The notes under the pieces are model-generated. The model was not told the origin of the DNA, did not search any database, and saw only the letters and a program-made list of their open reading frames with translations. DNA of 64,000 nucleotides from a virus: positions 175,551 to 239,550 of IMG/VR virus record IMGVR_UViG_3300033183_000491; one strand, given 5' to 3'. Every line of letters begins with the position of its first letter. The stretch's first letter is position 1. Below, one piece after another: positions 1 to 64,000 of the stretch. The translations under genes were made by a program, and so were the position numbers.

Positions 1-2611
1 TCGGAGTGATTAAACCAGCATTTGTAACAGGAATATATTCTAAATCATTAGGGATGTTTAAGCCTGACTTAAATTCAGAAATTGTAACTTTTTTATGTGT
101 AGTAGATTCACTATCTTTTAAAACAATTAAGTCGTTATCTGTTACACTATCATTTATTGAAAGCGGATTAAAATTCTCAATATCAAAACTATTTGCTGAT
201 TTTATATCAGAAAATGCAACTTTTTTAAGTAATGTAGATGAATCATCATATACCAAGAAAGTATCGTCATCAGATAAAGGGCCATCACTGTTTGGATCGT
301 TTGGATCTGAGTTGTAAAGAGTTTGTTCACTTATTGATTTTGAAGTTAACGAAGAAGATAATTTTTGTACGCCATTGTCATCAACTACGCTAAATCCAAC
401 TTGACCTATCGAATCAGTAATATCTGCTCTTATATAATTTTTTAATACAGATGCAGTGGATTTTGTTGTTAAACCATTTGGTGAATTAGCGCTAACATCT
501 CTTACAATAAATAAATCATCATCAGCAATTGAATTTAAAACTGTATCGATATCATCCGGGTTAATTGCATTTTCGTTCACTGAAGAAGCTATAATATCTC
601 CTGATATTTTACTAACAGGAATATCGGGAAGTCTAGCTACGTCAATTGTACCAGTAAGAAGAGTAGAATCTACATTTTTTATTTTTAGATAATTATTATC
701 AGGATCAACTTCGATTGATGTACCATCTGTTTTAACATCAAATACATTACCTGTTTTTGATAAAGCAGCCCCAGCTTCGGTTTGGCCTGCCGCAGAGAAT
801 TTTGCAAATAAGATATCGTCATTTCCAACTGTATCAGCTGTTTCAGGCGAAGTACATATAAACCCAGATTGAGCATAAGTGTCACCTTCTTCGACAAATA
901 CAAACTTGGCTGAGACTTCATCGTTTAATTCAAAATCACTAGACCTTACAGCAGCACCTGATGCTTGAACTATATAAATACCATTATCGCGAGGGTCATT
1001 TTGATCTCTAACTAAAATTCTATCACCTGTTGAAACATTAACACCATCAATCAAATCATTATTTTCAAGTTGGTCTGCAAGATTTATATTTGTTGTAGTT
1101 GCAAGCCTTACAGGTTGTAATACCTCTCTAAGACCTTGTACAACAAGATCAACATATTGTTTGTTTGCAGCGTCAGCATCATTTTGCGGTTGCTCTACAA
1201 GCGTTAAAGAGTTTAAAGATGCATCACCATTTGATTGAATATAATTTGTTAAATCAGGTAAATCAGCTGCTGTGATAAAGTCTGTAATTTCATCGTCTGT
1301 AACATAGTTGTCTAAACTAGATGAAGTTAAGAATCCCTGGTCTGAAACCCAGCCTTGAGTTGCAAAATATGCTGTTCTAGTGTCAATCTCTGATTGTGTT
1401 GGATCGTTAAACTTATATGTAAAAGTGAGTGGAATATTGTTGTTTGTAAAGAAAGTATCGTCAACATTTTCTATTCTTAAACTTTTTCCTCCTTGTGTTT
1501 CAAGACTTAGTTTTGTGTCTCCATTTGTGTTAGATGTAACTACTAAAACATTACCACTGTCAGTACTTTGCAATTTTAATTTTGCATTGTCTGCTGCAGA
1601 GTCAGATTTTGCAATCATTCTTAATTCATCTGCTGATGTTTTAATAGAGTGAGTACCAACTGAAAGATCTCCTCCTAGAACTGGTGCAGGATCATCTTCG
1701 ACTGCTTCTAATCCACCACTTCCTAGTTTAACCCATTTCATATTTGAAGTAGCAGTTCTAGAACTTCCATCTGTATGTGGAACTGTAAAGAATATCTTTT
1801 GAGTATTACTATCACCTTTTAATACAGCAACTCTTACTCCAGAAAAGTCACTCGTAGCAATTAAGTCATTTGCTCTAACTGCAGGACCTTCTGCTGCAGA
1901 AACGATGTAAATACCATTTTCAGAAGGTGTGGCCTGATCTTTGACTAGGACTCTGTCACCTGTTGTTAGAATCTGTCCATCAATCTCAATCCCGTTTACA
2001 AGTGCCGTTGTTAAATCAATCGGTTCTGTTGTTGCAAACTTAACATCTTCTAATGACGTAGTTACATTTTCATAGACCAAGCTCTCATTGACTAAAGTAC
2101 CAATTTGTAAATTTTTAGATGCATTATCAATTCTTAAGTTTGAACTACCAAGATTTAAACCATCGTTAAGGAGATAAAGATCACGAATTGGTAAACTAGA
2201 AAGACCAAGATCAAAATCGCTTACTCTAGGAACAAAGTGACCTTGATCATTTATGTACCACTTTTCATCACCTGATATTGAAAAAGATATTTTGTTCTCT
2301 AATGGGTCTGATGTCTTAATCGCTTCAACACTTGTCTGAGCACCTTCTTCACCTTCGAAAATTTTATCGACCTGAGATGATCCTGCTGAAGAAGAACTTA
2401 TTTTATAATGAATTCCTGATCCATCTTCAAAATTTTCTATGGTAATATTATCTCCAGAAACTAATAAAGGTGCACCAGATGTGTTATTCAGGGTATCAGT
2501 TTTCATTTCTTGGATTAATCCAAGAGTTGCATTAATTCCTGCCCATCTTCTTGTTGGAAGGCCTAATTTTCCTTCACTATCTTGTCTAGGTACTAAATTC
2601 TTAGTTGCCAT
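1..2611 (-). CDS. Tail fibre / receptor-binding structural protein, C-terminus beyond window
   Basis: An open frame starts at ATG 2611 (N-terminus MATKNLVPRQDSEGKLGLP) behind a GGAGATTG ribosome site and runs 870 codons without a stop off the window edge. Two related segments, near residues 200-260 and 480-550, carry a GDRVLVKDQ...ENGIYIV pattern followed by R-x-x-D, a module I know from phage tail fibres and collars. Serine, asparagine and aspartate richness fits a beta-rich fibre. It is the last of a minus-strand row of fibre genes. I infer a distal tail fibre; the receptor is unknown. Confidence 0.75.
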   Translation of the reverse strand, partial: MATKNLVPRQDSEGKLGLPTRRWAGINATLGLIQEMKTDTLNNTSGAPLLVSGDNITIENFEDGSGIHYKISSSSAGSSQVDKIFEGEEGAQTSVEAIKTSDPLENKISFSISGDEKWYINDQGHFVPRVSDFDLGLSSLPIRDLYLLNDGLNLGSSNLRIDNASKNLQIGTLVNESLVYENVTTSLEDVKFATTEPIDLTTALVNGIEIDGQILTTGDRVLVKDQATPSENGIYIVSAAEGPAVRANDLIATSDFSGVRVAVLKGDSNTQKIFFTVPHTDGSSRTATSNMKWVKLGSGGLEAVEDDPAPVLGGDLSVGTHSIKTSADELRMIAKSDSAADNAKLKLQSTDSGNVLVVTSNTNGDTKLSLETQGGKSLRIENVDDTFFTNNNIPLTFTYKFNDPTQSEIDTRTAYFATQGWVSDQGFLTSSSLDNYVTDDEITDFITAADLPDLTNYIQSNGDASLNSLTLVEQPQNDADAANKQYVDLVVQGLREVLQPVRLATTTNINLADQLENNDLIDGVNVSTGDRILVRDQNDPRDNGIYIVQASGAAVRSSDFELNDEVSAKFVFVEEGDTYAQSGFICTSPETADTVGNDDILFAKFSAAGQTEAGAALSKTGNVFDVKTDGTSIEVDPDNNYLKIKNVDSTLLTGTIDVARLPDIPVSKISGDIIASSVNENAINPDDIDTVLNSIADDDLFIVRDVSANSPNGLTTKSTASVLKNYIRADITDSIGQVGFSVVDDNGVQKLSSSLTSKSISEQTLYNSDPNDPNSDGPLSDDDTFLVYDDSSTLLKKVAFSDIKSANSFDIENFNPLSINDSVTDNDLIVLKDSESTTHKKVTISEFKSGLNIPNDLEYIPVTNAGLITP

Positions 2612-2693
2612 ATTCTACAATCTCCTAGATATTTCTTTTAATACTAATTATGTATTAATGTTTGTTTAACTTAGATAATATCAAATAAATTTT

Positions 2694-3275
2694 TTAACTG
2701 TTTAAATTGTATCCATTAGGTGCGAATGGATTATAAAAATAAAATCCTGTGCCGTCTCTTCCTGTAGTGCCTAAAGCTGCACTTTGAGACGATCCTGTAG
2801 GTCCGCTAAAGTCGATTCTAAATGCATCTCCTCCACCTCGGTCACCTACCATTGCTTTAATAGGATAATAAACACCAGCACTTAAGCTAATCGATCCATC
2901 ACCATTGATTTCACCGTGTGCTCCTCCTGCATCACAAAGAGCATTATTTTTATTTAGGTCCCACTCTAGGCTTTTTGCATCATCACCAATCCATAAGTAT
3001 CCAGCATCGTCACATCTAATTCTAAATTCCCAAGTCCCTGTAACATCTGGTTTAAAAAGGCCGCAAACTACGTGTGTATCTAAGTCTGCTATAACAGACG
3101 ATCTGTTGATCTGAGTTAAAGCTCCTTCACCTGACCAAGAAGAGTCCAGGTTTCCTTCTAACCTGCTTGGATCATCATTTGTCCCGGGATGATCACCTGA
3201 AGTGTCTGCATTTATGTATGCATCAAACTTTCTAATATAAAGTCCACTTTTAAGTTGTTTTCTAAATATAAACAT
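2694..3275 (-). CDS. PA14/GLEYA-like carbohydrate-binding virion protein
   Basis: 193 residues. The middle matches the look of a PA14-type domain: GLFKPDVTGTWEFRIRCDDAG, LWIGDDA, then AGVYYPIKAMVGDRGGGDAF, corresponding to the family's tolerance-strand, DD-G and AG-x-YPI motifs. Such domains bind sugars on cell surfaces. Its start codon shares one base with the stop of the large fibre gene (TAATG), so the two are translationally coupled. Likely an adhesin on or near the fibre; the assignment is by motif only. Confidence 0.55.
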   Translation of the reverse strand: MFIFRKQLKSGLYIRKFDAYINADTSGDHPGTNDDPSRLEGNLDSSWSGEGALTQINRSSVIADLDTHVVCGLFKPDVTGTWEFRIRCDDAGYLWIGDDAKSLEWDLNKNNALCDAGGAHGEINGDGSISLSAGVYYPIKAMVGDRGGGDAFRIDFSGPTGSSQSAALGTTGRDGTGFYFYNPFAPNGYNLNS

Positions 3276-6142
3276 TAGTTCCTCGTAAAGAATAAGTTAG
3301 CTCTTAACCCTTGCGCATTTGCAGGTGTAGCTGTTATAGCTAAAGTTAATGCATCACCTGCGTCACAAGAAGAATTAGAAACAGTTGTTGTTGAGCCAGA
3401 CGTTGTTGTTGTTCCTAAAGTTAAAGTAATCATAGACAAACTATCAGTTGTGTTTGTTAAAGTTACTGTTACATCACCAGAAGTTGTATGTTGGTCTAGA
3501 TATAATTCTAATTTAGAAACTGTAAGACCAAACGGACAATTAAATCTGAATGCATTCGTATCTGTTTGTAGATCAACCCCTGGAATACTCAATTCTGCAA
3601 CAATAACTTCTTCGGGTTTGTCCCAAGTTAAAGAAGAACCATTATACATTAAAAAGTCATTTGTTGAAGGAGCTTCGACAGAAGTATCTAATTTGTTTAG
3701 TTCATCTGCAGTAGATGTTACTAATGTACTTCCAAGAGTTAAGCCTTCGTCCACGCCGTTATGACGAGGTATAATCGTTATACAACCGTCAGCAGTTCCA
3801 TCAATTCTAAACCCTTCGTATCCACCACCATTTCCTCCACCTTGAACGTATATATTGAGTCGGCCTTCTTCAGCACCAACTGTAGTGTCAATCATTTGAG
3901 TTCTAATCTTTGAAAACTCATGAATTCCGCCACCGGCATTTTCTCCATAAAACTCTATAGTCCCTGCATATCCTGCGCCAGTTGAATAATTTTGAATTCT
4001 TAAAGTAGGACCTAAAGAGTTTGTATCACCATTTTCAGTCGATATAGTAAATCTAGGCTCAAAAGTCCCTGAGGCAGAAGATGGCATCGACATAGTTAAT
4101 CCTTCATCAGGACTATGTCTAAGATAAACGTCGCTGTCATTTCCAAATTTAATATAAGAACCGTCTCCTAAGTATAAATATTTCCACTCAGCATTGACAG
4201 CACCTAAATTATACGTATTAACTGCTGAAGGTAGTAGATGTCCTGTGATTCCAAACCCATTAGGATCTAAGTTGCCACCTAATTGAGGTGTTGTATCATC
4301 AACTAAGTCTGAGCTACCTGAAGAAGCTGTTGCAAAAGTTAGCTGGCCACTTCCATTTGTTTGTAAAACTTGTCCAGAAGTTCCATCGGACGTTGGAAAT
4401 GAATATGCATTATTAAATGTAATAATACCAGTTTCATCAATTTTGAGTCTGTTAGAAGTTGTACCGCCTGTTCCTGTATTAAATTCTAACGTACCACCAT
4501 AAGTTGAACCGCTTACTGTTGCACTTGATTTAATTACTGCACTTTCTAGAAAAGACGTTCCATTGTGGCCATACATTACAAATTTACCAAGCTCGTCTGC
4601 AGCAGAAACTGCAGTTGGTGTCGAAACTGTTCCCCTTGCTTTTTGTAATAAAACATCAGGACCATCTGCAGATGTATGATACTGGTCTATTCTCATTGAA
4701 CCTTCATATTGTACGTCTCCCACTAAGTGTAATGTTCTTGCGGGAGAACTAGTTCCAATACCTATACGATCATTTGTTGTATCTATCGTTAATAAATCTG
4801 TAGACAATACACTAGAACCATCACTATTAGCAACCAATATAGCATTATTAGTTAAAGTAGAAGGCATTGAGTAACCATCACCAACCAAAAAAGTTCCTGA
4901 TAAGTCTGGTAAAGTTAAAGTTCTGTTTGATGAAAGAGAGCTTTGGCCTTGAATTTGTATGTAGTTTGTTCCGTGTTTTTCGCCTGTTCCATCTTCATAT
5001 ATTCTTAAGGGATTATCATAATGAAAACCAACAGAGTTAACGTCAATCCACATACGTGCATTTTCTGGGTGTGCTCCAGTTCCACCAGATGCATCTGATG
5101 CACCTTTGTCTGGGAGTTCGAGATAAAAACCAACTCTTCTATTTGCAGCACCTGCTTGATCATCAATTGCCCCAAACCATTGTTCATACCATAATTGGCC
5201 TTGTCCGTATTGTCTTGTGTTAGAAGAGTACCAATTTGCAAACTTTACCTTTACAGTATCTTCATTGTAAGCAAAAAATTGCGACCCTGATCCTCCGAGA
5301 GATAGCCTATTAGATACTGTGATATTCTGTGATGTCAATAAACCATTACTATCAGCACCTCCAGTATTGTTCCAAGTTAGATTTGAACTTAAAGACACGC
5401 TAGAACTGTCACTATTAGATGTCAAGACAGCGTTATTAGTAAGTGTTGAAGGCAATTGATAGCTACTCTGTGTAGACTGATTCGATGCATTACCAATAAA
5501 GAATTTACCTTCATTTAAGTTAGGTGTAGCATTTGTTCTTCCCGCACCTCCAACCAAAACCTCACCATTATTCACATGAGCTTTTACAATTTTACCAATG
5601 TTTTGAATTAAGTTAGATCCTGTTGGTGCTGATGTTTGGAATCCTCCTGCAGTTGTAGAGCTTACATAAAGTGTGTCACCCTCACTATTCGCACCGTCTG
5701 TATCGATACCTTTAAATAAACCGCTGTAAACAACATATCCTTCAGCTTCAGCTGCAATATCGTTTTGAACAAAACCAAAAGCAGGCATTGTTGCAGAAGA
5801 ATTTGACTGCGCTAAAGAAACTTCTGGTTTATTACCACTATGTCCTGATATGTAAACTAATTGTCCTTTAGTTAAAGCAGTTGTAGTAGAAGGGTTTTTT
5901 ACCGGGAATGATAACGCTTTTGGCAAAGAGTCACCTTGTAAAAGAGCAATATCTCCATCTTCGTCAGGAAAGTTAATTGTTCTATCATCAGTAGGATCAG
6001 TAACTGTTAATTGTAATTCAAAATCGTTACTAGTTTCTCCTTCAAATGCTAGCCCACCTGAACCAATAACTATTCTATCAGTTGGTTTTAAGACCTTTTT
6101 TGATCCATTTTCATAATATACAAACTTATCAATATCTGCCAT
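3275..6142 (-). CDS. Large tail-fibre protein with repeated modules
   Basis: 955 residues, beginning MADIDKFVYYENGSKKVL. Related segments of the LPSTLTNNAVL..NSDSSSVS type occur twice (about residues 230-255 and 425-450), and an IGIGTSSPARTLHLVGD motif typical of phage fibre shafts lies near residue 460. The C-terminal 100 residues are Thr/Ser-rich and beta-like. No catalytic motif is visible. It is the largest gene of the fibre block and overlaps the PA14-like gene by one base, so the pair probably assembles together. Late, structural. Confidence 0.8.
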   Translation of the reverse strand: MADIDKFVYYENGSKKVLKPTDRIVIGSGGLAFEGETSNDFELQLTVTDPTDDRTINFPDEDGDIALLQGDSLPKALSFPVKNPSTTTALTKGQLVYISGHSGNKPEVSLAQSNSSATMPAFGFVQNDIAAEAEGYVVYSGLFKGIDTDGANSEGDTLYVSSTTAGGFQTSAPTGSNLIQNIGKIVKAHVNNGEVLVGGAGRTNATPNLNEGKFFIGNASNQSTQSSYQLPSTLTNNAVLTSNSDSSSVSLSSNLTWNNTGGADSNGLLTSQNITVSNRLSLGGSGSQFFAYNEDTVKVKFANWYSSNTRQYGQGQLWYEQWFGAIDDQAGAANRRVGFYLELPDKGASDASGGTGAHPENARMWIDVNSVGFHYDNPLRIYEDGTGEKHGTNYIQIQGQSSLSSNRTLTLPDLSGTFLVGDGYSMPSTLTNNAILVANSDGSSVLSTDLLTIDTTNDRIGIGTSSPARTLHLVGDVQYEGSMRIDQYHTSADGPDVLLQKARGTVSTPTAVSAADELGKFVMYGHNGTSFLESAVIKSSATVSGSTYGGTLEFNTGTGGTTSNRLKIDETGIITFNNAYSFPTSDGTSGQVLQTNGSGQLTFATASSGSSDLVDDTTPQLGGNLDPNGFGITGHLLPSAVNTYNLGAVNAEWKYLYLGDGSYIKFGNDSDVYLRHSPDEGLTMSMPSSASGTFEPRFTISTENGDTNSLGPTLRIQNYSTGAGYAGTIEFYGENAGGGIHEFSKIRTQMIDTTVGAEEGRLNIYVQGGGNGGGYEGFRIDGTADGCITIIPRHNGVDEGLTLGSTLVTSTADELNKLDTSVEAPSTNDFLMYNGSSLTWDKPEEVIVAELSIPGVDLQTDTNAFRFNCPFGLTVSKLELYLDQHTTSGDVTVTLTNTTDSLSMITLTLGTTTTSGSTTTVSNSSCDAGDALTLAITATPANAQGLRANLFFTRN

Positions 6143-6164
6143 TTTAATTTATTCTTTCTATTTT

Positions 6165-6689
6165 CTATTCTGTTTGACAAGCGTTGACATACATGTCTTC
6201 ATCGATAGGCATAACGTTGCCTTCACTGTCAAATTCAAAATATCTGTCTGATGCTGTTTCTCTTATCGTCATAGTATATTGTATGTGTTCTAAAGTTCCT
6301 TCGTCATTAAAAGTATTAAGGTCTAAAGCAAACAATCCTGTTGTTCCATCTAGTATGTTTGTTGGAATAAGATTATTTTCATCTAAAGGATCAATTTGCC
6401 ACAAAGAATCTTCAGACCTATCGTTATAAAGATGTCCTCTTATGATAACATCTCCTCCAAATTCTACGACAGAATCTGGTAAGTTATTTTTCTTTCCACA
6501 GATTTTTCCGCTTACATAAAGATAAGTTGATTCGTCAACATTTTGAAGCATGCTTTCTGGAATAGATCCACGATCATCTAATGCTAATTCTGGAGTATTA
6601 GGATAGACAATTAATTTTGGCCCTGTTTCACCAGAACCAATTATCTTTGAGGTTTTAATTTGATTAGCTAAAAAGTCTCTTGCTGCCAT
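6165..6689 (-). CDS. Unknown protein of the fibre block
   Basis: 174 residues, start MAARDFLANQIKTSKIIGSG. Acidic, no transmembrane segment. I do not recognise a family. The N-terminal phrase (short tag, then IGSGETGPKLIVYP) resembles fibre or baseplate components of large phages. It lies 22 bp upstream of the long fibre gene and is co-oriented with it, so a virion role is likely. Confidence 0.6.
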   Translation of the reverse strand: MAARDFLANQIKTSKIIGSGETGPKLIVYPNTPELALDDRGSIPESMLQNVDESTYLYVSGKICGKKNNLPDSVVEFGGDVIIRGHLYNDRSEDSLWQIDPLDENNLIPTNILDGTTGLFALDLNTFNDEGTLEHIQYTMTIRETASDRYFEFDSEGNVMPIDEDMYVNACQTE

Positions 6690-6694
6690 AATAT

Positions 6695-6913
6695 TTACCT
6701 TGATATAACTATATAATGAACATTTATTTCACTATTACTGGATTTGTTTATTTTAAAATTATTTGTAGAAGTTTCTGATATGAAAATGTTTTCGCATGAA
6801 TCAGAAGTTATTTTTATTACTGGGATTTGATTATAATTACTAGTAAGATTTACTATTTTTTCACTTTCATTAGAAAGAATTGTAACTTTTCCAGTCTCAA
6901 ATTCAACTGCCAT
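6695..6913 (-). CDS. Small beta-rich protein, paralogue of the next upstream gene
   Basis: 72 residues. Its C-terminal half (N-I-F-I-S-E-T-S-T-N-N-F then a V-H ending) lines up with that of the adjacent 108-residue protein, so the two look like tandem paralogues. The spacing of hydrophobic and polar residues resembles small H-type-lectin-like domains of phage fibres, but this is a weak similarity. Gaps of 5 bp and 2 bp to its neighbours indicate one transcript. Confidence 0.55.
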   Translation of the reverse strand: MAVEFETGKVTILSNESEKIVNLTSNYNQIPVIKITSDSCENIFISETSTNNFKINKSSNSEINVHYIVISR

Positions 6914-6915
6914 AA

Positions 6916-7242
6916 TTATTCTCCTTCATAAACATGGATATGAACTTTTCCCGTAAAGTTATTTGAACTTTCAACAGTAATACTAGAAGTAGTTAGAGAA
7001 GTAATAAACACGTTGACATTTTCATCTTCAGGTGTTAAAGCAATAACAGGAAGAGAATTATAATTTTCTGTAAAGAAATAATCCTCACTATAAGAGTTTA
7101 CAAAGTCTATCGTAGCAACTTCAACTTTGATACCTCCTGCATCTATAACTTCTTGAGTTGTTAGATATTGTTTATAAATTGGCTTGACACGAATAAGCGG
7201 ATAATTTTTTCTTAATCTATTTGCATCGAATAATTTAGACAT
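6916..7242 (-). CDS. Small virion-associated protein, H-type-lectin-like (tentative)
   Basis: 108 residues. A F-T-E-N-Y-N-S-L-P-V-I-A-L-T stretch followed by N-V-F-I and S-S-I-T-V-E-S-S-N-N resembles the F..Y..P.V / ..F.v.. layout of H-type lectin domains. It is the larger of two tandem relatives. Gene order (PhoH, this pair, then fibres) suggests a fibre-tip or head-decoration role. Family assignment is inference. Confidence 0.5.
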   Translation of the reverse strand: MSKLFDANRLRKNYPLIRVKPIYKQYLTTQEVIDAGGIKVEVATIDFVNSYSEDYFFTENYNSLPVIALTPEDENVNVFITSLTTSSITVESSNNFTGKVHIHVYEGE

Positions 7243-7251
7243 TTTTATTCC

Positions 7252-8580
7252 TTAAAGTTTTGCTGCAACTATATTTGCAAGATCTGATCTATATCCCTTA
7301 GTGAAATTAATATGACCTGTTAAAGATTCTTCTTTTAATTTTTCAACTGTAAGAGTTAATCCATTCGATAATTTATTAATATAAGGTAAATCAACTTGTT
7401 CTATATCACCTAACAAAATTATTTTTGAATTTTTGCCTGTTCTAGTAATTACAGTTTTTAATTCATGGACAGTTGCATTTTGAGCTTCGTCAACAATCAT
7501 TACAGAGTCATTAAAACTTCTTCCTCTGATATGTGATAAAGGTGCTACGTCAATCTGACCTTTTTCCATCATCATTTCGAAATAAGAAAGATCTCCAAAT
7601 TGATTTCTAAAGTTATCTACAATTGGTGATAACCAAGGAGACATCTTTTCATTTAAGTCTCCGGGCAAGAAGCCAATATCTTTCCCTACTGTCTGAATAG
7701 GTCTTGTAAATATGATTCTTTTCTTTGAACCTTTTTCTATAAACTTTAATGCAGTCATTAAAGCTAAGTATGTCTTACCACTACCAGGAACGCCTGTTAG
7801 AGAAACTAAAGGTATATTTTCATCTAATAAAAGACTTAAAGCAAATATTTGTTCTTTATTTTTAGGTTCAATACCAGAATTTTTATATAACTCTTTTTTT
7901 CCGTCCAAAACAATCAAACGATCATCTTTTCTTATTAGAAGACATGATTGATTACTTCCGTTGTTAGATTTAAGAATTAAAAATTCATTTTCAGAAATGT
8001 CTATATTATAGTTTTCTTCAACAAGGTCTTCTTTTATCTTCAAATGATTACCAGAATAGGCTCTGTTTATAACATCTGGGTCAACTAATAGTTCAACATA
8101 CCCTTGGAATAAATTGTCTTTCTGCACAAATTCGTAATCTGCATAATAATCATCTGCTTCTATTCCTACAGAATCACATTTTACTCTTAGATTAATGTCT
8201 TTAGTAATTAAAACAACTTTATTACTTAAATTTTTAAAATAGTTTGCATTAGAAATTATTTTATTATCATTTTGGTTTTGATCTAATCCTTGTAAACCTG
8301 ACCAATCACATTCAGCATTTACTGTTATTGATATATCTTTATCTTCAACATATATTCCTGAATGTAGGCTTCCTAATTTTCTTAAATCGTCTAGATATCT
8401 ATTAAAAAATCTAGCATGTTCTCCTAAAATACCCTCTCTTGTTTTAAATTTATCTAGTTCTTCTAAAACAACTAAAGGTATTACTATATCATTTCCTTTC
8501 ATATTAAACAAAGAAAATTTGTCATAAAGTAAAACGCTAGTGTCAACAATAAAAGTTTTTCTAATATGTTTTTTACTCAT
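7252..8580 (-). CDS. phoH: PIN domain-PhoH ATPase (PhoH2 type)
   Basis: 442 residues. An N-terminal PIN nuclease-like domain (about 8-150) shows IVDTSVLLYD with the metal-binding Asp near 13, and a conserved Glu near 40. A PhoH ATPase domain follows, with Walker A GVPGSGKT at 263-270 and Walker B MIVDEAQN at 361-368, then LLGDIEQVDLP. PIN-PhoH proteins are ATP-dependent RNA-unwinding and cleaving enzymes; PhoH is common in marine and T4-like phages. It is expressed away from the divergent sigma-like gene. Full length for the family. Confidence 0.93.
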   Translation of the reverse strand: MSKKHIRKTFIVDTSVLLYDKFSLFNMKGNDIVIPLVVLEELDKFKTREGILGEHARFFNRYLDDLRKLGSLHSGIYVEDKDISITVNAECDWSGLQGLDQNQNDNKIISNANYFKNLSNKVVLITKDINLRVKCDSVGIEADDYYADYEFVQKDNLFQGYVELLVDPDVINRAYSGNHLKIKEDLVEENYNIDISENEFLILKSNNGSNQSCLLIRKDDRLIVLDGKKELYKNSGIEPKNKEQIFALSLLLDENIPLVSLTGVPGSGKTYLALMTALKFIEKGSKKRIIFTRPIQTVGKDIGFLPGDLNEKMSPWLSPIVDNFRNQFGDLSYFEMMMEKGQIDVAPLSHIRGRSFNDSVMIVDEAQNATVHELKTVITRTGKNSKIILLGDIEQVDLPYINKLSNGLTLTVEKLKEESLTGHINFTKGYRSDLANIVAAKL

Positions 8581-8652
8581 TATCTAGTAAAATCTTTCTT
8601 TTAAATCTATAATAAAATAAATATCAAATTTATTAGAAAGGTTTATTAAATA

Positions 8653-8916
8653 ATGAGTAATAATACAGATAGTTTAAATAATGTAACATGCTATAATGCA
8701 CATAAACTAAAAAACAAAAGCTGTAAAAATAAAAAATGCAGATACTGGCATGATCTAAACGATGATGACAATAACTGCATTTTAAACAAGGTAAATTCTG
8801 ATAAGGATTTTACTTTGCAAGAAATAGGCGATTTATTTGGTATTACTAGAATGAGAGTATGTCAAATCGAGAAAGGAATTCTCGATAAAATTAAAAAGAA
8901 CTTAACTCTTGCCTAG
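8653..8916 (+). CDS. Zinc-finger plus sigma-70 region 4-like protein
   Basis: 87 residues. Residues 12-43 contain a Cys/His cluster (C-x2-H, C-x4-C, CRYWHDL, then a further Cys). Residues 53-84 read FTLQEIGDLFGITRMRVCQIE, the region 4.2 helix-turn-helix of sigma-70 factors (T-x-x-E-I-G, R-x-R-V-x-Q-I-E). Regions 1-3 are absent, so it cannot be a complete sigma factor. Region-4 HTH normally binds the -35 element and the RNA polymerase beta flap; I infer a phage transcription adaptor. It is transcribed alone, divergent from phoH, behind a TATAAT at about 8611, and its end overlaps the facing gene by 15 bp. Confidence 0.8.
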   Translation: MSNNTDSLNNVTCYNAHKLKNKSCKNKKCRYWHDLNDDDNNCILNKVNSDKDFTLQEIGDLFGITRMRVCQIEKGILDKIKKNLTLA

Positions 8917-9126
8917 AGTAAATTTAACAAAATCTCCAGTGAATCCTTTTAGGTGTCGGAGGCTTTTTCTAAGTCTAACTCCTGCAGCTTTGTTTCCTTT
9001 ATTAGCTTTCAAAGAATCTGATTCAATACTTTCTACTAAAAGTTTTAGATGATCAAAGTGATCACTAATAGACTCAAGAGTAATTTCTTCTGTTGTAACT
9101 TCATTTTCTGTAGTCTCTGTTGACAT
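8902..9126 (-). CDS. Histone H1-like (Hc1-type) protein
   Basis: 74 residues: an acidic, Thr/Glu-rich N-terminus and then a helical core containing NKGNKAAGVRLRKSLRHLK. This matches the KGNKAAG-x-R-x-RK-x-L-x-x-L signature I know from bacterial and phage Hc1-like proteins, which bind DNA and condense it. Head of a minus-strand run of small genes. Its 3' end overlaps the facing sigma-like gene. Confidence 0.7.
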   Translation of the reverse strand: MSTETTENEVTTEEITLESISDHFDHLKLLVESIESDSLKANKGNKAAGVRLRKSLRHLKGFTGDFVKFTLGKS

Positions 9127-9135
9127 GTTTTCTCC

Positions 9136-9357
9136 TTAAATAATTAGATTTTCTTTTTTAATTTCAACGTTTTCTTCAGTAGGTCTTACTATCTTGTGGA
9201 TAGATCTCATCATTTCTGTGTTTTCTAACTCATATGATAGTATCTCAATAATTTTAATAATTTCTTTATCATTAACACCAAAATTAACAATTTCAGATGT
9301 AATATTTCTACATTTTTCGATTGATTTAATATCTTCAATTTTACTTGCATCTAACAT
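9136..9357 (-). CDS. Small helical protein, unknown
   Basis: 73 residues, no membrane segment or known motif; predicted alpha-helical from its heptad-like Ile/Leu/Glu pattern. Its start overlaps the stop of the upstream gene by one base, so it is translationally coupled to it, and it lies 9 bp before the Hc1-like gene. Confidence 0.6.
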   Translation of the reverse strand: MLDASKIEDIKSIEKCRNITSEIVNFGVNDKEIIKIIEILSYELENTEMMRSIHKIVRPTEENVEIKKENLII

Positions 9358-9824
9358 TACAAATACCTTTGTGTAACTTCTTTTTTAAGTTTAAATTTTC
9401 CATCATTAAATTCTATGAGATTAATTACTATATTATTATCAATTTCATTTTTGTTTAATACTAAAATGCCACTTTCACCACTTTCGATCAAATATTCTGT
9501 TAATTCCCAGTCTGAAATGTGGCATTGATTTTTTTCTAAAAGACTAACTAAAGTATCTAAGTTATTAGACAATAAATTAAATTTTATATCTTCTTTTGTG
9601 TTTATAAGAGATACTAAACTCTCGTTTCCCCATTTAATTTCACTTTTACAAACTTCGGTAACAAAGTGAATAATGTTACAATTTTCACACATAACATATT
9701 TTTCTTCAACATTGTTATCATTCATTTTAGAAAAAACTGGGAATTTGTGATAAACTGGTTTTGTTTTATTTTTAAATAAAGAAAGTGTACATTGACACTC
9801 TATAAGATGTTTTATGTAATTCAT
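9357..9824 (-). CDS. Cys-containing conserved phage protein, unknown
   Basis: 155 residues. The N-terminal third has HLIECQCTLSLF, HKFPVF and KYVMCENCNIIHFVTEVC, a C-x-C...C-x2-C...C set that could bind zinc. I recall similar proteins with an ECQC...C-x2-C-x-x-x-H layout in T4-like marine phages, without known function. It overlaps the upstream chaperonin-like gene by four bases (ATGA). Confidence 0.65.
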   Translation of the reverse strand: MNYIKHLIECQCTLSLFKNKTKPVYHKFPVFSKMNDNNVEEKYVMCENCNIIHFVTEVCKSEIKWGNESLVSLINTKEDIKFNLLSNNLDTLVSLLEKNQCHISDWELTEYLIESGESGILVLNKNEIDNNIVINLIEFNDGKFKLKKEVTQRYL

Positions 9825-11026
9825 AAATTTTCTCTTTTATTTTGTATGACAATATAACCAATAGAATCTAAAGTATTTTTTAATTTATTTCCTAATATTT
9901 TAGTAGACTCTATACATTTTTTAGAATATAAATTTTCTTTGTACTCTTTAAGACCATAGATAGCTAAATTGTTATAGCAGACGATTAAATATTTGATCTC
10001 TGTTAACATTTCTATGTTAGACCTAGGAATTAATATTTCAACTATGTTTGTGTTAATCCTAGACTTTCTCTTGAACAAATATTCTTTTAAGTCAGAATCA
10101 TTACAATTATTGATTTTTTTATTTATTTCTTCGTTTAATTCTTTGTTTGGATTAAATATTTCAATAGAATCTTGCTTAATCTTTAATAAACCTGAAGATG
10201 ATTTTTTAACTGAGTCTTTATAAATTCCGTCACCTGACTCTGCATTAATCATACTACAACCTAAAACTTTTGACAAGTCTTCTAGTTTAAAAGGATCTTC
10301 GTTTTCAAATTTTACAATATATGGTAAAACATATATGTTATTTCTTAAAATAATACTTTTAATTGCATTTGAAGCGTTATCTGACAAACCCCTGCAAAAA
10401 ACTATCAAAGATAAATTGTTATCTTTTGCTTTATCCATTAAAGGAATCAATTCAGATTCTCTTTCAATATATGCATCCATTACAGATATTAAAAAAGTTT
10501 GAGTTTTAGTTTTATTTTTACTAAAATATATTGAACTAAAATCCTTATGTATAGAAATGTCAAACACTGGATTTTTATTTTTTTTAACTGTAATATTGTT
10601 ATTATCTGAAGGATTGCAGATCAATGTTGCATTTGGTCCAGAAAATTCTAAAACATTTTTAAGTAACTCAAAACTTCTTTTTGATGTAGTTTGAGAAAAA
10701 TATTTGTAAACATTTTCTAAATTTTTTTCTACATCTTTAAAACCTTGAAATATATTTTCTTTCTTTAAGAACAAACCAACAATATAATTTGAAAGATAAT
10801 ACGATCCTCCAGGATATAATCTTTCTGATTTGATAAAATAGTTTAGTAAAATATCACAATATGGAAGATTTTTAAAATCTTTATTTGAAGAAATATATCT
10901 AAAGTAGCTGAATTTTGATTTATGAATTCTATTACTAGAAAGAATCCTCAACTTGTCATTAGAAAATTTATTATTTAAATTGTTAAGAAAAACAATAGTT
11001 TTTATCAAATTTTTATTTTCAATCAT
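9821..11026 (-). CDS. Degenerate chaperonin (GroEL-like) protein
   Basis: 401 residues. Residues about 185-275 follow the apical-domain order of GroEL-type chaperonins: VMDAYIERESELIPLMDKA (compare the D..I....L.P.LE element), then LSLIVFCRGLSDNASNAI, then a V-L-P-Y-I-V segment and an E-D-L-S-K-V-L-G-C helix (compare L-x-D-x-A-x-x-T-G). The ATPase GDGTTT signature is missing, so folding activity of the normal kind is unlikely. It may act in virion assembly. Assignment rests on pattern order, not on an alignment. Confidence 0.45.
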   Translation of the reverse strand: MIENKNLIKTIVFLNNLNNKFSNDKLRILSSNRIHKSKFSYFRYISSNKDFKNLPYCDILLNYFIKSERLYPGGSYYLSNYIVGLFLKKENIFQGFKDVEKNLENVYKYFSQTTSKRSFELLKNVLEFSGPNATLICNPSDNNNITVKKNKNPVFDISIHKDFSSIYFSKNKTKTQTFLISVMDAYIERESELIPLMDKAKDNNLSLIVFCRGLSDNASNAIKSIILRNNIYVLPYIVKFENEDPFKLEDLSKVLGCSMINAESGDGIYKDSVKKSSSGLLKIKQDSIEIFNPNKELNEEINKKINNCNDSDLKEYLFKRKSRINTNIVEILIPRSNIEMLTEIKYLIVCYNNLAIYGLKEYKENLYSKKCIESTKILGNKLKNTLDSIGYIVIQNKRENL

Positions 11027-11046
11027 AGAAATATTATAATATTATA

Positions 11047-11520
11047 TTATTTGATGTTTAATAAAGCCCAATCTAAAACTTCACTTAAATAATCAGGTAA
11101 CTTATTTTTTATAGTCAAAGAATTAGATTCCCAAATAAATCCTTTATGTTCTTTAAATAAAGTTTTTTCATTCGGCAATATTTTAATATTTTTATTTAAA
11201 TCAGGAATTCCTTGAATATCTTCAACATCTAGGATGTATTCTCCTATATACATAACTAATCCATCACTGAATGTTTTATTTATATTATCTAGACAAACGT
11301 AATTTTTATTTATCTTTAATGAAGATTCTTCTTCAGTCTCTCTTATCGCACATGAGTATGAGTCTTCATAAGGATCAATTGCTCCTTTTGGAAAATCATA
11401 CATATCATTATTGTCGATTAACAATAAAAACAATATATCGTTAGGTTTATCTAAAATAATATTTTTTCTATTATCAAAATAAATTACAAAACCTGCTCCA
11501 GTAATCTCTTTGTTTAACAT
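11047..11520 (-). CDS. Nudix hydrolase
   Basis: 157 residues with a Nudix box at 46-66: G-x5-E-x7-RETEEES. The last glycine of the consensus (EExGU) is Ser. The Glu residues that bind Mg2+ are present. The segment MYDFPKGAIDPYEDS before it fits the diadenosine-polyphosphate/NTP-type group. It hydrolyses a nucleoside diphosphate linked to another group; the substrate (mutagenic NTP, NAD, RNA cap or ApnA) cannot be read from the sequence. It lies 7 bp downstream of the helicase gene. Confidence 0.85.
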   Translation of the reverse strand: MLNKEITGAGFVIYFDNRKNIILDKPNDILFLLLIDNNDMYDFPKGAIDPYEDSYSCAIRETEEESSLKINKNYVCLDNINKTFSDGLVMYIGEYILDVEDIQGIPDLNKNIKILPNEKTLFKEHKGFIWESNSLTIKNKLPDYLSEVLDWALLNIK

Positions 11521-11527
11521 AATTTTC

Positions 11528-13162
11528 TCACGCTATTATATAACTTTCAATAAAATTCTTTGGGAGATAGTGTTTATTTTTAGAATAAACTCTTTCCCAG
11601 TCTTTATCAAGTATATATGTTATTGCTTCGTCATCTTCAGATCTTATACTTCTACCGACACTTTGAATAACAGTCCTTATAGTCTGAAGGTCATACCACC
11701 ATTTCCATTTTTTGATTTTTTTGCCAACAACTTTATCGCCTAAATATGGAAATGGTATCTTGCATAATATTTGAAATTTTGATAAATCGCCTTTTAAATT
11801 AACGCCTTCAGCCATAGAAGGTGATAATAATATAGTAGGTTCTTTTGAGTTAATATGCCTTTCTAATATTTTATCTCTATTTTCACCAAAAGCAATTAAA
11901 ATCCTTCTAGACTTTATTTTTTTCTTAAGAAACTCTGCGATTTTTATATTGTGAGTATGAATTATACCTTTATCTTTAGGGTGATTTTTTATTATTTCTT
12001 TTATCATAGAAACCATTACAGGTAAAGTTTTATCAATGTTTTTCATAGACATACTTCCTGATGGTGAATATATTATTGGACTTTTGTTCGGTTCAAAAGG
12101 AGATTCTTCTCTAACGAAAACTGTCTTTTCAGTAGGAAGCCCTAACGTTAGTGAGAAACCTTCGTGAGACAAAATAGTAGCTGACATGAAGATTACATAG
12201 TCTGCATATTTCATCAAATAGTCATGAGCATATTCAGCAACTTCAATAGGTTTAAAAATAAATTTTCTATAACTTCCGTTACTATTGTCTATATCAAAAA
12301 CCCAATTATCTTTATCATATAAATTAATAAAGTTTAATATTTTTTTCTCGTGTGAAACGAGCATATCATATCTTTTTGTTATTTTTGTAAACTCTTCTAA
12401 TTTTTGAGTAGACAATCCAAATTTTTCCATTTGAGAAGATATAAACTTAATCTTTTTACTAACTTCAGGATAATAAACATTTTTAATCCAAAGAAAAGTT
12501 TGAAACTGTGTCTTTAAACTTTTGTCTATTTTCATTTTCAAGATCTTTTCTGCAAAATATTCCGAGATTGATATTTCAACAAATCTTGAAAGTTCATTTT
12601 CTAAATTATGAGCCTCGTCAACAATTAAGACTCTTTTGTTAGGGATTTTTTGACTATAAGATTTTTCTGTTAAAAAATAACTAAAGTTTGTTATTCCTAG
12701 ATTCTTTTCCATAAAATCTTTTTTTTGCTTTTTATAACAACAGTCATATCCACAACTATTAAACTTTTTAGGTATACTTTTAGATCTTAATCCTGTCTGG
12801 ATTTCTTTACAAGAAGTATTTCTATCGACATTACATTTATAATTTGTCGAAGAATATAAAGAAACTAAACCTGTAGATTTTGAAAAATCGTCTTCATATT
12901 GTTTTTGGAGTATTTTCTGAGTAGTTAAAAAATAAGCACCGTTTTCATATTCTTTTTCATATTCAGAATTATTTATTAATGATTGCGCAATTGTTAATCC
13001 AATTGCAGATTTACCTACGCCTGTCCCACAATCAACTATTGCATATTTTTTTCCATTTTTAAAATCTTCTAAGACTTTATTGATTACATTAGTTTGCTGT
13101 TGTCTAGGCTCTTTATAAGGAAAATATTTTTTCCAATCATTTATATTAATAGAATTATTCAA
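11528..13162 (-). CDS. XPD/DinG-type iron-sulfur DNA helicase
   Basis: 544 residues. Q-like motif KEPRQQQ near 18, Walker A GTGVGKS at 46-52, DEAH at 182-185, S-A-T motif III in VIFMSATIL, and motif VI QSVGRSIRSEDD near the C-terminus. Cysteines near 110, 118, 137 and 141/142 between motifs I and II fit the 4Fe-4S pocket of XPD/DinG helicases, which unwind DNA 5' to 3' and remove R-loops or forks. It is shorter than E. coli DinG. First gene of its minus-strand run. Confidence 0.88.
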   Translation of the reverse strand: MNNSININDWKKYFPYKEPRQQQTNVINKVLEDFKNGKKYAIVDCGTGVGKSAIGLTIAQSLINNSEYEKEYENGAYFLTTQKILQKQYEDDFSKSTGLVSLYSSTNYKCNVDRNTSCKEIQTGLRSKSIPKKFNSCGYDCCYKKQKKDFMEKNLGITNFSYFLTEKSYSQKIPNKRVLIVDEAHNLENELSRFVEISISEYFAEKILKMKIDKSLKTQFQTFLWIKNVYYPEVSKKIKFISSQMEKFGLSTQKLEEFTKITKRYDMLVSHEKKILNFINLYDKDNWVFDIDNSNGSYRKFIFKPIEVAEYAHDYLMKYADYVIFMSATILSHEGFSLTLGLPTEKTVFVREESPFEPNKSPIIYSPSGSMSMKNIDKTLPVMVSMIKEIIKNHPKDKGIIHTHNIKIAEFLKKKIKSRRILIAFGENRDKILERHINSKEPTILLSPSMAEGVNLKGDLSKFQILCKIPFPYLGDKVVGKKIKKWKWWYDLQTIRTVIQSVGRSIRSEDDEAITYILDKDWERVYSKNKHYLPKNFIESYIIA

Positions 13163-13234
13163 TTATATTCCTATACTTTATACTTATATATTAAAACATT
13201 TTACATAACAAATTATAGGAAATTAATATTAAAT

Positions 13235-13690
13235 TTACATATTTTTAGTCAAAATTTGATTTATTATTATTCGACCATGTTCGGGAGAATCACAATATAT
13301 TGTTTCTGTAGTATTATTATCAAAATATAAAGTAACAATGTCAGATCCAGAAGATGTACACGTTCCTATTTCAGTATTAACAATATCATTAAAAGATAAT
13401 ACTTCAGATGGAGTTATGACTCCTGAGTTATCTCCTGATAGTTTGCTTGTTTTAGCAGTCTGTAAGTTTCTTCCTAAATTAGACTCTGATAATAGTAGAT
13501 CTTGATATAAATTAATAGATATTTCTTTAATATGTTTTTCTCTAAAGTATCTCTTATTTGAATTATAATATAAGTTCTCGACTATATTTTTTACATCTTT
13601 ATATGAAGAATTTTTGTCCAAATTATTTTTTAAATAATTTGATTCTGATATTGACAAATGTATCTTGCAGTTGTTATACTCTAAAAACAT
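13235..13690 (-). CDS. Unknown protein upstream of the helicase
   Basis: 151 residues. The N-terminal half is helical with many Asn/Lys/Tyr; the C-terminal part (residues 110-145) looks beta-rich (TVTLYFDNN-like pattern) and contains two Cys. No family recognised. Its start overlaps the stop of the holin-like gene by one base, so both come from the same transcript. Confidence 0.55.
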   Translation of the reverse strand: MFLEYNNCKIHLSISESNYLKNNLDKNSSYKDVKNIVENLYYNSNKRYFREKHIKEISINLYQDLLLSESNLGRNLQTAKTSKLSGDNSGVITPSEVLSFNDIVNTEIGTCTSSGSDIVTLYFDNNTTETIYCDSPEHGRIIINQILTKNM

Positions 13691-13953
13691 TATAATTTCT
13701 CTTCTTTATTATCATCTTTATCGAAAATATCTACAGCAGCATTAATATATTTATCTAACGCAGCTTGACCAAGAATATATCCTATTTGAATAATACCACT
13801 AGTTATAACAACTGTTAATAAAAATGTAAGTTCTTCGGGATCTAGTTTACTTTGGAGATGCATTAGCATATATAAAATAATTGCTTTCCAACCTAAATCA
13901 GCTATAATATATGCAATAAACTTTTTACTTTTTAAAGGAGTTTTATCTAACAT
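13690..13953 (-). CDS. Small two-TM membrane protein, holin candidate
   Basis: 87 residues with two hydrophobic segments (about 11-31 and 43-63) and a charged C-terminal tail DKDDNKEEKL. Size, two helices and a charged end fit a class II-type holin that opens the inner membrane for lysis. No endolysin is next to it. A minus-strand TATAAATA box lies 25 bp upstream of the start, suggesting late expression. Confidence 0.5.
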   Translation of the reverse strand: MLDKTPLKSKKFIAYIIADLGWKAIILYMLMHLQSKLDPEELTFLLTVVITSGIIQIGYILGQAALDKYINAAVDIFDKDDNKEEKL

Positions 13954-13977
13954 AGGAATATTTCTTTCTTTATCTTG

Positions 13978-13989
13978 TATTTATAAATA
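13978..13989. promoter_or_regulatory. Back-to-back T4-type late promoter boxes
   Basis: Overlapping TATAAATA boxes on both strands: minus at 13978-13985, facing the holin-like gene (start 13953), and plus at 13982-13989, facing the Cys-rich and cyclase genes (start 14022). The octamer is the T4 late-promoter consensus. Distances to both start codons allow short leaders. Confidence 0.5.
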
Positions 13990-14021
13990 TTTATTACATA
14001 TAGGATAATTAGCGTGATAAA

Positions 14022-14276
14022 ATGAAAACTAAAATACCAAAACTTTTCTTTGATAGTGATGAAACAATCGAATTTTCTCCTGAAGACATTGATTGGAATG
14101 ATGAGACAGTCTGTATTCTCTGTATGAGAAAAGTTTGTATTTGTACGATTCAAAAATGTCCGTGTGGAATATCTTCTGATCAATGTAATTGGCCAAGTGA
14201 TTTTTGCCCTTGTCAAAAATGTGACAATTTGCTTATAAATTGTCAATGTAAAATTTATATTAAGAAAGAAGATTAA
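14022..14276 (+). CDS. Cysteine-rich small protein
   Basis: 84 residues with about 14 Cys arranged as C-x2-C, C-x-C, C-x-C, C-x-C-x2-C and C-x-C, probably binding two or more zinc ions or an iron-sulfur cluster. AGGATAA precedes the ATG. It ends 2 bp before the cyclase gene and is presumably co-transcribed with it. A minus-strand open frame across the same bases is a shadow. Confidence 0.65.
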   Translation: MKTKIPKLFFDSDETIEFSPEDIDWNDETVCILCMRKVCICTIQKCPCGISSDQCNWPSDFCPCQKCDNLLINCQCKIYIKKED

Positions 14277-14278
14277 TA

Positions 14279-15181
14279 ATGTCTATAAATAATGATAAAA
14301 ATAATATAGAAGACAATTTTTCAATTTCTAATAGACTTGATAAAAATACTGTTGAAGCATATATTGCAATTGTATTAACTGATATTATTGGTAGTACAAA
14401 GTTTGTTCAAAAGAATGGTGCAAGGGTCGCAGCAAAGTGGTTTGGAGCACATGATAAAGCTGTTATGAATTATATCGCAAGACATAACGGGCAACTAATA
14501 GATGCTTCTGATGGTCATTTAATGATGTTCGCTACAGTGGCTGATGCAATTGGTTTTGCTTTTGAATATAAAAAGTTTTTAAGACAAAAAAAATTTCCTT
14601 TTAGAAGTCGAGTAGGTATTCATTGGGATAAAATGCTTATTGTTAAATCTGAAGCTCATATGGTTAGAGCAGGAGGAAAAAGAATTAATCTGGAAGGTAT
14701 TGGAAAAAATATTGCTGCAAGGACAATGTCTATTTGTGGAGAAGAACAAATCCTTATGTCAAAAGAAGCTTATTTTCAATATAAGAAATTTGGACACAGA
14801 AGTAGATTCATTCCTGAAAGGGCACTATCAGCACTTGTTGGACTTTATTCATTTAAAGGTGTATTAGAGCCAGAAGCAATTTACGCAATTGGTCTCGTTC
14901 AAGCACAATTACAACCACCTCCAGATGGAGAAAAAGCTAAAAGAATAGGCGGGGCAAAAAAAATAAAGACTAGACTAAGAGATAAACAATTAAAAGAACT
15001 TTTCCTTTGGTTTTACAATAAACTTTTTATCGTAACTTTTATTTATCTTTTAATAAGTCTTATTCATATCTCGAGAAACTATCATGAAAACACTATTTTT
15101 TATAATTTGTTTGGCCTAGATTTAAGTAAAATTTTATATTATATTAATCAAATTATAAATATTGTTTTAGAATGTATTTAA
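14279..15181 (+). CDS. Membrane-anchored class III adenylate/guanylate cyclase
   Basis: 300 residues. The cyclase homology domain spans about 28-200. Metal-binding Asp35 lies in LTDIIGST, the second Asp78 in IDASDGHLMMF, and the transition-state pair N154 and R158 in GIGKNIAART. The Lys that usually selects adenine is not at its normal place (an IDASDG variant instead of K-x-x-GDG), so base preference is open. After a basic linker, two hydrophobic stretches (about 240-265 and 277-300) should anchor it in the membrane. It makes cAMP or cGMP from ATP or GTP. The last codons lie in a 22-bp repeat shared with the fibre genes downstream. Confidence 0.88.
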   Translation: MSINNDKNNIEDNFSISNRLDKNTVEAYIAIVLTDIIGSTKFVQKNGARVAAKWFGAHDKAVMNYIARHNGQLIDASDGHLMMFATVADAIGFAFEYKKFLRQKKFPFRSRVGIHWDKMLIVKSEAHMVRAGGKRINLEGIGKNIAARTMSICGEEQILMSKEAYFQYKKFGHRSRFIPERALSALVGLYSFKGVLEPEAIYAIGLVQAQLQPPPDGEKAKRIGGAKKIKTRLRDKQLKELFLWFYNKLFIVTFIYLLISLIHISRNYHENTIFYNLFGLDLSKILYYINQIINIVLECI

Positions 15182-15188
15182 AGGATAT
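15167..15188. repeat. 22-bp direct repeat, copy 1
   Basis: TTAGAATGTATTTAAAGGAT plus AT, identical to 15717-15738. It covers the 3' ends of both the cyclase gene and the facing fibre gene, and on the minus strand encodes the shared C-terminus YPLNTF. Confidence 0.9.
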
Positions 15189-15703
15189 TGAGTTATTGTA
15201 CACTCAAAATAATCATGATTAGTAATGTTAGAATCAGTAAAAGGTGAACCTCCAGGGACGGCATAATAAGGACTACAGTCTCCTCCTGAGATTCTTATTT
15301 TTGATTCTAAGACTACATTGCAGAATTCTGTTCCAATACTTCCACCACCGTTGTCAAAATCTAAAAAAACTTTTCCGATTAAAGTAACTGAACCTGAACC
15401 TGAATTTTTATTTATCGAACAAGTTTTCCTATTCTTTGAATAAGCGAAAGAACTAGCGTTAGTATTGTTAGCAAAAGTAAATCTATATTTTGCAATGATA
15501 TGATAATCACCCTCAGAAAGACGACGATCATAATTTCCATTTGAAGAAAAAAGAGACTCGGGATCATTTAAAACTAAATTATCAGTAGTAGGATGTCTAG
15601 GAAACATCGTTTGAAAATATGTCAAAGCAAATCCAGTATTACTTGCTGATGTGTCCGTGTATATTCTTGCTACTTTTGGGCTCGAAGATTTTATATATGT
15701 CAT
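15167..15703 (-). CDS. Small fibre-like protein of the MTYIK family, member 1
   Basis: 178 residues beginning MTYIKSSSPKVARIYTDTSA and ending YPLNTF. Beta-rich, no membrane segment. The start tag and the C-terminus are shared with the next gene upstream, while the middle differs, as expected for interchangeable receptor-binding domains. Its 3' end overlaps the facing cyclase gene by 15 bp. Confidence 0.65.
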   Translation of the reverse strand: MTYIKSSSPKVARIYTDTSASNTGFALTYFQTMFPRHPTTDNLVLNDPESLFSSNGNYDRRLSEGDYHIIAKYRFTFANNTNASSFAYSKNRKTCSINKNSGSGSVTLIGKVFLDFDNGGGSIGTEFCNVVLESKIRISGGDCSPYYAVPGGSPFTDSNITNHDYFECTITQYPLNTF

Positions 15704-15716
15704 TTTGATTTCTTTC

Positions 15717-15738
15717 TTAGAATGTATTTAAAGGATAT
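15717..15738. repeat. 22-bp direct repeat, copy 2
   Basis: Identical to 15167-15188, 550 bp away, again at the 3' end of a fibre-like gene. The pair brackets exactly one gene, consistent with duplication or exchange through the repeat. Confidence 0.9.
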
Positions 15739-16244
15739 CTTTTAGCATTAACTATATATTCATTAGTTGAAGACATATTACTGCCTCCAGTGCTGCTAGT
15801 GAATGGATGACTTGTAAACTTTATAGAGGCATTTGAGTTTGAAACTCTACACAGAAAATCTGCTGATATGTCTAAAACATTAACATTACCTGATCTATTT
15901 GCTCTAAATCTACCTGAACTTAGACTTGTCACAGTTCCTGTACCTGTATATCTTGCTGGATTTATATTAGTATTACTTATATAATTAGCTTGGCTAATAG
16001 GTTCTTGACTATAAGTTATTTTCCATCTTAAATTTATATCATAGTCTCCAACAGGTAAAGTCCAAGCATCTACTGCTATCGTACATAATCCTGTCGGATC
16101 ATCTAATGTAATATTAGGTGTGCTATAATCAAAATGTAGAATCCCACTTTGAAAAACCCAGTCTGCAGAATAAACAGGTTGAGCGTTTGTATAAAACTTA
16201 ATTAAGTCTGGAGAAGAGCTTGTCGTTTGAATAATATAAGTCAT
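15717..16244 (-). CDS. Small fibre-like protein of the MTYIK family, member 2
   Basis: 175 residues, MTYIIQTTSSSPDLIKFYTN start and YPLNTF end, like member 1. The central part has a L-P-V-G-D-Y-D-I-N-L-R-W element similar to the G-x-Y-x-I strand of C1q/TNF-like jelly-roll heads. Likely a small receptor-binding or fibre-tip protein. Confidence 0.65.
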   Translation of the reverse strand: MTYIIQTTSSSPDLIKFYTNAQPVYSADWVFQSGILHFDYSTPNITLDDPTGLCTIAVDAWTLPVGDYDINLRWKITYSQEPISQANYISNTNINPARYTGTGTVTSLSSGRFRANRSGNVNVLDISADFLCRVSNSNASIKFTSHPFTSSTGGSNMSSTNEYIVNAKRYPLNTF

Positions 16245-16260
16245 TTTTCTTCTATTTCTC

Positions 16261-16617
16261 CTATTTTATATTTACAAGTATTAAATTTGAAGACAATCTA
16301 TCTTCTCCATTGTAACTATTAGGAGAAACTAATCCACAACTAGATGATTCGCTTACGTAAACACCTCCAGGTTCTACTGATAGGTGTCCTCCTGAATCTG
16401 GAATGTCTCTTGATGCTTTGGCTAAGCAAACTCCTGAAAATTGGATTTTTGACAAATATTTTTCTTGATTGTCTTCATCTTGAACTGGGTTTGTTACTAT
16501 TACTCCCCAAGGATGAGATTCACTAGAAGTTAAATGTCTCCAATTTCCATTTACAGGATCATATTCAACAATATCACCTAATTCAACAGTGTTTTCAACA
16601 TAACATTTTATAAACAT
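16261..16617 (-). CDS. Fibre-array accessory protein, MFIK/MFVV family, copy 1
   Basis: 118 residues. It aligns with the 116-residue product at 20276-20626 along its whole length: D-I-V-E-Y-D..N..W, then G-V, then F-S-G-x-C-x-A-x-A-x-R-x-I-P-x-x-GG, and a C-terminus (D/N)-L-(I/V)-L-(V/L)-N-I. No catalytic motif. It is the distal gene of cassette 1 (16261-17733); function unknown, probably assembly or attachment of the neighbouring fibres. Confidence 0.65.
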   Translation of the reverse strand: MFIKCYVENTVELGDIVEYDPVNGNWRHLTSSESHPWGVIVTNPVQDEDNQEKYLSKIQFSGVCLAKASRDIPDSGGHLSVEPGGVYVSESSSCGLVSPNSYNGEDRLSSNLILVNIK

Positions 16618-16632
16618 AAATATTCCTTTTAA

Positions 16633-17187
16633 TTATAGTTTTATAACTTTACAATAAGCAGTACCAGCATTAGAAGTAGGTTGTCCAACAGAGCCTGATA
16701 CATCTTGGACTCTAAAATAATATTCAGCTCCAACAGATTGGTTATCTATCACAGCATGTAATGTACTTGGATAATTTTCTCCAATTGTATCGATTCCATA
16801 ATAAGCCTTAGGGCCCATTGGATTATCTGAAGCGTCGACTATTTGTACAACAATATATTCAGAAGTATTGTTAATATCAAAATGAAAAACAACTTCTACG
16901 GAATAGTATCCTATCGAATTTAACTTTATTCCCATCGCGTAATTAGAATTACTTTTAATTGCACGCCCATCAGCATTTACCCATTCAAAAATACTCGAAT
17001 CAATATAGTCTATTGAATATATTCCTTTATGTATTTGAGCATTTTGGCCTACTGAAGCATTGTTTGACGTTGCACTGTGGATCATCCTTGTAGTCACGCC
17101 ACCTATACCATAAGTTGAAGAATAATTAATATTCCCAGAGTAATCTGGGTGATTATTAGTATTTATTTTTGTAACATTATGAGACAT
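16633..17187 (-). CDS. Fibre-like protein A of cassette 1 (MSHN tag)
   Basis: 184 residues, start MSHNVTKINTNNHPDYSGNI. A segment VVQIVDASDNPMGPKA followed by S-T-L is recognisable in the 213-residue product at 20637-21278, which occupies the same place in cassette 2. Beta-rich, probably a jelly-roll head behind a short attachment peptide. Confidence 0.65.
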   Translation of the reverse strand: MSHNVTKINTNNHPDYSGNINYSSTYGIGGVTTRMIHSATSNNASVGQNAQIHKGIYSIDYIDSSIFEWVNADGRAIKSNSNYAMGIKLNSIGYYSVEVVFHFDINNTSEYIVVQIVDASDNPMGPKAYYGIDTIGENYPSTLHAVIDNQSVGAEYYFRVQDVSGSVGQPTSNAGTAYCKVIKL

Positions 17188-17190
17188 ACA

Positions 17191-17733
17191 CTATTCTACT
17201 TTCCAAATATAAATTGCAGAATATTCAGAAGGTTTTACACCTTGATTAGCTATAGAGTCAACTTGAGAAACTCCACCAATTCTAAAATCATAAGATGTTG
17301 TCGATGTCACATTGAGATATGCTGTACCCCACCCGTTAGACTGTTCAGAAGAAGCTGAAGATCCTACAGCACATCTTCCATATATTGTTGAAGAATTCAT
17401 TAAATCACATCTAACGTACCAAGACGAAGAAACTGACTCTAGATTTAATGACCATTGGACTATAAATTTACCCGCGGGAAATGTAATCGATGTACACCAA
17501 TTATTAACTGTTGTAAAACTTAATCCCGCTATAGTATTAACAGGGCTAGTATCATAAAAATAATAACTATCATTTAATGCTAATCCTGTAGCAGGACTAT
17601 TAGAATAGTTATTTGACTCTCCTCGTCCAAATACTGCAAAACTAGTCGAAGAAGGTATTTCAATATCACTTAAAATATCTGGAGATGAATTATTTACTTC
17701 TATTAAATTATGACTCATTAGATAATCTCCCAA
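17191..17733 (-). CDS. Fibre-like protein B of cassette 1 (MSHN tag)
   Basis: 180 residues; I place the mature tag at MSHNLIEVNNSSP, five codons after the annotated ATG (MGDYL), so a start at 17718 is possible. It shares YSNSP-x-T-x-L, a P-(V/I)-N-T-I phrase, an F-P-A-G-K-Y-I strand and the C-terminal QG-x-KPSE...IYI-x-K with the product at 21280-21948. Overlaps the upstream gene by up to 16 bp. Confidence 0.65.
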   Translation of the reverse strand: MGDYLMSHNLIEVNNSSPDILSDIEIPSSTSFAVFGRGESNNYSNSPATGLALNDSYYFYDTSPVNTIAGLSFTTVNNWCTSITFPAGKFIVQWSLNLESVSSSWYVRCDLMNSSTIYGRCAVGSSASSEQSNGWGTAYLNVTSTTSYDFRIGGVSQVDSIANQGVKPSEYSAIYIWKVE

Positions 17734-18323
17734 TTAGTTCCAGTTGAAACAAGTGTGATAGCTGAATATTGAACATCGAGTACATAATCTGTAGTTGAAC
17801 CATCGATAGTTTGAGTTTGAGGGTCTATTGTGATCGTACCGTCACCCATATTCTTAATTCGAATCTCTTCCCCAGAACTTACCCCACTCGTTGGTAATGT
17901 AATAGTAAAAGTTCCTATACAAGAATAATGATAACCTGTTTGTGCGTTAGCAGGATCAGCTGTTATAGCACTATAAGTATATCCACCACCACCACCACCT
18001 GCATTTGCTGTTACATATGCCTGTGTCGCCAACTTATCAGCAGATTCACCTGATTTTGCAAAAGTGATATCACCATCACCATCAATGCCAACGTCTCCTC
18101 CGTCAAACTTGATACTGTTGTTGCTTAGATACAAGTGTCTAACTTTATTCTCTGCTTCACCGATATCGTAAGTTGAATTAGCAGCAGGAATTATATGGCC
18201 TTCGGAAGTAATATCCCATCGAGAAGAATTGTCAGTAGTAAAATTAATATTACCATCTGAGCCTGAGTCTAATATTATAACTTCTGAATCTTGGTTACTA
18301 ATTTTATTTTTTAAATATGTCAT
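17718..18323 (-). CDS. Fibre-like protein with MTYLK tag and shaft-like N-terminus
   Basis: 201 residues. After MTYLKNKISNQDSEVI comes an NINFTTDNSSRWDITSEGH segment and AANSTYDIGEAENKVRHLYL, the 'YDIG...(R/W)..LYL' phrase common in long phage tail fibres and also present in the two large fibres at the left end of the window. A pentaglycine follows near residue 115, then a beta-rich head. First gene of the minus-strand part of the array. Confidence 0.7.
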   Translation of the reverse strand: MTYLKNKISNQDSEVIILDSGSDGNINFTTDNSSRWDITSEGHIIPAANSTYDIGEAENKVRHLYLSNNSIKFDGGDVGIDGDGDITFAKSGESADKLATQAYVTANAGGGGGGYTYSAITADPANAQTGYHYSCIGTFTITLPTSGVSSGEEIRIKNMGDGTITIDPQTQTIDGSTTDYVLDVQYSAITLVSTGTNWEII

Positions 18324-18379
18324 TAAACAGTCCTATTTATTTAAAAGAGTTTAATATAATTATATTGAGGATGTAAATT

Positions 18380-18853
18380 ATGTCAAATAAAGAAGAAAAA
18401 ACACAAAAGCAGTTTACTCAAACTGAAAAGGCCAAAAGAGGGTGGTGGTTTAGCGTCGTTTTTATGGTACTTGTTATATGTTTAATAATGTTCCTTGCCT
18501 TCATTCCTTTACAACAGGACAATCGTGATATCATCGTGGGTATGATTGGTATGATTACTGGCGCGATATCATCAATGCTTTCAATAGCAGCAGGTCGTGA
18601 CCCTTCTGAAGTAGAAGAACTTAAAGACAAACTATCTTCAGCGAATGCTGATAGAGCGGCTTTGATTGGTAGATTAAGAGATTCTCAAATACAAATGCAA
18701 TTACTCAGAGAACAAATATTTGAATTGCAGTCTGCTGTAATCGATAAACTTTCAGTTTTTAAAGGACAGCACCCAATTAAAACAAAAGATGTAAGCCAAG
18801 TTGTTTTGCACGATGAAGTAGCTGAATGGCTTCCAAGAATAGAGGACAAATAA
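18380..18853 (+). CDS. Two-TM membrane protein with coiled coil
   Basis: 157 residues: basic N-terminus, TM1 about 22-44, TM2 about 50-70, then a coiled coil (about 75-120) and an acidic end. The layout is that of a holin-like or envelope-spanning phage protein, but no family is recognised. It is divergent from the fibre genes and starts the plus-strand part of the array, 1 bp from the next gene. Confidence 0.6.
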   Translation: MSNKEEKTQKQFTQTEKAKRGWWFSVVFMVLVICLIMFLAFIPLQQDNRDIIVGMIGMITGAISSMLSIAAGRDPSEVEELKDKLSSANADRAALIGRLRDSQIQMQLLREQIFELQSAVIDKLSVFKGQHPIKTKDVSQVVLHDEVAEWLPRIEDK

Positions 18854-18854
18854 T

Positions 18855-19268
18855 ATGACTTATATAAAAAAAGAGGCTAGGGAGGTTTCTCCTTTCGATG
18901 TCGGAAAAATAACAGGAACTACAAATGCAACGTTTAACACTTTTAACGTTGACTGGTTGAGCTTAAATGGAAACAATATAATCTCTAACGATAGTGATTC
19001 GTTTTATAGTGAAGCAAATTTTTCTCCAGATAACAACCAATATGGGATTGCTAGGATTGTTTATGATGGAAATACTACAAATCTCCATTTAATGGGTCAA
19101 AATCTGCCTGAAAGTTCTAACACTGGCGCAGGAACGCGGGTAAGAAGTGACGATGTTGCAATTCATTATAGTAATACACACTGGCCTAAGTATGACAATA
19201 ATACAGCTATTTCTTTATCACAAGATATTTCTAGAGCTAATTTAAAAATAATAAGGACTGATATCTAA
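18855..19268 (+). CDS. Small fibre-like protein, MTYIK tag, plus strand
   Basis: 137 residues, start MTYIKKEAREVSPFDVGKIT. It has the same tag as the minus-strand members but an unrelated body, rich in Asn, Ser and Thr. The stop shares one base with the ATG of the next (interrupted) member (TAATG). Confidence 0.6.
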   Translation: MTYIKKEAREVSPFDVGKITGTTNATFNTFNVDWLSLNGNNIISNDSDSFYSEANFSPDNNQYGIARIVYDGNTTNLHLMGQNLPESSNTGAGTRVRSDDVAIHYSNTHWPKYDNNTAISLSQDISRANLKIIRTDI

Positions 19269-19768
19269 TGACATTTATTAAAGAAAAATAATACAAAATA
19301 GCAAAAGGCGACTTAAACGTTTATTATAACGCGTCAGCAACAATTGGTCAAGATCAACCTGTTTCTTGGGCGAATTTAGATTCCAATTTTAGTAATAACT
19401 TTTCTATGACAAAAAATGGAGGTCAATTTAATATACCTAACGACAATAAAACATATGTTCTAGAAGCAACATTGACAAACAATACACATTTAGCAGACCC
19501 AAGTAATTTTTCTTCTTATATGACCTATCAATGGTATGATGTAACTAATTCTCAATACGTTGGTATAAAAGGCTATATCGCAGGATCATATAATATTAAT
19601 GAGGGTAGAATTTCAGGTACGGTTGCTGATGAGAAAGCGCTGTTTGTAACAAACCAAAATAATACTTATGAATTAAGAATATTATCTGCAGTAGGAGTAA
19701 GTGATGTCGATGAAACAGACACAGGTGGATACTCTGGAAGAGCAAGATGCTGTATATGGAGGTTTTAA
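19268..19768 (+). pseudogene. Fibre-like gene interrupted by an early ochre stop
   Basis: ATG at 19268 gives MTFIKEK and then TAA at 19289-19291, after which the same frame stays open (YKIAKGDLNVYYNASAT...) to the stop at 19766-19768. In the other members the tag runs on past this point. An internal ATG at 19406 would give 120 residues lacking the tag and has no good ribosome site. Either an inactivated copy, or expression needs readthrough; no suppressor tRNA is visible in the window. Confidence 0.7.
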
Positions 19769-19769
19769 C

Positions 19770-20201
19770 ATGACACATATAATTAAAGAATATAAACCAA
19801 TGCAAATTGTATTTATAAAAACAAACAATTCGGGAAATTTAACTTTAAATAGTAATATTAACTTTGATACATCTGCTATTTACAACAACACTTCAGGAAC
19901 AACTATTAATTCTGATAATATTGTATTGTCATCCGGTCACTATCTTATTGAATGTTGTCTAGGTATAAGCAACTCAAATAATATATCTAATTACGCCAAT
20001 TGGAATATTACAGTTGATAATGTTGAACAAGATACAAAAGGTTCTTCAACACAAAATAATAAATCAGGAATTGACGGGTCAATTGCTGCTATTTCATTTA
20101 CAGGAACAAAAACGATAAGAGTAAAAATAACAGATTTAGGTGGAACATGTTCTATCAACAATGACTTTTCTTATATTTTAATTAAAAAAGTAAAGTTTTA
20201 A
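19770..20201 (+). CDS. Small fibre-like protein, MTHIIKEY tag, C1q-like head
   Basis: 143 residues starting at ATG 19770, chosen because GGAGG lies 8 bases before it and because the tag then matches its siblings; an in-frame ATG at 19701 would lie inside the previous gene. The body has L-S-S-G-H-Y-L-I-E-C near residue 57, ISFTGTKTIRVKI and a terminal FSYILIKKV, the strand order of C1q/TNF-like jelly rolls. Confidence 0.65.
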   Translation: MTHIIKEYKPMQIVFIKTNNSGNLTLNSNINFDTSAIYNNTSGTTINSDNIVLSSGHYLIECCLGISNSNNISNYANWNITVDNVEQDTKGSSTQNNKSGIDGSIAAISFTGTKTIRVKITDLGGTCSINNDFSYILIKKVKF

Positions 20202-20275
20202 ATATTTAGTTGATTTTTAATATCTTTTGTAGTAGAATTAAACAGTAATCTCTTGTTAAATTAATAAATAAATTA

Positions 20276-20626
20276 TTATCTAATATTTAAAAGAACTAGA
20301 TCATTTGCAATTCTATTATTTTGACCTCTCCCGATAGGAGAAATAAATCCAACACTATTAACACTATTGTCAACAAAGACTTTACCATTTAAAACAGCCA
20401 TGTTTCCTCCACCACTAGGTATTTCCCTGTCAGCAATTGCAAAACAACTACCAGAAAATCTAACTTTACCCCACCACTCAAGAGTAACAACATCCTGTTC
20501 AGAACTTTCAACAACACCTATTCTTTCAACAGAAGACGATGACTTTTCCCAATAACTATTTAAATCATTATATTCTACAATTGTTCCTATATCATATTCT
20601 TCTTTTAATTTAACTACAACAAACAT
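20276..20626 (-). CDS. Fibre-array accessory protein, MFIK/MFVV family, copy 2
   Basis: 116 residues, counterpart of the gene at 16261-16617 (shared VEYND-x-N-x-x-W, FSGSCFAIADREIPSGGG, and D-L-V-L-L-N-I near the end). It sits downstream of fibre genes A' and B' exactly as its relative does in cassette 1. Confidence 0.65.
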   Translation of the reverse strand: MFVVVKLKEEYDIGTIVEYNDLNSYWEKSSSSVERIGVVESSEQDVVTLEWWGKVRFSGSCFAIADREIPSGGGNMAVLNGKVFVDNSVNSVGFISPIGRGQNNRIANDLVLLNIR

Positions 20627-20636
20627 TGTATCTCCT

Positions 20637-21278
20637 TTAATATACTTTTATTACTAATGACTCTTGAAAATGGTGGCCACTTCCGGCTAGAAATGCTTGA
20701 GTCGACCCATTTAAATATCTAAGTTTAATGCTTATGTCAATATCATTTCCATCACCAACATATCTTCCAAACAATGTATCAGAATATCCTTGTCCAATAA
20801 CCATCGCAGGTGGCCCTATTGGGTTTGATCCTGCAATTATTTGTGCTTCTATAATTGCAGAAGTATATGCATATGGTGAAATTGATGCTTCAATTATAAC
20901 AGTTTTGTCTAAAAAATATTGACCGCTTAATGTAATAGACTTAAACCAATTAGAATTTGAAACAGGTACATTTGACCCTGAAGCGTCTACATATGTCAAG
21001 TTATTTGATTTATAATATTCTTTGGGTTTATATATAATATAATTGTCATCCTGTTCATACCAATAAAGGCTTACATTATAATTATATAATGGATATATAG
21101 AATAAACGCCTTCAGGATCCAAAGAACTACCACTCACAGTACTCCAATTACTTTGCTGTTTTACTAAAAACTGATTATCTACAGGATTAGATATAGTAAT
21201 TAAGTCTTCAAGACTAATATCTATATTGTTACTTTGATCTTGGTTTATTCCATTGATTTTAGTTGTTTTATACGTCAT
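20637..21278 (-). CDS. Fibre-like protein A' of cassette 2
   Basis: 213 residues, start MTYKTTKINGINQDQSNNID. A region AQIIAGSNPIGPPAMVIGQG then S-D-T-L matches protein A of cassette 1; the rest has diverged. Contains D-N-Q-F-L-V-K-Q-Q-S-N-W-S-T, a phrase like the 'Q-x-L-x-W-x...W' turn seen in phage fibre shafts. Confidence 0.65.
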   Translation of the reverse strand: MTYKTTKINGINQDQSNNIDISLEDLITISNPVDNQFLVKQQSNWSTVSGSSLDPEGVYSIYPLYNYNVSLYWYEQDDNYIIYKPKEYYKSNNLTYVDASGSNVPVSNSNWFKSITLSGQYFLDKTVIIEASISPYAYTSAIIEAQIIAGSNPIGPPAMVIGQGYSDTLFGRYVGDGNDIDISIKLRYLNGSTQAFLAGSGHHFQESLVIKVY

Positions 21279-21279
21279 C

Positions 21280-21948
21280 TTAGCTAACTTTTTCTATATA
21301 AATCAAACCAAACTCACTTGGTTTATTTCCTTGGTTTGCAACACTATTTAATCCAGAAGAGCCTCCCATGTAAAATCTGAATTGTGTGTTATTACTTGTA
21401 ACATTGTACATACCAATTCCTGTACTGTTAGACGGTCCAAATGTTGAAGTTCTTAAGTCACCAACAACACCATAACTTGTTACGTTTGTAGTATTGACAT
21501 AAGTAGCTATTCGATATGTAGCATATCCACTAGAACTAAAATCGAATTGAGTCTGACATCTGAATATGTATTTGCCTATTGGCAGTTCAATATTTTGAAC
21601 CCAATCATTTTCATTTGAATTAGCATTCCCAGATGTAACATTGATAACAGCACCTGTTATTGTATTTATCGGGTTGTCATCCCAGATATATACAATGCTA
21701 TTGCTACTTAAAGACGTTGATGGACTATTTGAGTAATCATTTTGCTTTCCTCCAATCCATATATGTTGAATCGTCCCAGAAGTCTGGTTAGCTGCCTCCC
21801 AAGAATTTGTTGACTGGTTGTATTTTACAATCTGTCCATCTGATGCATTTTCTAAATCTACATTTGACAAATCACTTGCAGACATTGATATGTTGCCAGA
21901 AGCATCAGGTTTTGAACTCGAGTTAATTTTAATATTATTATGACTCAT
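21280..21948 (-). CDS. Fibre-like protein B' of cassette 2
   Basis: 222 residues, start MSHNNIKINSSSKPDASGNI. Paralogue of protein B in cassette 1 (YSNSPSTSL, NPINTITG, ELPIGKYIF, QGNKPSEFGLIYIEKV). It has an added DGQIVKYNQSTNSWEA segment near residue 38, a typical fibre-shaft repeat. A minus-strand TATAAATA at 22026-22033 may drive cassette 2. Confidence 0.7.
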   Translation of the reverse strand: MSHNNIKINSSSKPDASGNISMSASDLSNVDLENASDGQIVKYNQSTNSWEAANQTSGTIQHIWIGGKQNDYSNSPSTSLSSNSIVYIWDDNPINTITGAVINVTSGNANSNENDWVQNIELPIGKYIFRCQTQFDFSSSGYATYRIATYVNTTNVTSYGVVGDLRTSTFGPSNSTGIGMYNVTSNNTQFRFYMGGSSGLNSVANQGNKPSEFGLIYIEKVS

Positions 21949-22025
21949 TTATTTTTCCTATTAACAATAAATAATACTATGAAATGTTAATCTAAAATAG
22001 AAGAACAACTCAATGTAAATTCTCC

Positions 22026-22033
22026 TATTTATA
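22026..22033 (-). promoter_or_regulatory. T4-type late promoter box
   Basis: TATAAATA on the minus strand, about 78 bp before the start of the fibre gene at 21948. A second TATAAATA on the plus strand at 22043-22050 has no obvious plus-strand gene after it. The 171-bp gap 21949-22119 holds nothing else I can name. Confidence 0.4.
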
Positions 22034-22119
22034 ACCTATTATTATAAATATCTTCATTATAGATATAAGTCATATATATGAGTTTTTTAAATCAAACTTT
22101 AGCTCTAAAAAGATAATAT

Positions 22120-23577
22120 TTATCCAAAAGTTTTAATAACCGGGTCATAAGCTGTTGGTGCACCCGGTTGGTCCATAACTGCTTTTCTACCTGAACTTGG
22201 AGATTCTTTTTCTTTTGCTTTCTTTTTCGAAAGAGCATATTTTAAAGTTTTTACCATAAAATGAACATGTTGCCAAATATTTTTATAAAACCTATTCAAA
22301 TCTACGTCTTCTAAATTAACAGGATTGCCTTCAGAATCTATGTCAATATCTTTTATCACAACAGACCTAAACGAAGGTTTAACTTCAGATCTACTTAATT
22401 CTTCTTTTACAAACTCATTATATCCGTTTGAAAAAATCTTTCTTAATTCGATTTTAGCTTTCTCTTTATCAGACGATTCATCAGACTCAATATACGAATT
22501 TAGTTTTTTACTAACTTCTGTCGGTGTGTTTGACCATCTATACCAATTACTCATTAACATTCCAGTAAACATATTTGGTTCAAATTTTAAATGATAAATT
22601 AAACTATCTAACATTTCTTCGAACTGTTTTTTATTATAATCAAAGTAATACAAAGGATCACCTGATGCTTGAACATAATCTAAATCTCTTTTGACACCAG
22701 CAGTAGATTCATCGTCATATAAACTAAAATCTCCTGAAGATCCTTGGTCTCTTATTATCTTTTTAGCCTCCTCTTCAGAAAATGTTACACTATAACCCAT
22801 TCTTTCCAAACAGCCTGTCCAATTTAAATCATTAAATTTTCTTCTAAATAAATTATGTATAGAATCTCTATCGTGAATATTTTTAATATCAAGTCCTACT
22901 TCGACTAATCCAAATCTAAAAAATGAATTTCTTAGCTTTAAAATAATTTCTTTAGAAGTAAACATATACTCACCTTCAGTATTGTATTTTACTTTAAAGT
23001 CATTTTTCCCAATATCAGATGATCTTGTAGGATATTGGTCTCCTCTTTGAAGGCTTCGACTATATTCGCTTTGGCTATACATACTGAAATTTGCCTGAAC
23101 GTGAGAAGCTAACAAATAAAAGACAGGGACAATAAATGGTTTGTTGTCATCATCTGAGATATTAACACTTATAATTCCTTGTTTAGATTTATTCATTTTT
23201 TCATTAACATAATCAATGTTTTCTTGACCGTCTGGAGTATCGCCAGGTCTAAATTTTCTAAACAGATAATCTTCTAAACTTTCATTATATTTAACGATGA
23301 AAGGATCTTCACTGTTACTTTTCTTGATGGTTGCTGAATAGTATTTACATTCATAAATGTTTTTATTAGGGTCGTCTCTTAAGTCATTCAACACACCCAA
23401 AATTACAGGAGAATGATTATTTTCATCTAAATTAATATTTTGAGGAATTTCTTTAAAATCGCTGCTTGTCTGTTTTTTTACATTAGTTTTTCTAGAAGAA
23501 GACGATCTTCCTCCAAATCTGCCTCTAGATCTACCTATTTCAAGTAGAAATTCTTTTACATATAATTCTAAACTCAT
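22120..23577 (-). CDS. Putative head-packaged protein with capsid-targeting N-terminus
   Basis: 485 residues. Begins MSLELYVKEFLLE, closely similar to MILENYIKEVLLFE of two genes at 28-30 kb. L-L-E fits the L/I-x-E cleavage site used by T4-type prohead proteases. Directly after it is a basic, Arg/Ser/Gly-rich stretch (GRSRGRFGGRSSSSRK), suited to contacting DNA inside the head. The remainder is helical, with no known domain. I infer an internal head protein that enters the cell with the DNA. Confidence 0.6.
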   Translation of the reverse strand: MSLELYVKEFLLEIGRSRGRFGGRSSSSRKTNVKKQTSSDFKEIPQNINLDENNHSPVILGVLNDLRDDPNKNIYECKYYSATIKKSNSEDPFIVKYNESLEDYLFRKFRPGDTPDGQENIDYVNEKMNKSKQGIISVNISDDDNKPFIVPVFYLLASHVQANFSMYSQSEYSRSLQRGDQYPTRSSDIGKNDFKVKYNTEGEYMFTSKEIILKLRNSFFRFGLVEVGLDIKNIHDRDSIHNLFRRKFNDLNWTGCLERMGYSVTFSEEEAKKIIRDQGSSGDFSLYDDESTAGVKRDLDYVQASGDPLYYFDYNKKQFEEMLDSLIYHLKFEPNMFTGMLMSNWYRWSNTPTEVSKKLNSYIESDESSDKEKAKIELRKIFSNGYNEFVKEELSRSEVKPSFRSVVIKDIDIDSEGNPVNLEDVDLNRFYKNIWQHVHFMVKTLKYALSKKKAKEKESPSSGRKAVMDQPGAPTAYDPVIKTFG

Positions 23578-23603
23578 TTTGAATCCTTGTTAAATATTTT
23601 ATA

Positions 23604-23897
23604 TTAATTATTCCACCAGTCATCAAAAGATCCCCAAGAAATTTTTTCATAATAACTTTCTGGAATACTTCCTACACAATCATAACTAAACCATTCACCT
23701 TCAAGGCGATACTTTTTAAGTCTTTCATGTAAATAATTTTCTTTCCACCCTTCACCTTTAAATTCAGCTATTAATTTTAGCTTATTAGGGTTTCCCGTTT
23801 GAAGCTGTTTTAATCTTTTTTGGGGATCTTTAGATCTACCTATTTTTATCATTCCTGTTACATCTGATTGTATTATGTATAAACTATCATTTTTCAT
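23604..23897 (-). CDS. GIY-YIG superfamily protein (T5orf172/MUG113 type)
   Basis: 97 residues: LYIIQSDVTGMIKIGRSKDP, K-R-L-K-Q-L-Q-T-G-N-P, L-H-E-R-L and GEWF, the ordered motifs of T5orf172/MUG113 domains, a GIY-YIG nuclease relative. In this group the first motif reads YII...IKIG and the catalytic Arg is in G-R-S. Probably a DNA nuclease or DNA-binding remnant. Stands alone between a head-protein gene and a divergent lysozyme gene. Confidence 0.8.
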   Translation of the reverse strand: MKNDSLYIIQSDVTGMIKIGRSKDPQKRLKQLQTGNPNKLKLIAEFKGEGWKENYLHERLKKYRLEGEWFSYDCVGSIPESYYEKISWGSFDDWWNN

Positions 23898-23957
23898 ATA
23901 TTAACTAATCCTATATATTTATCTTAAAATATATTATATAAAATTAAAGGAATCTAC

Positions 23958-25358
23958 ATGATTATAATAGCAGAAAATAAAAAGAACCACTATTTAATAA
24001 AAGAGTTTTTGTCTGAAGTTGTCTTTCTAAACGAAAATGATAATAAAGTATTAGGTTGGAAACCTGTCACAGACTCTGATATTTTTGACGCTATTACTAG
24101 TTCAAATAAAACTAATAATTTAGATAAAAAAACTTTTGCTGAAGATGATATTGCATCTGACACAATGATTACTAATTTTATTGAAAAAGCGCCAGAATAT
24201 TCTGGTATCTCTAAATACATTAAAAAAGGAATTATTACTTTAGGTGCTCTCGGACTCCTCTGGTCAGCTCATAAAATATCTTCAAATAATACAACACCTG
24301 ACCCTAAACCTAGTCAATCTCGTGAATTAGAATCTAACAAATTAGAAAATGAAGCATTAATTCATATTTCTAATAATTCTAATGCTAACAATGTTGACAT
24401 AGAAAATATTAAAAAGGTAATAAAGTCTAAACCTCAATCTGAAAGTGGAGAAATAGAACCAGAGAAAAAAGACGAAAAAGAGATATCTTTAAGTAAATTT
24501 AAACAATCATGTAAAGAAAGAATTAAAAAGTTCGAAGGATTTAAACCATTTCCATATCAGGATATGAAGGGAGTCTCAATTGGGTATGGAACACAGTTCA
24601 TTTTGTCAGGTGATGCAGGAAATCTAGAAGAAAGTTGGAAAGATTTAATCTACAAAAAGCTAGGCTATTCTGATAGCGAGATAGAATCTTTAAAATCAGA
24701 TAAAAAATATAAAAAGTCTATTGACAAAGATTTAAATTCTTATAAAGAAAGTCAGCAAAACTTAATTAAAAAATTAAAATCTAAGAGAGACAAAATTATT
24801 AATCCTTACAAAGGAAACAAAAAACCTAAAGGATGGAAGCCAAAATATAGGTTCCCTAAGTCTGAAAGGAAAAGGCTTTCAAGAATAATATCAAACATCC
24901 AATCTAGAATCGATGCTTCTAACAACAGAGGAATTATCACAACTTCTGAAGCAGAATCACTTCTTGTTAAAGATATCGAATTATCAATTAAAAAAGCTCA
25001 AAAAGATTTTGGAAATACATTTTTTAATATGGAAGAAGAAGTACAACTAGTTTTAATTGATTTATATTATAATATGGGACTTTATTTCTTAAATACAACA
25101 TATAAAAATCTTAAAAAAGCTTTAAATGAATATAAAAGTGAACTAGAAGGTGATAATAATAAAGAAAAAATAATTGAATTAATAGAAAAAATTAAAAATC
25201 AAATAAGTCCTAGTAATGCACCATTATATCACGAACAAAATTCTAAAAGAGCTAAAGCTAATAATAGCCTATTAGAAGATTCAATAGAAAATCTGAAGGA
25301 TTCTTTAAAAATAGAATCTTATTCGCTTAAAAGCTCTTTTAAACACTTGTTTTCATGA
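23958..25358 (+). CDS. Membrane-anchored lysozyme (GH24) with capsid-targeting-like N-terminus
   Basis: 466 residues. N-terminus ...HYLIKEFLSE fits the L-x-E cleavage pattern of neighbouring genes. One hydrophobic segment (about 90-106), then a linker, then a GH24 muramidase domain from about 181: catalytic Glu193 in KKFEGFKPFPYQD, Asp202 nine residues later as in T4 lysozyme, and SIGYGT with Ser in place of the usual Thr. An insertion of charged residues separates this from the second half (ITTSEAESLL, D-L-Y-Y-N-M-G). It cleaves peptidoglycan. Length is more than twice that of free T4 lysozyme. Confidence 0.8.
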   Translation: MIIIAENKKNHYLIKEFLSEVVFLNENDNKVLGWKPVTDSDIFDAITSSNKTNNLDKKTFAEDDIASDTMITNFIEKAPEYSGISKYIKKGIITLGALGLLWSAHKISSNNTTPDPKPSQSRELESNKLENEALIHISNNSNANNVDIENIKKVIKSKPQSESGEIEPEKKDEKEISLSKFKQSCKERIKKFEGFKPFPYQDMKGVSIGYGTQFILSGDAGNLEESWKDLIYKKLGYSDSEIESLKSDKKYKKSIDKDLNSYKESQQNLIKKLKSKRDKIINPYKGNKKPKGWKPKYRFPKSERKRLSRIISNIQSRIDASNNRGIITTSEAESLLVKDIELSIKKAQKDFGNTFFNMEEEVQLVLIDLYYNMGLYFLNTTYKNLKKALNEYKSELEGDNNKEKIIELIEKIKNQISPSNAPLYHEQNSKRAKANNSLLEDSIENLKDSLKIESYSLKSSFKHLFS

Positions 25359-25371
25359 AAGGAAGTCAAAC

Positions 25372-26127
25372 ATGAAAAATTTATTACTAGTATTTATTAT
25401 TTTATTTTCAAATGTATCTTATGGACAAGTCAATATCGAATCTGTAAGAGATACTGCTAAAAAAGACAAACCTTTTTGGGGAGAAGTCAAAGGAGGTCTT
25501 GAAATCCAAAAAGGAAACGTAAATGTTTTTTCTTACGATTTGGATATACTAACTCACTTCCAAAAAGAAAACCATCATATATTTCTTCAGGGGAAAACTT
25601 CAAGAGGTAAACAAAACGATAAAGCCTTTAAAAACTCTTCTTTTTCTCATTTAAGATGGACTTGGATGACTTGGAAATTTTTAGGACCTGAATTATTCAC
25701 GCAACTTCAACATGATGAATTTAAATCTTTAAAAATAAGGCAACTTAATGGGTTTGGATTAAGATCAGAATTTTTTCATTACGAAAATTTTGTTTTAAGT
25801 CTAGGTTCAGGTCTAATGTCAGATTACGAAAAAATTACGTTTGGAAAGACTTCTTTAAATTTACGAAGTACTTCATATCTTTCTTTACTTAAAACATTTG
25901 AAAAGAATAAAAAGAATTTAATTCTGTTAACACTTTATTATCAACCTTTAATAACTAATGCAAATGACTACAGAGTTAATCTAGAAGCAAACGTGAGATC
26001 AATTTTAATATCTTCATGGAACATATCAATAGACAATTCAATTAATTATTTATATGATACAAGACCACCTGAAGGTGTTGAGACAAATGACTTAGTTGTT
26101 AAAACTAACTTGGTTTATGAATGGTAA
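25372..26127 (+). CDS. Outer-membrane beta-barrel protein, DUF481/YdiY type
   Basis: 251 residues with a signal peptide (about 1-19, cleavage after SYG). FWGEVKGGLEIQKGNVNVFS then alternating strands with Y/F/W girdles, and a final aromatic (Y-E-W), all as in DUF481 outer-membrane proteins. It starts 13 bp after the lysozyme gene behind AAGGAAG, so the two form an operon. A phage-made outer-membrane protein could change the host surface, for instance to block later phages; that role is inference. Confidence 0.75.
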   Translation: MKNLLLVFIILFSNVSYGQVNIESVRDTAKKDKPFWGEVKGGLEIQKGNVNVFSYDLDILTHFQKENHHIFLQGKTSRGKQNDKAFKNSSFSHLRWTWMTWKFLGPELFTQLQHDEFKSLKIRQLNGFGLRSEFFHYENFVLSLGSGLMSDYEKITFGKTSLNLRSTSYLSLLKTFEKNKKNLILLTLYYQPLITNANDYRVNLEANVRSILISSWNISIDNSINYLYDTRPPEGVETNDLVVKTNLVYEW

Positions 26128-26133
26128 TATTTT

Positions 26134-26376
26134 TTATTGATTTTCTATGTAACCAAGTATATCTTTACAACTATTTAGTTTTTTAATTTCATCTAATGAA
26201 GCATCACCACAATTTTTAATATAATCAAATGCTCCTCTATGAAGTCCCATACAATCTGTTAAAATATCTTTTATTTGACTACATTCAGTAGTTACAATAA
26301 CTTCTTTCTTTTTTTCTACACAAGACATAGAAAATGCAAAAAAGAAAGAAAAACAAATTAAAATTTTTTTTAACAT
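26134..26376 (-). CDS. Small lipoprotein
   Basis: 80 residues. Signal peptide with lipobox F-S-M-S-C, lipidated Cys19; mature part with four further Cys, likely two disulfides in the periplasm. It lies convergent to the outer-membrane protein gene (6 bp apart) and follows the kinase-like gene. Superinfection exclusion or spanin-like roles are possible but not shown by sequence. Confidence 0.65.
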   Translation of the reverse strand: MLKKILICFSFFFAFSMSCVEKKKEVIVTTECSQIKDILTDCMGLHRGAFDYIKNCGDASLDEIKKLNSCKDILGYIENQ

Positions 26377-26378
26377 TT

Positions 26379-27335
26379 TTATTTCCTAACGTTTTTTGAA
26401 GAAAAATCTTTCCAAGATTCTAGATATTCTTTTTCCTTGTCTTCGTAGAACTCATACCAAGTCTGATTTTCTGGTTTAACATATTTAGGATCTTTTACTT
26501 TTTCAATATCCTTCAGATCCCTTTCTGCTTTTTTTCTTGATTTTACAGCATCAGAATCTTCTTCTCTTATTGTATAATCGAGAATCTTAATATCTTTTGG
26601 ACTAGGATTACTTGAGTTAACTATTCCAATATTTCCTGCATGAATATCATCTAACTTTGTATAAGCAAATATTTTTGCTATAGCATTATAATCTTCATAA
26701 AATTCAACTTCTTCAAAAGGCTTAACGTGAAAATAACCTTCTACTTGATCATAAAATTTCTTTTTTGTTACAGCTGGACCATCTGATTCTCTATAACTAA
26801 ATTCAAACAAAAGCTCAAGTATTTTCCTCGACAACTGATAATCACTCACTTCGTCGTCTAACATATTCGTAATTGTAGGAAAAATCTTTGATAATTCAAC
26901 TTTACCAACTGAATCTTCTAATGTTATAACTTTTTGACATATTAACCAAAGAGGCTTTTCGCTAATTTTATCATAATCATAAACTTCTACAAATATATCA
27001 CGTGGACCTTTACCATGCGCACCTTTAGAAACTTCTATTTCAAATTGATTAGTGTCAACAGCATTCTCGTTATTACTAACTTTTAAGACCCAATCTTCAT
27101 TAGGAATACTATACGCTGTTCTTTCTACACCTGATCCTAGTTTTTTTAAATTATAACTTTTAAGCTTGTAATAAAATAAATCAGGTAACCAAGTAAAACT
27201 ATATCCACTATTTATTCTTTCTTCAATATGTTTATTTAAATCTTTAACTAAATTTTCCAATGTTGTTGGATTAAAAGATTCAGTTAAATAAGATTTCCAA
27301 TTTTCAACTAAAAGTTTAAAATCTTTATTTTTCAT
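26379..27335 (-). CDS. Protein-kinase-like protein with capsid-targeting N-terminus
   Basis: 318 residues. Starts MKNKDFKLLVENWKSYLTES, where L-T-E before Ser is an excellent prohead-protease site. The body has kinase-fold landmarks in order: G-S-G-V-E-R-T-A-Y loop near 58, WVLKVS with the ATP-binding Lys near 74, a hinge PLWLICQKV, a catalytic-loop-like LDDIHAGNIGIV (D...N), and KILDYT in the DFG position. The C-terminal 60 residues are highly charged. I infer a kinase delivered with the genome, comparable in logic to T4 Alt. Confidence 0.65.
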   Translation of the reverse strand: MKNKDFKLLVENWKSYLTESFNPTTLENLVKDLNKHIEERINSGYSFTWLPDLFYYKLKSYNLKKLGSGVERTAYSIPNEDWVLKVSNNENAVDTNQFEIEVSKGAHGKGPRDIFVEVYDYDKISEKPLWLICQKVITLEDSVGKVELSKIFPTITNMLDDEVSDYQLSRKILELLFEFSYRESDGPAVTKKKFYDQVEGYFHVKPFEEVEFYEDYNAIAKIFAYTKLDDIHAGNIGIVNSSNPSPKDIKILDYTIREEDSDAVKSRKKAERDLKDIEKVKDPKYVKPENQTWYEFYEDKEKEYLESWKDFSSKNVRK

Positions 27336-27392
27336 TTTTTATTTCCTATAATTAGACTTGTAATTTATAATATTCTAATTATAATCATTAAT

Positions 27393-27551
27393 ATGAATTA
27401 TATAATAACATATGAAGAATTAACTTGTATTAATATCCTAATCAGAACTGTTCAAGAAGCTATTAATAGAAATTCATTTGACGAGGATGAAATTGAGTAT
27501 ATCTACAAACTCGTAGATAAATTAACTTCTAGTCATTGTGAGAATTGTTAA
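27393..27551 (+). CDS. Small plus-strand protein (tentative)
   Basis: 52 residues, MNYIITYEELTCINILIRTV to a C-terminal CENC. Acidic helix with three Cys. No clear ribosome site, but the composition is protein-like and it fills an otherwise empty gap. Its last 23 bp overlap the facing coiled-coil gene. Confidence 0.35.
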   Translation: MNYIITYEELTCINILIRTVQEAINRNSFDEDEIEYIYKLVDKLTSSHCENC

Positions 27552-28167
27552 CCACATCTTTTTGGACTTTGTCTACACCTTCAGTATTAATATTTATATT
27601 TTGATTAGATATTGATTTCAATTTATTTAAGAACACATCCGTTTCTTTTTCTTTTAAATAAATTGAACCCATTAAAGTTCCTGCTCTGTCTATAAACTCT
27701 TTAGGTAAAACTGATATTGTTGCTATACTTCTCTTTTTATTCTTTTCAGATAATTCCTCAACCTTGTCTAAATCTTTTCTTAGACTTTTAACATTATTAA
27801 TATTCACAGTCAGTTTTGTATTAATTGAATGAATTGAGCTTGATAAATTCTTGTCACTTTTAATTAACTCAATTTTTAAATCTTCAATGCTTTTTTTAAT
27901 TTGTTCAAGTCTATCTACATTAGACTTTAATTTTGAATTAAAATCTTCTAATGATTTATCTAAATTGTCATTTAAAACTTGAACTTTATCTTCTAAAACT
28001 TTTTCTTTAGGAGACTCTTCTTTAGGTTTAGATTCACTTTTAGAATTAATCAATGCAGTCCCAAGGGAAGTTATTGAAGTTATAACAGCTAAGATAACTG
28101 CTAACCATATATTTTTATCACTTCTTCCAGATACGTCTGATGTAATATTGTCTTCGTTTCCTGACAT
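27529..28167 (-). CDS. Membrane-anchored coiled-coil protein
   Basis: 212 residues. One TM helix at about 21-40 (IWLAVILAVITSITSLGTAL) and a long coiled coil (about 55-150) with regular Leu/Ile/Val heptads. The orientation suggests the coiled coil lies on one side of the inner membrane. No LxE tag. Function unknown; could scaffold injection or lysis. Confidence 0.6.
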   Translation of the reverse strand: MSGNEDNITSDVSGRSDKNIWLAVILAVITSITSLGTALINSKSESKPKEESPKEKVLEDKVQVLNDNLDKSLEDFNSKLKSNVDRLEQIKKSIEDLKIELIKSDKNLSSSIHSINTKLTVNINNVKSLRKDLDKVEELSEKNKKRSIATISVLPKEFIDRAGTLMGSIYLKEKETDVFLNKLKSISNQNININTEGVDKVQKDVVNNSHND

Positions 28168-28183
28168 AATTCCTCTTTAAGAT

Positions 28184-29062
28184 TTAAATCCATGCTAAAA
28201 TATATATAAATCCATCCTGAAGTTTGTGATTTTCTATTTCTGACTCAAATCTACTTAAAGTAGAGTTTTTGTGAACATTTTCATAACATTCTTTAAAAAA
28301 ATCTCTTAAATCATCATCTGACAAGTAACTATAACTTCCTATATTATCAAAATCAATACTATCTGCATCTTCCTTAGAAGACATTTCTGTCAAACAATAA
28401 GAATATATACTTGACCACACATCATCTTCACCAAGTTCAGGCGTAAATCCTATTCGTTTAAAAAATCTATAAACAGAAGTTATATAGTTATTAAGTAAAA
28501 CTCTTGACTTTCCAGCTATCTTCTCAACATTATGGCGTCTAACACCATCCTTATCAGCTTCTGAATGATGTATGTCATGAATCATCCAATTCATTTGATT
28601 CTTCAAAGAAAGAACTTGATTTTTTACTTGTTCTTCTTTATCAAATCCAAAAGGGTTTCCAAATAACTTCTCAGGAAGATCTCCTGCTTGTGGAGGAACA
28701 CACAAAATTGGTTTATTATCTTTTAAATTACAATTACTAAAATTAAAATTATGTAAGTGTTTTAAAAGTTGAATAACTTTATTATTCTTTTTTAGCACTA
28801 ATAATGGCCATCTTTTACTTGTCATAATATTAGAATATGCTACATCTTCAAGATCTTTCCCGCGATACTCTTTATCTGATATGACAACTTTTTCTATTTC
28901 AGAACGAAGTTCATCAATATTAAATAAACCTTTAAAAATTTGCTTTAAACTTGTCTTGTCAAAATCAGCAATTACTAAATCATAATCAAAAGGCTTTTTA
29001 AAAAAATCAGGAAAATTTCTTTCAAATAATAAAACTTCTTTTATATAGTTTTCTAATATCAT
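28184..29062 (-). CDS. Putative head-packaged protein with MILENYIKEVLLFE leader
   Basis: 292 residues. The first 14 residues are identical to those of the next gene and encoded by an identical 43-bp stretch. L-F-E is the expected cleavage site. The body contains WMIHDIHHSEADK near residue 159, a cluster of His/Asp/Glu that could bind metal, but I do not recognise a family. Ends 2 bp before the start of nothing else on that strand until 28167; likely co-transcribed with 29065-29811. Confidence 0.6.
   Translation of the reverse strand: MILENYIKEVLLFERNFPDFFKKPFDYDLVIADFDKTSLKQIFKGLFNIDELRSEIEKVVISDKEYRGKDLEDVAYSNIMTSKRWPLLVLKKNNKVIQLLKHLHNFNFSNCNLKDNKPILCVPPQAGDLPEKLFGNPFGFDKEEQVKNQVLSLKNQMNWMIHDIHHSEADKDGVRRHNVEKIAGKSRVLLNNYITSVYRFFKRIGFTPELGEDDVWSSIYSYCLTEMSSKEDADSIDFDNIGSYSYLSDDDLRDFFKECYENVHKNSTLSRFESEIENHKLQDGFIYILAWI
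29020..29062. repeat. 43-bp direct repeat encoding the leader peptide, copy 1
   Basis: Identical to 29769-29811. It covers the first 14 codons and one further base of the gene; similarity stops there at once, so the leader is a transferable module. Confidence 0.92.
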
Positions 29063-29064
29063 GA

Positions 29065-29811
29065 TTAATCCAGATTAAAAGATAAATTAAAATTTTTGTT
29101 TTTGTTTAAGAGTTTAATAATACTCAAATCATCTTTAAAGAAAGCATAGGAAAGAGAAATTTCGACATCCTTCCAATTTATTTCTTTATCACTCTTACTC
29201 AAATAATCTAAAGAAGACATTTGTTTTAAATCGTCTTCTTCGAAATCAGGAGTCATTTGACTCATTTCAATACCCGGATCTTCTTTTGCGCTTTTAATAG
29301 ATTTTTGATCAATATCCATTTTAACAGAATGTAAATTAGATTCAATTTTCGATCTTTCTAAAAATTTATCCCAAACTCTTTTAGCATCTTGAGAAACTGT
29401 TCTTCTATCTGAAAGAAGTGCTCCTGGTTGCATTAACAAACTAGAAATTACTTCTAAACCTATTTCATAAACTAAAGGACCAAACCCTTTTTCTGCTCTT
29501 GAATTTCCTACTTGATATGCCCTTCTTTTTTTAGAAAGCTTCACACCTTTTTCATCAACACCTACAACCCACTTTCGTGTCTCTTTTCCTTTTCTTTCTA
29601 ATCTATCAGCTAACATAAAATTAATATAAGCTACATTGTTTCCTTTAATATTAATTCTAACTGAAAATCCAGACGATCCACTTATACTCTCAACCAGTAT
29701 GTCAACAACCTCTCCCGATTTGCTCAATCTATTAATTATATTTGCTATTTTATTGTTAACAACAACATTTTCAAATAATAAAACTTCTTTTATATAGTTT
29801 TCTAATATCAT
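29065..29811 (-). CDS. Putative head-packaged protein with acetyltransferase-like core
   Basis: 248 residues, leader MILENYIKEVLLFE. The core EKGFGPLVYEIGLEVISS, then L-L-S-DRRTVS-x-DA-x-RVWDKFLERS, resembles a domain I know from T4-like phage virion proteins with a GNAT-like GYGPLLYD...SDR..VS..A..VW pattern. The C-terminal third is acidic. First gene of the minus strand next to the intergenic region, so it heads the left-going transcription. Confidence 0.6.
   Translation of the reverse strand: MILENYIKEVLLFENVVVNNKIANIINRLSKSGEVVDILVESISGSSGFSVRINIKGNNVAYINFMLADRLERKGKETRKWVVGVDEKGVKLSKKRRAYQVGNSRAEKGFGPLVYEIGLEVISSLLMQPGALLSDRRTVSQDAKRVWDKFLERSKIESNLHSVKMDIDQKSIKSAKEDPGIEMSQMTPDFEEDDLKQMSSLDYLSKSDKEINWKDVEISLSYAFFKDDLSIIKLLNKNKNFNLSFNLD
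29769..29811. repeat. 43-bp direct repeat encoding the leader peptide, copy 2
   Basis: Identical to 29020-29062, 749 bp away, at the start of the adjacent gene. Confidence 0.92.
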
Positions 29812-30104
29812 ATTTTTACTCTGCTTTAATTTTTATCTACTAAACTATATATTCTAATCAATATAGCAAATTTATTAAAACAGAGCAAAATTAAAAACTT
29901 GAATTCAAACAATCTCTTTCTTTATTTTATTATATAAAATTAATTCGCTCACACACGTAAACCCTTTCAAACCATCAAATCGTTATCCAAATTAATCTCA
30001 GATTACTCTTTAATACCCAACACCATAAAACATATATAAATCTCTCAAACACTCTTCTCACACAATTCTCAAATCAATCACACCCAATGCGACGCCCTCT
30101 CAAG

Positions 30105-30134
30105 CGCCGCTCGCTCTATCGCCACTCGCTCTAC
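30105..30134. repeat. Tandem 15-bp repeat
   Basis: CGCCGCTCGCTCTAT at 30105-30119 and CGCCACTCGCTCTAC at 30120-30134, two mismatches. The only G/C-dense spot in the G-poor tract; could be an iteron-like binding site. Confidence 0.6.
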
Positions 30135-30609
30135 CTTAACTCCATCAACACTCTTCATAAGGATTTGTTCAACACTAAATCATTACACAGTTTAATCTAC
30201 AATCACTCTTTTTAATCTTTTTAATTAAACACACATAAATCACAAAAACACTCTTCTCACGCAAATCTCGATTCAAATTCAACACAAATCACACAAAAGT
30301 CTCGACCTCACCCTCACCCTTCAGCAAACTCAAAAACTTTTCCAAATTTTTCTCCGGAAATTTTTTCACTTTTTCAACTTTTTACTTTTCAACTCTCAAA
30401 TACTTTTTTACCCCAAACGTCTCACGTTTCTCACACTTTTCAACACTTCTTCTCACAATCAACACTTAACACTCTCTCTCTCACACACATACACACATAT
30501 ACCACATGTATTCACTTATACTACATCTTTGGTATGAAAAGTTATCTCCGGAAAAATGTGGGAAGCGGACTTGGCCGGGCCCCAAATATACACCCAGAGA
30601 GTTATCGCT

Positions 30610-30657
30610 GGGGGCCTTCTGAGGGGGGCCCAGAAGGGGCGTCTTAGAGCGCCGGGG
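30610..30657 (+). other. G-quadruplex motif with hairpin
   Basis: Four G runs on the plus strand: 30610-30614 (5), 30623-30628 (6), 30636-30639 (4) and 30654-30657 (4). The same bases can form a hairpin CCTTCTG (30615-30621) / CAGAAGG (30631-30637). Exceptional in such an AT-rich genome. Confidence 0.65.
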
Positions 30658-30704
30658 CGTAGGGATATACACGTGGCGATTGGCGATGGGGATATGGACT
30701 GTAC

Positions 30705-30733
30705 GTGTATATTTGAAATGGATGGATTATAAT
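30705..30733 (+). promoter_or_regulatory. Early-type promoter P1
   Basis: GTGTAT 30705-30710, TATAAT 30728-30733, spacer 17, then AAACCATAAGG. First of four in tandem. About 16 bp after the -10 box there is an inverted repeat TTGGAA/TTCCAA. Confidence 0.8.
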
Positions 30734-30849
30734 AAACCATAAGGAAGGGGATTGGAACAACGGATTCCAAAGGATGGTAAGGCCAAGGCCTCCAGGACCT
30801 ACCCCGGATAAAACTGAAAGTTTGAATGACCAAAGGATCCTATTAAAAG

Positions 30850-30878
30850 GTGTATATTATTAATCGGTGGATTATAAT
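30850..30878 (+). promoter_or_regulatory. Early-type promoter P2
   Basis: GTGTAT 30850-30855, TATAAT 30873-30878, spacer 17, then AAACCATAAGG. 145 bp after P1. Confidence 0.8.
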
Positions 30879-30937
30879 AAACCATAAGGATTAAACATTG
30901 GTTTAAAACTTCAGGTCTTTGAAAACACAGGAAAACG

Positions 30938-30987
30938 GTTGGTTTGGGGATTGGAATGACTCTGGTCCTCGGTGTGAGAAAACCAAC
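30938..30987 (+). ncRNA. Possible structured leader or small RNA between P2 and P3
   Basis: GTTGGTTT (30938-30945) and AAACCAAC (30980-30987) form an 8-bp stem around a 34-nt G-rich loop with an internal short stem. No open frame of note lies between P2 and P3, so the P2 transcript begins as a structured untranslated RNA. Confidence 0.35.
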
Positions 30988-31010
30988 TGATAAAAGGCAA
31001 GTCATATTAG

Positions 31011-31039
31011 GTGTATATATAAATACCTTAGGTTATAAT
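31011..31039 (+). promoter_or_regulatory. Early-type promoter P3
   Basis: GTGTAT 31011-31016, TATAAT 31034-31039, spacer 17, then ATGACCATAAGG (one extra base compared with siblings). Confidence 0.78.
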
Positions 31040-31175
31040 ATGACCATAAGGCAAATTGGTTTTTGGCCTTAACCCCTTGGATAATGAAAGGAGGAGCTCG
31101 GTGATAGAATTGATCCCTATCATGTTAGGACTATTATTCCTCTCGATACCAATCTCGTTGATAATATATTGGTAA

Positions 31176-31204
31176 GTGTAATCTCTAAACAATCCTGTTA
31201 TAAT
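31176..31204 (+). promoter_or_regulatory. Early-type promoter P4
   Basis: GTGTAA 31176-31181, TATAAT 31199-31204, spacer 17. The CCATAAGG extension is missing. Closest promoter to the first paralogue gene (start 31248). Confidence 0.75.
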
Positions 31205-31247
31205 AACTCGTACCTTCCATACATTTCTAAATACAAAAGGAGTTCTT

Positions 31248-31829
31248 ATGAACATTGACAATCCAACACTCATCCAACAGCTCTTCCAAGAATTCGTCTC
31301 CAATGGGGGAAAGCCTCAGATCACATCTTTCCGGACACACCTCGAAGGTCTTATGAAGAATGAGATTAAACCACTTTGTGGCTCATCACGACGCCTCGCT
31401 CCCGGAGCTCATGACTGGAGGGACGAACTTAATGCAAGGTTTGGAGGACGAGGGGCTAAGTGGCAATTTGTCTCTCTCGAGGAAATTGCTCCCACTCTTG
31501 ACGGGTTCGACGAGGAAGGCATCGATACGACTGAATACCGGATGTGGACCCAGTCGCAAGGAAAAGCTTGGATTCGTTACCTTAAGCCTCGCATCGTCAA
31601 TGGTCAGAATGTGGCGGCATTTACGGTCCATACACTGGGGTCAACGATCTTCCAGCCTCACCAACTCCACTTTATCCCGGTCGATCGTTTGGATGAGACC
31701 ATCACTCCTCTCGGGGGAACACCATTCTCCCACAAACTCGAGGAATCCATCACAATCTCTGATGAGGACCCTGTCGTCGAGGATACACTGGAGGATACCG
31801 AGGTTGACGATGATGACCTCATCGGGTAA
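31248..31829 (+). CDS. Unknown early protein, GRGAKW family, paralogue 1
   Basis: 193 residues. An N-terminal helical part (about 1-55; LFQEF, T-S-F-R-T-H-L-E, EIKPLCG), then a core with RFGGRGAKWQFVSLEEI near 64, GKAWIRYLKPR near 108, an AAFTVHTLGSTI strand, a Q-P-H-Q-L-H-F-I-P-V-D-R-L-D segment and TPFSHKLEES; acidic tail. Four relatives lie to the right. No known domain recognised. Four promoters in tandem and C-ending codons suggest very strong early expression. RBS AAAGGAG is 8 bases before the ATG. Confidence 0.8.
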   Translation: MNIDNPTLIQQLFQEFVSNGGKPQITSFRTHLEGLMKNEIKPLCGSSRRLAPGAHDWRDELNARFGGRGAKWQFVSLEEIAPTLDGFDEEGIDTTEYRMWTQSQGKAWIRYLKPRIVNGQNVAAFTVHTLGSTIFQPHQLHFIPVDRLDETITPLGGTPFSHKLEESITISDEDPVVEDTLEDTEVDDDDLIG

Positions 31830-31903
31830 GGGGTAGGAGGGGATTGGGAGGATTATCTCTCGATCGTACAAATCACTCAGACGGCGATATAATCGTTCGA
31901 TGA

Positions 31904-31932
31904 GTGTAACATTAAATGATCTAGTCTATAAT
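31904..31932 (+). promoter_or_regulatory. Early-type promoter P5
   Basis: GTGTAA 31904-31909, TATAAT 31927-31932, spacer 17. Drives the gene at 31993. Confidence 0.75.
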
Positions 31933-31992
31933 ATAGATGTAGGTCAATCGTTGAAACATTCACTCTCTCATTCAGTCTGAAAGGACAAACTC

Positions 31993-32493
31993 ATGGAAAC
32001 GATCTTCGACAAATACACAGAGATTCGCAATTACGCTGACTTCGCTCATTCGATCTACAAGATGAAAGGATTCTGCCCTGAATACCGTGAGGCTCGAAAG
32101 CCCGTCAAAGAGATCGTTGACTCTCTCGATCCTGCCCTCATTGAGAGGTTCAGGAAGGCTCAACGATGGGTCGATCAAAACCACCCACTCGTTGGCTGCA
32201 ACTCGACCTGGTCAAATTGCAAGTCGAAGGAGGACATCATGCTTGATTACCTCGGACTCAGCGAATTCCGTGTCGATCGTCTGAGAAAAGACGAAGAGTT
32301 CAAGAAGTCCGATGTTTCGTCGAAACAGATGATCGTTGATGGCTTTAGGTATTACGAGGCTCTCCTCGACAAAGAGAGGGACATCCTTTCAGCTGGTGAC
32401 GTTGACATCTCGCACACTGACCGGATGGAGGAGGCGATCAGGACAATGCTTCTTTCGTTGAGTGACTACGACGACAACCTTGACGCTCTTTGA
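31993..32493 (+). CDS. Unknown helical early protein
   Basis: 166 residues, charged and helical (METIFDKYTEIRNYADFAHS start), four Cys/Trp-marked turns around residue 70 (VGCNSTWSNC). No family recognised. GAAAGGAC precedes the ATG. G+C-rich like its left neighbour, with ATC, CTC and GAC preferred. Confidence 0.65.
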   Translation: METIFDKYTEIRNYADFAHSIYKMKGFCPEYREARKPVKEIVDSLDPALIERFRKAQRWVDQNHPLVGCNSTWSNCKSKEDIMLDYLGLSEFRVDRLRKDEEFKKSDVSSKQMIVDGFRYYEALLDKERDILSAGDVDISHTDRMEEAIRTMLLSLSDYDDNLDAL

Positions 32494-32507
32494 GAAAAGG
32501 ATTCTGA

Positions 32508-32621
32508 ATGTTTCTTCTAGTCGTTACAATCTTCACATTCGTTTGCTACACTTATCTTCGCATGCTTTGGCTTATGACTAAGCTTCTCCCGATCACTCTC
32601 AAGACGATGTACTTCATCTGA
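32508..32621 (+). CDS. Membrane microprotein
   Basis: 37 residues, MFLLVVTIFTFVCYTYLRML then WLMTKLLPITLKTMYFI. One long hydrophobic helix and a short basic part. It lies 14 bp after the previous stop, with GAAAAGG as ribosome site, on the same transcript. Confidence 0.5.
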   Translation: MFLLVVTIFTFVCYTYLRMLWLMTKLLPITLKTMYFI

Positions 32622-32666
32622 GCTTGACTCGATCATCACACCTCTCGATTCGTCAACTTTTCAAAA

Positions 32667-32695
32667 GTGTAAATTGACTTAGTCATTGATATAAT
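32667..32695 (+). promoter_or_regulatory. Early-type promoter P6
   Basis: GTGTAA 32667-32672, TATAAT 32690-32695, spacer 17. CGTCAACT lies about 16 bp before the -35, as at several sibling promoters (P9, P12, P17). Confidence 0.75.
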
Positions 32696-32728
32696 CAACA
32701 AAAACATTTAAACAAACGAGGAAAACAC

Positions 32729-33028
32729 TTGAATCACACAGTTTTAACACTCATCACATCTTTCTGTCTTTCATCTCTTGCATACCACGCATCACAGGAT
32801 CAAGTTGAGATCTTGGAGTTTGACCCAATCGTTATTACTGCTCAGCACTCGACGATTGTCTTTGAAGAGACAGAGATTCGATCTGATGGTGACGCTGAAG
32901 GGATTGATTGGGATCACAATGAAGAGTTCTGGTGCGCAACGCATCCTGATGAATGTCTCATCGATACAAATCTTCAGGGAGGCGACGATGATGACGACGA
33001 TGACTCTGACGAAGAGTTTGGTTGCTAA
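32729..33028 (+). CDS. Exported acidic protein
   Basis: 99 residues from a TTG start (ACGAGG is 7 bases upstream; no ATG is available). Signal peptide about 1-21 (cleavage near AYHA). The mature part is strongly acidic, ending GGDDDDDDDSDEEFGC, with three further Cys (FWCATHPDECLID). Predicted to act in the periplasm or envelope; the poly-Asp tail may bind calcium or mimic nucleic acid. Confidence 0.6.
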   Translation: MNHTVLTLITSFCLSSLAYHASQDQVEILEFDPIVITAQHSTIVFEETEIRSDGDAEGIDWDHNEEFWCATHPDECLIDTNLQGGDDDDDDDSDEEFGC

Positions 33029-33043
33029 GACTTAAATTGGTTT

Positions 33044-33072
33044 GTGTACTTTATTTCGGACACTGATATAAT
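33044..33072 (+). promoter_or_regulatory. Early-type promoter P7
   Basis: GTGTAC 33044-33049, TATAAT 33067-33072, spacer 17. Confidence 0.75.
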
Positions 33073-33113
33073 AAAACGTACGGTTAATCTTCACACACTC
33101 AAAGGACATTCAA

Positions 33114-33488
33114 ATGAGAAACAACAAAAAGATCTGGACAAGAGAAGAGATCAATCAGATGATTATGCTTAATGATCACGCCGTTGAGAGAGCAATCGTT
33201 CGACTATATAAGGCACAGACTCAAGATGAAACTCTTCAGTCCAGATCAAAGCATCGCAATGGTCGAGGTTTCAACGCAGCTCACGCAAAATCTGGGACTC
33301 TCATCGCTCAGTGGATCTTGGGTCTTGATGGCAAGAATCGTCAAAGATACGAGCCTAAGAGTCTTCTACACCCAAGATGTTCAAAGCTTCTTGGTCCACG
33401 CATCAACTGTTTCAATGTGATCGCTAAAGCTAGGAAGATCGCGCTCATCCATTCATCACAACTCGTTGAGATTGCTAACAATCGTTAA
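33114..33488 (+). CDS. Basic early protein, NGRGFN type
   Basis: 124 residues. W-T-R-E-E-I...NDHAVERAIVRLYKAQTQDE, then K-H-R-N-G-R-G-F-N-A-A-H-A, a near-central gap, and a C-terminal I-x-x-S-x-QL-x-x-IAN. The order W-T-x-E-E / Y-x-x-QT-x-x-E / NG-x-GFN / QL-x-x-IA recurs in small proteins of many phages and plasmids, function unknown. Confidence 0.7.
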   Translation: MRNNKKIWTREEINQMIMLNDHAVERAIVRLYKAQTQDETLQSRSKHRNGRGFNAAHAKSGTLIAQWILGLDGKNRQRYEPKSLLHPRCSKLLGPRINCFNVIAKARKIALIHSSQLVEIANNR

Positions 33489-33501
33489 GAAAGAGGTTAT
33501 C

Positions 33502-33597
33502 ATGCTAACACTCACAGATTATGCGGCTTATGGGGGAATCATTTTAGCTTGCATCCTTGCTCTTGCCTTTATCTACGTTTTCATCGTTGAGATGTAG
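33502..33597 (+). CDS. Membrane microprotein
   Basis: 31 residues, MLTLTDYAAYGGIILACILA then LAFIYVFIVEM. A single TM helix with almost nothing outside it. AGAGG is 6 bases upstream; 13 bp after the preceding gene. Confidence 0.5.
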   Translation: MLTLTDYAAYGGIILACILALAFIYVFIVEM

Positions 33598-33623
33598 TAA
33601 TCATAGAATTCATCGGTTTGATA

Positions 33624-33652
33624 GTGTATATTGAATCGTTGAATAGTATAAT
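33624..33652 (+). promoter_or_regulatory. Early-type promoter P8
   Basis: GTGTAT 33624-33629, TATAAT 33647-33652, spacer 17. Confidence 0.77.
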
Positions 33653-33697
33653 AACTCATCAATCATATTAATCTAATCAAACAAAGGAATCATTCAG

Positions 33698-33913
33698 ATG
33701 GATGTTAACACAAAGCCTAGAAAGCAAAGACGACGTCTAACAGATAAACCAGCTCACACAGTTTGGTCTGAAAAGCTTGACAAAGGAGGATACATTATCT
33801 TTGCAGGGATTCGAGGAACAGACGCTAAGACTATCGCTGGAGGAGCAACAAGTGAGGAAACTCTTGAGTACAACATGAGGAAAGCAAAGCTCAAGTTTGG
33901 TCTCAAACTCTAG
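33698..33913 (+). CDS. Small basic early protein
   Basis: 71 residues with an N-terminal basic patch (KPRKQRRRL) and a compact body (GGYIIFAGIRGTDAKTIAGG). Possibly nucleic-acid binding; no family recognised. AAAGGAA precedes the ATG. Confidence 0.6.
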   Translation: MDVNTKPRKQRRRLTDKPAHTVWSEKLDKGGYIIFAGIRGTDAKTIAGGATSEETLEYNMRKAKLKFGLKL

Positions 33914-33955
33914 GATGCTCGAGGTTTATACCTCATGCTTCGTCAATTTTCCAAA

Positions 33956-33984
33956 GTGTATATTTAGATATCCTATATTATAAT
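33956..33984 (+). promoter_or_regulatory. Early-type promoter P9
   Basis: GTGTAT 33956-33961, TATAAT 33979-33984, spacer 17, then AAACCACAAGGTCCATTAAA. The leader reads CTTCTTCATCTAAAGGA, nearly the same as that of P10. Confidence 0.8.
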
Positions 33985-34032
33985 AAACCACAAGGTCCAT
34001 TAAACTTAACTTCTTCATCTAAAGGACACAAT

Positions 34033-34254
34033 ATGAATAATATTACTAAAGACCAATACCTCAGTCTTCTTCAAGGAGACTTTCCTTCATCACTCGACGA
34101 GGACCTCAAGATGGACATTCCTCAAGATGGTGCAATTCTTCTCGTCGAGGAAGATGGTCAATACTACTTTGATGGAATTGAACTTAATGAACTAAGCGAT
34201 GAGGAGATTGAGGAATCTAAAGGATACGGCAAGATTGTCTACATTAAGATCTAA
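34033..34254 (+). CDS. Small acidic early protein
   Basis: 73 residues, strongly acidic (DLKMDIPQDG, VEEDGQYYFDG, LSDEEIEES). No family recognised. It has its own promoter (P9) and is followed by P10, so it is a single-gene unit. Confidence 0.6.
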   Translation: MNNITKDQYLSLLQGDFPSSLDEDLKMDIPQDGAILLVEEDGQYYFDGIELNELSDEEIEESKGYGKIVYIKI

Positions 34255-34262
34255 TAAATAAA

Positions 34263-34291
34263 GTGTATATGTGGTTTAGGAGGTTTATAAT
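34263..34291 (+). promoter_or_regulatory. Early-type promoter P10
   Basis: GTGTAT 34263-34268, TATAAT 34286-34291, spacer 17, then AAACCATAAGGTCCATTTAA. Confidence 0.82.
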
Positions 34292-34338
34292 AAACCATAA
34301 GGTCCATTTAATAAACTTCTTCATCTAAGGGATATTAT

Positions 34339-34404
34339 TTTGAACAAAGTAAAAGCTCGCAAATCTATCCATTTGAACAAAGTAAAAGCTCGCAAATCTA
34401 TCCA
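34339..34404. repeat. Perfect 33-bp tandem duplication
   Basis: Copies at 34339-34371 and 34372-34404 are identical. Each begins TTTGAACAAAG, so the TTG start codon itself is duplicated. Being 33 bp, it keeps the frame and adds 11 residues. Confidence 0.92.
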
Positions 34405-34516
34405 AAAGCTACTTGACAAAGCTAAGAAAGCTCAGGCTTCTGGTAATCATAAAGAATCACTTCAACTTTTAGAAGATGCACATCAACTAAGCTTATGGAT
34501 TAAAGATAGAGGATAA
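34340..34516 (+). CDS. Small basic helical protein with duplicated N-terminus
   Basis: 58 residues from TTG 34340: NKVKARKSIHL then NKVKARKSIQK, followed by an amphipathic helix (LLDKAKKAQASG, LLEDAHQLSLW). The second TTG at 34373 could equally start a 47-residue protein; AAGGGATATTAT precedes the first. Probably nucleic-acid or ribosome binding from its charge; no family known. Confidence 0.55.
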   Translation: MNKVKARKSIHLNKVKARKSIQKLLDKAKKAQASGNHKESLQLLEDAHQLSLWIKDRG

Positions 34517-34524
34517 TCAATAAA

Positions 34525-34553
34525 GTGTAACTTTCAAACTTTATTGGTATAAT
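34525..34553 (+). promoter_or_regulatory. Early-type promoter P11
   Basis: GTGTAA 34525-34530, TATAAT 34548-34553, spacer 17; CCATAAGG extension absent. Drives paralogue 2. Confidence 0.75.
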
Positions 34554-34586
34554 AACTCATCACCCCTTAAATAAAAGGACAACGCA

Positions 34587-35219
34587 ATGACTAACTCAAA
34601 CATTCAATCAGACAATCAAAACGAGGAGATCAACATGTCAACAATTCAAACACTTTTTCAAGAATATCTATCTGATGGCGGCAAACCACAGGTCACATCC
34701 TTTAGGGTTCACATCGAGGCTCTCATCAAGAAAGAGATTAAACCACTTTGTGGAAGATCCGGAAAGTCTGTTGGTGATAATGATTGGAGGACTCAACTCA
34801 TTGAACGCTTCAAGGGACGAGGAGCAAAATGGCAATTTGTCTCTCTCGAAGAGATTGCTCCCACTCTTGATCGGTTTGACACAGAAGGGGTTGATACAGA
34901 AGATTACAGACAATGGACTCAATCTCAAGGAAAAGCTTGGATTAGGTTTATGGCTCCCCGATTAAATAATGGAGTTAAGTCTGCTGCTTTTACAGTTCAC
35001 ACTCTTGGTTCAACAATCTATCAGCCACACCAGGTCCATTACATTGAGCTTGATAGATTGGATGAAGTTATTACACCACTTGATTCAACACCACATGCAT
35101 TAAAACTCGAGGAATCTATTCAACCAGATGAAGATCAGATGACAGACATTCAGACTGAGCTTGGACAAGAGGTTTATCCGGCTGAAATGGATTGTCTAGA
35201 TGATGATCTAGGTCTATAA
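34587..35219 (+). CDS. Unknown early protein, GRGAKW family, paralogue 2
   Basis: 210 residues, closest to paralogue 1 (identical blocks include KWQFVSLEEIAPTLD, QSQGKAWIR and F-T-V-H-T-L-G-S-T-I). A 16-residue N-terminal extension precedes a second ATG at 34635 (MSTIQTLFQEYLSDGG) that matches the start of paralogue 1 and is preceded by GAGGAG, so the shorter form of 194 residues may be the real or an additional product. Confidence 0.8.
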   Translation: MTNSNIQSDNQNEEINMSTIQTLFQEYLSDGGKPQVTSFRVHIEALIKKEIKPLCGRSGKSVGDNDWRTQLIERFKGRGAKWQFVSLEEIAPTLDRFDTEGVDTEDYRQWTQSQGKAWIRFMAPRLNNGVKSAAFTVHTLGSTIYQPHQVHYIELDRLDEVITPLDSTPHALKLEESIQPDEDQMTDIQTELGQEVYPAEMDCLDDDLGL

Positions 35220-35308
35220 AGGACTTGGGGATAATCTTCTAATCTCTTTAACTCTTCACCCTCAAAGATGACTTGATGTTGCCACCCTTGGCAGCGTCAA
35301 CTCGATAA

Positions 35309-35337
35309 GTGTATATTTTCTCAACATTGAGTATAAT
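35309..35337 (+). promoter_or_regulatory. Early-type promoter P12
   Basis: GTGTAT 35309-35314, TATAAT 35332-35337, spacer 17, followed by ATATTATAAGGCATTT, a variant extension shared with P14. Confidence 0.8.
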
Positions 35338-35402
35338 ATATTATAAGGCATTTACCTTTAACATTCAATCAAAACATTCAGTCAATCGATAAGGAGAATA
35401 AT

Positions 35403-35693
35403 ATGTCAAGTAAAAACATGATCGAGGTACAATGGGAGTTTGACATCGTCACAGACGAAGAGCTTCAGCGACGACTTGGATTAACAGAAGGAGAGGTTTA
35501 CGAGATCATCGATGAAGATGATGGTGCGGAGAGGTTGAACATGATGTGTGCCCAAGAGATGGAAGTTCCGGTTTACATTAACCTTGATCTTTTCTTTGAT
35601 GATCCAAGATCAGTTGACGAAGACGAGATTACAGAAACTCTTTCAGATGAATATGGTTGGTTGGTCGATAGCTGGGAGTGGTCAAACGATTAA
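35403..35693 (+). CDS. Acidic early protein
   Basis: 96 residues, very acidic (EIIDEDDGAE, FFDDPRSVDEDEITE) and rich in Trp (four), ending WLVDSWEWSND. DNA-mimic-like charge, but no family recognised. AAGGAG precedes the ATG by 8 bases. Confidence 0.6.
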   Translation: MSSKNMIEVQWEFDIVTDEELQRRLGLTEGEVYEIIDEDDGAERLNMMCAQEMEVPVYINLDLFFDDPRSVDEDEITETLSDEYGWLVDSWEWSND

Positions 35694-35713
35694 TCATTCT
35701 TATATTATCAAAT

Positions 35714-35742
35714 GTGTATATAAGATTATGTCTGTTTATAAT
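35714..35742 (+). promoter_or_regulatory. Early-type promoter P13
   Basis: GTGTAT 35714-35719, TATAAT 35737-35742, spacer 17, then AAACCATAAGGTCCATTTAA. Confidence 0.82.
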
Positions 35743-35800
35743 AAACCATAAGGTCCATTTAATCTATCCAATAACCTTTAAAAGAGAAAACAGAGATCAA

Positions 35801-36031
35801 ATGAGTGATTCTAAATATCTTAATATCTATAATGAGTGGAAGACCAGAGCAATTAAGGAAGGATTCACATTCAATCAGTTTTGGGAACATTATAATCTTT
35901 ACATTGACCCGATGAATGCACAGCCTGAAGAATGTGCAATTGCTGCCAAACTTTCTTATAGATCACTTATTGAGACAAGAAATGCAGAAACACAATTAAA
36001 CAGACAGTTGGAGACAGCACAATGGATCTAA
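35801..36031 (+). CDS. Small helical early protein
   Basis: 76 residues from ATG 35801 (MSDSKYLNIYNEWKTRAIKE). The longer open frame from 35678 runs through promoter P13, so the later start is preferred. Helical, with an AIKEGFTFNQFWEHYNLYID segment. Unknown function. Confidence 0.6.
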   Translation: MSDSKYLNIYNEWKTRAIKEGFTFNQFWEHYNLYIDPMNAQPEECAIAAKLSYRSLIETRNAETQLNRQLETAQWI

Positions 36032-36252
36032 TCAAATATCTTAAAGAGTTTTTATATGGAGTTGCTGCAGTTTCTGTTGTCTTTGCTTCAGCAGTCATTG
36101 CTTTAACAATCTTTATGTTCCCATTCATATTCTGTGCACTTGTTGAATACGAGACAGGAATGACTTGGCTTGGAATAACTTTTATCTTGCCGTCATATGC
36201 ATGCATGTATGTTATCGCACGACACTTTAATCTAATCGAATTCGAAGACTAA
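36022..36252 (+). CDS. Two-TM early membrane protein
   Basis: 76 residues with TM helices at about 13-40 and 48-66 and short charged ends (C-terminus NLIEFED). Overlaps the preceding gene by 10 bp, so translation is coupled. Unknown function. Confidence 0.6.
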   Translation: MDLIKYLKEFLYGVAAVSVVFASAVIALTIFMFPFIFCALVEYETGMTWLGITFILPSYACMYVIARHFNLIEFED

Positions 36253-36275
36253 TCAAATCACAAACGAGGTTCTAA

Positions 36276-36572
36276 ATGAATGATCAAGACATCACCTTTA
36301 AAACAAACTCTGATGGATCAATCCTTGCTTGGCCAGCTCCAACAGGTCCGGCAACAGAAGTTAATCGGCCTCTTGAAGAAAGATTACAATATTATTCAGC
36401 AACTCACACACTCAAAGTCGATCACAGTTTATTTGTCCCGAAGAAAGAAACTGTCGAACTAATCTTAGAAGCTTGGGATGAAGCTCAATGTAATCTCGTT
36501 GTCGATGAAGATTCTTATTATGAATATCCTATCGATCCTTCTTGGACTTACTCCGACATTTATTCATATTAA
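36276..36572 (+). CDS. Unknown early protein
   Basis: 98 residues (MNDQDITFKTNSDGSILAWP start), mixed alpha/beta, with a Tyr/Asp-rich C-terminus (DSYYEYPIDPSWTYSDIYSY). ACGAGG precedes the ATG. Co-transcribed with the membrane-protein genes on each side. Confidence 0.6.
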   Translation: MNDQDITFKTNSDGSILAWPAPTGPATEVNRPLEERLQYYSATHTLKVDHSLFVPKKETVELILEAWDEAQCNLVVDEDSYYEYPIDPSWTYSDIYSY

Positions 36573-36594
36573 TAAATAACACGAGGTATATAAC

Positions 36595-36771
36595 ATGTTA
36601 TCACCGCTTGAATTTGAATTTTGGCAAGCAGCTATTCCTCCTATTTGTATGTTGACAATCCCGATCATGATTACGTCTGGAGCTTCTGTTTGGAGAGCTT
36701 TTCTTACTTCATCAGTTGTTTATCTTATTATTGTTCTAGTTGTTGCTTGCGACATCCAATCTTTTAACTAA
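36595..36771 (+). CDS. Two-TM membrane microprotein
   Basis: 58 residues: MLSPLEFEFWQAAIPPICML..., TM helices about 12-28 and 38-52 separated by a short S-V-W-R turn. ACGAGG lies 9 bases upstream. The layout (short acidic start, TM, polar turn, TM) recurs at 43298 and 45558. Confidence 0.55.
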   Translation: MLSPLEFEFWQAAIPPICMLTIPIMITSGASVWRAFLTSSVVYLIIVLVVACDIQSFN

Positions 36772-36789
36772 CTTTTAGTTGTTTTGCCC

Positions 36790-36861
36790 CTCACACGTCT
36801 CGTCTCATCATCAGGGCTTCTGGAAACGATTTGAACTACTTTCCGCGAGATCTTTTTCTAG
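36790..36861 (+). repeat. Intergenic element, copy A
   Basis: Core ACGATTTGAACTACTTTCCG then CGAGATCT at 36826-36853, preceded by CACAC...TCATCATCAGGGCTTCTG as in copy B. Lies just after a gene and before a promoter, like its siblings. Confidence 0.6.
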
Positions 36862-36928
36862 TTTTTTTCTTCTACTTTTTTTGTGATTCATTTCTTATTA
36901 AGATTGAGAATCACAGATAATCTATAAT

Positions 36929-36957
36929 GTGTATATTTCCTCAATGTTGAGTATAAT
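36929..36957 (+). promoter_or_regulatory. Early-type promoter P14
   Basis: GTGTAT 36929-36934, TATAAT 36952-36957, spacer 17, then ATATCATAAGGCATTT. Confidence 0.8.
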
Positions 36958-37005
36958 ATATCATAAGGCATTTGAATTTACAACTTAATCTTTAAAAGGA
37001 TAATA

Positions 37006-37170
37006 ATGAAAGCTTCAACTATTTACAATATTTCTTCAACAATTTGTTTTATTCTTTCTCTTTACTTCTTTTATCAGGTCTCGCCTTTATATGCTCTCAT
37101 CATGTCAATCATTCTCCTCGCCTCAGAAGTTATGGTTTGTTATAAAACTCAAAATGTGTATTTAGATTAA
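37006..37170 (+). CDS. Two-TM membrane microprotein
   Basis: 54 residues, MKASTIYNISSTICFILSLY..., TM helices about 8-25 and 30-46. AAAAGGA is 6 bases before the ATG. The last codons overlap the -35 of P15. Confidence 0.55.
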   Translation: MKASTIYNISSTICFILSLYFFYQVSPLYALIMSIILLASEVMVCYKTQNVYLD

Positions 37171-37184
37171 CTCTGTTTTATAAT
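37156..37184 (+). promoter_or_regulatory. Early-type promoter P15
   Basis: GTGTAT 37156-37161 (inside the preceding gene), TATAAT 37179-37184, spacer 17. Confidence 0.75.
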
Positions 37185-37248
37185 ATTATATCAATCCATT
37201 AAAACCTATTAACCAACACCAAAACATTAAACAGAAAGAAAACTGCTT

Positions 37249-37617
37249 ATGTCTATCAATATCAATAATAATCCTCAAAGATATTTCTCCATTGATTACA
37301 GATCTTGTCCTTCAGGTGTTGGAACAATCATTGATCCAGATGGTCAAACTCTTGTTACTTCTCCAGATTCAGGCCCAGAAACAATTGAGGAAGCTTACAA
37401 TATCTTTGGTGATTATTACAACTTTGTCATCCACATCAACAAAAGCTTCGGTGAAGATCCCCAATCAGCTCATAAAGATCTCCAAAAGGTTTTAACTAAG
37501 TCTAATATTTCTCATGTTCACGATTTAGAACTCGCTTATGAATATCCTGATAAACACACTAACGGATTCTTTGAAACTAATACTTGGTCTTCTATCATCA
37601 ACAATATGATTAACTGA
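37249..37617 (+). CDS. Unknown early protein
   Basis: 122 residues (MSININNNPQRYFSIDYRSC start). The GTIIDPDGQTLVTS region and a later helix ETIEEAYNIFGDYYNFVIHI suggest a compact alpha/beta fold. GAAAGAAAAC is the likely ribosome site. No family recognised. Confidence 0.6.
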   Translation: MSININNNPQRYFSIDYRSCPSGVGTIIDPDGQTLVTSPDSGPETIEEAYNIFGDYYNFVIHINKSFGEDPQSAHKDLQKVLTKSNISHVHDLELAYEYPDKHTNGFFETNTWSSIINNMIN

Positions 37618-37632
37618 AAGGGGTATTACACC

Positions 37633-37725
37633 ATGCACATTTCAGAACTATCTAATAGTGAACTCATTACAGCTTGCGCTATTTCTATGTTTTTTCTCTG
37701 GTATCTCATCAGAGCTCTTGAATAA
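37633..37725 (+). CDS. Membrane microprotein, LWYLIRALE family, copy 1
   Basis: 30 residues, MHISELSNSELITACAISMF then FLWYLIRALE. The last ten residues closely match those of the 28-residue protein at 41688-41774 (M-L-W-Y-L-I-R-A-L-E). One TM helix. AAAGGGG is 7 bases upstream; 15 bp after the preceding gene. Confidence 0.6.
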   Translation: MHISELSNSELITACAISMFFLWYLIRALE

Positions 37726-37775
37726 ATCTTACTTGACCTACACACCCCATCGCATCATCATGAGTTCTAGATCTG

Positions 37776-37810
37776 ACGATTTTAACTACTTTTCCGTAGA
37801 TCTCGAGTCA
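37776..37810 (+). repeat. Intergenic element, copy B
   Basis: ACGATTTTAACTACTTTTCC followed by GTAGATCTCGAGTCA and an A run. Shares 18 bp (CCGTAGATCTCGAGTCAA) with copy D. The wider similarity to copy A begins at about 37741. Confidence 0.65.
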
Positions 37811-37833
37811 AAAAAAGTTTTATATATTTTTTA

Positions 37834-37862
37834 GTGTAAATATGAAATATTAGAGTTATAAT
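37834..37862 (+). promoter_or_regulatory. Early-type promoter P16
   Basis: GTGTAA 37834-37839, TATAAT 37857-37862, spacer 17, then AAACCATAATCC. Confidence 0.78.
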
Positions 37863-37919
37863 AAACCATAATCCAATATATCAATCAAACAATCTCTCAA
37901 TCTAAATAAAGGATTCAAA

Positions 37920-38249
37920 ATGGATAACAATAAACAAACAGCTGCAGAAATCTTGTTCGATACAATCAAATCTTTTTCTCATCTCAATCAAATCACTCAA
38001 TTCGCCCTTGGTCAAGGATGGGATCCAGATTTTGTTGAAGACGAAGATTCAGAAACATACTCTACAAATATGGAACTAGAAGTTCTTATGTCTGAAATTG
38101 ATGGGGCTCGTCACATCGCAAATCTATCTCGAAGACCTTCTCGACAACTCAAAATCTTACTGATCGATAAATATAATGTGGTTGCTGATACCATTCACAA
38201 CACAATCTATTCAGACGATTCTTGTCCTTCTCACACCATCAAATACTAA
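37920..38249 (+). CDS. Unknown early protein
   Basis: 109 residues, mostly helical (AAEILFDTIKSFSHLNQITQ start region) with an acidic middle (DPDFVEDEDSETYS). No family recognised. AAAGGA lies 8 bases before the ATG. Single-gene unit between P16 and P17. Confidence 0.6.
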   Translation: MDNNKQTAAEILFDTIKSFSHLNQITQFALGQGWDPDFVEDEDSETYSTNMELEVLMSEIDGARHIANLSRRPSRQLKILLIDKYNVVADTIHNTIYSDDSCPSHTIKY

Positions 38250-38294
38250 TCACAATGACTCGATTAACATACCTATCGGGTCATCAACTCGGAT

Positions 38295-38323
38295 GTGTAA
38301 ATAAGATATCTCTTGATTATAAT
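38295..38323 (+). promoter_or_regulatory. Early-type promoter P17
   Basis: GTGTAA 38295-38300, TATAAT 38318-38323, spacer 17. CATCAACTC lies about 10 bp before the -35. Confidence 0.77.
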
Positions 38324-38358
38324 ATAACATAATCACCTTCAATCACAAAGGATTCACA

Positions 38359-38724
38359 TTGAACAATCAAATCACTCTAAGTCAATGGAATACATTAATC
38401 AACACAATCAAAGAATCTCCCTCAACAAAAGCTGAACATCCAGAAGTTCTCTACATCCAAGAAGAATCTTTCGGCCAAAACACTCGTCATTCAGTCTACG
38501 ATAACTTTGATCGCCACTATATTCCAGGTCTTGATCTCGTTATATCTCCAAACTCAAACATAGGAACACTCACTGTTTATAACGGCTCAGAACAAGCTAG
38601 AGCTCCTATCTCTTTCGATGATGCTCTCCAGATTGCTCAAAACTTCTTCAACGAATATGGAGGACATATGGCTGAACAGATTGTTTGCGACTGGGTCATG
38701 GATGGTAACGACTCGGTCTTTTAA
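38359..38724 (+). CDS. Unknown early protein, TTG start
   Basis: 121 residues from TTG 38359 (AAAGGA 7 bases upstream; no ATG nearby). MNNQITLSQWNTLINTIKES start; a beta-rich centre (DLVISPNSNIGTLTVYNGSE) and a helix, then C-D-W-V-M-D-G-N-D-S-V-F at the end. No family recognised. Confidence 0.6.
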   Translation: MNNQITLSQWNTLINTIKESPSTKAEHPEVLYIQEESFGQNTRHSVYDNFDRHYIPGLDLVISPNSNIGTLTVYNGSEQARAPISFDDALQIAQNFFNEYGGHMAEQIVCDWVMDGNDSVF

Positions 38725-38750
38725 CAAAGTTTCTCTACGAATCATTATAA

Positions 38751-38784
38751 AACTTTTTATCTACTCTTCCGTAGATCTTATTCT
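38751..38784 (+). repeat. Intergenic element, copy C
   Basis: AACTTTTTATCTACTCTTCC then GTAGATCTTATTCT. Copies B, C and D share CCGTAGATCT. Here it lies between two genes with no promoter in between. Confidence 0.55.
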
Positions 38785-38817
38785 AAAAAATATTCTCCCA
38801 AAAAGGACTCTCGCAAA

Positions 38818-39147
38818 ATGAGCATTCTAAATAACGAAGTTACAACTCTACGACAAATCAAAAACGGTACTAGAGCTTTCCACTGCCTTCGCACTAACTC
38901 AATCTACACGTCTCATTCAAACGGATATGTTCGAAGAGAAGTTAATGCTTATACAAAGCAAAGAAAACAATATCAGCTCAATCCTAAGAAAAGCATCAAA
39001 AGATTCTACACAGTAAACGAAACCACTCAAAGTTATAACACTACAACACGAATCATGGTTATGAATGAATCAGATCGATTGGCTATTATCGAAAGACTCG
39101 CTGAAAAATATGAAGGCTATCGTGGCAATTCAAGTTATAGAGGTTAA
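38818..39147 (+). CDS. Basic early protein, KNGT/NGYVRR type
   Basis: 109 residues, basic. V-T-T-L-R-Q-I-K-N-G-T-R-A-F and IYTSHSNGYVRREV recur in the 131-residue product at 51367-51762 (NGT-x-x-F, YTAHRNGTVNRVI), so the two are distant paralogues. Probably a compact beta domain binding nucleic acid; no known family. Confidence 0.6.
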   Translation: MSILNNEVTTLRQIKNGTRAFHCLRTNSIYTSHSNGYVRREVNAYTKQRKQYQLNPKKSIKRFYTVNETTQSYNTTTRIMVMNESDRLAIIERLAEKYEGYRGNSSYRG

Positions 39148-39196
39148 ACTCTTACTTGGTATGCATACCCTTTGGATCATATAGATTTTCATTACA

Positions 39197-39232
39197 AAGC
39201 TTTTTGACTGCTCGCCCGTAGATCTCGAGTCA
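39197..39232 (+). repeat. Intergenic element, copy D
   Basis: AAGCTTTTTGACTGCTCGCC then CGTAGATCTCGAGTCA, followed by an A run. Like copy B it is preceded, about 50 bp earlier, by CTTACTTG. Confidence 0.65.
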
Positions 39233-39263
39233 ATAAAAAAATATCTTAAATCTAAGACGAGAC

Positions 39264-39286
39264 AGAGGCAAAATCGCGTCGCCTCT
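39264..39286. other. Hairpin at a strand-composition switch
   Basis: AGAGGC (39264-39269) and GCCTCT (39281-39286) around an 11-nt loop. To the left the plus strand is C-rich and G-poor; to the right (to about 40100) it is G-rich and C-poor. The 39148-39434 gap holds otherwise only copy D and a weak promoter. Confidence 0.5.
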
Positions 39287-39382
39287 AGAGTAGTGTAAGA
39301 AAAGAATGACGAGAATGGCGTCAGTAATGTTTTTATTTGTAGTATGATAGTTTCCTTAGAAAACGTGAAAAGTTAAAAACTG

Positions 39383-39412
39383 GTGTATTTTAAGCCACTT
39401 GAGAAGTATATT
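39383..39412 (+). promoter_or_regulatory. Weak early-type promoter (18-bp spacer)
   Basis: GTGTAT 39383-39388 and TATATT 39407-39412, spacer 18, no CCATAAGG. A degenerate relative of the early promoters, in front of the pentapeptide-repeat gene. Confidence 0.4.
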
Positions 39413-39434
39413 TGAGAGAGGGAGAGAATAGAAG

Positions 39435-40061
39435 ATGTATATGAGGTGTGAAAACATGAATTTTACGCAGAAGATGTTTGACGAGTTAGATATATGTGAT
39501 TTGAATTATGCGAAGTTTATAGGTTGTGATTTTAAGGGATTGAAGATTGAGTTAGGAGATGTTTATTTATCTGCGATGACGTTTGAGAATTGTGATATGA
39601 GGGAGTGTGTATTGCAGATGAATGTGGCGAATTTATCGTTTAGTGGTTGTGATTTGAGTGGGAGTAGGTTTGAAGATTCTGGTGTGATGGTTATGTATTT
39701 TGAAGAAGCAAATTGTGAGGGAGTGGATTTTAGGGGGATAGATTATGATTTAGAAGAAGCTTTGGGAGAGTGTTTGAATGGATATAATCATGATCCGCGT
39801 GTGTTGTTTAATGGAGCGAATTTGAGGGGAGCGTTGTTTGATGGATTGAGATTGAATCATGGACAGTTTGAGGGAGCTGATTTGGAAGGGGCTAGTTTTA
39901 GGGGGTGTGATTTGAGTTCTGTTGAGCCTTTGGAGTATGAGCAAGAAAATACATATTTTGATTATTCTGCTGGCACAAGTTTTTTCTTTGCGAGTGTGAA
40001 GGGGGTGGATTTTGAGGGAGCAAATTTGGAGGGAGTGTTGGGATTGGAAGAAGAAATTTGA
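39435..40061 (+). CDS. Pentapeptide-repeat protein
   Basis: 208 residues made largely of A(D/N)LxG-type repeats: DLNYAKFIGCDFKG, LSFSGCDLSGSRFED, VLFNGANLRGALFDG, GQFEGADLEGASFRGCDLSS, VDFEGANLEGVLG. These fold into a right-handed beta helix; relatives such as Qnr/MfpA mimic DNA and bind gyrase. GAGAGAATAG precedes the ATG; ATGs at 39441 and 39456 are alternatives. The plus strand is strikingly poor in C, with TTG, GAG and GGG codons, unlike any neighbour. Confidence 0.85.
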   Translation: MYMRCENMNFTQKMFDELDICDLNYAKFIGCDFKGLKIELGDVYLSAMTFENCDMRECVLQMNVANLSFSGCDLSGSRFEDSGVMVMYFEEANCEGVDFRGIDYDLEEALGECLNGYNHDPRVLFNGANLRGALFDGLRLNHGQFEGADLEGASFRGCDLSSVEPLEYEQENTYFDYSAGTSFFFASVKGVDFEGANLEGVLGLEEEI

Positions 40062-40091
40062 GTGTAAATAGGATTGGTTTGAGGGAATAAT
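40062..40091 (+). promoter_or_regulatory. Early-type promoter P18 (variant)
   Basis: GTGTAA 40062-40067, AATAAT 40086-40091, spacer 18, followed by ATATTATAAGG as at P12. The -35 directly abuts the stop codon of the pentapeptide gene. Confidence 0.55.
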
Positions 40092-40148
40092 ATATTATAA
40101 GGTTTATTTGATTATTTATTGATTTGTTTTGGATTGGGAGAGATCAGC

Positions 40149-40430
40149 ATGAAATATATTAAGAATCTAAGAAATATTGAAGTGGCTAAAACGTGGGGAA
40201 ACTTAAGTCCATCGCATATGTATGAAGAGTGTATCTCTTATGAGAATCATGAAGGAACATTTAAGGTATATTCAGATGGGACTGTTTATTCATATAGATT
40301 ATTGATTGGAGAAGTTAAAAACTCTGAATGGATAGTATATGATTATACAGCACCCGGAAAAAGGTTTTATTCTAATACAACTTCAAGACATGTCGGGTTA
40401 TTAAAAAAATGGGCATCAAGAATTGTTTAA
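40149..40430 (+). CDS. Unknown early protein
   Basis: 93 residues from ATG 40149, chosen for GGGAGAG 6 bases upstream over an in-frame ATG at 40119. MKYIKNLRNIEVAKTWGNLS start; GTFKVYSDGTVYSYRLL is a clear beta hairpin with a 'YSDG-T-V-Y' turn. No family recognised. Confidence 0.55.
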   Translation: MKYIKNLRNIEVAKTWGNLSPSHMYEECISYENHEGTFKVYSDGTVYSYRLLIGEVKNSEWIVYDYTAPGKRFYSNTTSRHVGLLKKWASRIV

Positions 40431-40459
40431 GTGTATATAATCTATAAATAAAGCATAAT
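40431..40459 (+). promoter_or_regulatory. Early-type promoter P19
   Basis: GTGTAT 40431-40436, CATAAT 40454-40459, spacer 17, abutting the preceding stop. Confidence 0.65.
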
Positions 40460-40501
40460 ACTTCACAAGGTATATTTAAATAACTCGTCAAAAAGGAAAC
40501 A

Positions 40502-40714
40502 ATGAAAATGACCAAATATTTCTTGAGAGGATTAGATGATGACGTTGGAGCTCTTTCATTGGTGATGGGGACTCAAATGGCATGTGCTGGTTTGGTAATC
40601 CCGAGTGAGTTAGGGATGAATCCTAATTCTGTTTGGGTAGGGATATCATCATTAAGTTTGTTTGTATTGACTATTTATGTTATTGGCTTTATGGTAGAGA
40701 AGAAAAAGCTATGA
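40502..40714 (+). CDS. Two-TM early membrane protein
   Basis: 70 residues. An N-terminal charged part (KYFLRGLDDDVG), TM1 about 17-35 and TM2 about 45-64, basic end EKKKL. Its stop overlaps the next start (ATGA). Confidence 0.55.
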   Translation: MKMTKYFLRGLDDDVGALSLVMGTQMACAGLVIPSELGMNPNSVWVGISSLSLFVLTIYVIGFMVEKKKL

Positions 40715-40959
40715 ATAAGGAAACGGTTATAATGAGAACAATGTTAGACAAGATTTTTAATATTGAAGTTGAAGGTGATATCTTAAAGAAGCTTCCAGCA
40801 TGTTTTAAGTATGATAATAAAAGATGGGATTATACTATTAAGTCTGAAGATAGAGATCATGCAAAATCTTTTGCTTTGAAACTTCAATCAACAAAAACTT
40901 TTGAAGTCATTTATCTTGAGAAGAGTGATTGTTGGCTAGTAAGATTTATTAGACATTAA
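40711..40959 (+). CDS. Unknown small early protein
   Basis: 82 residues from ATG 40711, coupled by ATGA overlap to the membrane-protein gene; an in-frame start at 40633 lies inside that gene. MNKETVIMRTMLDKIFNIEV start, mixed alpha/beta, basic. No family recognised. Confidence 0.5.
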   Translation: MNKETVIMRTMLDKIFNIEVEGDILKKLPACFKYDNKRWDYTIKSEDRDHAKSFALKLQSTKTFEVIYLEKSDCWLVRFIRH

Positions 40960-40968
40960 GATATAAAT

Positions 40969-40997
40969 GTGTATTTAGAAAACTTTGGTATTATAAT
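40969..40997 (+). promoter_or_regulatory. Early-type promoter P20
   Basis: GTGTAT 40969-40974, TATAAT 40992-40997, spacer 17, then AAACCATACCCC. Confidence 0.78.
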
Positions 40998-41029
40998 AAA
41001 CCATACCCCATATTAAAAAGGACTTTCCA

Positions 41030-41338
41030 ATGAAAAAATATTTTATCTCCCTCCTATTGTTAAGCCTCGCTTTCTCTGGATGTAATAATCATATTAATCT
41101 GGAAGAAAAAGAATCTGATTCACAAGATATTGATTATTATGCAATCTTTTGTAAGCATCCTCTTGGACACGTTATGAAACACATTGTGACTAAAAAGGAA
41201 TGGAAGATGTCATTTGGATGGAGATCAGGTGTTTACAATTTCAGAGATGTTCAAGGTGTTTATCATGAAAACAGAGGTCATTGTTACTCTAATGATAGAG
41301 ATATCTTTGATATAAATGGTAATCTTAAGTCTAAGTAA
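41030..41338 (+). CDS. Early lipoprotein
   Basis: 102 residues. Signal peptide with lipobox L-A-F-S-G-C, lipidated Cys18. The mature part is about 85 residues, with two Cys and an aromatic FGWRSGVYNFRDVQGVYHEN segment. Asn after the Cys leaves sorting to the outer membrane likely. Probably acts at the envelope early in infection. Confidence 0.65.
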   Translation: MKKYFISLLLLSLAFSGCNNHINLEEKESDSQDIDYYAIFCKHPLGHVMKHIVTKKEWKMSFGWRSGVYNFRDVQGVYHENRGHCYSNDRDIFDINGNLKSK

Positions 41339-41362
41339 TAATAACATTTAAAGGAAATAATA

Positions 41363-41677
41363 ATGAACTCACTGTATAATATGGATAGTGATAATCTTTC
41401 AAATCTTATTAAGTCATCAACAAGTGGAAATAATCTTCTTGAGAATCTAAAGTCAACTCCACAATCTTTGGAGAGCAATTCAAATGTTTATAATCTAATT
41501 TGTAATATTGAAAAATATTTTGAAGAAACAAATTCTACAGTTTTGCAGATTCTAAGAAGTCATACAGGTGTAGATGAATTTGAAACATTTAGAGATATTA
41601 AAACTATTGAAGAAGTAAATGATCTTTTAGATCAAGGGTGCGAAGTTTATATGTTACCAAAGAACGATATTCTATGA
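41363..41677 (+). CDS. Unknown acidic early protein
   Basis: 104 residues, helical and Ser/Asn-rich N-terminus, acidic C-terminus (FRDIKTIEEVNDLLDQGCEV). No family recognised. Lies 24 bp after the lipoprotein gene and 10 bp before the next microprotein; AAAGGAAAT is the ribosome site. Confidence 0.55.
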   Translation: MNSLYNMDSDNLSNLIKSSTSGNNLLENLKSTPQSLESNSNVYNLICNIEKYFEETNSTVLQILRSHTGVDEFETFRDIKTIEEVNDLLDQGCEVYMLPKNDIL

Positions 41678-41687
41678 GGAGTTTATA

Positions 41688-41774
41688 ATGTCAAATGTCC
41701 CAACAAGCGATCTTATTTTCGGAAGTCTTCTTTGTATGTTTATGTTATGGTATCTTATTAGAGCTCTAGAGTAG
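41688..41774 (+). CDS. Membrane microprotein, LWYLIRALE family, copy 2
   Basis: 28 residues, MSNVPTSDLIFGSLLCMFML then WYLIRALE. Same TM helix and C-terminus as the 30-residue protein at 37633-37725, 4 kb away. GAGGAG is 7 bases upstream. Confidence 0.6.
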   Translation: MSNVPTSDLIFGSLLCMFMLWYLIRALE

Positions 41775-41778
41775 ATTT

Positions 41779-41946
41779 ATGTCAAACATGTTTTTCTGTA
41801 TCTTAACTCTATGCCAGATAAGTTTTATATATGTTTTAATATCTTTTCCTGACATAGCGTTTAAAGCTTTTCTAATCTTATTGTGTACTTTCGCAATAAT
41901 AGTTGGAAGAGATTTATATCTATTTATTAATAATATTTTTAAATAG
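41779..41946 (+). CDS. Two-TM membrane microprotein
   Basis: 55 residues, MSNMFFCILTLCQISFIYVL..., TM helices about 4-22 and 28-44, then GRDLYLFINNIFK. It starts 4 bp after the previous stop; the ribosome site would lie in the end of the previous gene (AGAG). Confidence 0.5.
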   Translation: MSNMFFCILTLCQISFIYVLISFPDIAFKAFLILLCTFAIIVGRDLYLFINNIFK

Positions 41947-41975
41947 TAAAGATTGAAATGTTGTGGAATGAATAT

Positions 41976-42004
41976 GTGTAAATAAAACATTCTTTGGATA
42001 TAAT
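41976..42004 (+). promoter_or_regulatory. Early-type promoter P21
   Basis: GTGTAA 41976-41981, TATAAT 41999-42004, spacer 17. Promoter and spacer are identical to P23 from the -35 through the -10. Confidence 0.8.
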
Positions 42005-42055
42005 ATTTCATAAGGTCCAATATTCATTTCGACTTTCCTTTTAAAGGATCAAACT

Positions 42056-42370
42056 ATGTACAAAACAACTTTAAAGCTAACATATGATTTCGGGATTCAT
42101 CTTAAGGATTTTTATGTCCCTGTTAAAGATGTTATGTTAGATGAGATTATTGATCTAGAAAATAAACTTAATGTTGATACATCTAATATTTCTGATGAGG
42201 CATTAAGTGAAATGCTTGTAGATTTTCTAAATCTTCCTAGGACATTTGATATCAGCATTGAAGATGAACATCTTCTTGAAGACTATCATTATATTTATGA
42301 CTTGTATTTAGGTAATGTTTGTAATGGGTTTGCTCCAAAATATGAAGATATGAACAAGGACATGTTATAA
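42056..42370 (+). CDS. Unknown acidic early protein
   Basis: 104 residues, acidic throughout (LDEIIDLENKLNVDTS, ISIEDEHLLEDYHYIYD). First gene of a tight four-gene run (42056-43201). No family recognised. AAAGGATC precedes the ATG. Confidence 0.6.
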   Translation: MYKTTLKLTYDFGIHLKDFYVPVKDVMLDEIIDLENKLNVDTSNISDEALSEMLVDFLNLPRTFDISIEDEHLLEDYHYIYDLYLGNVCNGFAPKYEDMNKDML

Positions 42371-42371
42371 A

Positions 42372-42758
42372 ATGAATAAAGAAACGAATATTATTATTAA
42401 GTTTGACACTAGTCCAAGTCCATGGAGTACTAATTACCAAGAGATAGAATTTTCTCGTGACAAAATAGAAACCATTGCTGATGAACTAATAAATGAATGT
42501 TCAGGTAAAGACTATACAGCATCTTATGCATATGGAAAACATGTATCTAAAGTTATTGAAATTCATTGGGATAATACATGTGGATCTGTTATACCTCTTT
42601 ATAAAGCACTAATTCAGGTTTTGAAAGAAAAGAGAGAACCTAAAGAGAATTGGTATGGAGGAGCAACATCAGCTATTAGATGTTTACAGACAAGAATAGC
42701 TTATGCTACACCCGGATTCGTGGAAGCAAAAAGATACAGAGAATTATATGGTGATTAA
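42372..42758 (+). CDS. Unknown early protein
   Basis: 128 residues (MNKETNIIIKFDTSPSPWST start), mixed alpha/beta. A WYGGATSAIRCLQTRI region resembles a helix bearing a positively charged face. One base after the preceding stop. No family recognised. Confidence 0.6.
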   Translation: MNKETNIIIKFDTSPSPWSTNYQEIEFSRDKIETIADELINECSGKDYTASYAYGKHVSKVIEIHWDNTCGSVIPLYKALIQVLKEKREPKENWYGGATSAIRCLQTRIAYATPGFVEAKRYRELYGD

Positions 42759-42759
42759 A

Positions 42760-43014
42760 ATGTATACGTTAAGTAAAGAACATTTAAACTTTATTGTAAG
42801 AGTTTCTATACTGTTATCTAATTCAAATAAGTTTAATAAGAACTGGAACTTTTCTGTTAGAAGATACTTAGATGGTTTCCAGTTTAATTGGACTTGTGGT
42901 AGACACAGTTTAATGTGGAGATCATCTGGATGGGATGAGGATCATTTAGAATATTATTCTGGAAGTGATACAACAGATATTATCTTGATAAGCGAGCTTG
43001 ATCATGTCAAATAA
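42760..43014 (+). CDS. Unknown small early protein
   Basis: 84 residues from ATG 42760, one base after the preceding stop; ATG 42748 in the same frame is an alternative with an overlapping start. Aromatic and basic (NWNFSVRRYLDGFQFNWTCG). No family recognised. Confidence 0.5.
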   Translation: MYTLSKEHLNFIVRVSILLSNSNKFNKNWNFSVRRYLDGFQFNWTCGRHSLMWRSSGWDEDHLEYYSGSDTTDIILISELDHVK

Positions 43015-43201
43015 TTTAGTAATCTTATTTGTTAGTTTTTGGGGGTCATTGTTTTTTCTTTCTCTTGGTGTTATGAATAGCTTGATTGATGTTTCGAGAA
43101 CAGATATAATTGATGATTTTCTGATAGTTTTATTATGTATCTTTACTAGCTATGAATTAGCTAAAAGACTAGCTTTAAGATTAACGAAAGATGAATCATA
43201 A
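43004..43201 (+). CDS. Two-TM early membrane protein
   Basis: 65 residues from ATG 43004, overlapping the preceding gene by 11 bp; a TTG two codons earlier is possible. TM helices about 5-24 and 38-56, basic C-terminal tail (KRLALRLTKDES). Confidence 0.55.
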   Translation: MSNNLVILFVSFWGSLFFLSLGVMNSLIDVSRTDIIDDFLIVLLCIFTSYELAKRLALRLTKDES

Positions 43202-43230
43202 GTGTAATATTATTATTCTAATATTATAAT
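43202..43230 (+). promoter_or_regulatory. Early-type promoter P22
   Basis: GTGTAA 43202-43207 directly after a stop codon, TATAAT 43225-43230, spacer 17, then AAATCATAAGG. Confidence 0.78.
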
Positions 43231-43297
43231 AAATCATAAGGAATGATTAATAAAACATCCTTTAAAACAAGCAAAAATCTTTATCGGAGAACATATA

Positions 43298-43462
43298 ATG
43301 GAAACTATCATTATACCCCCAGAGTTTGTAATCTTATTTTTTATCCCAATTGCTGGTTTTTTCTATATTGCTAGTAAAACTTTAAAGTTCTGGCCTCCAT
43401 TTACTTTCTACATTGTAACACAAATCTTGTTAGCTACTTTTGCAAGGTATATGTTTGGCTAA
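43298..43462 (+). CDS. Two-TM membrane microprotein
   Basis: 54 residues, METIIIPPEFVILFFIPIAG..., TM helices about 8-26 and 34-52 joined by KTLKFWPP. CGGAGAAC is the ribosome site. The stop shares a base with the next ATG (TAATG). Confidence 0.55.
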   Translation: METIIIPPEFVILFFIPIAGFFYIASKTLKFWPPFTFYIVTQILLATFARYMFG

Positions 43463-43644
43463 TGATTAAAGTTGGAGATCTTGTATTAAAAGACAATAAA
43501 GATATTTGGCTTATAATCTATGCATTTAACAAAGGAAATGAGTATATGTTTAAATATCTTAAGGATAACAAGGTAAATATTATTCATATAAGATCATCAA
43601 AAAACTTAAGTGAATATAAAGATATGAGAATTATTAATGTTTGA
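43462..43644 (+). CDS. Small basic early protein
   Basis: 60 residues, MIKVGDLVLKDNKDIWLIIY start, a likely five-strand beta barrel (SH3-like pattern G-D-L-V...I-I-H-I-R). No family recognised. Coupled to both neighbours by overlaps. Confidence 0.5.
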   Translation: MIKVGDLVLKDNKDIWLIIYAFNKGNEYMFKYLKDNKVNIIHIRSSKNLSEYKDMRIINV

Positions 43645-44041
43645 CGATTTTGAAATAAGAGAACTAGGGTTCTCAGATGATGGAGAAGATATTATGACAA
43701 GAGAAAAATCTACTAAATTAATTTCACTTGTTCAAGAAGGTGTTCTTGACGCTGAGTCTGTATTACAGAATATGATTGATTGGTTATCTGAAAGAGATGT
43801 TGCTAATTTTTTCGAAGATGAATATAGCGAGTTTGACGAAGAAGATGAAGAAAGTGATTACTTTAGTTATACAGACTCGTCTATAGATGGTGTTTATATC
43901 GAACCTCCTCGTAATTATTGTCTTGAATGTGGAGATGATTACGAAGTATTTTCTCATACATGCGAAAATAACGAGAATGATTTACAAACTTTAGGTTGTA
44001 AAATCCATGATGATAAATGTGAATTCTGCGACAAAGATTGA
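43637..44041 (+). CDS. Acidic protein with C-terminal zinc-ribbon-like cysteines
   Basis: 134 residues. The middle is very acidic (FFEDEYSEFDEEDEESDYFS); the C-terminal 45 residues carry C-L-E-C, H-T-C, and C-x-I-H-x4-C-x2-C, probably a zinc site. Overlaps the preceding gene by 8 bp. Function unknown. Confidence 0.6.
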   Translation: MFDDFEIRELGFSDDGEDIMTREKSTKLISLVQEGVLDAESVLQNMIDWLSERDVANFFEDEYSEFDEEDEESDYFSYTDSSIDGVYIEPPRNYCLECGDDYEVFSHTCENNENDLQTLGCKIHDDKCEFCDKD

Positions 44042-44045
44042 TAAT

Positions 44046-44074
44046 GTGTAAATAAAACATTCTTTGGATATAAT
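44046..44074 (+). promoter_or_regulatory. Early-type promoter P23
   Basis: GTGTAA 44046-44051, TATAAT 44069-44074, spacer 17, then AAATCACAAGGTCCAT. Duplicate of P21. Confidence 0.82.
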
Positions 44075-44123
44075 AAATCACAAGGTCCATCAAACAAACA
44101 CTCATTTCATTATAAGGACAAAA

Positions 44124-45296
44124 ATGAATATTTCAGATTATACAAAAGAGTTTTCTAATCTAACAAATCTGGTTTCAGAGATTACTTCAGTTATCAAGAC
44201 TCGCGAAGACAAAAGCAATTTATGGGCTTCTTTTAAAAGAGAAAACGAAGACAAAATTAAGAATCTCCTTGGGATTACTAATAATGATATTGATAACCCA
44301 TGTAATCTTATTAACTTTGATATTGATGACGACAAACAACTACTTCTTCTAAACTATACATCTCAAGCTCATAATGTTTTACATGCTTATGATGATGGTT
44401 GGTCTAACGAACTTAAGCTTTGTAGAGGATTGGTTTTTTCTTTTTCCGATGGCGTTTCATTAGTGAGCCGAGGATTCGAAAAGTTCTTTAATGCAAACGA
44501 GTTAAAAGAAAACACATATGAAAGTTTATTATCCAATCATGATAATAAAAAGACATATATTGCTTACGAAAAGGTTGATGGTCATATGATTGAATATTTT
44601 GAATATGATAATCAACTTTGTGCAACAACAAGAGGAAAGTTTAATACTAGTTCTTCGTTAGAGTCACTAAGTTTAATGTCATACAAAGAATGGAATTTAG
44701 CAAAAGGATATTATAAACTTTGTGGACATGACCTTATGTCTATTGTAACAGAGCTAGTAACACCTTCAACAGAAGTCCTGGTTAACTATGAAGGACAAGA
44801 GAGTATATATCTTCTATCAGCTTATGATAAATCAGGAAATAAAATAGATCAAACTTTACTTAAAAACTTAGTGTTCGTAATTAAAAATGCAAAGATACCT
44901 AAATCTAAAAGATTCACACTGTCAGGTATGTTCATAGAAGTTGCAAGAAGAGATATTGATAATAATGAAGGATGGGTTCTTAATTTAAATGGAACTCTAT
45001 TGAAATTCAAATACAATAACTATATTGGTCTTATGGTAAGTAAAAAGATATGTTATAAATACCTTATGCAACGAATATTAACTAATACAACTGAAAAGAT
45101 GTTCTCTACGCTTGATGATGACAACATGAAGATTGTTGATGTGTTAAAGAAAAATATCAACATTAAAGTTATTGAATGTAAAAAAGAAGAATCTTATAAA
45201 CCATTATATAGTCTTTGGTCAGATGAAGAAGGAAGTTTAAACTATTTCAGACTTGTATGTAGAAAATTTTACAAAGAGTTTATTTTATCTATTTGA
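44124..45296 (+). CDS. RNA ligase, T4 Rnl1 type
   Basis: 390 residues from ATG 44124 (AAGGAC upstream; the longer frame from 44064 overlaps the -10 of P23). LCRGLVFSF near 100, then motif I EKVDG with nucleotidyl Lys150, a motif III-like T-T-R-G-K-F, and motifs IV/V in EGWVLNLNGTLLKFKYNNYIGL. These are the landmarks of the covalent nucleotidyltransferase superfamily in Rnl1 order. It joins RNA ends with ATP; in T4 this repairs tRNAs cut by host defence nucleases, which fits the tRNA genes here. No polynucleotide kinase gene is seen in the window. Confidence 0.87.
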   Translation: MNISDYTKEFSNLTNLVSEITSVIKTREDKSNLWASFKRENEDKIKNLLGITNNDIDNPCNLINFDIDDDKQLLLLNYTSQAHNVLHAYDDGWSNELKLCRGLVFSFSDGVSLVSRGFEKFFNANELKENTYESLLSNHDNKKTYIAYEKVDGHMIEYFEYDNQLCATTRGKFNTSSSLESLSLMSYKEWNLAKGYYKLCGHDLMSIVTELVTPSTEVLVNYEGQESIYLLSAYDKSGNKIDQTLLKNLVFVIKNAKIPKSKRFTLSGMFIEVARRDIDNNEGWVLNLNGTLLKFKYNNYIGLMVSKKICYKYLMQRILTNTTEKMFSTLDDDNMKIVDVLKKNINIKVIECKKEESYKPLYSLWSDEEGSLNYFRLVCRKFYKEFILSI

Positions 45297-45314
45297 TTAA
45301 AGGAAAACAATATA

Positions 45315-45470
45315 ATGTTAGTATCTAAAATTACTGCAGGTGATGTTTCTCGGATTACTAAATTAGACCCAGAAGACATTGGGAGATATGGAGTATGGCA
45401 TAAAGGTTTAATCATTTACGTTTCTAATAGTAAAGACAAATGTAATAAATTGATTAAAGAAATATCATAA
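45315..45470 (+). CDS. Small early protein
   Basis: 51 residues, MLVSKITAGDVSRITKLDPE then DIGRYGVWHKGLIIYVSNSK. Compact, no membrane segment. AAAGGAAA lies 10 bases upstream, 18 bp after the ligase stop. Confidence 0.5.
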   Translation: MLVSKITAGDVSRITKLDPEDIGRYGVWHKGLIIYVSNSKDKCNKLIKEIS

Positions 45471-45480
45471 AGATTAAAAT

Positions 45481-45509
45481 GTGTATTTAATCAAAATTTG
45501 GTTTATAAT
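45481..45509 (+). promoter_or_regulatory. Early-type promoter P24
   Basis: GTGTAT 45481-45486, TATAAT 45504-45509, spacer 17, then AAATCATAAGGTCCCAT. Confidence 0.82.
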
Positions 45510-45557
45510 AAATCATAAGGTCCCATAAATAAATCTTCATTCATAAGGATTCAAACA

Positions 45558-45728
45558 ATGGAAAATTTCCTAGCACCAAGTTTTTTCATCCCCACGTTTT
45601 TAAGCATTCTTATTTTAATGTTAGTTGTAACTATAATGTTTAACGGGAGAGTTACTTTATTAAAATCTTTTATTTATGCAGCATGTATTTATATGCTTTT
45701 CATCATTAATAGTATTCCACGACTTTAA
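45558..45728 (+). CDS. Two-TM membrane microprotein
   Basis: 56 residues, MENFLAPSFFIPTFLSILIL..., TM helices about 9-27 and 37-52. Same layout as the microproteins at 43298 and 36595. AAGGATTC upstream. Confidence 0.55.
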   Translation: MENFLAPSFFIPTFLSILILMLVVTIMFNGRVTLLKSFIYAACIYMLFIINSIPRL

Positions 45729-45746
45729 TATACAAGGGGTATTCAA

Positions 45747-46445
45747 ATGAACAAAGGATTCCAGTACGAGAATAAAATCTTAAATCTTATGAAATCTATT
45801 AATTTGGTTCCTGAAGAATTTGTTAATAGACAGCCTGCAGGTTCAGATAGTACACAACCTGACTTGATTTTAAATCTAAAAGGTAAAAATGTTAATGTTG
45901 AAATTAAAGAAAATATTCGAGCTCAAGCTGGTGGAACATCTATCAGGTATATAGATGGTAGTTTTTCTCTTGTCAAATCAAATGAAGATGTATGTGAAGA
46001 TGAAATATATAATGTCTTATACGAAAAGAAAAATCATATAGACAATCTTATTGAATTTCATAAATCATCAAGTATTCCTTTTGCAACTACAAAAGACTTA
46101 TGGATAAAGTCTGTGGAGAAAAACTTGTTGAAGAATATTAATACAAAGATTGAATCTAAATCTGAAGTTATTGAAAATCATTATGTTAATAAAGATACAT
46201 ACTATATCCACATTGGAGGAAAAGGTCTTTATTACATGAAAGATGATATTCTAAATCTAGGTGTTCCAAGGCTTAAATCTAAAGTTCGATTAGAAATAAG
46301 AGCTACAAGGAACGGGTCTAGATTGAACAAACAAGGTGTTAGGATATGTAATGCTACTCTTCGAATGCAATCAAGAATTCTAGAATTAGAAAAAAGTCCT
46401 TATTCTTTAGAAAACATTTCGTCTATTACAAGTTTAGCATCTTGA
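45747..46445 (+). CDS. PD-(D/E)XK nuclease-like protein
   Basis: 232 residues. G-F-Q-Y-E-N-K helix, then AGSDSTQPDLIL with the metal-binding Asp39, and NVNVEIKENIRAQAGGTS with E52-x-K54 and a following Q60. This is the PD-(D/E)XK core. The second half is less clear. Candidate for host-DNA degradation or Holliday-junction work. AAGGGG is 9 bases upstream, in one unit with the microprotein. Confidence 0.7.
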   Translation: MNKGFQYENKILNLMKSINLVPEEFVNRQPAGSDSTQPDLILNLKGKNVNVEIKENIRAQAGGTSIRYIDGSFSLVKSNEDVCEDEIYNVLYEKKNHIDNLIEFHKSSSIPFATTKDLWIKSVEKNLLKNINTKIESKSEVIENHYVNKDTYYIHIGGKGLYYMKDDILNLGVPRLKSKVRLEIRATRNGSRLNKQGVRICNATLRMQSRILELEKSPYSLENISSITSLAS

Positions 46446-46468
46446 TCAAAAAGGTTAAGATTGATATT

Positions 46469-46497
46469 GTGTAAATAAAATATTTTTTACATATAAT
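46469..46497 (+). promoter_or_regulatory. Early-type promoter P25
   Basis: GTGTAA 46469-46474, TATAAT 46492-46497, spacer 17, then AAACCACAAGG. Drives paralogue 3. Confidence 0.82.
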
Positions 46498-46544
46498 AAA
46501 CCACAAGGTTCAACAAATAAACATTCATTCAAAAAGGTTTTAAA

Positions 46545-47267
46545 ATGGATAATCATCAAGAAAACTTAAACTCAACTGATATTTTGGTTTCTTCTTTAAT
46601 CAATCACTTTAATGACAACAAACAAGGATTTACTTCTTATAGATTTCTTATTGACAAAATCTTGAAAGAAAACATTAAACCTTTGACAAAGGGAAAATCT
46701 AATATTAAAACAGACAGTGGATGGCGGTCTGACCTTATGGAAAGGTTTAGTGGAAGAGGAGCTAAATGGGTCTTTGTAAGCCTACAAGACATTGAACCTA
46801 CGTTAAAATCACTTGAAGATTCTGGTATTAATTGTGACTTCTATAGAAAACATATTAATATAATTGGAAAAGCTTGGATTAGATTTATTGGTCCTCGTAT
46901 TAATAATGGAGTTAACAGCGCCTCATTTGAGGTAAGAACAGAAGGTTCGACAATTATCAGTTCCAACCAAGTCCATTATATTCCAGTTGAATCATTAGAC
47001 GATACAATTGAAATGTTAAATACAACTCCTAAGTCACTTAAGCTAGAAGAAGATTCAGCTCCAATGCCTAAGACATCTAAACCAAAGAAAAAGTCTCCAA
47101 AACCAAAGAAACAAAATCTTTTAGAGACATTAGGAAATGAAATCAATGAAGAGCTTCAAGAAGTTGAATTAAATATTCCACCACAAAATGATGATCCGGA
47201 TGATTGGGAAGCCTTTCTCGCTTCTGAAGGTTTAATCGACGATGATTTTATGAATGATGATATCTAA
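46545..47267 (+). CDS. Unknown early protein, GRGAKW family, paralogue 3
   Basis: 240 residues, the longest member. The core RFSGRGAKWVFVSLQDIEPT, GKAWIRFIGPRINNG, EVRTEGSTI and TPKSLKLEED is plain; between the core and an acidic C-terminus lies a Pro/Lys linker (KTSKPKKKSPKPKK). The family N-terminal domain is kept (F-T-S-Y-R-F-L-I-D-K...NIKPLTK). More AT-rich in codon use than paralogues 1 and 2. Confidence 0.8.
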   Translation: MDNHQENLNSTDILVSSLINHFNDNKQGFTSYRFLIDKILKENIKPLTKGKSNIKTDSGWRSDLMERFSGRGAKWVFVSLQDIEPTLKSLEDSGINCDFYRKHINIIGKAWIRFIGPRINNGVNSASFEVRTEGSTIISSNQVHYIPVESLDDTIEMLNTTPKSLKLEEDSAPMPKTSKPKKKSPKPKKQNLLETLGNEINEELQEVELNIPPQNDDPDDWEAFLASEGLIDDDFMNDDI

Positions 47268-47280
47268 TATACAATAACAA

Positions 47281-47329
47281 TACTTGCATAGCATACATCT
47301 CGCATCGTCAAAATATTGTTATGCAAGTA
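47281..47329 (+). promoter_or_regulatory. Inverted repeat directly before tRNA-Ile
   Basis: TACTTGCATAGCA (47281-47293) and TGTTATGCAAGTA (47317-47329): 13 pairs with one G-T. The second arm ends 4 nt before the tRNA. Confidence 0.65.
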
Positions 47330-47333
47330 ATAT

Positions 47334-47406
47334 CCTCCTATAGCTCAGCGGTTAGAGCAGCACTCTTATAAGGTGAAGGTCCCCAGTTCAATCCTGGGTA
47401 GGAGGA
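47334..47406 (+). tRNA. tRNA-Ile(TAT)
   Basis: 73-nt cloverleaf: acceptor CCTCCTA/TAGGAGG, D stem GCTC/GAGC, anticodon loop CTTATAA, T arm CCCAG-TTCAATC-CTGGG. Anticodon TAT reads AUA. The top pair of the anticodon stem (G27-A43) is a mismatch. AUA is frequent in the AT-rich phage genes. Confidence 0.85.
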
Positions 47407-47440
47407 CTTTAACATTTTAAACTTATACAAGGATATTATC

Positions 47441-47635
47441 ATGACACACGCTACATACACAACCTTCAACAATCAGACTGATGTTTTCGTTTCATTCTCA
47501 GCAGTTTCTCATGTTATCAATGACAAAGAATCAGGATGTTGGATTTGGTTTCACAGTGGAAAATGCATTCATGTAACAGAGAGCATGTCTGAAGTTACTG
47601 ACGACATGGTAGATTATTTCTCAACTAGAAAGTAA
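47441..47635 (+). CDS. Small unknown protein
   Basis: 64 residues, MTHATYTTFNNQTDVFVSFS start, beta-rich N-terminus with WIWFHSGKCIHV, acidic C-terminus. AAGGATATT upstream. Follows the tRNA, perhaps on the same transcript. Confidence 0.55.
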   Translation: MTHATYTTFNNQTDVFVSFSAVSHVINDKESGCWIWFHSGKCIHVTESMSEVTDDMVDYFSTRK

Positions 47636-47639
47636 TTAA

Positions 47640-47945
47640 ATGAATCTAACGGTTAAAGAATCATTCTTATTAAGACAAGGATTTGGAAAAAGTAATATTT
47701 TCTTTCCTGAGAATTCTAGAATTAAGTTTATTAAAGAAACTTATAGTTTTTATCACTCTTATTATAAGTCGCACAGTTATAAAATTCTAATTCATTTTAA
47801 AACAATTCCGATTGAATTAGATCTTCAAAAGAAGACTGATAGGGAAACTTACGAAGTTATGAAATGTAATCTTATTCATAAAAACTTGAGTCAAATAACT
47901 TGGAATGATTTATTTAATGAGGAATGTCCATTAAGTGTAACTTAA
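47640..47945 (+). CDS. Unknown small protein
   Basis: 101 residues, aromatic and basic (ETYSFYHSYYKSHSYKILIH). No family recognised. Four bases after the previous stop; its last codons contain the -35 of P26. Confidence 0.5.
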   Translation: MNLTVKESFLLRQGFGKSNIFFPENSRIKFIKETYSFYHSYYKSHSYKILIHFKTIPIELDLQKKTDRETYEVMKCNLIHKNLSQITWNDLFNEECPLSVT

Positions 47946-47963
47946 TAAAATTTGTATTATAAT
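47935..47963 (+). promoter_or_regulatory. Early-type promoter P26
   Basis: GTGTAA 47935-47940, TATAAT 47958-47963, spacer 17. Confidence 0.75.
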
Positions 47964-48005
47964 ATTTAAAACATCATTCAATCATATATTCATAAGAGTT
48001 AAATC

Positions 48006-48170
48006 ATGAAAAATGAAGATATATCAAGTATACTATATCTTGTTACTTTTGTAACTTTAGTTTTTTCCTTAATTTATCTTATTACTTTGTTTCCAACATA
48101 TTTTTCAGGTTTTTTCTTTGGAATAGTATCATATTCTTTGCTTGATGCATTCAATAAAAAAGACTTGTAA
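48006..48170 (+). CDS. Two-TM membrane microprotein
   Basis: 54 residues, MKNEDISSILYLVTFVTLVF..., TM helices about 8-28 and 32-46, then DAFNKKDL. AAGAG upstream. Confidence 0.55.
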   Translation: MKNEDISSILYLVTFVTLVFSLIYLITLFPTYFSGFFFGIVSYSLLDAFNKKDL

Positions 48171-48196
48171 AAGATATTCTATTATAGGCGGTTATT

Positions 48197-48394
48197 ATGG
48201 AAAAATATTTTTCTTATGTAGGTACACATTCTCTTGAAGAAGCAAAACAGAATAATACTGTAAATATAATATTTCATTTGTCTTCAAGAGAAATTGCTAT
48301 TAAAAGATGTGATAGAACATGGAAAGACAAAGAATATTCTCTATATACCTTTGAAAACTTTCAAAACAACTCAACATTTACTAAGATTATATAA
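48197..48394 (+). CDS. Small unknown protein
   Basis: 65 residues, MEKYFSYVGTHSLEEAKQNN start; basic, mixed alpha/beta. Ribosome site GGCGG. No family recognised. Confidence 0.5.
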   Translation: MEKYFSYVGTHSLEEAKQNNTVNIIFHLSSREIAIKRCDRTWKDKEYSLYTFENFQNNSTFTKII

Positions 48395-48403
48395 GGATTT
48401 TAT

Positions 48404-48688
48404 ATGGATTATTATGACTTTGCAGAAACAGCTGCTGTAATTGAAAAAGAACTTGGTATTAGAATGCATTTAGATATTGTGTTTAATAATCAGTTATTAA
48501 ATAAATACTTTAACTATTCTTATAATAAAAAAGAAGACATTTTAACTATTAATTTTGAATTAGATGAAGGCAGCGCGACTATGAACATATATGAATTATA
48601 TTCAGAAGAAGTCGATGATTTTGATTATGATTTTAATGATGTTCTTAAGAAACATATAGAGAATCTAGGTAGAACATGGACAGAGTAA
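48404..48688 (+). CDS. Acidic unknown protein
   Basis: 94 residues, acidic (YSEEVDDFDYDFNDV), helical start (DFAETAAVIEKELGIRMHLD). AAGGAT upstream. Overlaps the next gene by 13 bp. Confidence 0.55.
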   Translation: MDYYDFAETAAVIEKELGIRMHLDIVFNNQLLNKYFNYSYNKKEDILTINFELDEGSATMNIYELYSEEVDDFDYDFNDVLKKHIENLGRTWTE

Positions 48689-48945
48689 TCTTTATGTTTA
48701 AAGAAAAGGTTTATGCAAGAATAGTTACAGATTTTCAAGATCAAAACATCGACATTGATCAAACAAATGAATATACTATGTATGAACTTCACAGGTCAAT
48801 GAAAGATCTTAAAAAATACTCGGAAGTTTTTATTAACCCTAGCAATCCAAAACAACTGATAGCGACATCAAAAGGACGTCTTCTTTCAATAGAAATCTTG
48901 TCAGAAATAACTTGGTTTGATTTAGATTATTATTATGGACAATAA
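48676..48945 (+). CDS. Unknown small protein
   Basis: 89 residues from ATG 48676, inside the end of the preceding gene; mixed alpha/beta, ends FDLDYYYGQ. No family recognised. Confidence 0.5.
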   Translation: MDRVIFMFKEKVYARIVTDFQDQNIDIDQTNEYTMYELHRSMKDLKKYSEVFINPSNPKQLIATSKGRLLSIEILSEITWFDLDYYYGQ

Positions 48946-49056
48946 ATGAACTGTTATTATGATTATTTTATTAATGCTTGTGTCTGTGAACAGCAAGTAG
49001 AAAATATTCCCCTTTCAGAATTATTTCTTTTTGTTATTGAGATTTTTAATGTATAA
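48946..49056 (+). CDS. Microprotein, possibly coupling
   Basis: 36 residues, MNCYYDYFINACVCEQQVEN..., directly after the preceding stop and overlapping the next start by 8 bp. Three Cys. Its main role may be to carry ribosomes to the lipoprotein start. Confidence 0.35.
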   Translation: MNCYYDYFINACVCEQQVENIPLSELFLFVIEIFNV

Positions 49057-49345
49057 ACTTATATTGTTTCTTTCTATGACGTTTTTTTTGTTTTATGGCT
49101 GCACTGATGCTGAACTCACAAAGTTTACAACATTAGGTCAAAAAGCAGAAATTATTTGTCGAAGTGGTGGTATAATATCTTTTCATGGTATCTCAACTGG
49201 TAAAGTATTAAATGAAAAAAACAGCGATGGATATTATGCTAAATGGGAAATAATCCAAGCCCCAGATTACAAACATTCAAAAGCTGGAGATTTTAGAACA
49301 GCAACACTTTCAAGTGATTGTAATATTATTTATATCGAAGACTAA
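49049..49345 (+). CDS. Early lipoprotein
   Basis: 98 residues from ATG 49049 (the ATG at 49031 would add six residues). Signal peptide MYKLILFLSMTFFLFYGC, lipidated Cys18. Mature part with two Cys and DGYYAKWEIIQAPDY. Its layout (CRSGG...C) recalls that of the lipoprotein at 41030 only loosely. Confidence 0.6.
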   Translation: MYKLILFLSMTFFLFYGCTDAELTKFTTLGQKAEIICRSGGIISFHGISTGKVLNEKNSDGYYAKWEIIQAPDYKHSKAGDFRTATLSSDCNIIYIED

Positions 49346-49369
49346 AACATGAAAACGGGAGTAATTTAA

Positions 49370-49738
49370 TTGACTATTAAGAACATTCTTTTTATCCTTA
49401 CTGTAATATTAATTGGTTGTGAAGCAGAACAAAAAAGTATTAGTAACGTTGATTTCTTGTTAGATTCTGGTTATCAAAACCTAGAATGCAAATTAAAATA
49501 CAATATCGAAGATAATACATACGAATCTTTAGCAGAAGTAATCCCAAAATCTAATAAACTTGAAATGCTTTTAGCAAGATGTATAAATGATAAATGCGAT
49601 TATTTTTCATTAGAATCAAAAATAATGCCTGCAAAGATTTTATGTCAAAAGTTCTATTCGAACAATAAAACTGAATATGATTTTAATCAAATTGTTCTTA
49701 CTTATAACACTGAATATTTTAAAGATATTAAAGAATAA
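49370..49738 (+). CDS. Early lipoprotein, TTG start
   Basis: 122 residues. TTG at 49370 follows GGGAG by 8 bases. Signal peptide MTIKNILFILTVILIGC, lipidated Cys17, mature part with four more Cys (LECKLKYN, ARCINDKCDYF, ILCQKF). Adjacent to another lipoprotein gene, so the pair may work together at the envelope. Confidence 0.6.
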   Translation: MTIKNILFILTVILIGCEAEQKSISNVDFLLDSGYQNLECKLKYNIEDNTYESLAEVIPKSNKLEMLLARCINDKCDYFSLESKIMPAKILCQKFYSNNKTEYDFNQIVLTYNTEYFKDIKE

Positions 49739-49741
49739 TTT

Positions 49742-49770
49742 GTGTAAATATAAGTTTTATAAGTTATAAT
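49742..49770 (+). promoter_or_regulatory. Early-type promoter P27
   Basis: GTGTAA 49742-49747, TATAAT 49765-49770, spacer 17. Confidence 0.77.
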
Positions 49771-49812
49771 AATATATAATAAATACTTTCTTAAAATTTA
49801 AAGGAGAATATA

Positions 49813-50004
49813 ATGAATATTCCATATATTAGCTTAATGCTTCTTTATCTAATTCCAATTAGTGCAATGCTCGTAATTAATTCTTCGAAAGATATTAAAG
49901 ATATCTCTAAGAGAGTTAAAGAGGGAGATTACCTTGTAATTGTAGAAAAATGTGCTGCTCCTATTTTGTCATTAGGAATTATGTCTTCTTTTTATCTATA
50001 TTAA
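49813..50004 (+). CDS. Two-TM membrane protein
   Basis: 63 residues, TM helices about 3-23 and 45-62 with a charged loop (SSKDIKDISKRVKEGDY). AAAGGAG is 7 bases upstream. Unknown function. Confidence 0.55.
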   Translation: MNIPYISLMLLYLIPISAMLVINSSKDIKDISKRVKEGDYLVIVEKCAAPILSLGIMSSFYLY

Positions 50005-50008
50005 AACT

Positions 50009-50296
50009 ATGATGAAAAATATTATTGATTATGATCTTGGAGATATTTCTATAAAGAAAGTTTCAAATGGATGGATCTTACTGGAAGGTTCTCCCCTTGA
50101 AGAAGGAAAAGTTATTTTTTCTGCATATGAATCTAAAGAAGCTTATGAGATTAATAAATCTGACTCCACTGAAGATGCTAAATCTCTTAAAAGGCTTCTA
50201 GAAGATGTCTTTTCAGGGTATTTAAGATCTAAACATTACGGTGGTCTAGAAATCAAATTCCATGAAAGTGGATATGAAATCGAAGATCAAGAATAA
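50009..50296 (+). CDS. Unknown acidic protein
   Basis: 95 residues (MMKNIIDYDLGDISIKKVSN start), alpha/beta with a helix EDAKSLKRLLEDVFSGYL. No family recognised. Four bases after the membrane-protein stop. Confidence 0.55.
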   Translation: MMKNIIDYDLGDISIKKVSNGWILLEGSPLEEGKVIFSAYESKEAYEINKSDSTEDAKSLKRLLEDVFSGYLRSKHYGGLEIKFHESGYEIEDQE

Positions 50297-50325
50297 AAAT
50301 TCAAAAGATTAATAAAAATTAATTT

Positions 50326-50354
50326 GTGTAAATTTAAACCAATTAGGTTATAAT
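50326..50354 (+). promoter_or_regulatory. Early-type promoter P28
   Basis: GTGTAA 50326-50331, TATAAT 50349-50354, spacer 17, then AAACCATAAGGTAAAT. Confidence 0.82.
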
Positions 50355-50397
50355 AAACCATAAGGTAAATATTAAAAAACATTTTATAGGATAAATA

Positions 50398-50559
50398 ATG
50401 ACTACGCACATTTCATTGTTTCAATTTGGATGCGAAATTTTTGGTTACGATAATGCTATGAAAATGAACTCTAATAAATTAAGATCATATTATGATGATT
50501 GGAAAACTACAACATATTCTATTAAACAATACAAAGCTCTACTAAACACGAGAGGATAA
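50398..50559 (+). CDS. Small unknown protein
   Basis: 53 residues, MTTHISLFQFGCEIFGYDNA..., basic C-terminus. ATAGGAT upstream. No family recognised. Confidence 0.5.
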   Translation: MTTHISLFQFGCEIFGYDNAMKMNSNKLRSYYDDWKTTTYSIKQYKALLNTRG

Positions 50560-50564
50560 TTAAA

Positions 50565-50951
50565 ATGTCTAATTTTCAAACTTATATTTATGATTACCTA
50601 AATGAGAAGCTAGGAAGCGACAACGGCACTTCTGAAAAATGGTGGAGTTGGAAGCATGGTATTTTATACCCTAACACTAAAAATATTGATATTGATTTAG
50701 AAAAAAACTTGCTTAATAACAATGTAGTTGTTGGGTTTAATTTTGATACTACACTTTGCAATCAAAAAGATATATCAAGGTTTTTAAAGTCACTAAATGT
50801 AAACTATAAAGACGATACTGATAGTAGGAATAAAAATAATAACTTGAGACTAAAAGTTTGTTTTTCAAATGAAAATACTGATGTTAATCGATTTATATTT
50901 AAATCGATCATGAGGTATTCTTTTATTAATAAAAACATTAGTATTAACTGA
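50565..50951 (+). CDS. Unknown protein
   Basis: 128 residues (MSNFQTYIYDYLNEKLGSDN start), with a WWSWKHG turn and a basic second half. No family recognised. Follows the previous gene by 5 bp; GAGGAT is the ribosome site. Confidence 0.55.
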   Translation: MSNFQTYIYDYLNEKLGSDNGTSEKWWSWKHGILYPNTKNIDIDLEKNLLNNNVVVGFNFDTTLCNQKDISRFLKSLNVNYKDDTDSRNKNNNLRLKVCFSNENTDVNRFIFKSIMRYSFINKNISIN

Positions 50952-50954
50952 TCT

Positions 50955-51263
50955 ATGAAAGAAGAGCATTTGTTATTATTTTCTAAATATAAAAGTGAAT
51001 ATTCAAATCAATTATCGAAAATACTCTTAGCTGATGAAGATGATCTTTTTTTCTTAGATAAAAAAATAGACTCAGACTTATATAAAAGGTTTATTAAAAC
51101 ATCAACAAGTTCAGGAAGTTTATCTTTTAAAATTGAGAAAAGTAATTATAAAATAAAACTAATGTCTATATTTGGGATACCTTATTTACTTGACGAAAAC
51201 AATGGTTGCAATCATATTGTAATCAAAAAATTTGATCTATCAAGAGTTCCTAATAATCTCTGA
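50955..51263 (+). CDS. Unknown protein
   Basis: 102 residues, helical start (EEHLLLFSKYKSEYSNQLSK), then beta-rich. Three bases after the previous stop. No family recognised. Confidence 0.55.
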   Translation: MKEEHLLLFSKYKSEYSNQLSKILLADEDDLFFLDKKIDSDLYKRFIKTSTSSGSLSFKIEKSNYKIKLMSIFGIPYLLDENNGCNHIVIKKFDLSRVPNNL

Positions 51264-51366
51264 TAGATTTAGAATCAATATTTCTATATTGACTTTTACT
51301 TAGTTCTATTATTATATAATGGTTCTAAGTTACCCAAACTATTTTATCTATTTGAAAGGACATACA

Positions 51367-51762
51367 ATGGGAAACATGATGTTTGACACTAACCGCTTTA
51401 TCGAGAACACTTCAGTCAATCAAATGAAAAACGGAACAATTCAGTTTATGGATACATATAATCCAGGAGTATATTATACAGCACATAGGAATGGAACAGT
51501 AAACCGAGTTATTAAGACAAACGAAACAGTTATCACACACGATGGAACTAATACAACTCAACAAAATGTAAGAATGAAGACTGAGTATAATCGAATTAAC
51601 TATCGCCCTTCTAGTAATAGAAACGATTTTGTTCGTCTATATCGACTTTCAGATCAACTAGGAAGAATCCAAGAAGTTGCTGCATATTATCAACCAAGAA
51701 ATAATAAAACAATGAATGTTTCAAAATCTGATTCACAAACTATTATTACAACTCCTCGTTAA
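51367..51762 (+). CDS. Basic protein, paralogue of 38818-39147
   Basis: 131 residues from ATG 51367 (GAAAGGACA upstream; the earlier in-frame ATG at 51319 has no ribosome site). KNGTIQFMD and YYTAHRNGTVNRVI mirror the relative's KNGTRAF and IYTSHSNGYVRREV. Thr/Asn-rich C-terminus. A TATAAT at 51315-51320 may be its -10. Confidence 0.6.
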   Translation: MGNMMFDTNRFIENTSVNQMKNGTIQFMDTYNPGVYYTAHRNGTVNRVIKTNETVITHDGTNTTQQNVRMKTEYNRINYRPSSNRNDFVRLYRLSDQLGRIQEVAAYYQPRNNKTMNVSKSDSQTIITTPR

Positions 51763-51802
51763 TTTTGTTTAACATCTAATACATAAATAATATAATACAT
51801 AA

Positions 51803-51840
51803 TGAACTTCTTTTGATAAACATATATTTTAAGAAGTTCA
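51803..51840 (+). promoter_or_regulatory. Inverted repeat directly before tRNA-Met
   Basis: TGAACTTCTT (51803-51812) and AAGAAGTTCA (51831-51840), 10 perfect pairs, 18-nt loop, ending 4 nt before the tRNA. A TATAAT at 51791-51796 lies just upstream. Confidence 0.65.
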
Positions 51841-51844
51841 CTAT

Positions 51845-51917
51845 GGGCCTTTGTTGTAATGGTTAGCATCGCACTCTCATAAAGTGTTTGGTCTGGGTTC
51901 AAGTCCCAGGGGGCCTA
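51845..51917 (+). tRNA. tRNA with CAT anticodon (Met or lysidine-Ile)
   Basis: 73-nt cloverleaf: acceptor GGGCCTT/GGGGCCT with G-T pairs, weak D stem, anticodon stem GCACT/AGTGT with loop CTCATAA, T arm CTGGG-TTCAAGT-CCCAG. CAT could be elongator Met or, if modified, Ile for AUA. The acceptor stem is less regular than in the other tRNAs. Confidence 0.8.
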
Positions 51918-52226
51918 CTAGTTTATTTTTTTGCCGCTAAAACTTTTGTCTTTAGTCTTAGAGAAAATATATCCTCCTCTTTCATAATCACGATTATTAC
52001 TCTTGTCTGAGATTAATTCTTCAACGCTTTCAGGGAGTTCTCCGTAACTATGATCATATTCTATGATATCAATATTTAATTCTGGGAAAATTTCTCCTGA
52101 TGTATTTAAAGAATGAATATTTTGAAAGGCGTCTTTTGTAAGTTGACTTTGATACTTTTCATTGATGAAGTTATTATTCCATTCTGTTAATAACTCTTTA
52201 AACTCTCTTCTATTTAATTTGCCCAT
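51918..52226 (-). CDS. Protein with capsid-targeting-like N-terminus
   Basis: 102 residues, start MGKLNRREFKELLTEWNNNF then INE. The FK-x-L-x-E-W...F-x-x-E pattern matches the leader of the kinase-like protein at 26379 (FKLLVENW...YLTE) and those of T4-type core proteins. Body acidic, no known domain. The only minus-strand gene between 31 and 63 kb; its stop abuts the tRNA. Confidence 0.6.
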   Translation of the reverse strand: MGKLNRREFKELLTEWNNNFINEKYQSQLTKDAFQNIHSLNTSGEIFPELNIDIIEYDHSYGELPESVEELISDKSNNRDYERGGYIFSKTKDKSFSGKKIN

Positions 52227-52250
52227 TGAATAAACCTTTTAATTTTTTAT

Positions 52251-52279
52251 GTGTAAATTAATTATTAACTTATTATAAT
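52251..52279 (+). promoter_or_regulatory. Early-type promoter P29
   Basis: GTGTAA 52251-52256, TATAAT 52274-52279, spacer 17. Drives ahcY and lies back to back with the minus-strand gene. Confidence 0.75.
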
Positions 52280-52303
52280 AATAAAAAAAAGTTAGGATAT
52301 AAA

Positions 52304-53599
52304 TTGTCAAATAAAAAAAACGATTATAGAATTAAAAACATTGATCTAGCAAATTGGGGTCTTAAAGAAGTTAAGATTGCTGAAAAAGATATGCCAGGCC
52401 TTATGTCATTAAGAGAAAAATATTCTGGAACAAAACCTTTAACTGGAGCTAGAATATCTGGATGTTTGCATATGACAATTCAGACAGCAGTTTTAATTGA
52501 TACTTTAGTTGAACTTGGTGCTGATGTGAGATGGATGACATGTAATATTTATAGCACTCAAGATCATGCAGCTGCTTATATTGCGAACAAGGGAATTCCT
52601 GTTTTTGCATGGAAAGGAATGTCTGAGTCTGAATATGATGAATGTTTAAATGATGTTATTTGGTTTGGAGACCAAGGACCAAATATGATCTTAGATGACG
52701 GTGGAGACTTAACTAAATTTATTATTGAAGAACACCCTGAATTAATAAATGAGATTAGAGGAATCTCTGAAGAAACAACAACTGGAGTTCTTAGACTTAG
52801 AGAATATGAACAACAAGGAAAACTTCCAGTTCCAGCAATTAACGTCAATGATTCTGTAACAAAATCAAAATTTGATAACAAATATGGATGTAAAGAAAGT
52901 TGCGTTGATGCTATTAGAAGAGCAACTGATACTATGATGGCTGGTAAAGTTGCAGTTGTTGCAGGATATGGTGATGTTGGTAAAGGATCAGCAGCCTCTT
53001 TAGCATCTTCAGGATGTAGAGTTATTGTGACAGAAATCGATCCTATTTGTGCTCTTCAAGCTGTTATGGATGGATTTAAAGTAACTACAATGGAAGAAGC
53101 TGTTAAAGATGCAGATATTATTGTTACAGCAACAGGAAACTTTAATGTAGTTAATGAAAAACATTTTAAACTAATGAAAGATAATTCTATTGTCTGTAAT
53201 ATTGGTCACTTTGACAATGAGATTGATGTTAAATGGTTAACGAAAAACACTGAAGAAGTTAATATAAAACCTCAGGTAGACATGTATAACTTTGATAATA
53301 AGTCAATTATTCTTCTTGCTAAAGGAAGATTAGTTAATCTAGGTTGTGCAACAGGTCATCCAAGTTTTGTAATGTCTGCATCTTTTACAAATCAGGTTCT
53401 TGCTCAAATTGAATTATGGTCTAAATCGTCTTTCTATGAGAATAAAGTTTATGTTCTTCCAAAAATTCTTGATGAAGAAGTTGCAAGACTTCACTTAGAA
53501 AAAGTTGGAGCAAAGTTAGAATCATTAGACAAAAACCAAGCTAAATATATTAATGTTAATGTTGAAGGTCCTTTTAAAACAGAAGATTATAGGTATTAA
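52304..53599 (+). CDS. ahcY: S-adenosylhomocysteine hydrolase
   Basis: 431 residues, full length, TTG start (GTTAGGAT 8 bases upstream). Substrate-site residues are in [39 protein letters not shown] and YGCKES; the NAD site is GYGDVGKG; the terminal KTEDYRY is canonical. It splits S-adenosylhomocysteine into adenosine and homocysteine, relieving product inhibition of methyltransferases. In a phage this may keep methylation going or adjust S-adenosylmethionine pools. No methyltransferase gene is visible here. Confidence 0.96.
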
Positions 53600-53989
53600 A
53601 TGAGATTTATAATAGACGAAGTTATTTCTGAAAATTATTCTCCACGAAAAATTAAAGAAATGAAAAGTAATCTTGTAGATATTTTTACAGAAATCCACAA
53701 GATAAAAGATTGGAAATGGGAAATTTCTGAAGAAACAATGCAAATATGTATTAGAACAGGAAGATCTTATCAAGATAACTCTCAAGATACTGACCCTACT
53801 ATATGGATTGCATTAATCTGGGCAAATAAAAAAGGGTCAACTAGGTCACCAGAATGTGACAGAGAAATATTTATTTCTAAAGCAACAGCAAATAAATCTT
53901 CTGATTTACAAAATGTATATACATATCATTCGTACTCAGATCTTATCCAAAAATACAATTCAGGTAATTTAAAAAATATTATAAAATAA
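53600..53989 (+). CDS. Unknown protein in the ahcY unit
   Basis: 129 residues. ATG directly follows the ahcY stop. MRFIIDEVISENYSPRKIKE start; later TDPTIWIALIWANKKGSTRS. No family recognised. Expression is tied to ahcY. Confidence 0.55.
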   Translation: MRFIIDEVISENYSPRKIKEMKSNLVDIFTEIHKIKDWKWEISEETMQICIRTGRSYQDNSQDTDPTIWIALIWANKKGSTRSPECDREIFISKATANKSSDLQNVYTYHSYSDLIQKYNSGNLKNIIK

Positions 53990-53997
53990 TTTTATAC

Positions 53998-54045
53998 ATT
54001 CCTCATTTCGATTATATAATAAAAACATAATTCCTAATGAGGAAT
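53998..54045 (+). promoter_or_regulatory. Inverted repeat around a promoter of the tRNA cluster
   Basis: ATTCCTCATT (53998-54007) and AATGAGGAAT (54036-54045), 10 pairs. Between them lies TATAAT (54015-54020); TTATAC at 53992-53997 is 17 bp before it, so this may be an operator-flanked tRNA promoter. Confidence 0.5.
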
Positions 54046-54083
54046 ATTTAAACAATCTTTTAAATTTAAGAATATAACAATAT

Positions 54084-54156
54084 GCTGGTGTAGCTCAGTT
54101 GGTAGAGCTGGCGATTTGTAATCGTCAGGTCGGGGGTTCGAGTCCCTCCTCCAGCA
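54084..54156 (+). tRNA. tRNA-Thr(TGT)
   Basis: Acceptor GCTGGTG/CTCCAGC (one T-T mismatch), D stem GCTC/GAGC, anticodon stem GGCGA/TCGTC with loop TTTGTAA, T arm GGGGG-TTCGAGT-CCCTC. Reads ACA. Confidence 0.88.
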
Positions 54157-54200
54157 CTCCCGTAATTTAACAATTACACACAGACACAGAAAGAAGTTTT

Positions 54201-54407
54201 ATTATAGGTGATTCAAACAAAAATGGTTATGAGATTCGTGAAAGCTTACTTGGTATGGCAGTTGGAATTCTTCAAGAAAAAAATAACACATTAAGAGAAA
54301 ATGAATATCTAAAGCCTGAAGGTCAGAGAGACGAAATTCAACCTTATACTGTCGATGAAGTTCTTAAGACTGCAGAAACTCTTTATCAGTTTGTTTCGAA
54401 AAAGTAA
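54201..54407 (+). CDS. Conserved small phage protein without a normal start codon
   Basis: The frame ending at 54407 encodes NGYEIRESLLGMAVGILQEK, then a Glu-rich part and PYTVDEVLKTAETLYQFVSKK. This resembles small phage proteins of the N-G-Y-E-I-R-x-x-L-L-x-x-A type. No ATG, GTG or TTG precedes it in frame; ATT at 54201 (behind AGAAAGAAG) is the best start, and the upstream stop is at 54169-54171. Either a rare ATT start, or a gene cut at its 5' end by the tRNA cluster. Only 50 residues remain from the internal ATG. Confidence 0.5.
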   Translation: MIGDSNKNGYEIRESLLGMAVGILQEKNNTLRENEYLKPEGQRDEIQPYTVDEVLKTAETLYQFVSKK

Positions 54408-54420
54408 TATTAATTAATAC

Positions 54421-54451
54421 TATAATATGAGCATTCATTGTTCATATTATA
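54421..54451 (+). promoter_or_regulatory. Inverted repeat directly before tRNA-Asn
   Basis: TATAATATGA (54421-54430) and TCATATTATA (54442-54451), 10 perfect pairs, 11-nt loop, ending 6 nt before the tRNA. The first arm contains a TATAAT. Confidence 0.6.
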
Positions 54452-54457
54452 TAATAG

Positions 54458-54529
54458 GCACTAATAGCTCAGTGGTAGAGCAAGCGGCTGTTAACCGCTC
54501 GGTCCTAGGTTCAAATCCTAGTTGGTGCG
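54458..54529 (+). tRNA. tRNA-Asn(GTT)
   Basis: Acceptor GCACTAA/TTGGTGC, D stem GCTC/GAGC, anticodon stem AGCGG/CCGCT with loop CTGTTAA, T arm CTAGG-TTCAAAT-CCTAG. Reads AAC/AAU, a common phage codon pair. Confidence 0.92.
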
Positions 54530-54532
54530 TAA

Positions 54533-54614
54533 GCCATCATGGCGGAATAGGTAGACGCAGGAGACTTAAAATCTCCCGCCTTAGGGCGTGCCGGTTCGAT
54601 CCCGGCTGATGGTA
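54533..54614 (+). tRNA. tRNA-Leu(TAA)
   Basis: Class II tRNA with a long variable arm (CGCCTTAGGGCGT). Acceptor GCCATCA/TGATGGT, anticodon stem GGAGA/TCTCC with loop CTTAAAA, T arm GCCGG-TTCGATC-CCGGC. Reads UUA. 3 nt after tRNA-Asn. Confidence 0.9.
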
Positions 54615-54617
54615 TTT

Positions 54618-54690
54618 GGATTGTTAGCTCAGTTGGTAGAGCACCGGACTCTTAATCCGTCGGTCCTGGGTTCGAGCCCCAGACAATCCA
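54618..54690 (+). tRNA. tRNA-Lys(CTT)
   Basis: Acceptor GGATTGT/ACAATCC, anticodon stem CCGGA/TCCGT with loop CTCTTAA, T arm CTGGG-TTCGAGC-CCCAG. Reads AAG, the less common Lys codon in this AT-rich genome. Confidence 0.92.
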
Positions 54691-54694
54691 TTCA

Positions 54695-54766
54695 GCACTC
54701 GTAGCTCAGCGGAAGAGCAGTGGCCTTCTAAGCCATTGGTCGTAAGTTCAAATCTTACCGAGTGTA
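54695..54766 (+). tRNA. tRNA-Arg(TCT)
   Basis: Acceptor GCACTCG/CGAGTGT, D stem GCTC/GAGC, anticodon stem GTGGC/GCCAT with loop CTTCTAA, T arm GTAAG-TTCAAAT-CTTAC. Reads AGA, the main Arg codon of the window. Confidence 0.92.
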
Positions 54767-54799
54767 CTTTTAAATTAATTCAAAAGACAAGACTTTAAC

Positions 54800-55012
54800 A
54801 TGAATAATTTTAAAAAAGTAAAAAAATATAATCTTGTTAAAATAGTAGGTAGAAATTTTCTTCCTTTTAAAGAAAAACCTTATTATTTAGTTTTAGAAAA
54901 AAAAGAGTACGATTCTATGTATAATTTTTTATTATTTTCATGCGAAGGTAAAAAATTGTGGATTAAATTTGAAAAGAAAAATCCTTTTGGTGGAATTGAT
55001 ATTTTATCTTAA
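54800..55012 (+). CDS. Small basic protein
   Basis: 70 residues (MNNFKKVKKYNLVKIVGRNF start), beta-rich with many Lys, ending NPFGGIDILS. Follows the tRNA cluster, perhaps on the same transcript. No family recognised. Confidence 0.5.
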   Translation: MNNFKKVKKYNLVKIVGRNFLPFKEKPYYLVLEKKEYDSMYNFLLFSCEGKKLWIKFEKKNPFGGIDILS

Positions 55013-55084
55013 AAAAAGAAAGATTAATTATGAATCACCTTACTTCATACTTTAATAAGATAAAATCAAATTAAGATTTAAAAT

Positions 55085-55113
55085 GTGTAAATTAAAAGTT
55101 TATTAATTATTAT
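55085..55113 (+). promoter_or_regulatory. Early-type promoter P30 (variant)
   Basis: GTGTAA 55085-55090, TATTAT 55108-55113, spacer 17. Confidence 0.6.
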
Positions 55114-55149
55114 AACTTATAATAAATAACATTAATTTAAAGGTATAAA

Positions 55150-55518
55150 ATGAAACTTCCAAATAGTGCTTTAGAATTAGCAATGTCACAAGCAATGAAA
55201 TCTCCTATGCAACATATGCATGGTGCAGTTATTTGGAAAAAAGGAAAAATCATTGGAGCAGGATACAATTATCATTTAAGTGCACCAAGTCCTAATAATA
55301 GACAAGTTTCAATTCATTCAGAGAAAGATTGCTTAAATGGTCTAAGGGGAGATCAGATTTATGGAGCTGATATGTTAGCTGTTAGGGTAACAAAATCTGG
55401 ACACTTATCATCTGGTGCACCTTGTAAAGGATGTAGAAAACTTTTAAGAAGAAAAGGAATAAGAAAAGTTTTTTGGTTTGATGATGATGGAGAATTATCT
55501 TATACAAGACTTAATTAA
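55150..55518 (+). CDS. Zinc-dependent cytidine/dCMP-type deaminase
   Basis: 122 residues. HGAVIWKKGKIIGAGYN, then H56-S-E58 (zinc His and catalytic Glu) and P91-C92-K-G-C95, the core signature of the deaminase superfamily. HSE in place of HAE is within family variation. It could deaminate a nucleotide, free base or nucleic acid. AAAGG precedes the ATG. Confidence 0.8.
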   Translation: MKLPNSALELAMSQAMKSPMQHMHGAVIWKKGKIIGAGYNYHLSAPSPNNRQVSIHSEKDCLNGLRGDQIYGADMLAVRVTKSGHLSSGAPCKGCRKLLRRKGIRKVFWFDDDGELSYTRLN

Positions 55519-55572
55519 AATATACCTTGAAATAAACATTAAAATAACTCTGTTATCATTTAAGGCAGAAAC

Positions 55573-56532
55573 ATGAATAAACACATTAATAGAATAAAAC
55601 TTCCCTCTCAAATGCAAACTGTGATCAATGATATATTAACTTATACTAACACTAATATTTTCTTAGAAGATCAAGATTCATGGATAGCAGGAGGATTTGC
55701 TAGAATAATTAGTAATTGTTTAAATAAGAAGGCAGAGGAATCTTTTATAGATATTTGTCATTATTTTGATGAATTCGGTGATATAGATATTTTTTCAAAT
55801 AGTATTCAAAAAATTAATCATATTTCAAGTGAAGTAAAAGATAGAATAGAATTAGAACATAAATCTTTTGGAAACAAATTTAATTATTTGATGATGAATA
55901 ATATTTCTTCTAATTACTATAATTTACCTTATACTTTTAATTACGAAAATTCTTTAGCTGACTATGTAAGAGATAAAAAATTATCTGCAGTTGAAAGTAC
56001 TCATATAAACTCAAGTACGATTAAAACTCAAATTGTAGAGAAATTTATCTTTAAAGACATTAAAGAATGTTTTGATAACTTCGATATGTCTAATTCAAAA
56101 TTAGCAATTAAACTCGAGAATAAAGACTATTATTTATATTATACTGAAGATGCAGAATTCTATAACAGGAAAAATATCATAAATTTTGAAAGAGTTTCTT
56201 CACCTTACTTACCTTCTAGGCTTTGGAAATATAGCAAAAAATATGGATTCAATGTTGTTAATGACGAAAAGTTTAGATTGATTATTAAAGATTATCTTTA
56301 TAAATCTTTATCACATAACTGGCCAGATGTTTTTAATGATAAATATTGTCAAGAAGAAATGGTTAAAAGGCTTCATCGAATTACAAGACTAGAAGATCAA
56401 GATTTATGTCTTTTCTTAGGAATGTTTCAAACTGATATTATTGAAAGGCAAAAAGGACCATATGGTTTTTATACAACAGTTATAGGGTCTGAAGACTGGG
56501 CTTCAAGTGAAATCAAAGAAAGAAAACCTTAA
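55573..56532 (+). CDS. Nucleotidyltransferase-like protein
   Basis: 319 residues. WIAGGFARIISN near 42 and FGDIDIFSNS near 71 form the G-G...D-x-D core of the pol-beta nucleotidyltransferase fold. KTQIVEKFIFKDIKECFDNF followed by D-M-S-N-S-K-L-A-I matches the 'Q...F.....FD..N.K.A' block of a phage NTase-like family I have seen in large phages. It would transfer a nucleotide to an RNA or protein; the substrate is unknown. Confidence 0.6.
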   Translation: MNKHINRIKLPSQMQTVINDILTYTNTNIFLEDQDSWIAGGFARIISNCLNKKAEESFIDICHYFDEFGDIDIFSNSIQKINHISSEVKDRIELEHKSFGNKFNYLMMNNISSNYYNLPYTFNYENSLADYVRDKKLSAVESTHINSSTIKTQIVEKFIFKDIKECFDNFDMSNSKLAIKLENKDYYLYYTEDAEFYNRKNIINFERVSSPYLPSRLWKYSKKYGFNVVNDEKFRLIIKDYLYKSLSHNWPDVFNDKYCQEEMVKRLHRITRLEDQDLCLFLGMFQTDIIERQKGPYGFYTTVIGSEDWASSEIKERKP

Positions 56533-56746
56533 AGAATCAGATTTAATTTATTGGTATGATATCTGGAAATCTAAAGTAGAATTAGGTGTCATTACAAAAA
56601 AGAAATTTGATTACTTAGAAGTATTAAGCAATAATTCTTTACAAGTATTAAAAATAAAATATGACAATGTAGAAAAAGCATCTTGTTGCTTATCAGAGGA
56701 AGATTTTAAACTTCGCCATTTTTTAAGAAAGTTTTATAATGAGTAA
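56507..56746 (+). CDS. Small unknown protein
   Basis: 79 residues from ATG 56507, overlapping the NTase gene by 26 bp. Helical, basic, with adjacent Cys (ASCCLSEEDF). No family recognised. Confidence 0.5.
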   Translation: MKSKKENLKESDLIYWYDIWKSKVELGVITKKKFDYLEVLSNNSLQVLKIKYDNVEKASCCLSEEDFKLRHFLRKFYNE

Positions 56747-56936
56747 AAAATCTAAAGAAAAAGAAAAAGTCAAATTACTCAAGTGTCCTTATTGCAAAAA
56801 GATGAAGGTATCATTTCATTTTCATATATGCAAATTAACAATGCAAGAATATTACGGATGTTCAGAATGTGACAACTGGTGCACAAAATGTTCAACAGAT
56901 TGGAAAGATGGAAAACCAGTACCTAAAAAAGAATAA
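56739..56936 (+). CDS. Zinc-finger protein
   Basis: 65 residues. C-P-Y-C-K-K, H-F-H-I-C, C-S-E-C-D-N-W-C-T-K-C give two likely zinc sites. Basic start (MSKKSKEKEKVKLLK). Overlaps the preceding gene by 8 bp. Unknown role, probably nucleic-acid binding. Confidence 0.6.
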   Translation: MSKKSKEKEKVKLLKCPYCKKMKVSFHFHICKLTMQEYYGCSECDNWCTKCSTDWKDGKPVPKKE

Positions 56937-57114
56937 ACTTTACATATGGGATGATGAAAATGGAGAATCAAAAGTAATACTTCTCTTAGAGAATGTTGAC
57001 AAAACAAAATTTTCATGTATGTATAGTAATGTTAAAATATTAATTGATGATTATATAAAGACAGTTTGCTTATATGATCTTTATGAAACAAAAGGATTAA
57101 ATTATAATGTATAG
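56908..57114 (+). CDS. Small unknown protein
   Basis: 68 residues if started at ATG 56908 (GGAAAG upstream), inside the end of the zinc-finger gene; other in-frame starts are earlier. KLYIWDDENGESKVILLLEN suggests a beta sheet. No family recognised. Confidence 0.45.
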   Translation: MENQYLKKNKLYIWDDENGESKVILLLENVDKTKFSCMYSNVKILIDDYIKTVCLYDLYETKGLNYNV

Positions 57115-57520
57115 TGTAGTTGCTGGGATTGTTCATCCTCCGTTAGGAAAAGAATTAAATTTTGAATCTTATGAATTTTTTGATATTTCCGAGTCTGAGT
57201 CTGGAACTCATATTTTTAGTAATCTAATGAAAGAAGTATTAGACAACAATAAGCCAAATAATATTGTTCAAATTTTTGAAGATTTCTTTAAATCTAGAGC
57301 AATCGAATTAAATGATATAAATAAACATTATCAAAATATATTAAATGCATTCATCGAATATCATAAATGGTATTCAGGAAATAAATCATCAGCAGTAAAT
57401 TTTTATTTAGTTAAAAGAGACTTAAATGAAAATAAAGTAGTAGATGTAATTAAAACTTGGAAAGTCTATCGTGAAACAAAAACATATTATAAATCTAGAA
57501 ATAAAAAGAAAAAAGTGTAA
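57107..57520 (+). CDS. Unknown protein
   Basis: 137 residues (MYSVVAGIVHPPLGKELNFE start), ends with a basic KSRNKKKKV tail. Central helical part rich in Asn. Overlaps the preceding gene by 8 bp; its stop codon is part of the -35 of P31. Confidence 0.55.
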   Translation: MYSVVAGIVHPPLGKELNFESYEFFDISESESGTHIFSNLMKEVLDNNKPNNIVQIFEDFFKSRAIELNDINKHYQNILNAFIEYHKWYSGNKSSAVNFYLVKRDLNENKVVDVIKTWKVYRETKTYYKSRNKKKKV

Positions 57521-57543
57521 TTTTTTATTATTGAATTTATAAT
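57515..57543 (+). promoter_or_regulatory. Early-type promoter P31
   Basis: GTGTAA 57515-57520, TATAAT 57538-57543, spacer 17. Confidence 0.75.
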
Positions 57544-57561
57544 ATCTAAAAAGGAGATTTA

Positions 57562-57843
57562 ATGATCAATCTACAAAAAATTTATTTTGATGGTCAAGGA
57601 TACGCAAACGCTTCTAAAAATCTAGATCCTTATTTTTCTAACGAAGAATATGTTGAAGCATCTAGATATAATTTTACACCTGTCGAAAGTATTGAGTTTA
57701 TTAATAACTCTTTTTGTAATATTACTTTGTATGATGGAAAAAAGTTTGAAGGAATCAGTATAAGTCATTTGTATACAGATATTTCTTCTAATAATTCTTT
57801 AAAAGAAGAATCAGACTTTTTAAGCCCATGTAGACTTAATTAA
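57562..57843 (+). CDS. Small unknown protein
   Basis: 93 residues (MINLQKIYFDGQGYANASKN start). AAGGAG is 7 bases upstream and the leader from P31 is very short (about 12 nt). No family recognised. Its stop overlaps the next ATG. Confidence 0.55.
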   Translation: MINLQKIYFDGQGYANASKNLDPYFSNEEYVEASRYNFTPVESIEFINNSFCNITLYDGKKFEGISISHLYTDISSNNSLKEESDFLSPCRLN

Positions 57844-58037
57844 TGAATGAAACATGGATACCAGTTATTGTAGACTATATCTACACAAAAAAAGGTAAAA
57901 AAGAAAATTTATTTGCACATGCAAAACGTATAGAAAACCCTAATAACTTTAATAGAACTTATTATCAAGTTATAATACCAGAACTTGATTATATGATTTC
58001 ATCAATAGTAATTGAAAAGATTAAAAAATTTTTATGA
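57843..58037 (+). CDS. Small basic protein
   Basis: 64 residues (MNETWIPVIVDYIYTKKGKK start), beta-rich. Coupled at both ends (TAATG before, ATGA after). Confidence 0.5.
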   Translation: MNETWIPVIVDYIYTKKGKKENLFAHAKRIENPNNFNRTYYQVIIPELDYMISSIVIEKIKKFL

Positions 58038-58150
58038 GCGAAAACAATCTAAAACTAATGTCGTTATTATTTTTCTGTTTAACATTTATTCCTGTAGCAT
58101 TTGTTTTCACAGGAACATTTATTACTCTAGTGTTAAGTTTATTTAATTAA
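58034..58150 (+). CDS. Membrane microprotein
   Basis: 38 residues, MSENNLKLMSLLFFCLTFIP then VAFVFTGTFITLVLSLFN. One long or two short TM helices. ATGA overlap with the preceding gene. Confidence 0.5.
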   Translation: MSENNLKLMSLLFFCLTFIPVAFVFTGTFITLVLSLFN

Positions 58151-58151
58151 T

Positions 58152-58391
58152 ATGAAAAACGAAGATATAAAAATATTCTTTAAAAGAATTAAGTATTTAA
58201 GGCTTACATCTGAAGAGAGAACAAGAATGTTAAATAAGATTCAAGTTAGAGGATGTAATAAGAAAAACAAGATAATGACTTATAAAGAATTCACCAGTCT
58301 TTTAAAGAACAATAAAGGAAGGATTAATTCTCTTGTTTTAGGTCCTAAATGGAACAGGTTAGTTTTTGTAGATATTAATATAAAGGTTTAA
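58152..58391 (+). CDS. Small basic protein
   Basis: 79 residues, strongly basic and helical (IKIFFKRIKYLRLTSEERTR). Possibly RNA or DNA binding. One base after the preceding stop. Confidence 0.5.
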   Translation: MKNEDIKIFFKRIKYLRLTSEERTRMLNKIQVRGCNKKNKIMTYKEFTSLLKNNKGRINSLVLGPKWNRLVFVDINIKV

Positions 58392-58392
58392 T

Positions 58393-58671
58393 ATGGACAA
58401 CAAAGAAGAATACGATGATTCTATTGAAGAAATAATCAAAGAATCTATGGATAACAATCCTATAATGATTATTTCAGTTGACAAAGATGGATCTGTTGCT
58501 TTAATGACAACAGGTAATATAACAAAAATACAAAATGATGTTTGTACTAAAATGCTTATAACAGTCGGAAGTCATTCAATAGTATTATCAGTTGTTTTAT
58601 GGTTAGAAATCGTTTTTGAAAAATTTCTATACAATTGCTCAGAATTCATTAAAAATTTTAAGTCTCATTAG
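58393..58671 (+). CDS. Small unknown protein
   Basis: 92 residues: acidic start (MDNKEEYDDSIEEIIKE), beta-rich centre, then a moderately hydrophobic helix SIVLSVVLWLEIVFEKFLY. No family recognised. Stop overlaps the -35 of P32. Confidence 0.5.
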   Translation: MDNKEEYDDSIEEIIKESMDNNPIMIISVDKDGSVALMTTGNITKIQNDVCTKMLITVGSHSIVLSVVLWLEIVFEKFLYNCSEFIKNFKSH

Positions 58672-58699
58672 TGTAATTAATAATTTATTAGTTTATAAT
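58671..58699 (+). promoter_or_regulatory. Early-type promoter P32
   Basis: GTGTAA 58671-58676, TATAAT 58694-58699, spacer 17, then AAGGTATAAGG. Drives paralogue 4. Confidence 0.78.
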
Positions 58700-58717
58700 A
58701 AGGTATAAGGAGAGATT

Positions 58718-59275
58718 ATGTCGAAAAATTCATTTAAAAAAGAAATCCGTGAAAGATATAATGGACGTGGCAATGCTTGGGTTAGAGTAGAAAAAGATAC
58801 TCCATCATATTCTAAAATAATCGATAATCTTGTTAGTATTGGGCAAGAAAAATCAGAATATGTAAATCACATTGAAAGAGAAGGTTATGCTTGGATAAGA
58901 TTTCTAAAACCAGAAGGGACTTCAGAAAATCCTGAATGTAAATTTGAAATTAGATATAGAGGTTCAAAAGAAATTCATCTAGATTCATTTATAAACTTTA
59001 GCGATGAAATCTCAAGGCAATTTAAGTTTCTTGGTAATACTCCTTTTAAGCTTCAACTTGAAACTGAGCCTGACAAGCGGAAATCTAAAGTTATAAATAA
59101 AAACTCTTTAGGAAAGACAAAGACTCAAGACAAAAAAGAAGAGACATTATCTATTAACGAAGAAAAAGAAATAAAGATTATTAAAGAAGCTGCCTTAACA
59201 CAAGCTTCTAGTGAAGAACTTGAAGAGTGGTATGAATTCTTAAAAATAAATAACCTTTACGAAGAAAATGTTTAA
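58718..59275 (+). CDS. Unknown early protein, GRGAKW family, paralogue 4 (short form)
   Basis: 185 residues. The family N-terminal domain is missing; the protein starts straight at the core: RYNGRGNAWVRVEKD, then GYAWIRFLKP, KFEIRYRGSKEI and GNTPFKLQLE, followed by a charged helical tail of 65 residues. AAGGAGAG is 7 bases upstream. Confidence 0.7.
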   Translation: MSKNSFKKEIRERYNGRGNAWVRVEKDTPSYSKIIDNLVSIGQEKSEYVNHIEREGYAWIRFLKPEGTSENPECKFEIRYRGSKEIHLDSFINFSDEISRQFKFLGNTPFKLQLETEPDKRKSKVINKNSLGKTKTQDKKEETLSINEEKEIKIIKEAALTQASSEELEEWYEFLKINNLYEENV

Positions 59276-59394
59276 TGATTTTATTTTTCTTATGGTTAAC
59301 ATTAGTAATTCTATTTACAGAACATGATCAATCGTATTTTAAAACTCTAGCAATAATAACAACAAACTTTATCTTTTTTATATGTTCGATTTAA
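59275..59394 (+). CDS. Membrane microprotein
   Basis: 39 residues, two short TM helices (MILFFLWLTLVILF and AIITTNFIFFICSI) with a polar turn. TAATG overlap with paralogue 4. Confidence 0.45.
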   Translation: MILFFLWLTLVILFTEHDQSYFKTLAIITTNFIFFICSI

Positions 59395-59528
59395 TTATCA
59401 TTACAATTTTCGTTTTAATTTTTAGCTATCTTCATAGCTTTCATAACAATAGAAAAAGAAGTGATATATACTTTATTTTTCTAATCACAGAAATAACTTT
59501 AATTTACAGCTATCTTAGCATTAAGTAA
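59382..59528 (+). CDS. Membrane microprotein
   Basis: 48 residues, MFDLIIITIFVLIFSYLHSF, a basic turn HNNRKRS, then a second TM helix. Overlaps the preceding microprotein by 13 bp. Confidence 0.45.
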   Translation: MFDLIIITIFVLIFSYLHSFHNNRKRSDIYFIFLITEITLIYSYLSIK

Positions 59529-59536
59529 GGAAAACA

Positions 59537-59872
59537 ATGAGTACAAAATGGGGTGAAGTTAGAAATGGAGATTCTGTATATTTCAAAGGAAAAACAGGAA
59601 CAGGATCAGTTGTTAAAACAAAAAGTCATGGAAGATATTTCATGCCAGCGAAAGTTGGAATGAGAATTAAAGGTGAAATTAAACCAATTATTAAAGATGA
59701 AAGATTTGTTTATTCAGGGTCAAAAGTCCAATCATACGAAGGAACTGATAGGATTGTTAAATGCTTAATCACAAGAGTATCAGACAATACAATCGTAGCT
59801 ATTAGTGAAAAACAATTTATGAGATACTTTTATAAAACTAATCAAAGTAATCTTGGAGGACCAAATATTTAA
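59537..59872 (+). CDS. Unknown basic protein
   Basis: 111 residues, basic, beta-rich (KWGEVRNGDSVYFKGKTGTG start region), resembling a small barrel. AAGGAAAAC upstream. Directly followed by the lipoprotein gene. Confidence 0.55.
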   Translation: MSTKWGEVRNGDSVYFKGKTGTGSVVKTKSHGRYFMPAKVGMRIKGEIKPIIKDERFVYSGSKVQSYEGTDRIVKCLITRVSDNTIVAISEKQFMRYFYKTNQSNLGGPNI

Positions 59873-60145
59873 ATGAATAATGATCTTGTGAAATATTTCT
59901 ATTTAACTTGCTTAGTTATTTTTTTTAACATGTCATGTGTTCCAAAAAACCAGTATGACATTCTCTTGAAAGAAAAAAGAGATCTTGAAGAGAGAATTGA
60001 TTATCACAGAACAGTTCAAAGAGAATATGACAATCTAGATTTTAAATATAGAAATCTTATGTTTGATTTAGATATCTGTAATAACAAGATAAGATCTTTA
60101 GATACAAAACTTATTGAATGTTTAAATACGAAAGAATGTAAATAA
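59873..60145 (+). CDS. Coiled-coil lipoprotein
   Basis: 90 residues. Signal peptide with lipobox F-N-M-S-C, lipidated Cys22, then VPKNQYDILLKEKRDLEERI and a continuing coiled coil to the C-terminus, with two Cys. This resembles small spanin or o-spanin subunits and also YgdR-like lipoproteins. No i-spanin partner recognised. Confidence 0.6.
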   Translation: MNNDLVKYFYLTCLVIFFNMSCVPKNQYDILLKEKRDLEERIDYHRTVQREYDNLDFKYRNLMFDLDICNNKIRSLDTKLIECLNTKECK

Positions 60146-60415
60146 TTGGATAATTCTGATATTAAACCAGGTGATATGTTATGGGTAACTTTAAAAGGAC
60201 CTGATCAAAATTATGGTTATGGGGAAGTTATTGAAGTCTGGAAAGATGATGAATCAGGAGAAATTTATTATGATTTTCATTGCTTAGTAAATGGTGGTCA
60301 AAGAGTAGGTTGCGTTTCTAATATTATTGAGAAACCTAATATGAGAATGGAGAGTAAATTACTTCAATCAAGAAAAGAATACAAAGAAGTAATGAAAGAA
60401 AAATATAAGTTTTAG
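60146..60415 (+). CDS. Unknown protein, TTG start
   Basis: 89 residues. TTG 60146 directly follows the preceding stop. N-terminal beta barrel-like part (IKPGDMLWVTLKGPDQNYGY, GEVIEVWKDDESGEIYYDFH) and a basic helical tail. No family recognised. Confidence 0.5.
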   Translation: MDNSDIKPGDMLWVTLKGPDQNYGYGEVIEVWKDDESGEIYYDFHCLVNGGQRVGCVSNIIEKPNMRMESKLLQSRKEYKEVMKEKYKF

Positions 60416-60474
60416 AATTCTTTTTCAGATTTATTAATATACTATTATAACTTACAATCTTCGAGGAATAGAAA

Positions 60475-60759
60475 ATGACAAAATGTAAAAGATGCACATC
60501 ATGTACAGCAGGTATTATGTGTCAATGTGGAAAATCAAAAGATATGAAAAATTCAAACGTAGATCACCCTACACACTATTTAAAAGATTCTGGTCATGAA
60601 GTTATTGACGTCATTAAGGCATGGAAATTAAATTTTCATTTAGGAAATGCAATTAAATATATTGCTCGTGCAGGGTTGAAAAACCCAGACAAGAAAATAG
60701 AAGATTTAGAAAAAGCAATCTGGTATATTAAAGACGAAATAAATTCAAGCAAAAACTAA
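60475..60759 (+). CDS. DUF3310 protein with Cys-rich N-terminus
   Basis: 94 residues. Residues 4-19 have six Cys (CKRCTSCTAGIMCQC). From 30 on: DHPTHYLKDSGHEVIDVIKA, W-K-L-N-F-H-L-GNAIKYI-x-RAG-x-K, EDLEKAIWYI, the full DUF3310 signature common in phages. Its function is not settled. CGAGGAA upstream; -10-like TATAAC at about 60444. Confidence 0.85.
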   Translation: MTKCKRCTSCTAGIMCQCGKSKDMKNSNVDHPTHYLKDSGHEVIDVIKAWKLNFHLGNAIKYIARAGLKNPDKKIEDLEKAIWYIKDEINSSKN

Positions 60760-60805
60760 TATTTAGTCTCTTACACATATATAAAAGTAAACGTAGGAGA
60801 CGAAA

Positions 60806-61021
60806 ATGATAGTTATTAAAAAAATAATATGGGACTTTTCAGGTACAGAGTTTGAGGATTGTGATTATGAAGAATCAAGGAAAATTGCAGTCTTGCCTAA
60901 AAAACTTAAAATCAAAGAAGAAGATTTAGATTCAGACGCAGAAATCGAAGATGTTATTGAATTCTTAGAAGAAACTTACAACTTTTCTGTCGAGTCAATA
61001 ATAACAGACCAAGATGACTAA
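60806..61021 (+). CDS. Acidic small protein
   Basis: 71 residues, acidic C-terminal two thirds (EEDLDSDAEIEDVIEFLEE). Resembles small phage proteins with an N-terminal beta hairpin and an acidic helix. TAGGAGAC upstream. No family recognised. Confidence 0.55.
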   Translation: MIVIKKIIWDFSGTEFEDCDYEESRKIAVLPKKLKIKEEDLDSDAEIEDVIEFLEETYNFSVESIITDQDD

Positions 61022-61022
61022 T

Positions 61023-61051
61023 GTGTATTTAAATTTATTTTTGATTATAAT
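61023..61051 (+). promoter_or_regulatory. Early-type promoter P33
   Basis: GTGTAT 61023-61028, TATAAT 61046-61051, spacer 17. Drives paralogue 5; the leader is only about 12 nt. Confidence 0.77.
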
Positions 61052-61068
61052 ATCCTATAGGAGATATT

Positions 61069-61617
61069 ATGAAAGAAAAAATAAAAGAAAAATTCTCTGG
61101 TGTTAAACATAAATGGATATATTATCACATTGATTCTCAAAACTTTCACGTGATATTAAATAAAATTTCAGCTGCAGTCCACAATAAAGAAATAAATAGT
61201 AAATCTGCTATTAATCTTATTAAATGTTTTAAGCATCAAGAGAAAGTTTTCTTAAAGTTTATTAAGACTGTTGGAAGGAAAAACTTTTCATGTGAATGTC
61301 AAATTATAGACAAAGAAAACAACAAACTAACTATATCACTTGATCCTAAAACGTTATTAGACTCTTATAATTTAGATGGAACTCCTAAGTCTTTAAAACT
61401 TTATAAAACTAACGAAAAATCTAAAAACAACTGGAAAAAACCAGATGATGGATTTAATGATCCTATATCATATCCTAATGTTGAAGAAGAGTTAACAGAA
61501 CTAGGATACAAAATGTATAAAGACTGGACTGAAGAGGTTGCATCTTCAGGTCTTAGTAGTATTGATTATTATAGAAAAATTTGTGGGACAGACAAATATT
61601 ATCCAAGGAGTAAATAA
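61069..61617 (+). CDS. Unknown early protein, GRGAKW family, paralogue 5 (most diverged)
   Basis: 182 residues. Starts at the core, like paralogue 4: KEKFSGVKHKWIYYHID (for RF-x-GRGAKW-x-F), K-V-F-L-K-F-I-K-T (for KAWIRF-x-x-P), CECQIIDKEN, and DGTPKSLKLYKT (for TP-x-x-LKLE). The C-terminal 60 residues contain YKMYKDWTEEVASSG. Membership rests on motif order and spacing. Confidence 0.6.
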   Translation: MKEKIKEKFSGVKHKWIYYHIDSQNFHVILNKISAAVHNKEINSKSAINLIKCFKHQEKVFLKFIKTVGRKNFSCECQIIDKENNKLTISLDPKTLLDSYNLDGTPKSLKLYKTNEKSKNNWKKPDDGFNDPISYPNVEEELTELGYKMYKDWTEEVASSGLSSIDYYRKICGTDKYYPRSK

Positions 61618-61808
61618 TGGCTATTTGCAATAAATGCTACAATGAATATTCAGACAAGAGAAAAAACTTAGGATATAAAATCTGTCTTGAATGTGGTGAT
61701 AAAAAAGCTCAAATTGAAATTAATAAAAAATCTAACTATATTGCACCTCTCTATAATAAAGGATCATATCAATATATTGGAACAATTGATACGTTAAAAA
61801 ACATTTAA
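61617..61808 (+). CDS. Conserved phage zinc-ribbon protein
   Basis: 63 residues. C-N-K-C near 4-7 and CLECGDKKAQIEI near 24, then IAPLYNKGSYQYIG. The same C-x2-C...C-x2-CG-x-x-x-A...AP-x-YNKG-x-YQYI order occurs in many phage proteins of unknown function. TAATG overlap with paralogue 5. Confidence 0.75.
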   Translation: MAICNKCYNEYSDKRKNLGYKICLECGDKKAQIEINKKSNYIAPLYNKGSYQYIGTIDTLKNI

Positions 61809-61845
61809 ATTTAATATTTATCATAGAATTTAAAAGAGATATAAA

Positions 61846-62322
61846 ATGTCTAGAAACTGGAAAACAGGTAAAAGAGAAATCATAAACTTCAGTGATATTT
61901 GTAATATCCTTGAAGAAGTATCAAAATCAAAAAATCATAAAATTATAATTGGTTCTGATAGTGTTAAACTTGGATATGATTTTATTTTTACAAAGGCAAT
62001 ATGTATTCTTAATAAAGACTTCTATGATAGAAGATATTTTTATTTTAGAGACAAAATAAAAGATGATTCTTATTTAGACTTATCTAAAAGACTATTAAAA
62101 GAAACATCTGATTCTTTAGACCTAGCAATTAAATTAAAAGATAAATTTAATAATGCAAACATAGAAATCCATGCGGATGTTAATCCTGACTCAAAACATA
62201 TGTCTTCTAAATATAAAAACATGATATCAGGGTATATACAAGGTTGTGGATTCGAAGTAAAGGTTAAACCTAATTCTTTTGTTGCATCATCTATTGCAGA
62301 CCAACATACAAGAAAAAGATAG
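61846..62322 (+). CDS. RNase H-like protein, YkuK/DUF458 type
   Basis: 158 residues. IIIGSDSVKLGYDFIFTKAI carries the first acidic strand (D-S), and IEIHADVNPD with GYIQGCGFEVKVKP-x-S-x-x-ASSIAD-x-H-T-R the second half. This matches the YkuK-type RNase H-like family: G-S-D-S, D-x-N-P, K-P-x-S, A-D-x-x-T-R. Possibly acts on RNA or DNA-RNA hybrids. AAAGAGA precedes the ATG. Confidence 0.75.
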   Translation: MSRNWKTGKREIINFSDICNILEEVSKSKNHKIIIGSDSVKLGYDFIFTKAICILNKDFYDRRYFYFRDKIKDDSYLDLSKRLLKETSDSLDLAIKLKDKFNNANIEIHADVNPDSKHMSSKYKNMISGYIQGCGFEVKVKPNSFVASSIADQHTRKR

Positions 62323-62547
62323 ATGAATCATTTTATTATCGAAGTTAAAGATACAGATTATGTCTTGGGCTTCGATATATATGATCCAAAAAAATGTATA
62401 GTAAATTATAAAATTAAATCAGGGTTTTATCTAGCATTCTATCACGATCTAGATATATTTGATATTGAAGAAGATTTAATCTATTTTCTATATGACAAAA
62501 AAGTTTTAATGATTAGAAAAAGCTTAGCTAATTTACTAGCAATTTAA
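62323..62547 (+). CDS. Small unknown protein
   Basis: 74 residues, acidic and beta-rich (IIEVKDTDYVLGFDIYDPKK). ATG directly after the preceding stop. No family recognised. Confidence 0.5.
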   Translation: MNHFIIEVKDTDYVLGFDIYDPKKCIVNYKIKSGFYLAFYHDLDIFDIEEDLIYFLYDKKVLMIRKSLANLLAI

Positions 62548-62590
62548 AAAGAGATCAAGCCTACTTATAATATCTATATGGAGGTTTAAT

Positions 62591-62842
62591 ATGACGAAAT
62601 TAGTTTTTACGTTTTCTAATGATAATACTTTATTTGATGTTGGAAATAATAATAAAATAATTGTAATCGAGAATATTTCCAATGATTATAAAGAAGAAAT
62701 ATATGATATATTCGAACAGAATATCTTGACTTATGAAGAAATTAAAAATCTAGTTGAAAGCTGGGGTGGTAATATAGAAATGTATCTCTTAAACCAGCTT
62801 ATAAGTTTTTATAAAAAAAGTGAAGATAAGGGGTGTTCATAA
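62591..62842 (+). CDS. Small unknown protein
   Basis: 83 residues (MTKLVFTFSNDNTLFDVGNN start), acidic, helical second half. TGGAGG is 6 bases before the ATG; a TATAAT at 62566-62571 lacks a GTGTAT box. Confidence 0.5.
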   Translation: MTKLVFTFSNDNTLFDVGNNNKIIVIENISNDYKEEIYDIFEQNILTYEEIKNLVESWGGNIEMYLLNQLISFYKKSEDKGCS

Positions 62843-62890
62843 TAAAATTTGTGTCTAAATTATACATAACATAAATTTAAAGGAGAAATT

Positions 62891-63256
62891 ATGTCAATCA
62901 CAAATTTAGACACAGTTGTTAATTCTTTCTTAAGAGACTTTGATATGTATAATAAAAATACCAGCTCTTTATATACATATAAAATTTATGCAAAAGACAA
63001 TGATATTATCTTTAAATGCTTAGCACCAGGAATGTCTAAAGAAGATTTTGACATTTCTTTTGACAGCAAAAAATTATTTATTAAATCTCAGAAAGATTCT
63101 GGAGACAAAGACTTTAAAACTTCTTTTAATGAGTCTATTAATCTCTATAAAAAAATAGATGTAGATAATAGTTATGCCGATTTATCTAAAGGGATTCTCA
63201 CTATTACTATGCCTTTAGATAAGTCAATACATAAAAAGAAAATATCTTTTAGATAA
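62891..63256 (+). CDS. Small heat-shock protein (Hsp20/IbpA family)
   Basis: 121 residues: alpha-crystallin domain with IIFKCLAPGMSKEDFDISFD, a beta-strand pair, then DVDNSYADLSKGILTITMPL (the A-x-L-x-x-G-x-L-x-x-x-x-P signature) and a short K-I-S-F-R tail. Holds unfolding proteins; phage copies are common in T4-like marine phages. AAAGGAG upstream, last early gene before the terminator. Confidence 0.9.
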   Translation: MSITNLDTVVNSFLRDFDMYNKNTSSLYTYKIYAKDNDIIFKCLAPGMSKEDFDISFDSKKLFIKSQKDSGDKDFKTSFNESINLYKKIDVDNSYADLSKGILTITMPLDKSIHKKKISFR

Positions 63257-63274
63257 TATAAATTATTCTTAAAT

Positions 63275-63303
63275 AAAAAAACCAGCTTAAAGCTGGTTTT
63301 TTT
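63275..63303. terminator. Bidirectional intrinsic terminator
   Basis: AAACCAGCT (63279-63287), loop TAA, AGCTGGTTT (63291-63299), with an A run before and a T run after. Works on both strands; sits between the convergent Hsp20 and minus-strand genes. Confidence 0.93.
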
Positions 63304-63326
63304 GTATCTAAATTTAGATATATTTA

Positions 63327-63557
63327 TTATCTTGAACTATATAAAACCTCATGACCTTCAGTTATTTCTATTGATTCTATATTGTCTTCTAAAGATCCTA
63401 CATAACCTATACCATCTATATAAAGTTCGCAATCAGATGAATATAGCTTTGCTCCATATTTATCTAATAAAACTCTTAGATCACTTAAAAAATTAGTAAT
63501 CTTGTCGCTAGATGATGATCCTAGAACTACAACTTCTTCTTTAAACCCTGATGTCAT
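63327..63557 (-). CDS. Small unknown protein
   Basis: 76 residues from ATG 63557 (GAAAGGTAACA upstream, start MTSGFKEEVVVLGSSSSDKI). A start at 63593 would overlap the upstream microprotein. Alpha/beta, acidic C-terminus. No family recognised. Confidence 0.6.
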   Translation of the reverse strand: MTSGFKEEVVVLGSSSSDKITNFLSDLRVLLDKYGAKLYSSDCELYIDGIGYVGSLEDNIESIEITEGHEVLYSSR

Positions 63558-63577
63558 TGTTACCTTTCTTTCTTGTT

Positions 63578-63670
63578 TTATAAATATTGACAAATTCCTG
63601 GAATTGTAAAAGCAATAAAATATGCAACAGCTAAATAAATTGGTGCATTTGTTTGATTGTTGTTTATCAT
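63578..63670 (-). CDS. Membrane microprotein
   Basis: 30 residues, MINNNQTNAPIYLAVAYFIA then FTIPGICQYL. One TM helix. AAAGGAG lies 7 bases before the ATG, the best ribosome site of any microprotein here. Confidence 0.6.
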   Translation of the reverse strand: MINNNQTNAPIYLAVAYFIAFTIPGICQYL

Positions 63671-63717
63671 AATAAACTCCTTTTTTGTGATGTAATTATA
63701 TCTAAAAAAGTCATTTA

Positions 63718-63894
63718 TTATATAAAATTTATATTATTATTAGACATTGACAAAATATTGTTATCAATAAGGATTTTAAACCACTTAAGATTATCAGACG
63801 TAATATAGTCACATTCACACAGAACAATACAGACTTTCCCTTTCCAAGATCCATTATTTATTATTCCTAATCTATTAGCTGACTTGAGTTTCAT
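63718..63894 (-). CDS. Small unknown protein
   Basis: 58 residues, MKLKSANRLGIINNGSWKGK then VCIVLCECDYITSDNLKWFK. Two Cys in a beta strand. Weak ribosome site (AAGACG). No family recognised; leads the minus-strand run at the window edge. Confidence 0.5.
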   Translation of the reverse strand: MKLKSANRLGIINNGSWKGKVCIVLCECDYITSDNLKWFKILIDNNILSMSNNNINFI

Positions 63895-63925
63895 ACGTCT
63901 TGTTTCGTCAATCTCAGTCTAGACA

Positions 63926-64000
63926 CTAAACGAATATAATAGCGATTATGACAATTATAAACACCCAAAATAAATTCTCTCTTCTATTTTGATCACAACC
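63926..64000 (-). CDS. Membrane microprotein, 5' end beyond window
   Basis: Open frame from the edge reading GCDQNRRENLFWVFIIVIIA then IIFV and stop. Basic start and one TM helix, as in other microproteins of the window. Start not visible. Confidence 0.4.
   Translation of the reverse strand, partial: GCDQNRRENLFWVFIIVIIAIIFV

Follow-up and report, generated by a model that had tools for sequence, protein, structure and literature searches.

Candidate T4-type capsid-targeting leaders on many proteins of a large uncultured phage

Six genes in one stretch of a phage genome encode proteins that carry, at or near the N-terminus, a short leader ending in L/I-x-E. In phage T4, four packaged leader proteins are known, the internal proteins enter the host, and the small group of proteins injected acts immediately on host RNA polymerase and against host defences. 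The question raised by this locus is whether its leaders similarly direct proteins into the phage head, where they would be cut, and whether the cargo is then delivered to the next host. A reading of the sequence alone had proposed this, with a kinase-like protein, a lysozyme, a basic DNA-binding-like protein and an acetyltransferase-like protein as cargo. The window, i.e., the whole 64,000-nucleotide stretch analysed here, spans positions 175551-239550 of a virus record 239,550 bases long and has a GC content of 30.6%.

Leader genes and head genes of the phage

The leader genes of the window are as follows.

22120..23577, minus strand: leader gene 1, 485 aa; leader MSLELYVKEFLLE followed by I at 23539-23577, predicted cut after E13
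23958..25358, plus strand: leader gene 2, 466 aa; leader MIIIAENKKNHYLIKEFLSE followed by V at 23958-24017; hydrophobic segment next, phage-lysozyme domain further on
26379..27335, minus strand: leader gene 3, 318 aa; leader MKNKDFKLLVENWKSYLTE followed by S at 27279-27335; kinase-like motifs
28184..29062, minus strand: leader gene 4, 292 aa; leader MILENYIKEVLLFE followed by R at 29021-29062
29065..29811, minus strand: leader gene 5, 248 aa; leader MILENYIKEVLLFE followed by N at 29770-29811
51918..52226, minus strand: leader gene 6, 102 aa; leader MGKLNRREFKELLTEWNNNFINE followed by K at 52158-52226; alternative site LLTE15

These leaders are 13-23 residues long. The five leader strings, one of which occurs twice, proved to be genuine N-termini, all lying in open reading frames with plausible starts. 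Their reported position at the very start of the protein holds for three of the leaders, while in the other three the motif is preceded by 5-10 residues. A preference for Ala or Ser at the residue behind the predicted cut (P1') is not clear in this genome.

The same record encodes a gp23-type major capsid protein, with a putative scaffold gene immediately upstream, as well as a portal protein and a large terminase. A gp21-type protease elsewhere in the genome had been proposed as a check on the capsid-targeting idea, and a protease of this type (S77) was found (E 2e-29), in which the residues aligned with His85, Ser140 and Asp168 of T4 gp21 are all kept. Relatives of the capsid protein are encoded in at least 597 IMG/VR stretches, and the closest records in annotated collections are the uncultured 484-kb phage LR756508 (40% identity) and Rhodothermus phage RM378 (34%). 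The S77 protease domain is present in 16 of 18 records selected by their capsid protein, this phage counted among them, and in all 11 contigs of at least 140 kb chosen by leader alone. RM378, a cultured relative, was considered as a cultured model and rejected: gp21 is present there and the leaders are absent.

Recurrence of whole leaders and the predicted cut

Since L/I-x-E near the N-terminus is common by chance, the whole leader must be tested; [LI]xE alone was discarded as evidence, and whole-leader tests were used with internal windows of the same proteins as the null. When leaders were compared with the other N-termini of the genome, the query ILENYIKEVLLFE found 15 matches (1.4 expected), LELYVKEFLLE 15 (1.0 expected) and KLLVENWKSYLTE nine (1.5 expected), with LLTEWNNNFINE (six found, 1.3 expected) and HYLIKEFLSE (three found, 0.9 expected) each weak taken alone. 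Similar N-termini were shared by 36 protein pairs in this genome vs. 4-13 for later windows, and the two relatives examined gave 293 pairs vs. 4-7 and 307 vs. 5-11 in internal windows. The same window test revealed no excess of N-terminal sharing in stretches of T7, SPO1 or RM378. A position model trained on other phages only recovered 10 N-termini in this genome, where 1.5 were expected, and the gene at 51918-52226 scores 12 on a leader model of such training.

The strongest single piece of evidence lies in the DNA. Gene 28184-29062 and its neighbour 29065-29811 are identical over 43 bases, which span the ATG to one base beyond the predicted P1 Glu codon and are bordered on both sides by unrelated DNA. 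Exactly two copies of this block occur genome-wide, even with up to 3 mismatches allowed.

29020..29062, minus strand: 43-nt block, copy 1, by sequence identity
29769..29811, minus strand: 43-nt block, copy 2, by sequence identity

The ipII and ipIII genes of T4, whose products are proven capsid-targeted proteins, share an identical DNA block consisting of the ribosome-binding region and leader, which likewise ends just past the Glu codon; the architecture of the block is the same and the sequences are unrelated. That the [LI]-x-E ends arose by chance in unrelated N-terminal helices might be suspected from the frequency of the motif within the first 25 residues and from the leaders of 23958 and 51918, which are individually weak (23958 being the weakest of all queries). 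A chance origin of the leader set as a whole is refuted by the excess over internal windows, both here and in relatives, and by the 43-nt block, and we regard it as scarcely credible, although single genes could still be chance members.

Curated inspection gave an approximate count of 25 leader genes genome-wide, reaching far beyond the region first described. They include a run of five at L086:16091-17910, others in the first 60 kb and two beside the capsid gene, and the trained model finds 42-50 leader genes per relative. Three kinds of leader recur. Class A reads MKITKRQLKRIIRE up to the cut; class B reads MKLLREYIRELLTE, with MILENYIKEVLLFE placed here by cargo homology; and the Trp class, to which 26379 belongs, reads LLENWRKFLKE (LLENWRKFLxE). 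Among annotated phages, only the uncultured LR756508 matched a class-A leader (E 3), and the class-A leader string was found in no paper in the literature searched. A scan of 84,980 bacterial and archaeal genomes for the class-A DNA pattern gave matches in three metagenome-assembled genomes only; one matching contig (101,404 bases) is as long as an IMG/VR viral contig, and these matches are therefore likely phage contigs binned with bacteria.

The residues around the predicted cut were assessed in 419 proteins carrying the class-A core, with P1 and P3 left free. P1 was Glu in 398 and Asp in none, P3 was Ile or Val in 417, and proteins without Glu at P1 mostly had one three to four residues further on. 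In class B, Glu stood at the expected position or one later in 49 of 54. Similarly, the leaders of T4 internal proteins are 10-19 residues long and end in L/I-X-E, and Asp at P1 prevents their processing (PMC9026906). Conservation in class A runs at 2-3.9 bits per position through P1, falls to 1.7 at P1' and is about zero from P3' on, and in class B the 3.4 bits at P1 give way to no more than 0.35 bits beyond it. The class-A P1' residue (n=103) is Ala in 55 and Ser in 20, with A/S/T/G accounting for 80% vs. a background of 25%. Where the residue after a class-A leader is acidic or Gln, a second [LIVMF]xE usually follows at a stereotyped distance (161 of 192 leaders).

The motif recurs in head proteins. 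The major capsid protein contains L-[KR]-E, usually with A, S or V next, and all the relatives printed keep it; the motif precedes the mature part at about the place where T4 gp23 is cut. In the scaffolds of relatives (n=43), 52% of the 879 [LI]xE sites are followed by A/S/T/G, compared with 30% of other Glu residues; in the scaffold of this phage A/S/T/G follows 14 of 23 [LI]xE sites (binomial p 3e-4 against 25%). The capsid and scaffold proteins of the phage thus carry what is predicted to be the cleavage motif of the leaders.

An alternative function for the leaders would be that of amphipathic helices sending proteins to the membrane or to another site of assembly or replication, the Glu being incidental. 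Classes A and B are indeed strongly amphipathic (moments 0.82 and 0.65), and class A is also basic. This explanation is improbable, however, given that the end position is Glu and never Asp, that Ala or Ser follows this Glu and conservation is lost exactly there, a preference common to scaffold proteins, and that the leaders are associated with the S77 protease. The T4-type capsid-targeting interpretation is well supported by the protease, the sharing of leaders, the P1 Glu, the cut-like boundary and the capsid and scaffold sites, and we consider it highly probable that the leaders are propeptides of this type, serving both targeting and cleavage. Points against it are the absence of leaders from RM378, the unclear P1' preference in this genome and certain cargo types in relatives (see below). 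Each leader would form a short helix at the N-terminus and dock its protein onto the prohead core. Once the prohead has assembled, the S77 (gp21-type) protease encoded by the phage would cut after the last residue of [LI]-x-E, the Glu, and the cut would free the mature protein inside the head. Such a tag would come in several interchangeable classes and serve very varied cargo throughout this genome and its relatives.

Cargo and interchangeable leaders

Homologous cargo is found with leaders of more than one class (A, B and W). Relatives of the L086:17920 protein (MNVIKDYVRNFLLLE) begin with MYSAKKEWNKFLLE, MKVTKRQLRRIIREEKARFLNE and MKLIMENWRRNMNE, and in relatives the cargo family of 29065 follows leaders of both class A and class B; these relatives surfaced only through locus comparison and whole-contig searches and not in IMG/VR peptide-pattern scans. 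Conversely, 232 leader proteins stripped of their first 20 residues fell into 155 cargo clusters. These clusters, together with the 43-nt block on two unrelated genes, confirmed the early observation that the leaders sit on otherwise unrelated proteins. Synonymous codons within the leaders of one genome agree above expectation (0.61 vs. 0.40 and 0.67 vs. 0.48), which fits the copying of leader DNA between genes, and we infer that leaders appear to spread from gene to gene as discrete DNA modules. A late-promoter test upstream of the leader genes was uninformative at 30% GC.

The cargo predicted from the sequence fared unevenly. A lysozyme was recovered in 23958, where Pfam Phage_lysozyme matched above the family cut-off (E 2.9e-5) at about residues 186-220, after the hydrophobic stretch. 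The kinase-like assignment of 26379 stands on the motifs LGSGVERTAY, VLKV, DDIHAGNIGIV and IKILD, on a pair of paralogues from other parts of the genome (one with the leader MSYKDKNFFFNVWKDFLNE followed by S) that share invariant Lys85, Asp230, Asn235 and Asp253, and on a match to the uncharacterised phrog_4301 (E 4e-6). It gained nothing from Pfam, where no kinase matched, or from a structure model built from the three paralogues (pLDDT 43, too poor to use), and IMG/VR peptide-pattern scans found no relatives. For the acetyltransferase-like 29065, the best Foldseek matches were mostly GNATs (E 0.02, query TM about 0.25, on a pLDDT-63 model), with no Pfam or NCBIfam match, and the model is weakly suggestive of a GNAT-like fold. 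The basic stretch noted in 22120, IGRSRGRFGGRSSSSRK, lies behind the leader and is visible in the sequence; the DNA-binding-like label is tentative. Relatives of this gene and of 28184-29062 were not found by peptide-pattern scans of IMG/VR or by comparison with the loci of relatives, and neither 28184-29062 nor 51918-52226 contains recognisable cargo.

In relatives, single examples of leader proteins contain PAP2, phosphatidylserine decarboxylase, NUDIX, zeta-type kinase, HD and ribosome modulation factor domains. PAP2 and phosphatidylserine decarboxylase are unusual as head contents.

Even if the leaders target proteins to the head and are cut, the cargo might be made up of structural, core or DNA-condensing components, either retained in the head or degraded, rather than injected effectors. 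Several features fit such a role: two conserved small proteins of the head gene cluster have leader-like N-termini (e.g., MAKVSRSMLKSIVKE, L003:1786), most cargo is without a known enzymatic domain, and a SOD-like protein occurs in all eight genomes searched, with the leader end [LI]xE followed by S or A in six of seven aligned, as expected of a core part. Yet cargo varies strongly among relatives, as the 155 clusters illustrate, and enzyme-like domains (lysozyme, NUDIX, zeta-type kinase, PAP2, HD) follow the pattern of the injected T4 internal proteins. A purely structural role is accordingly a serious but less probable account. By analogy with T4, the cargo would be present in virions, and it may be injected with the DNA and act in the newly infected cell, a step held with less confidence than targeting and cleavage. 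A search for a virion proteome of the clade found none.

Relation to known packaging systems

T4 IPI, IPII and IPIII resemble the system described here in their short N-terminal [LI]-x-E leader, the S77 protease and the use of one leader on unrelated proteins. The differences are the number of leader genes, approximately 25 in this phage and several dozen in relatives vs. a handful in T4, and the presence of several leader classes, which reach about 27 residues and often contain a second [LI]xE. The cargo here showed no sequence relation to IPI, IPII or IPIII. Another counterpart is T4 Alt, an ADP-ribosyltransferase that is packaged in the head, loses a short propeptide to gp21 and is injected; no Alt-like domain was found among the cargo scanned, and the candidate enzymes here are instead lysozyme, kinase-like and GNAT-like.

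Phage P1 packs the anti-restriction protein DarB into its head by means of an N-terminal signal, which also works on a foreign protein. This signal, however, may depend on correct folding, and its description does not present it as a short tag that recurs (PMC9024508). Head proteins of giant phages (SPN3US gp245, PhiKZ) are processed behind the Glu of a three-residue motif, and injected proteins are known there; however, the PhiKZ motif is S/A-X-E, whereas the leaders here end in [LI]-x-E, and SPN3US propeptides are mostly 111-254 residues long rather than a short shared tag (PMC10052503, PMC9026906). The kind of system is thus already known, and what is new here is its scale, the several interchangeable leader classes and its spread through a large group of uncultured phages.

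These findings suggest that this phage and its relatives load many more proteins into the head than the four of T4, perhaps for delivery into the next host cell. It is an evenly balanced possibility that uncultured giant T4-related phages of a widespread group use modular delivery, in which movable, interchangeable tags load 25-50 proteins, many of them enzymes, for the next host. If a packaging tag can indeed be read on dozens of proteins in each phage, the tags would offer natural means of putting proteins into phage heads, and sequence alone would suffice to list early effectors and candidates for anti-defence functions in hundreds of uncultured phages.

Other genes in the window

Several genes of the window accompany the leader genes, which encode proteins bearing a short N-terminal tag, probably a T4-type capsid-targeting sequence:

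25372-26376, genes for a DUF481 protein (Pfam, E 1.5e-17) and a small lipoprotein-like protein
52304-53599, S-adenosylhomocysteine hydrolase gene (Pfam, E 3e-128)
47334-54767, seven tRNA genes

The two genes at 25372-26376 have leader genes on either side, and five of the seven tRNA genes are grouped at 54084-54767.

A kinase-like paralogue and superoxide dismutase-related proteins

Two further proteins are listed here:

L087:1702-2976 (same genome), third kinase-like paralogue, without leader
L088:587-1303 and L248-L253, Fe/Mn superoxide dismutase-related protein

An N-terminal segment of the paralogue, MPYSIKKKNCKDSSGNKGK...CHTS, is similar to the start of a relative's protein (L102:8629-9360). 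The superoxide dismutase relative is encoded in all eight genomes searched, with the Asp and one His of its C-terminal metal motif, DCWEHSYY, retained in most.

Prohead protease and capsid-associated genes

In a 257 kb relative, an in-frame insert splits the prohead protease gene (L074:4526-6217). The insert has matches to LAGLIDADG and weak matches to intein splicing domains, and this protease apparently contains an intein.

Directly upstream of the putative scaffold gene lies a small gene:

L021:7945-8163, small protein

This protein and the N-terminus of the capsid protein encoded by the neighboring gene have KW-x(2)-[ST]GLL in common, which is possibly a core-binding motif of both proteins.

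Follow-up and report, generated by a model that had tools for sequence, protein, structure and literature searches.

Five related genes in the plus-strand arm of an uncultured phage

The analyzed window, a stretch of 64,000 nucleotides, comprises bases 175,551–239,550 of the virus record IMGVR_UViG_3300033183_000491, which is 239,550 bases long. The terminase of the record shares 39% identity with its counterpart in Flavobacterium phage immuto and matches many T4-like phages, the best relatives of its GroEL are also found in immuto, and a PF08804 profile search revealed a gp32 gene that is separate from the five genes described here. By its sequence, the phage carrying these genes is an uncultured, T4-related phage. 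Genes of the window lie mainly on the minus strand left of ~30 kb and nearly throughout on the plus strand from ~31 kb to the window end. All five open reading frames listed by an earlier sequence-only reading are present in this plus-strand arm; M1 opens it, and M2–M5 are scattered further along. Among the plus-strand genes of the arm, this family alone has more than two recognized members. The genes, their parts (for M1, with boundaries taken from alignment to the M2 model) and the early-type promoters (GTGTA-N18-TATAAT) 5′ of them are listed below, where A to E denote orthologous groups, D being found in other phages:

30705..30733, plus strand: M1 promoter 1
30850..30878, plus strand: M1 promoter 2
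31011..31039, plus strand: M1 promoter 3
31176..31204, plus strand: M1 promoter 4
31248..31829, plus strand: M1, 193 aa, group A; N-terminal helical part ~31248-31403, GRG core ~31416-31745, acidic tail ~31746-31826
34263..34291, plus strand: early-type promoter 5′ of M2, with a short reading frame in between
34525..34553, plus strand: M2 early-type promoter
34587..35219, plus strand: M2, 210 aa, group A; N-terminal helical part, GRG core ~34782-35114, acidic tail ~35115-35216
46469..46497, plus strand: M3 early-type promoter
46545..47267, plus strand: M3, 240 aa, group B; GRG core ~46722-47048; long tail that ends with the conserved W-x-x-F-L-x-x-E-G-L-[IV]-D and an acidic tip
58671..58699, plus strand: M4 early-type promoter
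58718..59275, plus strand: M4, 185 aa, group C; without the N-terminal domain; core ~58718-59062; tail with the conserved L-E-x-W-Y-E-F-L-K-x-N-x-L-Y-E-E-N-V
61023..61051, plus strand: M5 early-type promoter
61069..61617, plus strand: M5, 182 aa, group E; basic core ~61069-61404; tail with the conserved WKKPDDGF...EEELTELGY.MYK

As had been proposed, an early-type promoter precedes each of the five genes, and the four copies at M1 form the largest promoter array of the family; the M1 ortholog of a sister phage is preceded by three copies, two of them exact and one imperfect. Across the window, the GTGTA-N18-TATAAT sequence occurs 30 times (0.13 expected), always on the plus strand and between 30.7 and 61.1 kb. 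These copies serve the whole plus-strand arm, and the promoters are therefore not special to the family. By analogy with other phages, we infer that they act early. In many of them (30705-61051), and in relatives too, AAACCATAAGG or a close variant directly follows the -10 box.

The five proteins are homologous

Profile searches and profile–profile comparisons bore out the proposed homology of the five genes. A hidden Markov model (HMM) of M1–M3 alone identified M4 (E 4e-14), and M5 was reached at E 2.5e-27 by an iterated HMM that was never trained on M5, via the M5 orthologs. Since these orthologs joined during iteration, an independent profile–profile check was made, in which hhalign aligned the M5 group with groups A–D over 102 columns (94% probability, E 1.1e-7); the probability was 61% against group C alone and 10% against group D alone.

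The ordered motif signature attributed to the family holds in all five members as a related profile, but its literal motifs are missing in M5. Here, GVKHKW replaces GRGxxW, VFLKF replaces AWIRF, the TP motif reads TPKSLKLYK, and the G-S is absent, while the W, the TP motif as such and the general pattern are kept. The TP-x-x-L-x-LE element is likewise not literal in M1, which reads TPFSHKLEE. Near-invariant residues across groups A–D include G, R, W, and F. The core net charge ranges from +6 to +15 in the M5 group and is near neutral in groups A–D, and group E is the most conserved of the member groups. The N-terminal helical part ascribed to M1–M3 was recovered as AlphaFold2 (AF2) helices 19–29 and 36–51 in M2; the further long group D of other phages has a helical N-terminus that differs from that of M1–M3.

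The view that no described family carries this signature stood up to our searches. No hit over cut-off was obtained in Pfam or NCBIfam, no PHROGs hit was credible, and neither PDB sequences nor PADLOC, which covers defence and not anti-defence proteins, yielded a match, so that the libraries searched contain no confident match to a known family. The family itself thus appears to be undescribed. PPR matches from the PDB sequence search, which covered 27 N-terminal profile positions and included no passing stretch, were dropped, and a comparison of the core profile with 100 T4 ORFs (two genome stretches, with shuffled controls) gave a best probability of 15% (gp62), which is not credible. Kinship to RegA, a small early regulator of T4, was also rejected, as no PF01818/RegA profile match was found and hhalign returned 0.15%.

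Predicted fold of the core

The AF2 model of M2, built with 25 sequences, has a mean pLDDT of 81.5, with core block means mostly of 92–98, and that of M5, built with seven sequences, a mean of 65 with core blocks mostly at 73–84. Both models display the same order of elements, namely helix, β1, two helices, β2, β3, β4, short helix, and β5, with β2–β3 of the predicted core forming a long hairpin. M5, in a moderately confident model, thus follows the element order of M2 rather than an unrelated fold. This order is compatible with an SH3-like small barrel that would carry a helical insert after β1. The fit to SH3-like small-barrel proteins in the M2 and M5 models is one of element order, whereas fold matches were not significant: Foldseek at E <= 0.001 gave no match for M2 against PDB and BFVD or for M5 against PDB, and all PDB matches of the two models lay at E above 0.1. 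The low-probability, nonsignificant matches include chromo/Tudor barrels in the case of M2; for M5, eS4 ribosomal proteins and Gemin6 are among them.

Distribution and history of the paralogs

Four viral-contig scans identified relatives on 45 counted contigs, all of them uncultured IMG/VR records. No match was found by tblastn of M2, M4, and M5 against 50,697 phage records, in GTDB genome contigs (two scans), or in related T4-like records (immuto, Mel-JY01, T4, and others), this last search having had no positive control. The longer contigs carry about five members each: five in the 211-kb sister record, five in one of 53 kb, and at least five in one of 39 kb. Group D is missing from both the window and the 211-kb sister record.

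A tree built from the core domains of 89 sequences resolves groups B, C, and E as clades (support 89, 99, and 95, respectively), and the duplications are therefore older than these phages. Group A surrounds B, and group D forms one cluster, the stray deep sequence L082 aside; leaf L059, inside the D cluster, was wrongly labelled A by the grouping rule. On the sequence evidence, the paralogs are an ancient co-inherited set rather than recent copies, and the suggested repeated duplication and retention is supported by these deep orthologous groups.

M1 and M2 are mosaic. Their linkers pair each with its own sister-phage ortholog (protein identity 0.84–0.89 for M1 and 0.71–0.82 for M2), and stretches of their cores are closer within a phage, reaching 0.95 between M1 and M2 (columns 80–100) and 0.85 between the sister pair (columns 120–150). 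Such mosaicism is the pattern that gene conversion would leave. A dose effect, which had been suggested for the family as a whole, is accordingly plausible for M1 and M2 only.

Conserved tails of the member groups

The tail that follows the core is poorly ordered in the models, and its end is conserved in several groups. Mean pairwise identity in group C drops from 0.55 in the core to 0.38 in the linker and rises to 0.72 over the last 25 residues; the corresponding values for group B are 0.66, 0.49, and, for the terminal peptide, 0.63. The tail of group E is conserved throughout after the core (0.76 and 0.60). By this measure, groups A and D display no clear terminal peak, which for group A is partly an effect of the columns being defined by the reference member selected. 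Conserved, group-specific peptides of this kind support, without proving, a role as partner-binding motifs.

The tails of groups A and B are strongly acidic (net charge about -7 to -28) and mostly end in D-L, D-F, or D-I, with M1 ending in DDLIG; the phage's own gp32 ends similarly, in ADLDSL. Most members of groups A and B thus have an acidic tail with a hydrophobic tip, a feature absent from C, D, and E.

A possible binding core with recruiting ends

All five proteins are paralogs within a single family that appears undescribed. We propose a common folded core of ~105 residues, to which groups A, B, and D add an N-terminal helical part and which is followed by a tail, in most groups with its own conserved peptide. 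In the infected cell, the core may bind nucleic acid or a nucleoprotein complex, with phage DNA, mRNA, or RNA polymerase as candidates, and the tails and N-termini may recruit differing partners. The proteins would then act like phage DNA-binding proteins with hub tails (gp32) or early DNA-binding modulators (T4 MotB); expression would start from the phage's early-type promoters, for M1 from four. Drawn from analogy, this combination of a nucleic-acid- or nucleoprotein-binding core with group-specific recruiting motifs is a tentative reading, possible rather than probable. The basic cores of the M5 group count for a nucleic-acid-binding core and the near-neutral cores of groups A–D against it, and in Foldseek, profile, and PDB searches no family known to bind nucleic acid was matched significantly by fold or by sequence. 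The earlier suggestion that the copies are diversified by target is plausible, because each orthologous group retains its own conserved tail or N-terminus.

Two T4 proteins serve as analogues. MotB, the most useful of these, is an early protein with predicted KOW plus OB domains that binds DNA tightly and nonspecifically (PMC7827196). Its domain order differs from that of the family, its DNA binding is experimental whereas that of the family is inferred, and kinship was rejected (hhalign 0.1–0.5%). For the A and B tails, the analogue is the gp32 C-domain: T4 gp32 and phage single-stranded DNA-binding proteins (SSBs) share with most members of these groups a folded core followed by an acidic tail with a hydrophobic tip, and for the acidic C-domain of gp32 an internal binding at, or close to, the site for ssDNA has been proposed (PMC5892887). 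Together, the two analogues lead us to favor a binding core with diversified recruiting ends.

Alternatively, the paralogs might be host-takeover or anti-defence inhibitors, each blocking a different host protein, with the diversified ends setting the targets. Such a role, which the sequence-only reading had raised, would suit small proteins with early-type promoters, diversified termini, and acidic A and B tails. However, anti-defence genes are usually fast-turnover accessories, and the group set here is ancient and conserved, most M5 orthologs being ~70% identical; moreover, no finding specifically indicates takeover or anti-defence activity, and none of the libraries matched, PADLOC being one of defence proteins. 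We therefore regard inhibition of host proteins as somewhat unlikely.

Improbable, in our view, is a set of transcription regulators, MotA-like or anti-sigma-like, that would act on host RNA polymerase and pattern early and middle expression. T4 MotA is an early regulator with a helical N-terminal domain and a beta-rich C-terminal domain, a layout that the family recalls, and the uniform promoter family lies in the same arm as the five genes. A weak match of M5 to the MotA PHROG (phrog_1345, E 0.11) would point the same way, but it occurred in one of seven M5 orthologs and hhalign gave 2% (T4 MotA) and 0.2%; the match is therefore due to chance, and kinship of M5 to MotA was rejected. We know of no promoter class that depends on proteins of this family.

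The gp32-like acidic, hydrophobic tips of groups A and B might also suggest auxiliary ssDNA-binding proteins beside gp32, which we consider very unlikely. The family matches neither PF08804 nor PF00436, the sole gp32 match of the genome is a different gene, and kinship to this gp32 was rejected (0.1% against the family profile). The gp32-like tip is moreover not shared by groups C, D, and E. PF00436 was not matched in the phages searched, and each of two long records holds one gp32; since the phage already has gp32, a simple SSB role is unnecessary. Finally, T4-like phages package internal proteins, and in this genome capsid-targeting-like peptides stand at the start of many ORFs, but none of the five family members has such an N-terminus, which makes packaged, ejected proteins hardly credible.

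The family could also represent a new fold and form a multi-output early control module of a large uncultured lineage of T4-related phages, in which a conserved binding core, duplicated into five or more ancient paralogs, is directed to a different machine of host or phage by the terminal motif of each; this conjecture we rate as fairly unlikely. The early genes of large phages mostly lack an assigned function, and an ancient paralog set with a shared core and group-specific ends, kept together in dozens of phages, offers a handle on a large early gene arm, where results from one structure and one series of pull-downs would apply to all family members. What is new is the family, as duplicated early phage proteins are already a familiar idea.

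Other features of the genome

The neighbors of M5 (60475-62322 and 62891-63256) encode DUF3310, an RNase H-like protein (PF04308), and an Hsp20 protein, and these recur in many relatives. By sequence look, the window also holds an adenosylhomocysteinase-like gene (52304-53599) and an RNA-ligase-like gene (44064-45296), and elsewhere in the record (G000 26980-28611 and 25962-26711) lie GroEL and a sigma-factor-like gene, both with phage relatives.

Along the arm (31248-41000), third-codon-position GC falls from 0.54–0.62 in the first two plus-strand genes to ~0.2 by 41 kb, remaining low from there on; in other phages, group-A loci are GC-richer (mostly 0.32–0.41) than most C, D, and E loci (0.25–0.31). 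An effect of expression level or of an origin would be our guess. At the strand switch, a GC-rich segment (30560-30670) with the motif AGAGAGTTANCGCTGGGG lies immediately 5′ of the four promoters of M1 and is adjoined by a tract with a GC skew down to -0.75. The motif occupies the equivalent place in the sister phage, and the segment is a candidate origin or control element. Its predicted RNA folding is not unusual given its composition (z -1.2), and AGAGAGTTANCGCTGGGG was rejected as a family-wide element upstream of M1, being confined among the fetched loci to this phage and its sister.

Proteins encoded at 28184-29811, 26379-27335, and 22120-23577 of the window, and by other genes of the record, begin with peptides such as MILENYIKEVLLFE. 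By eye, these N-termini resemble T4 capsid-targeting sequences, suggesting that many packaged internal proteins may be encoded.
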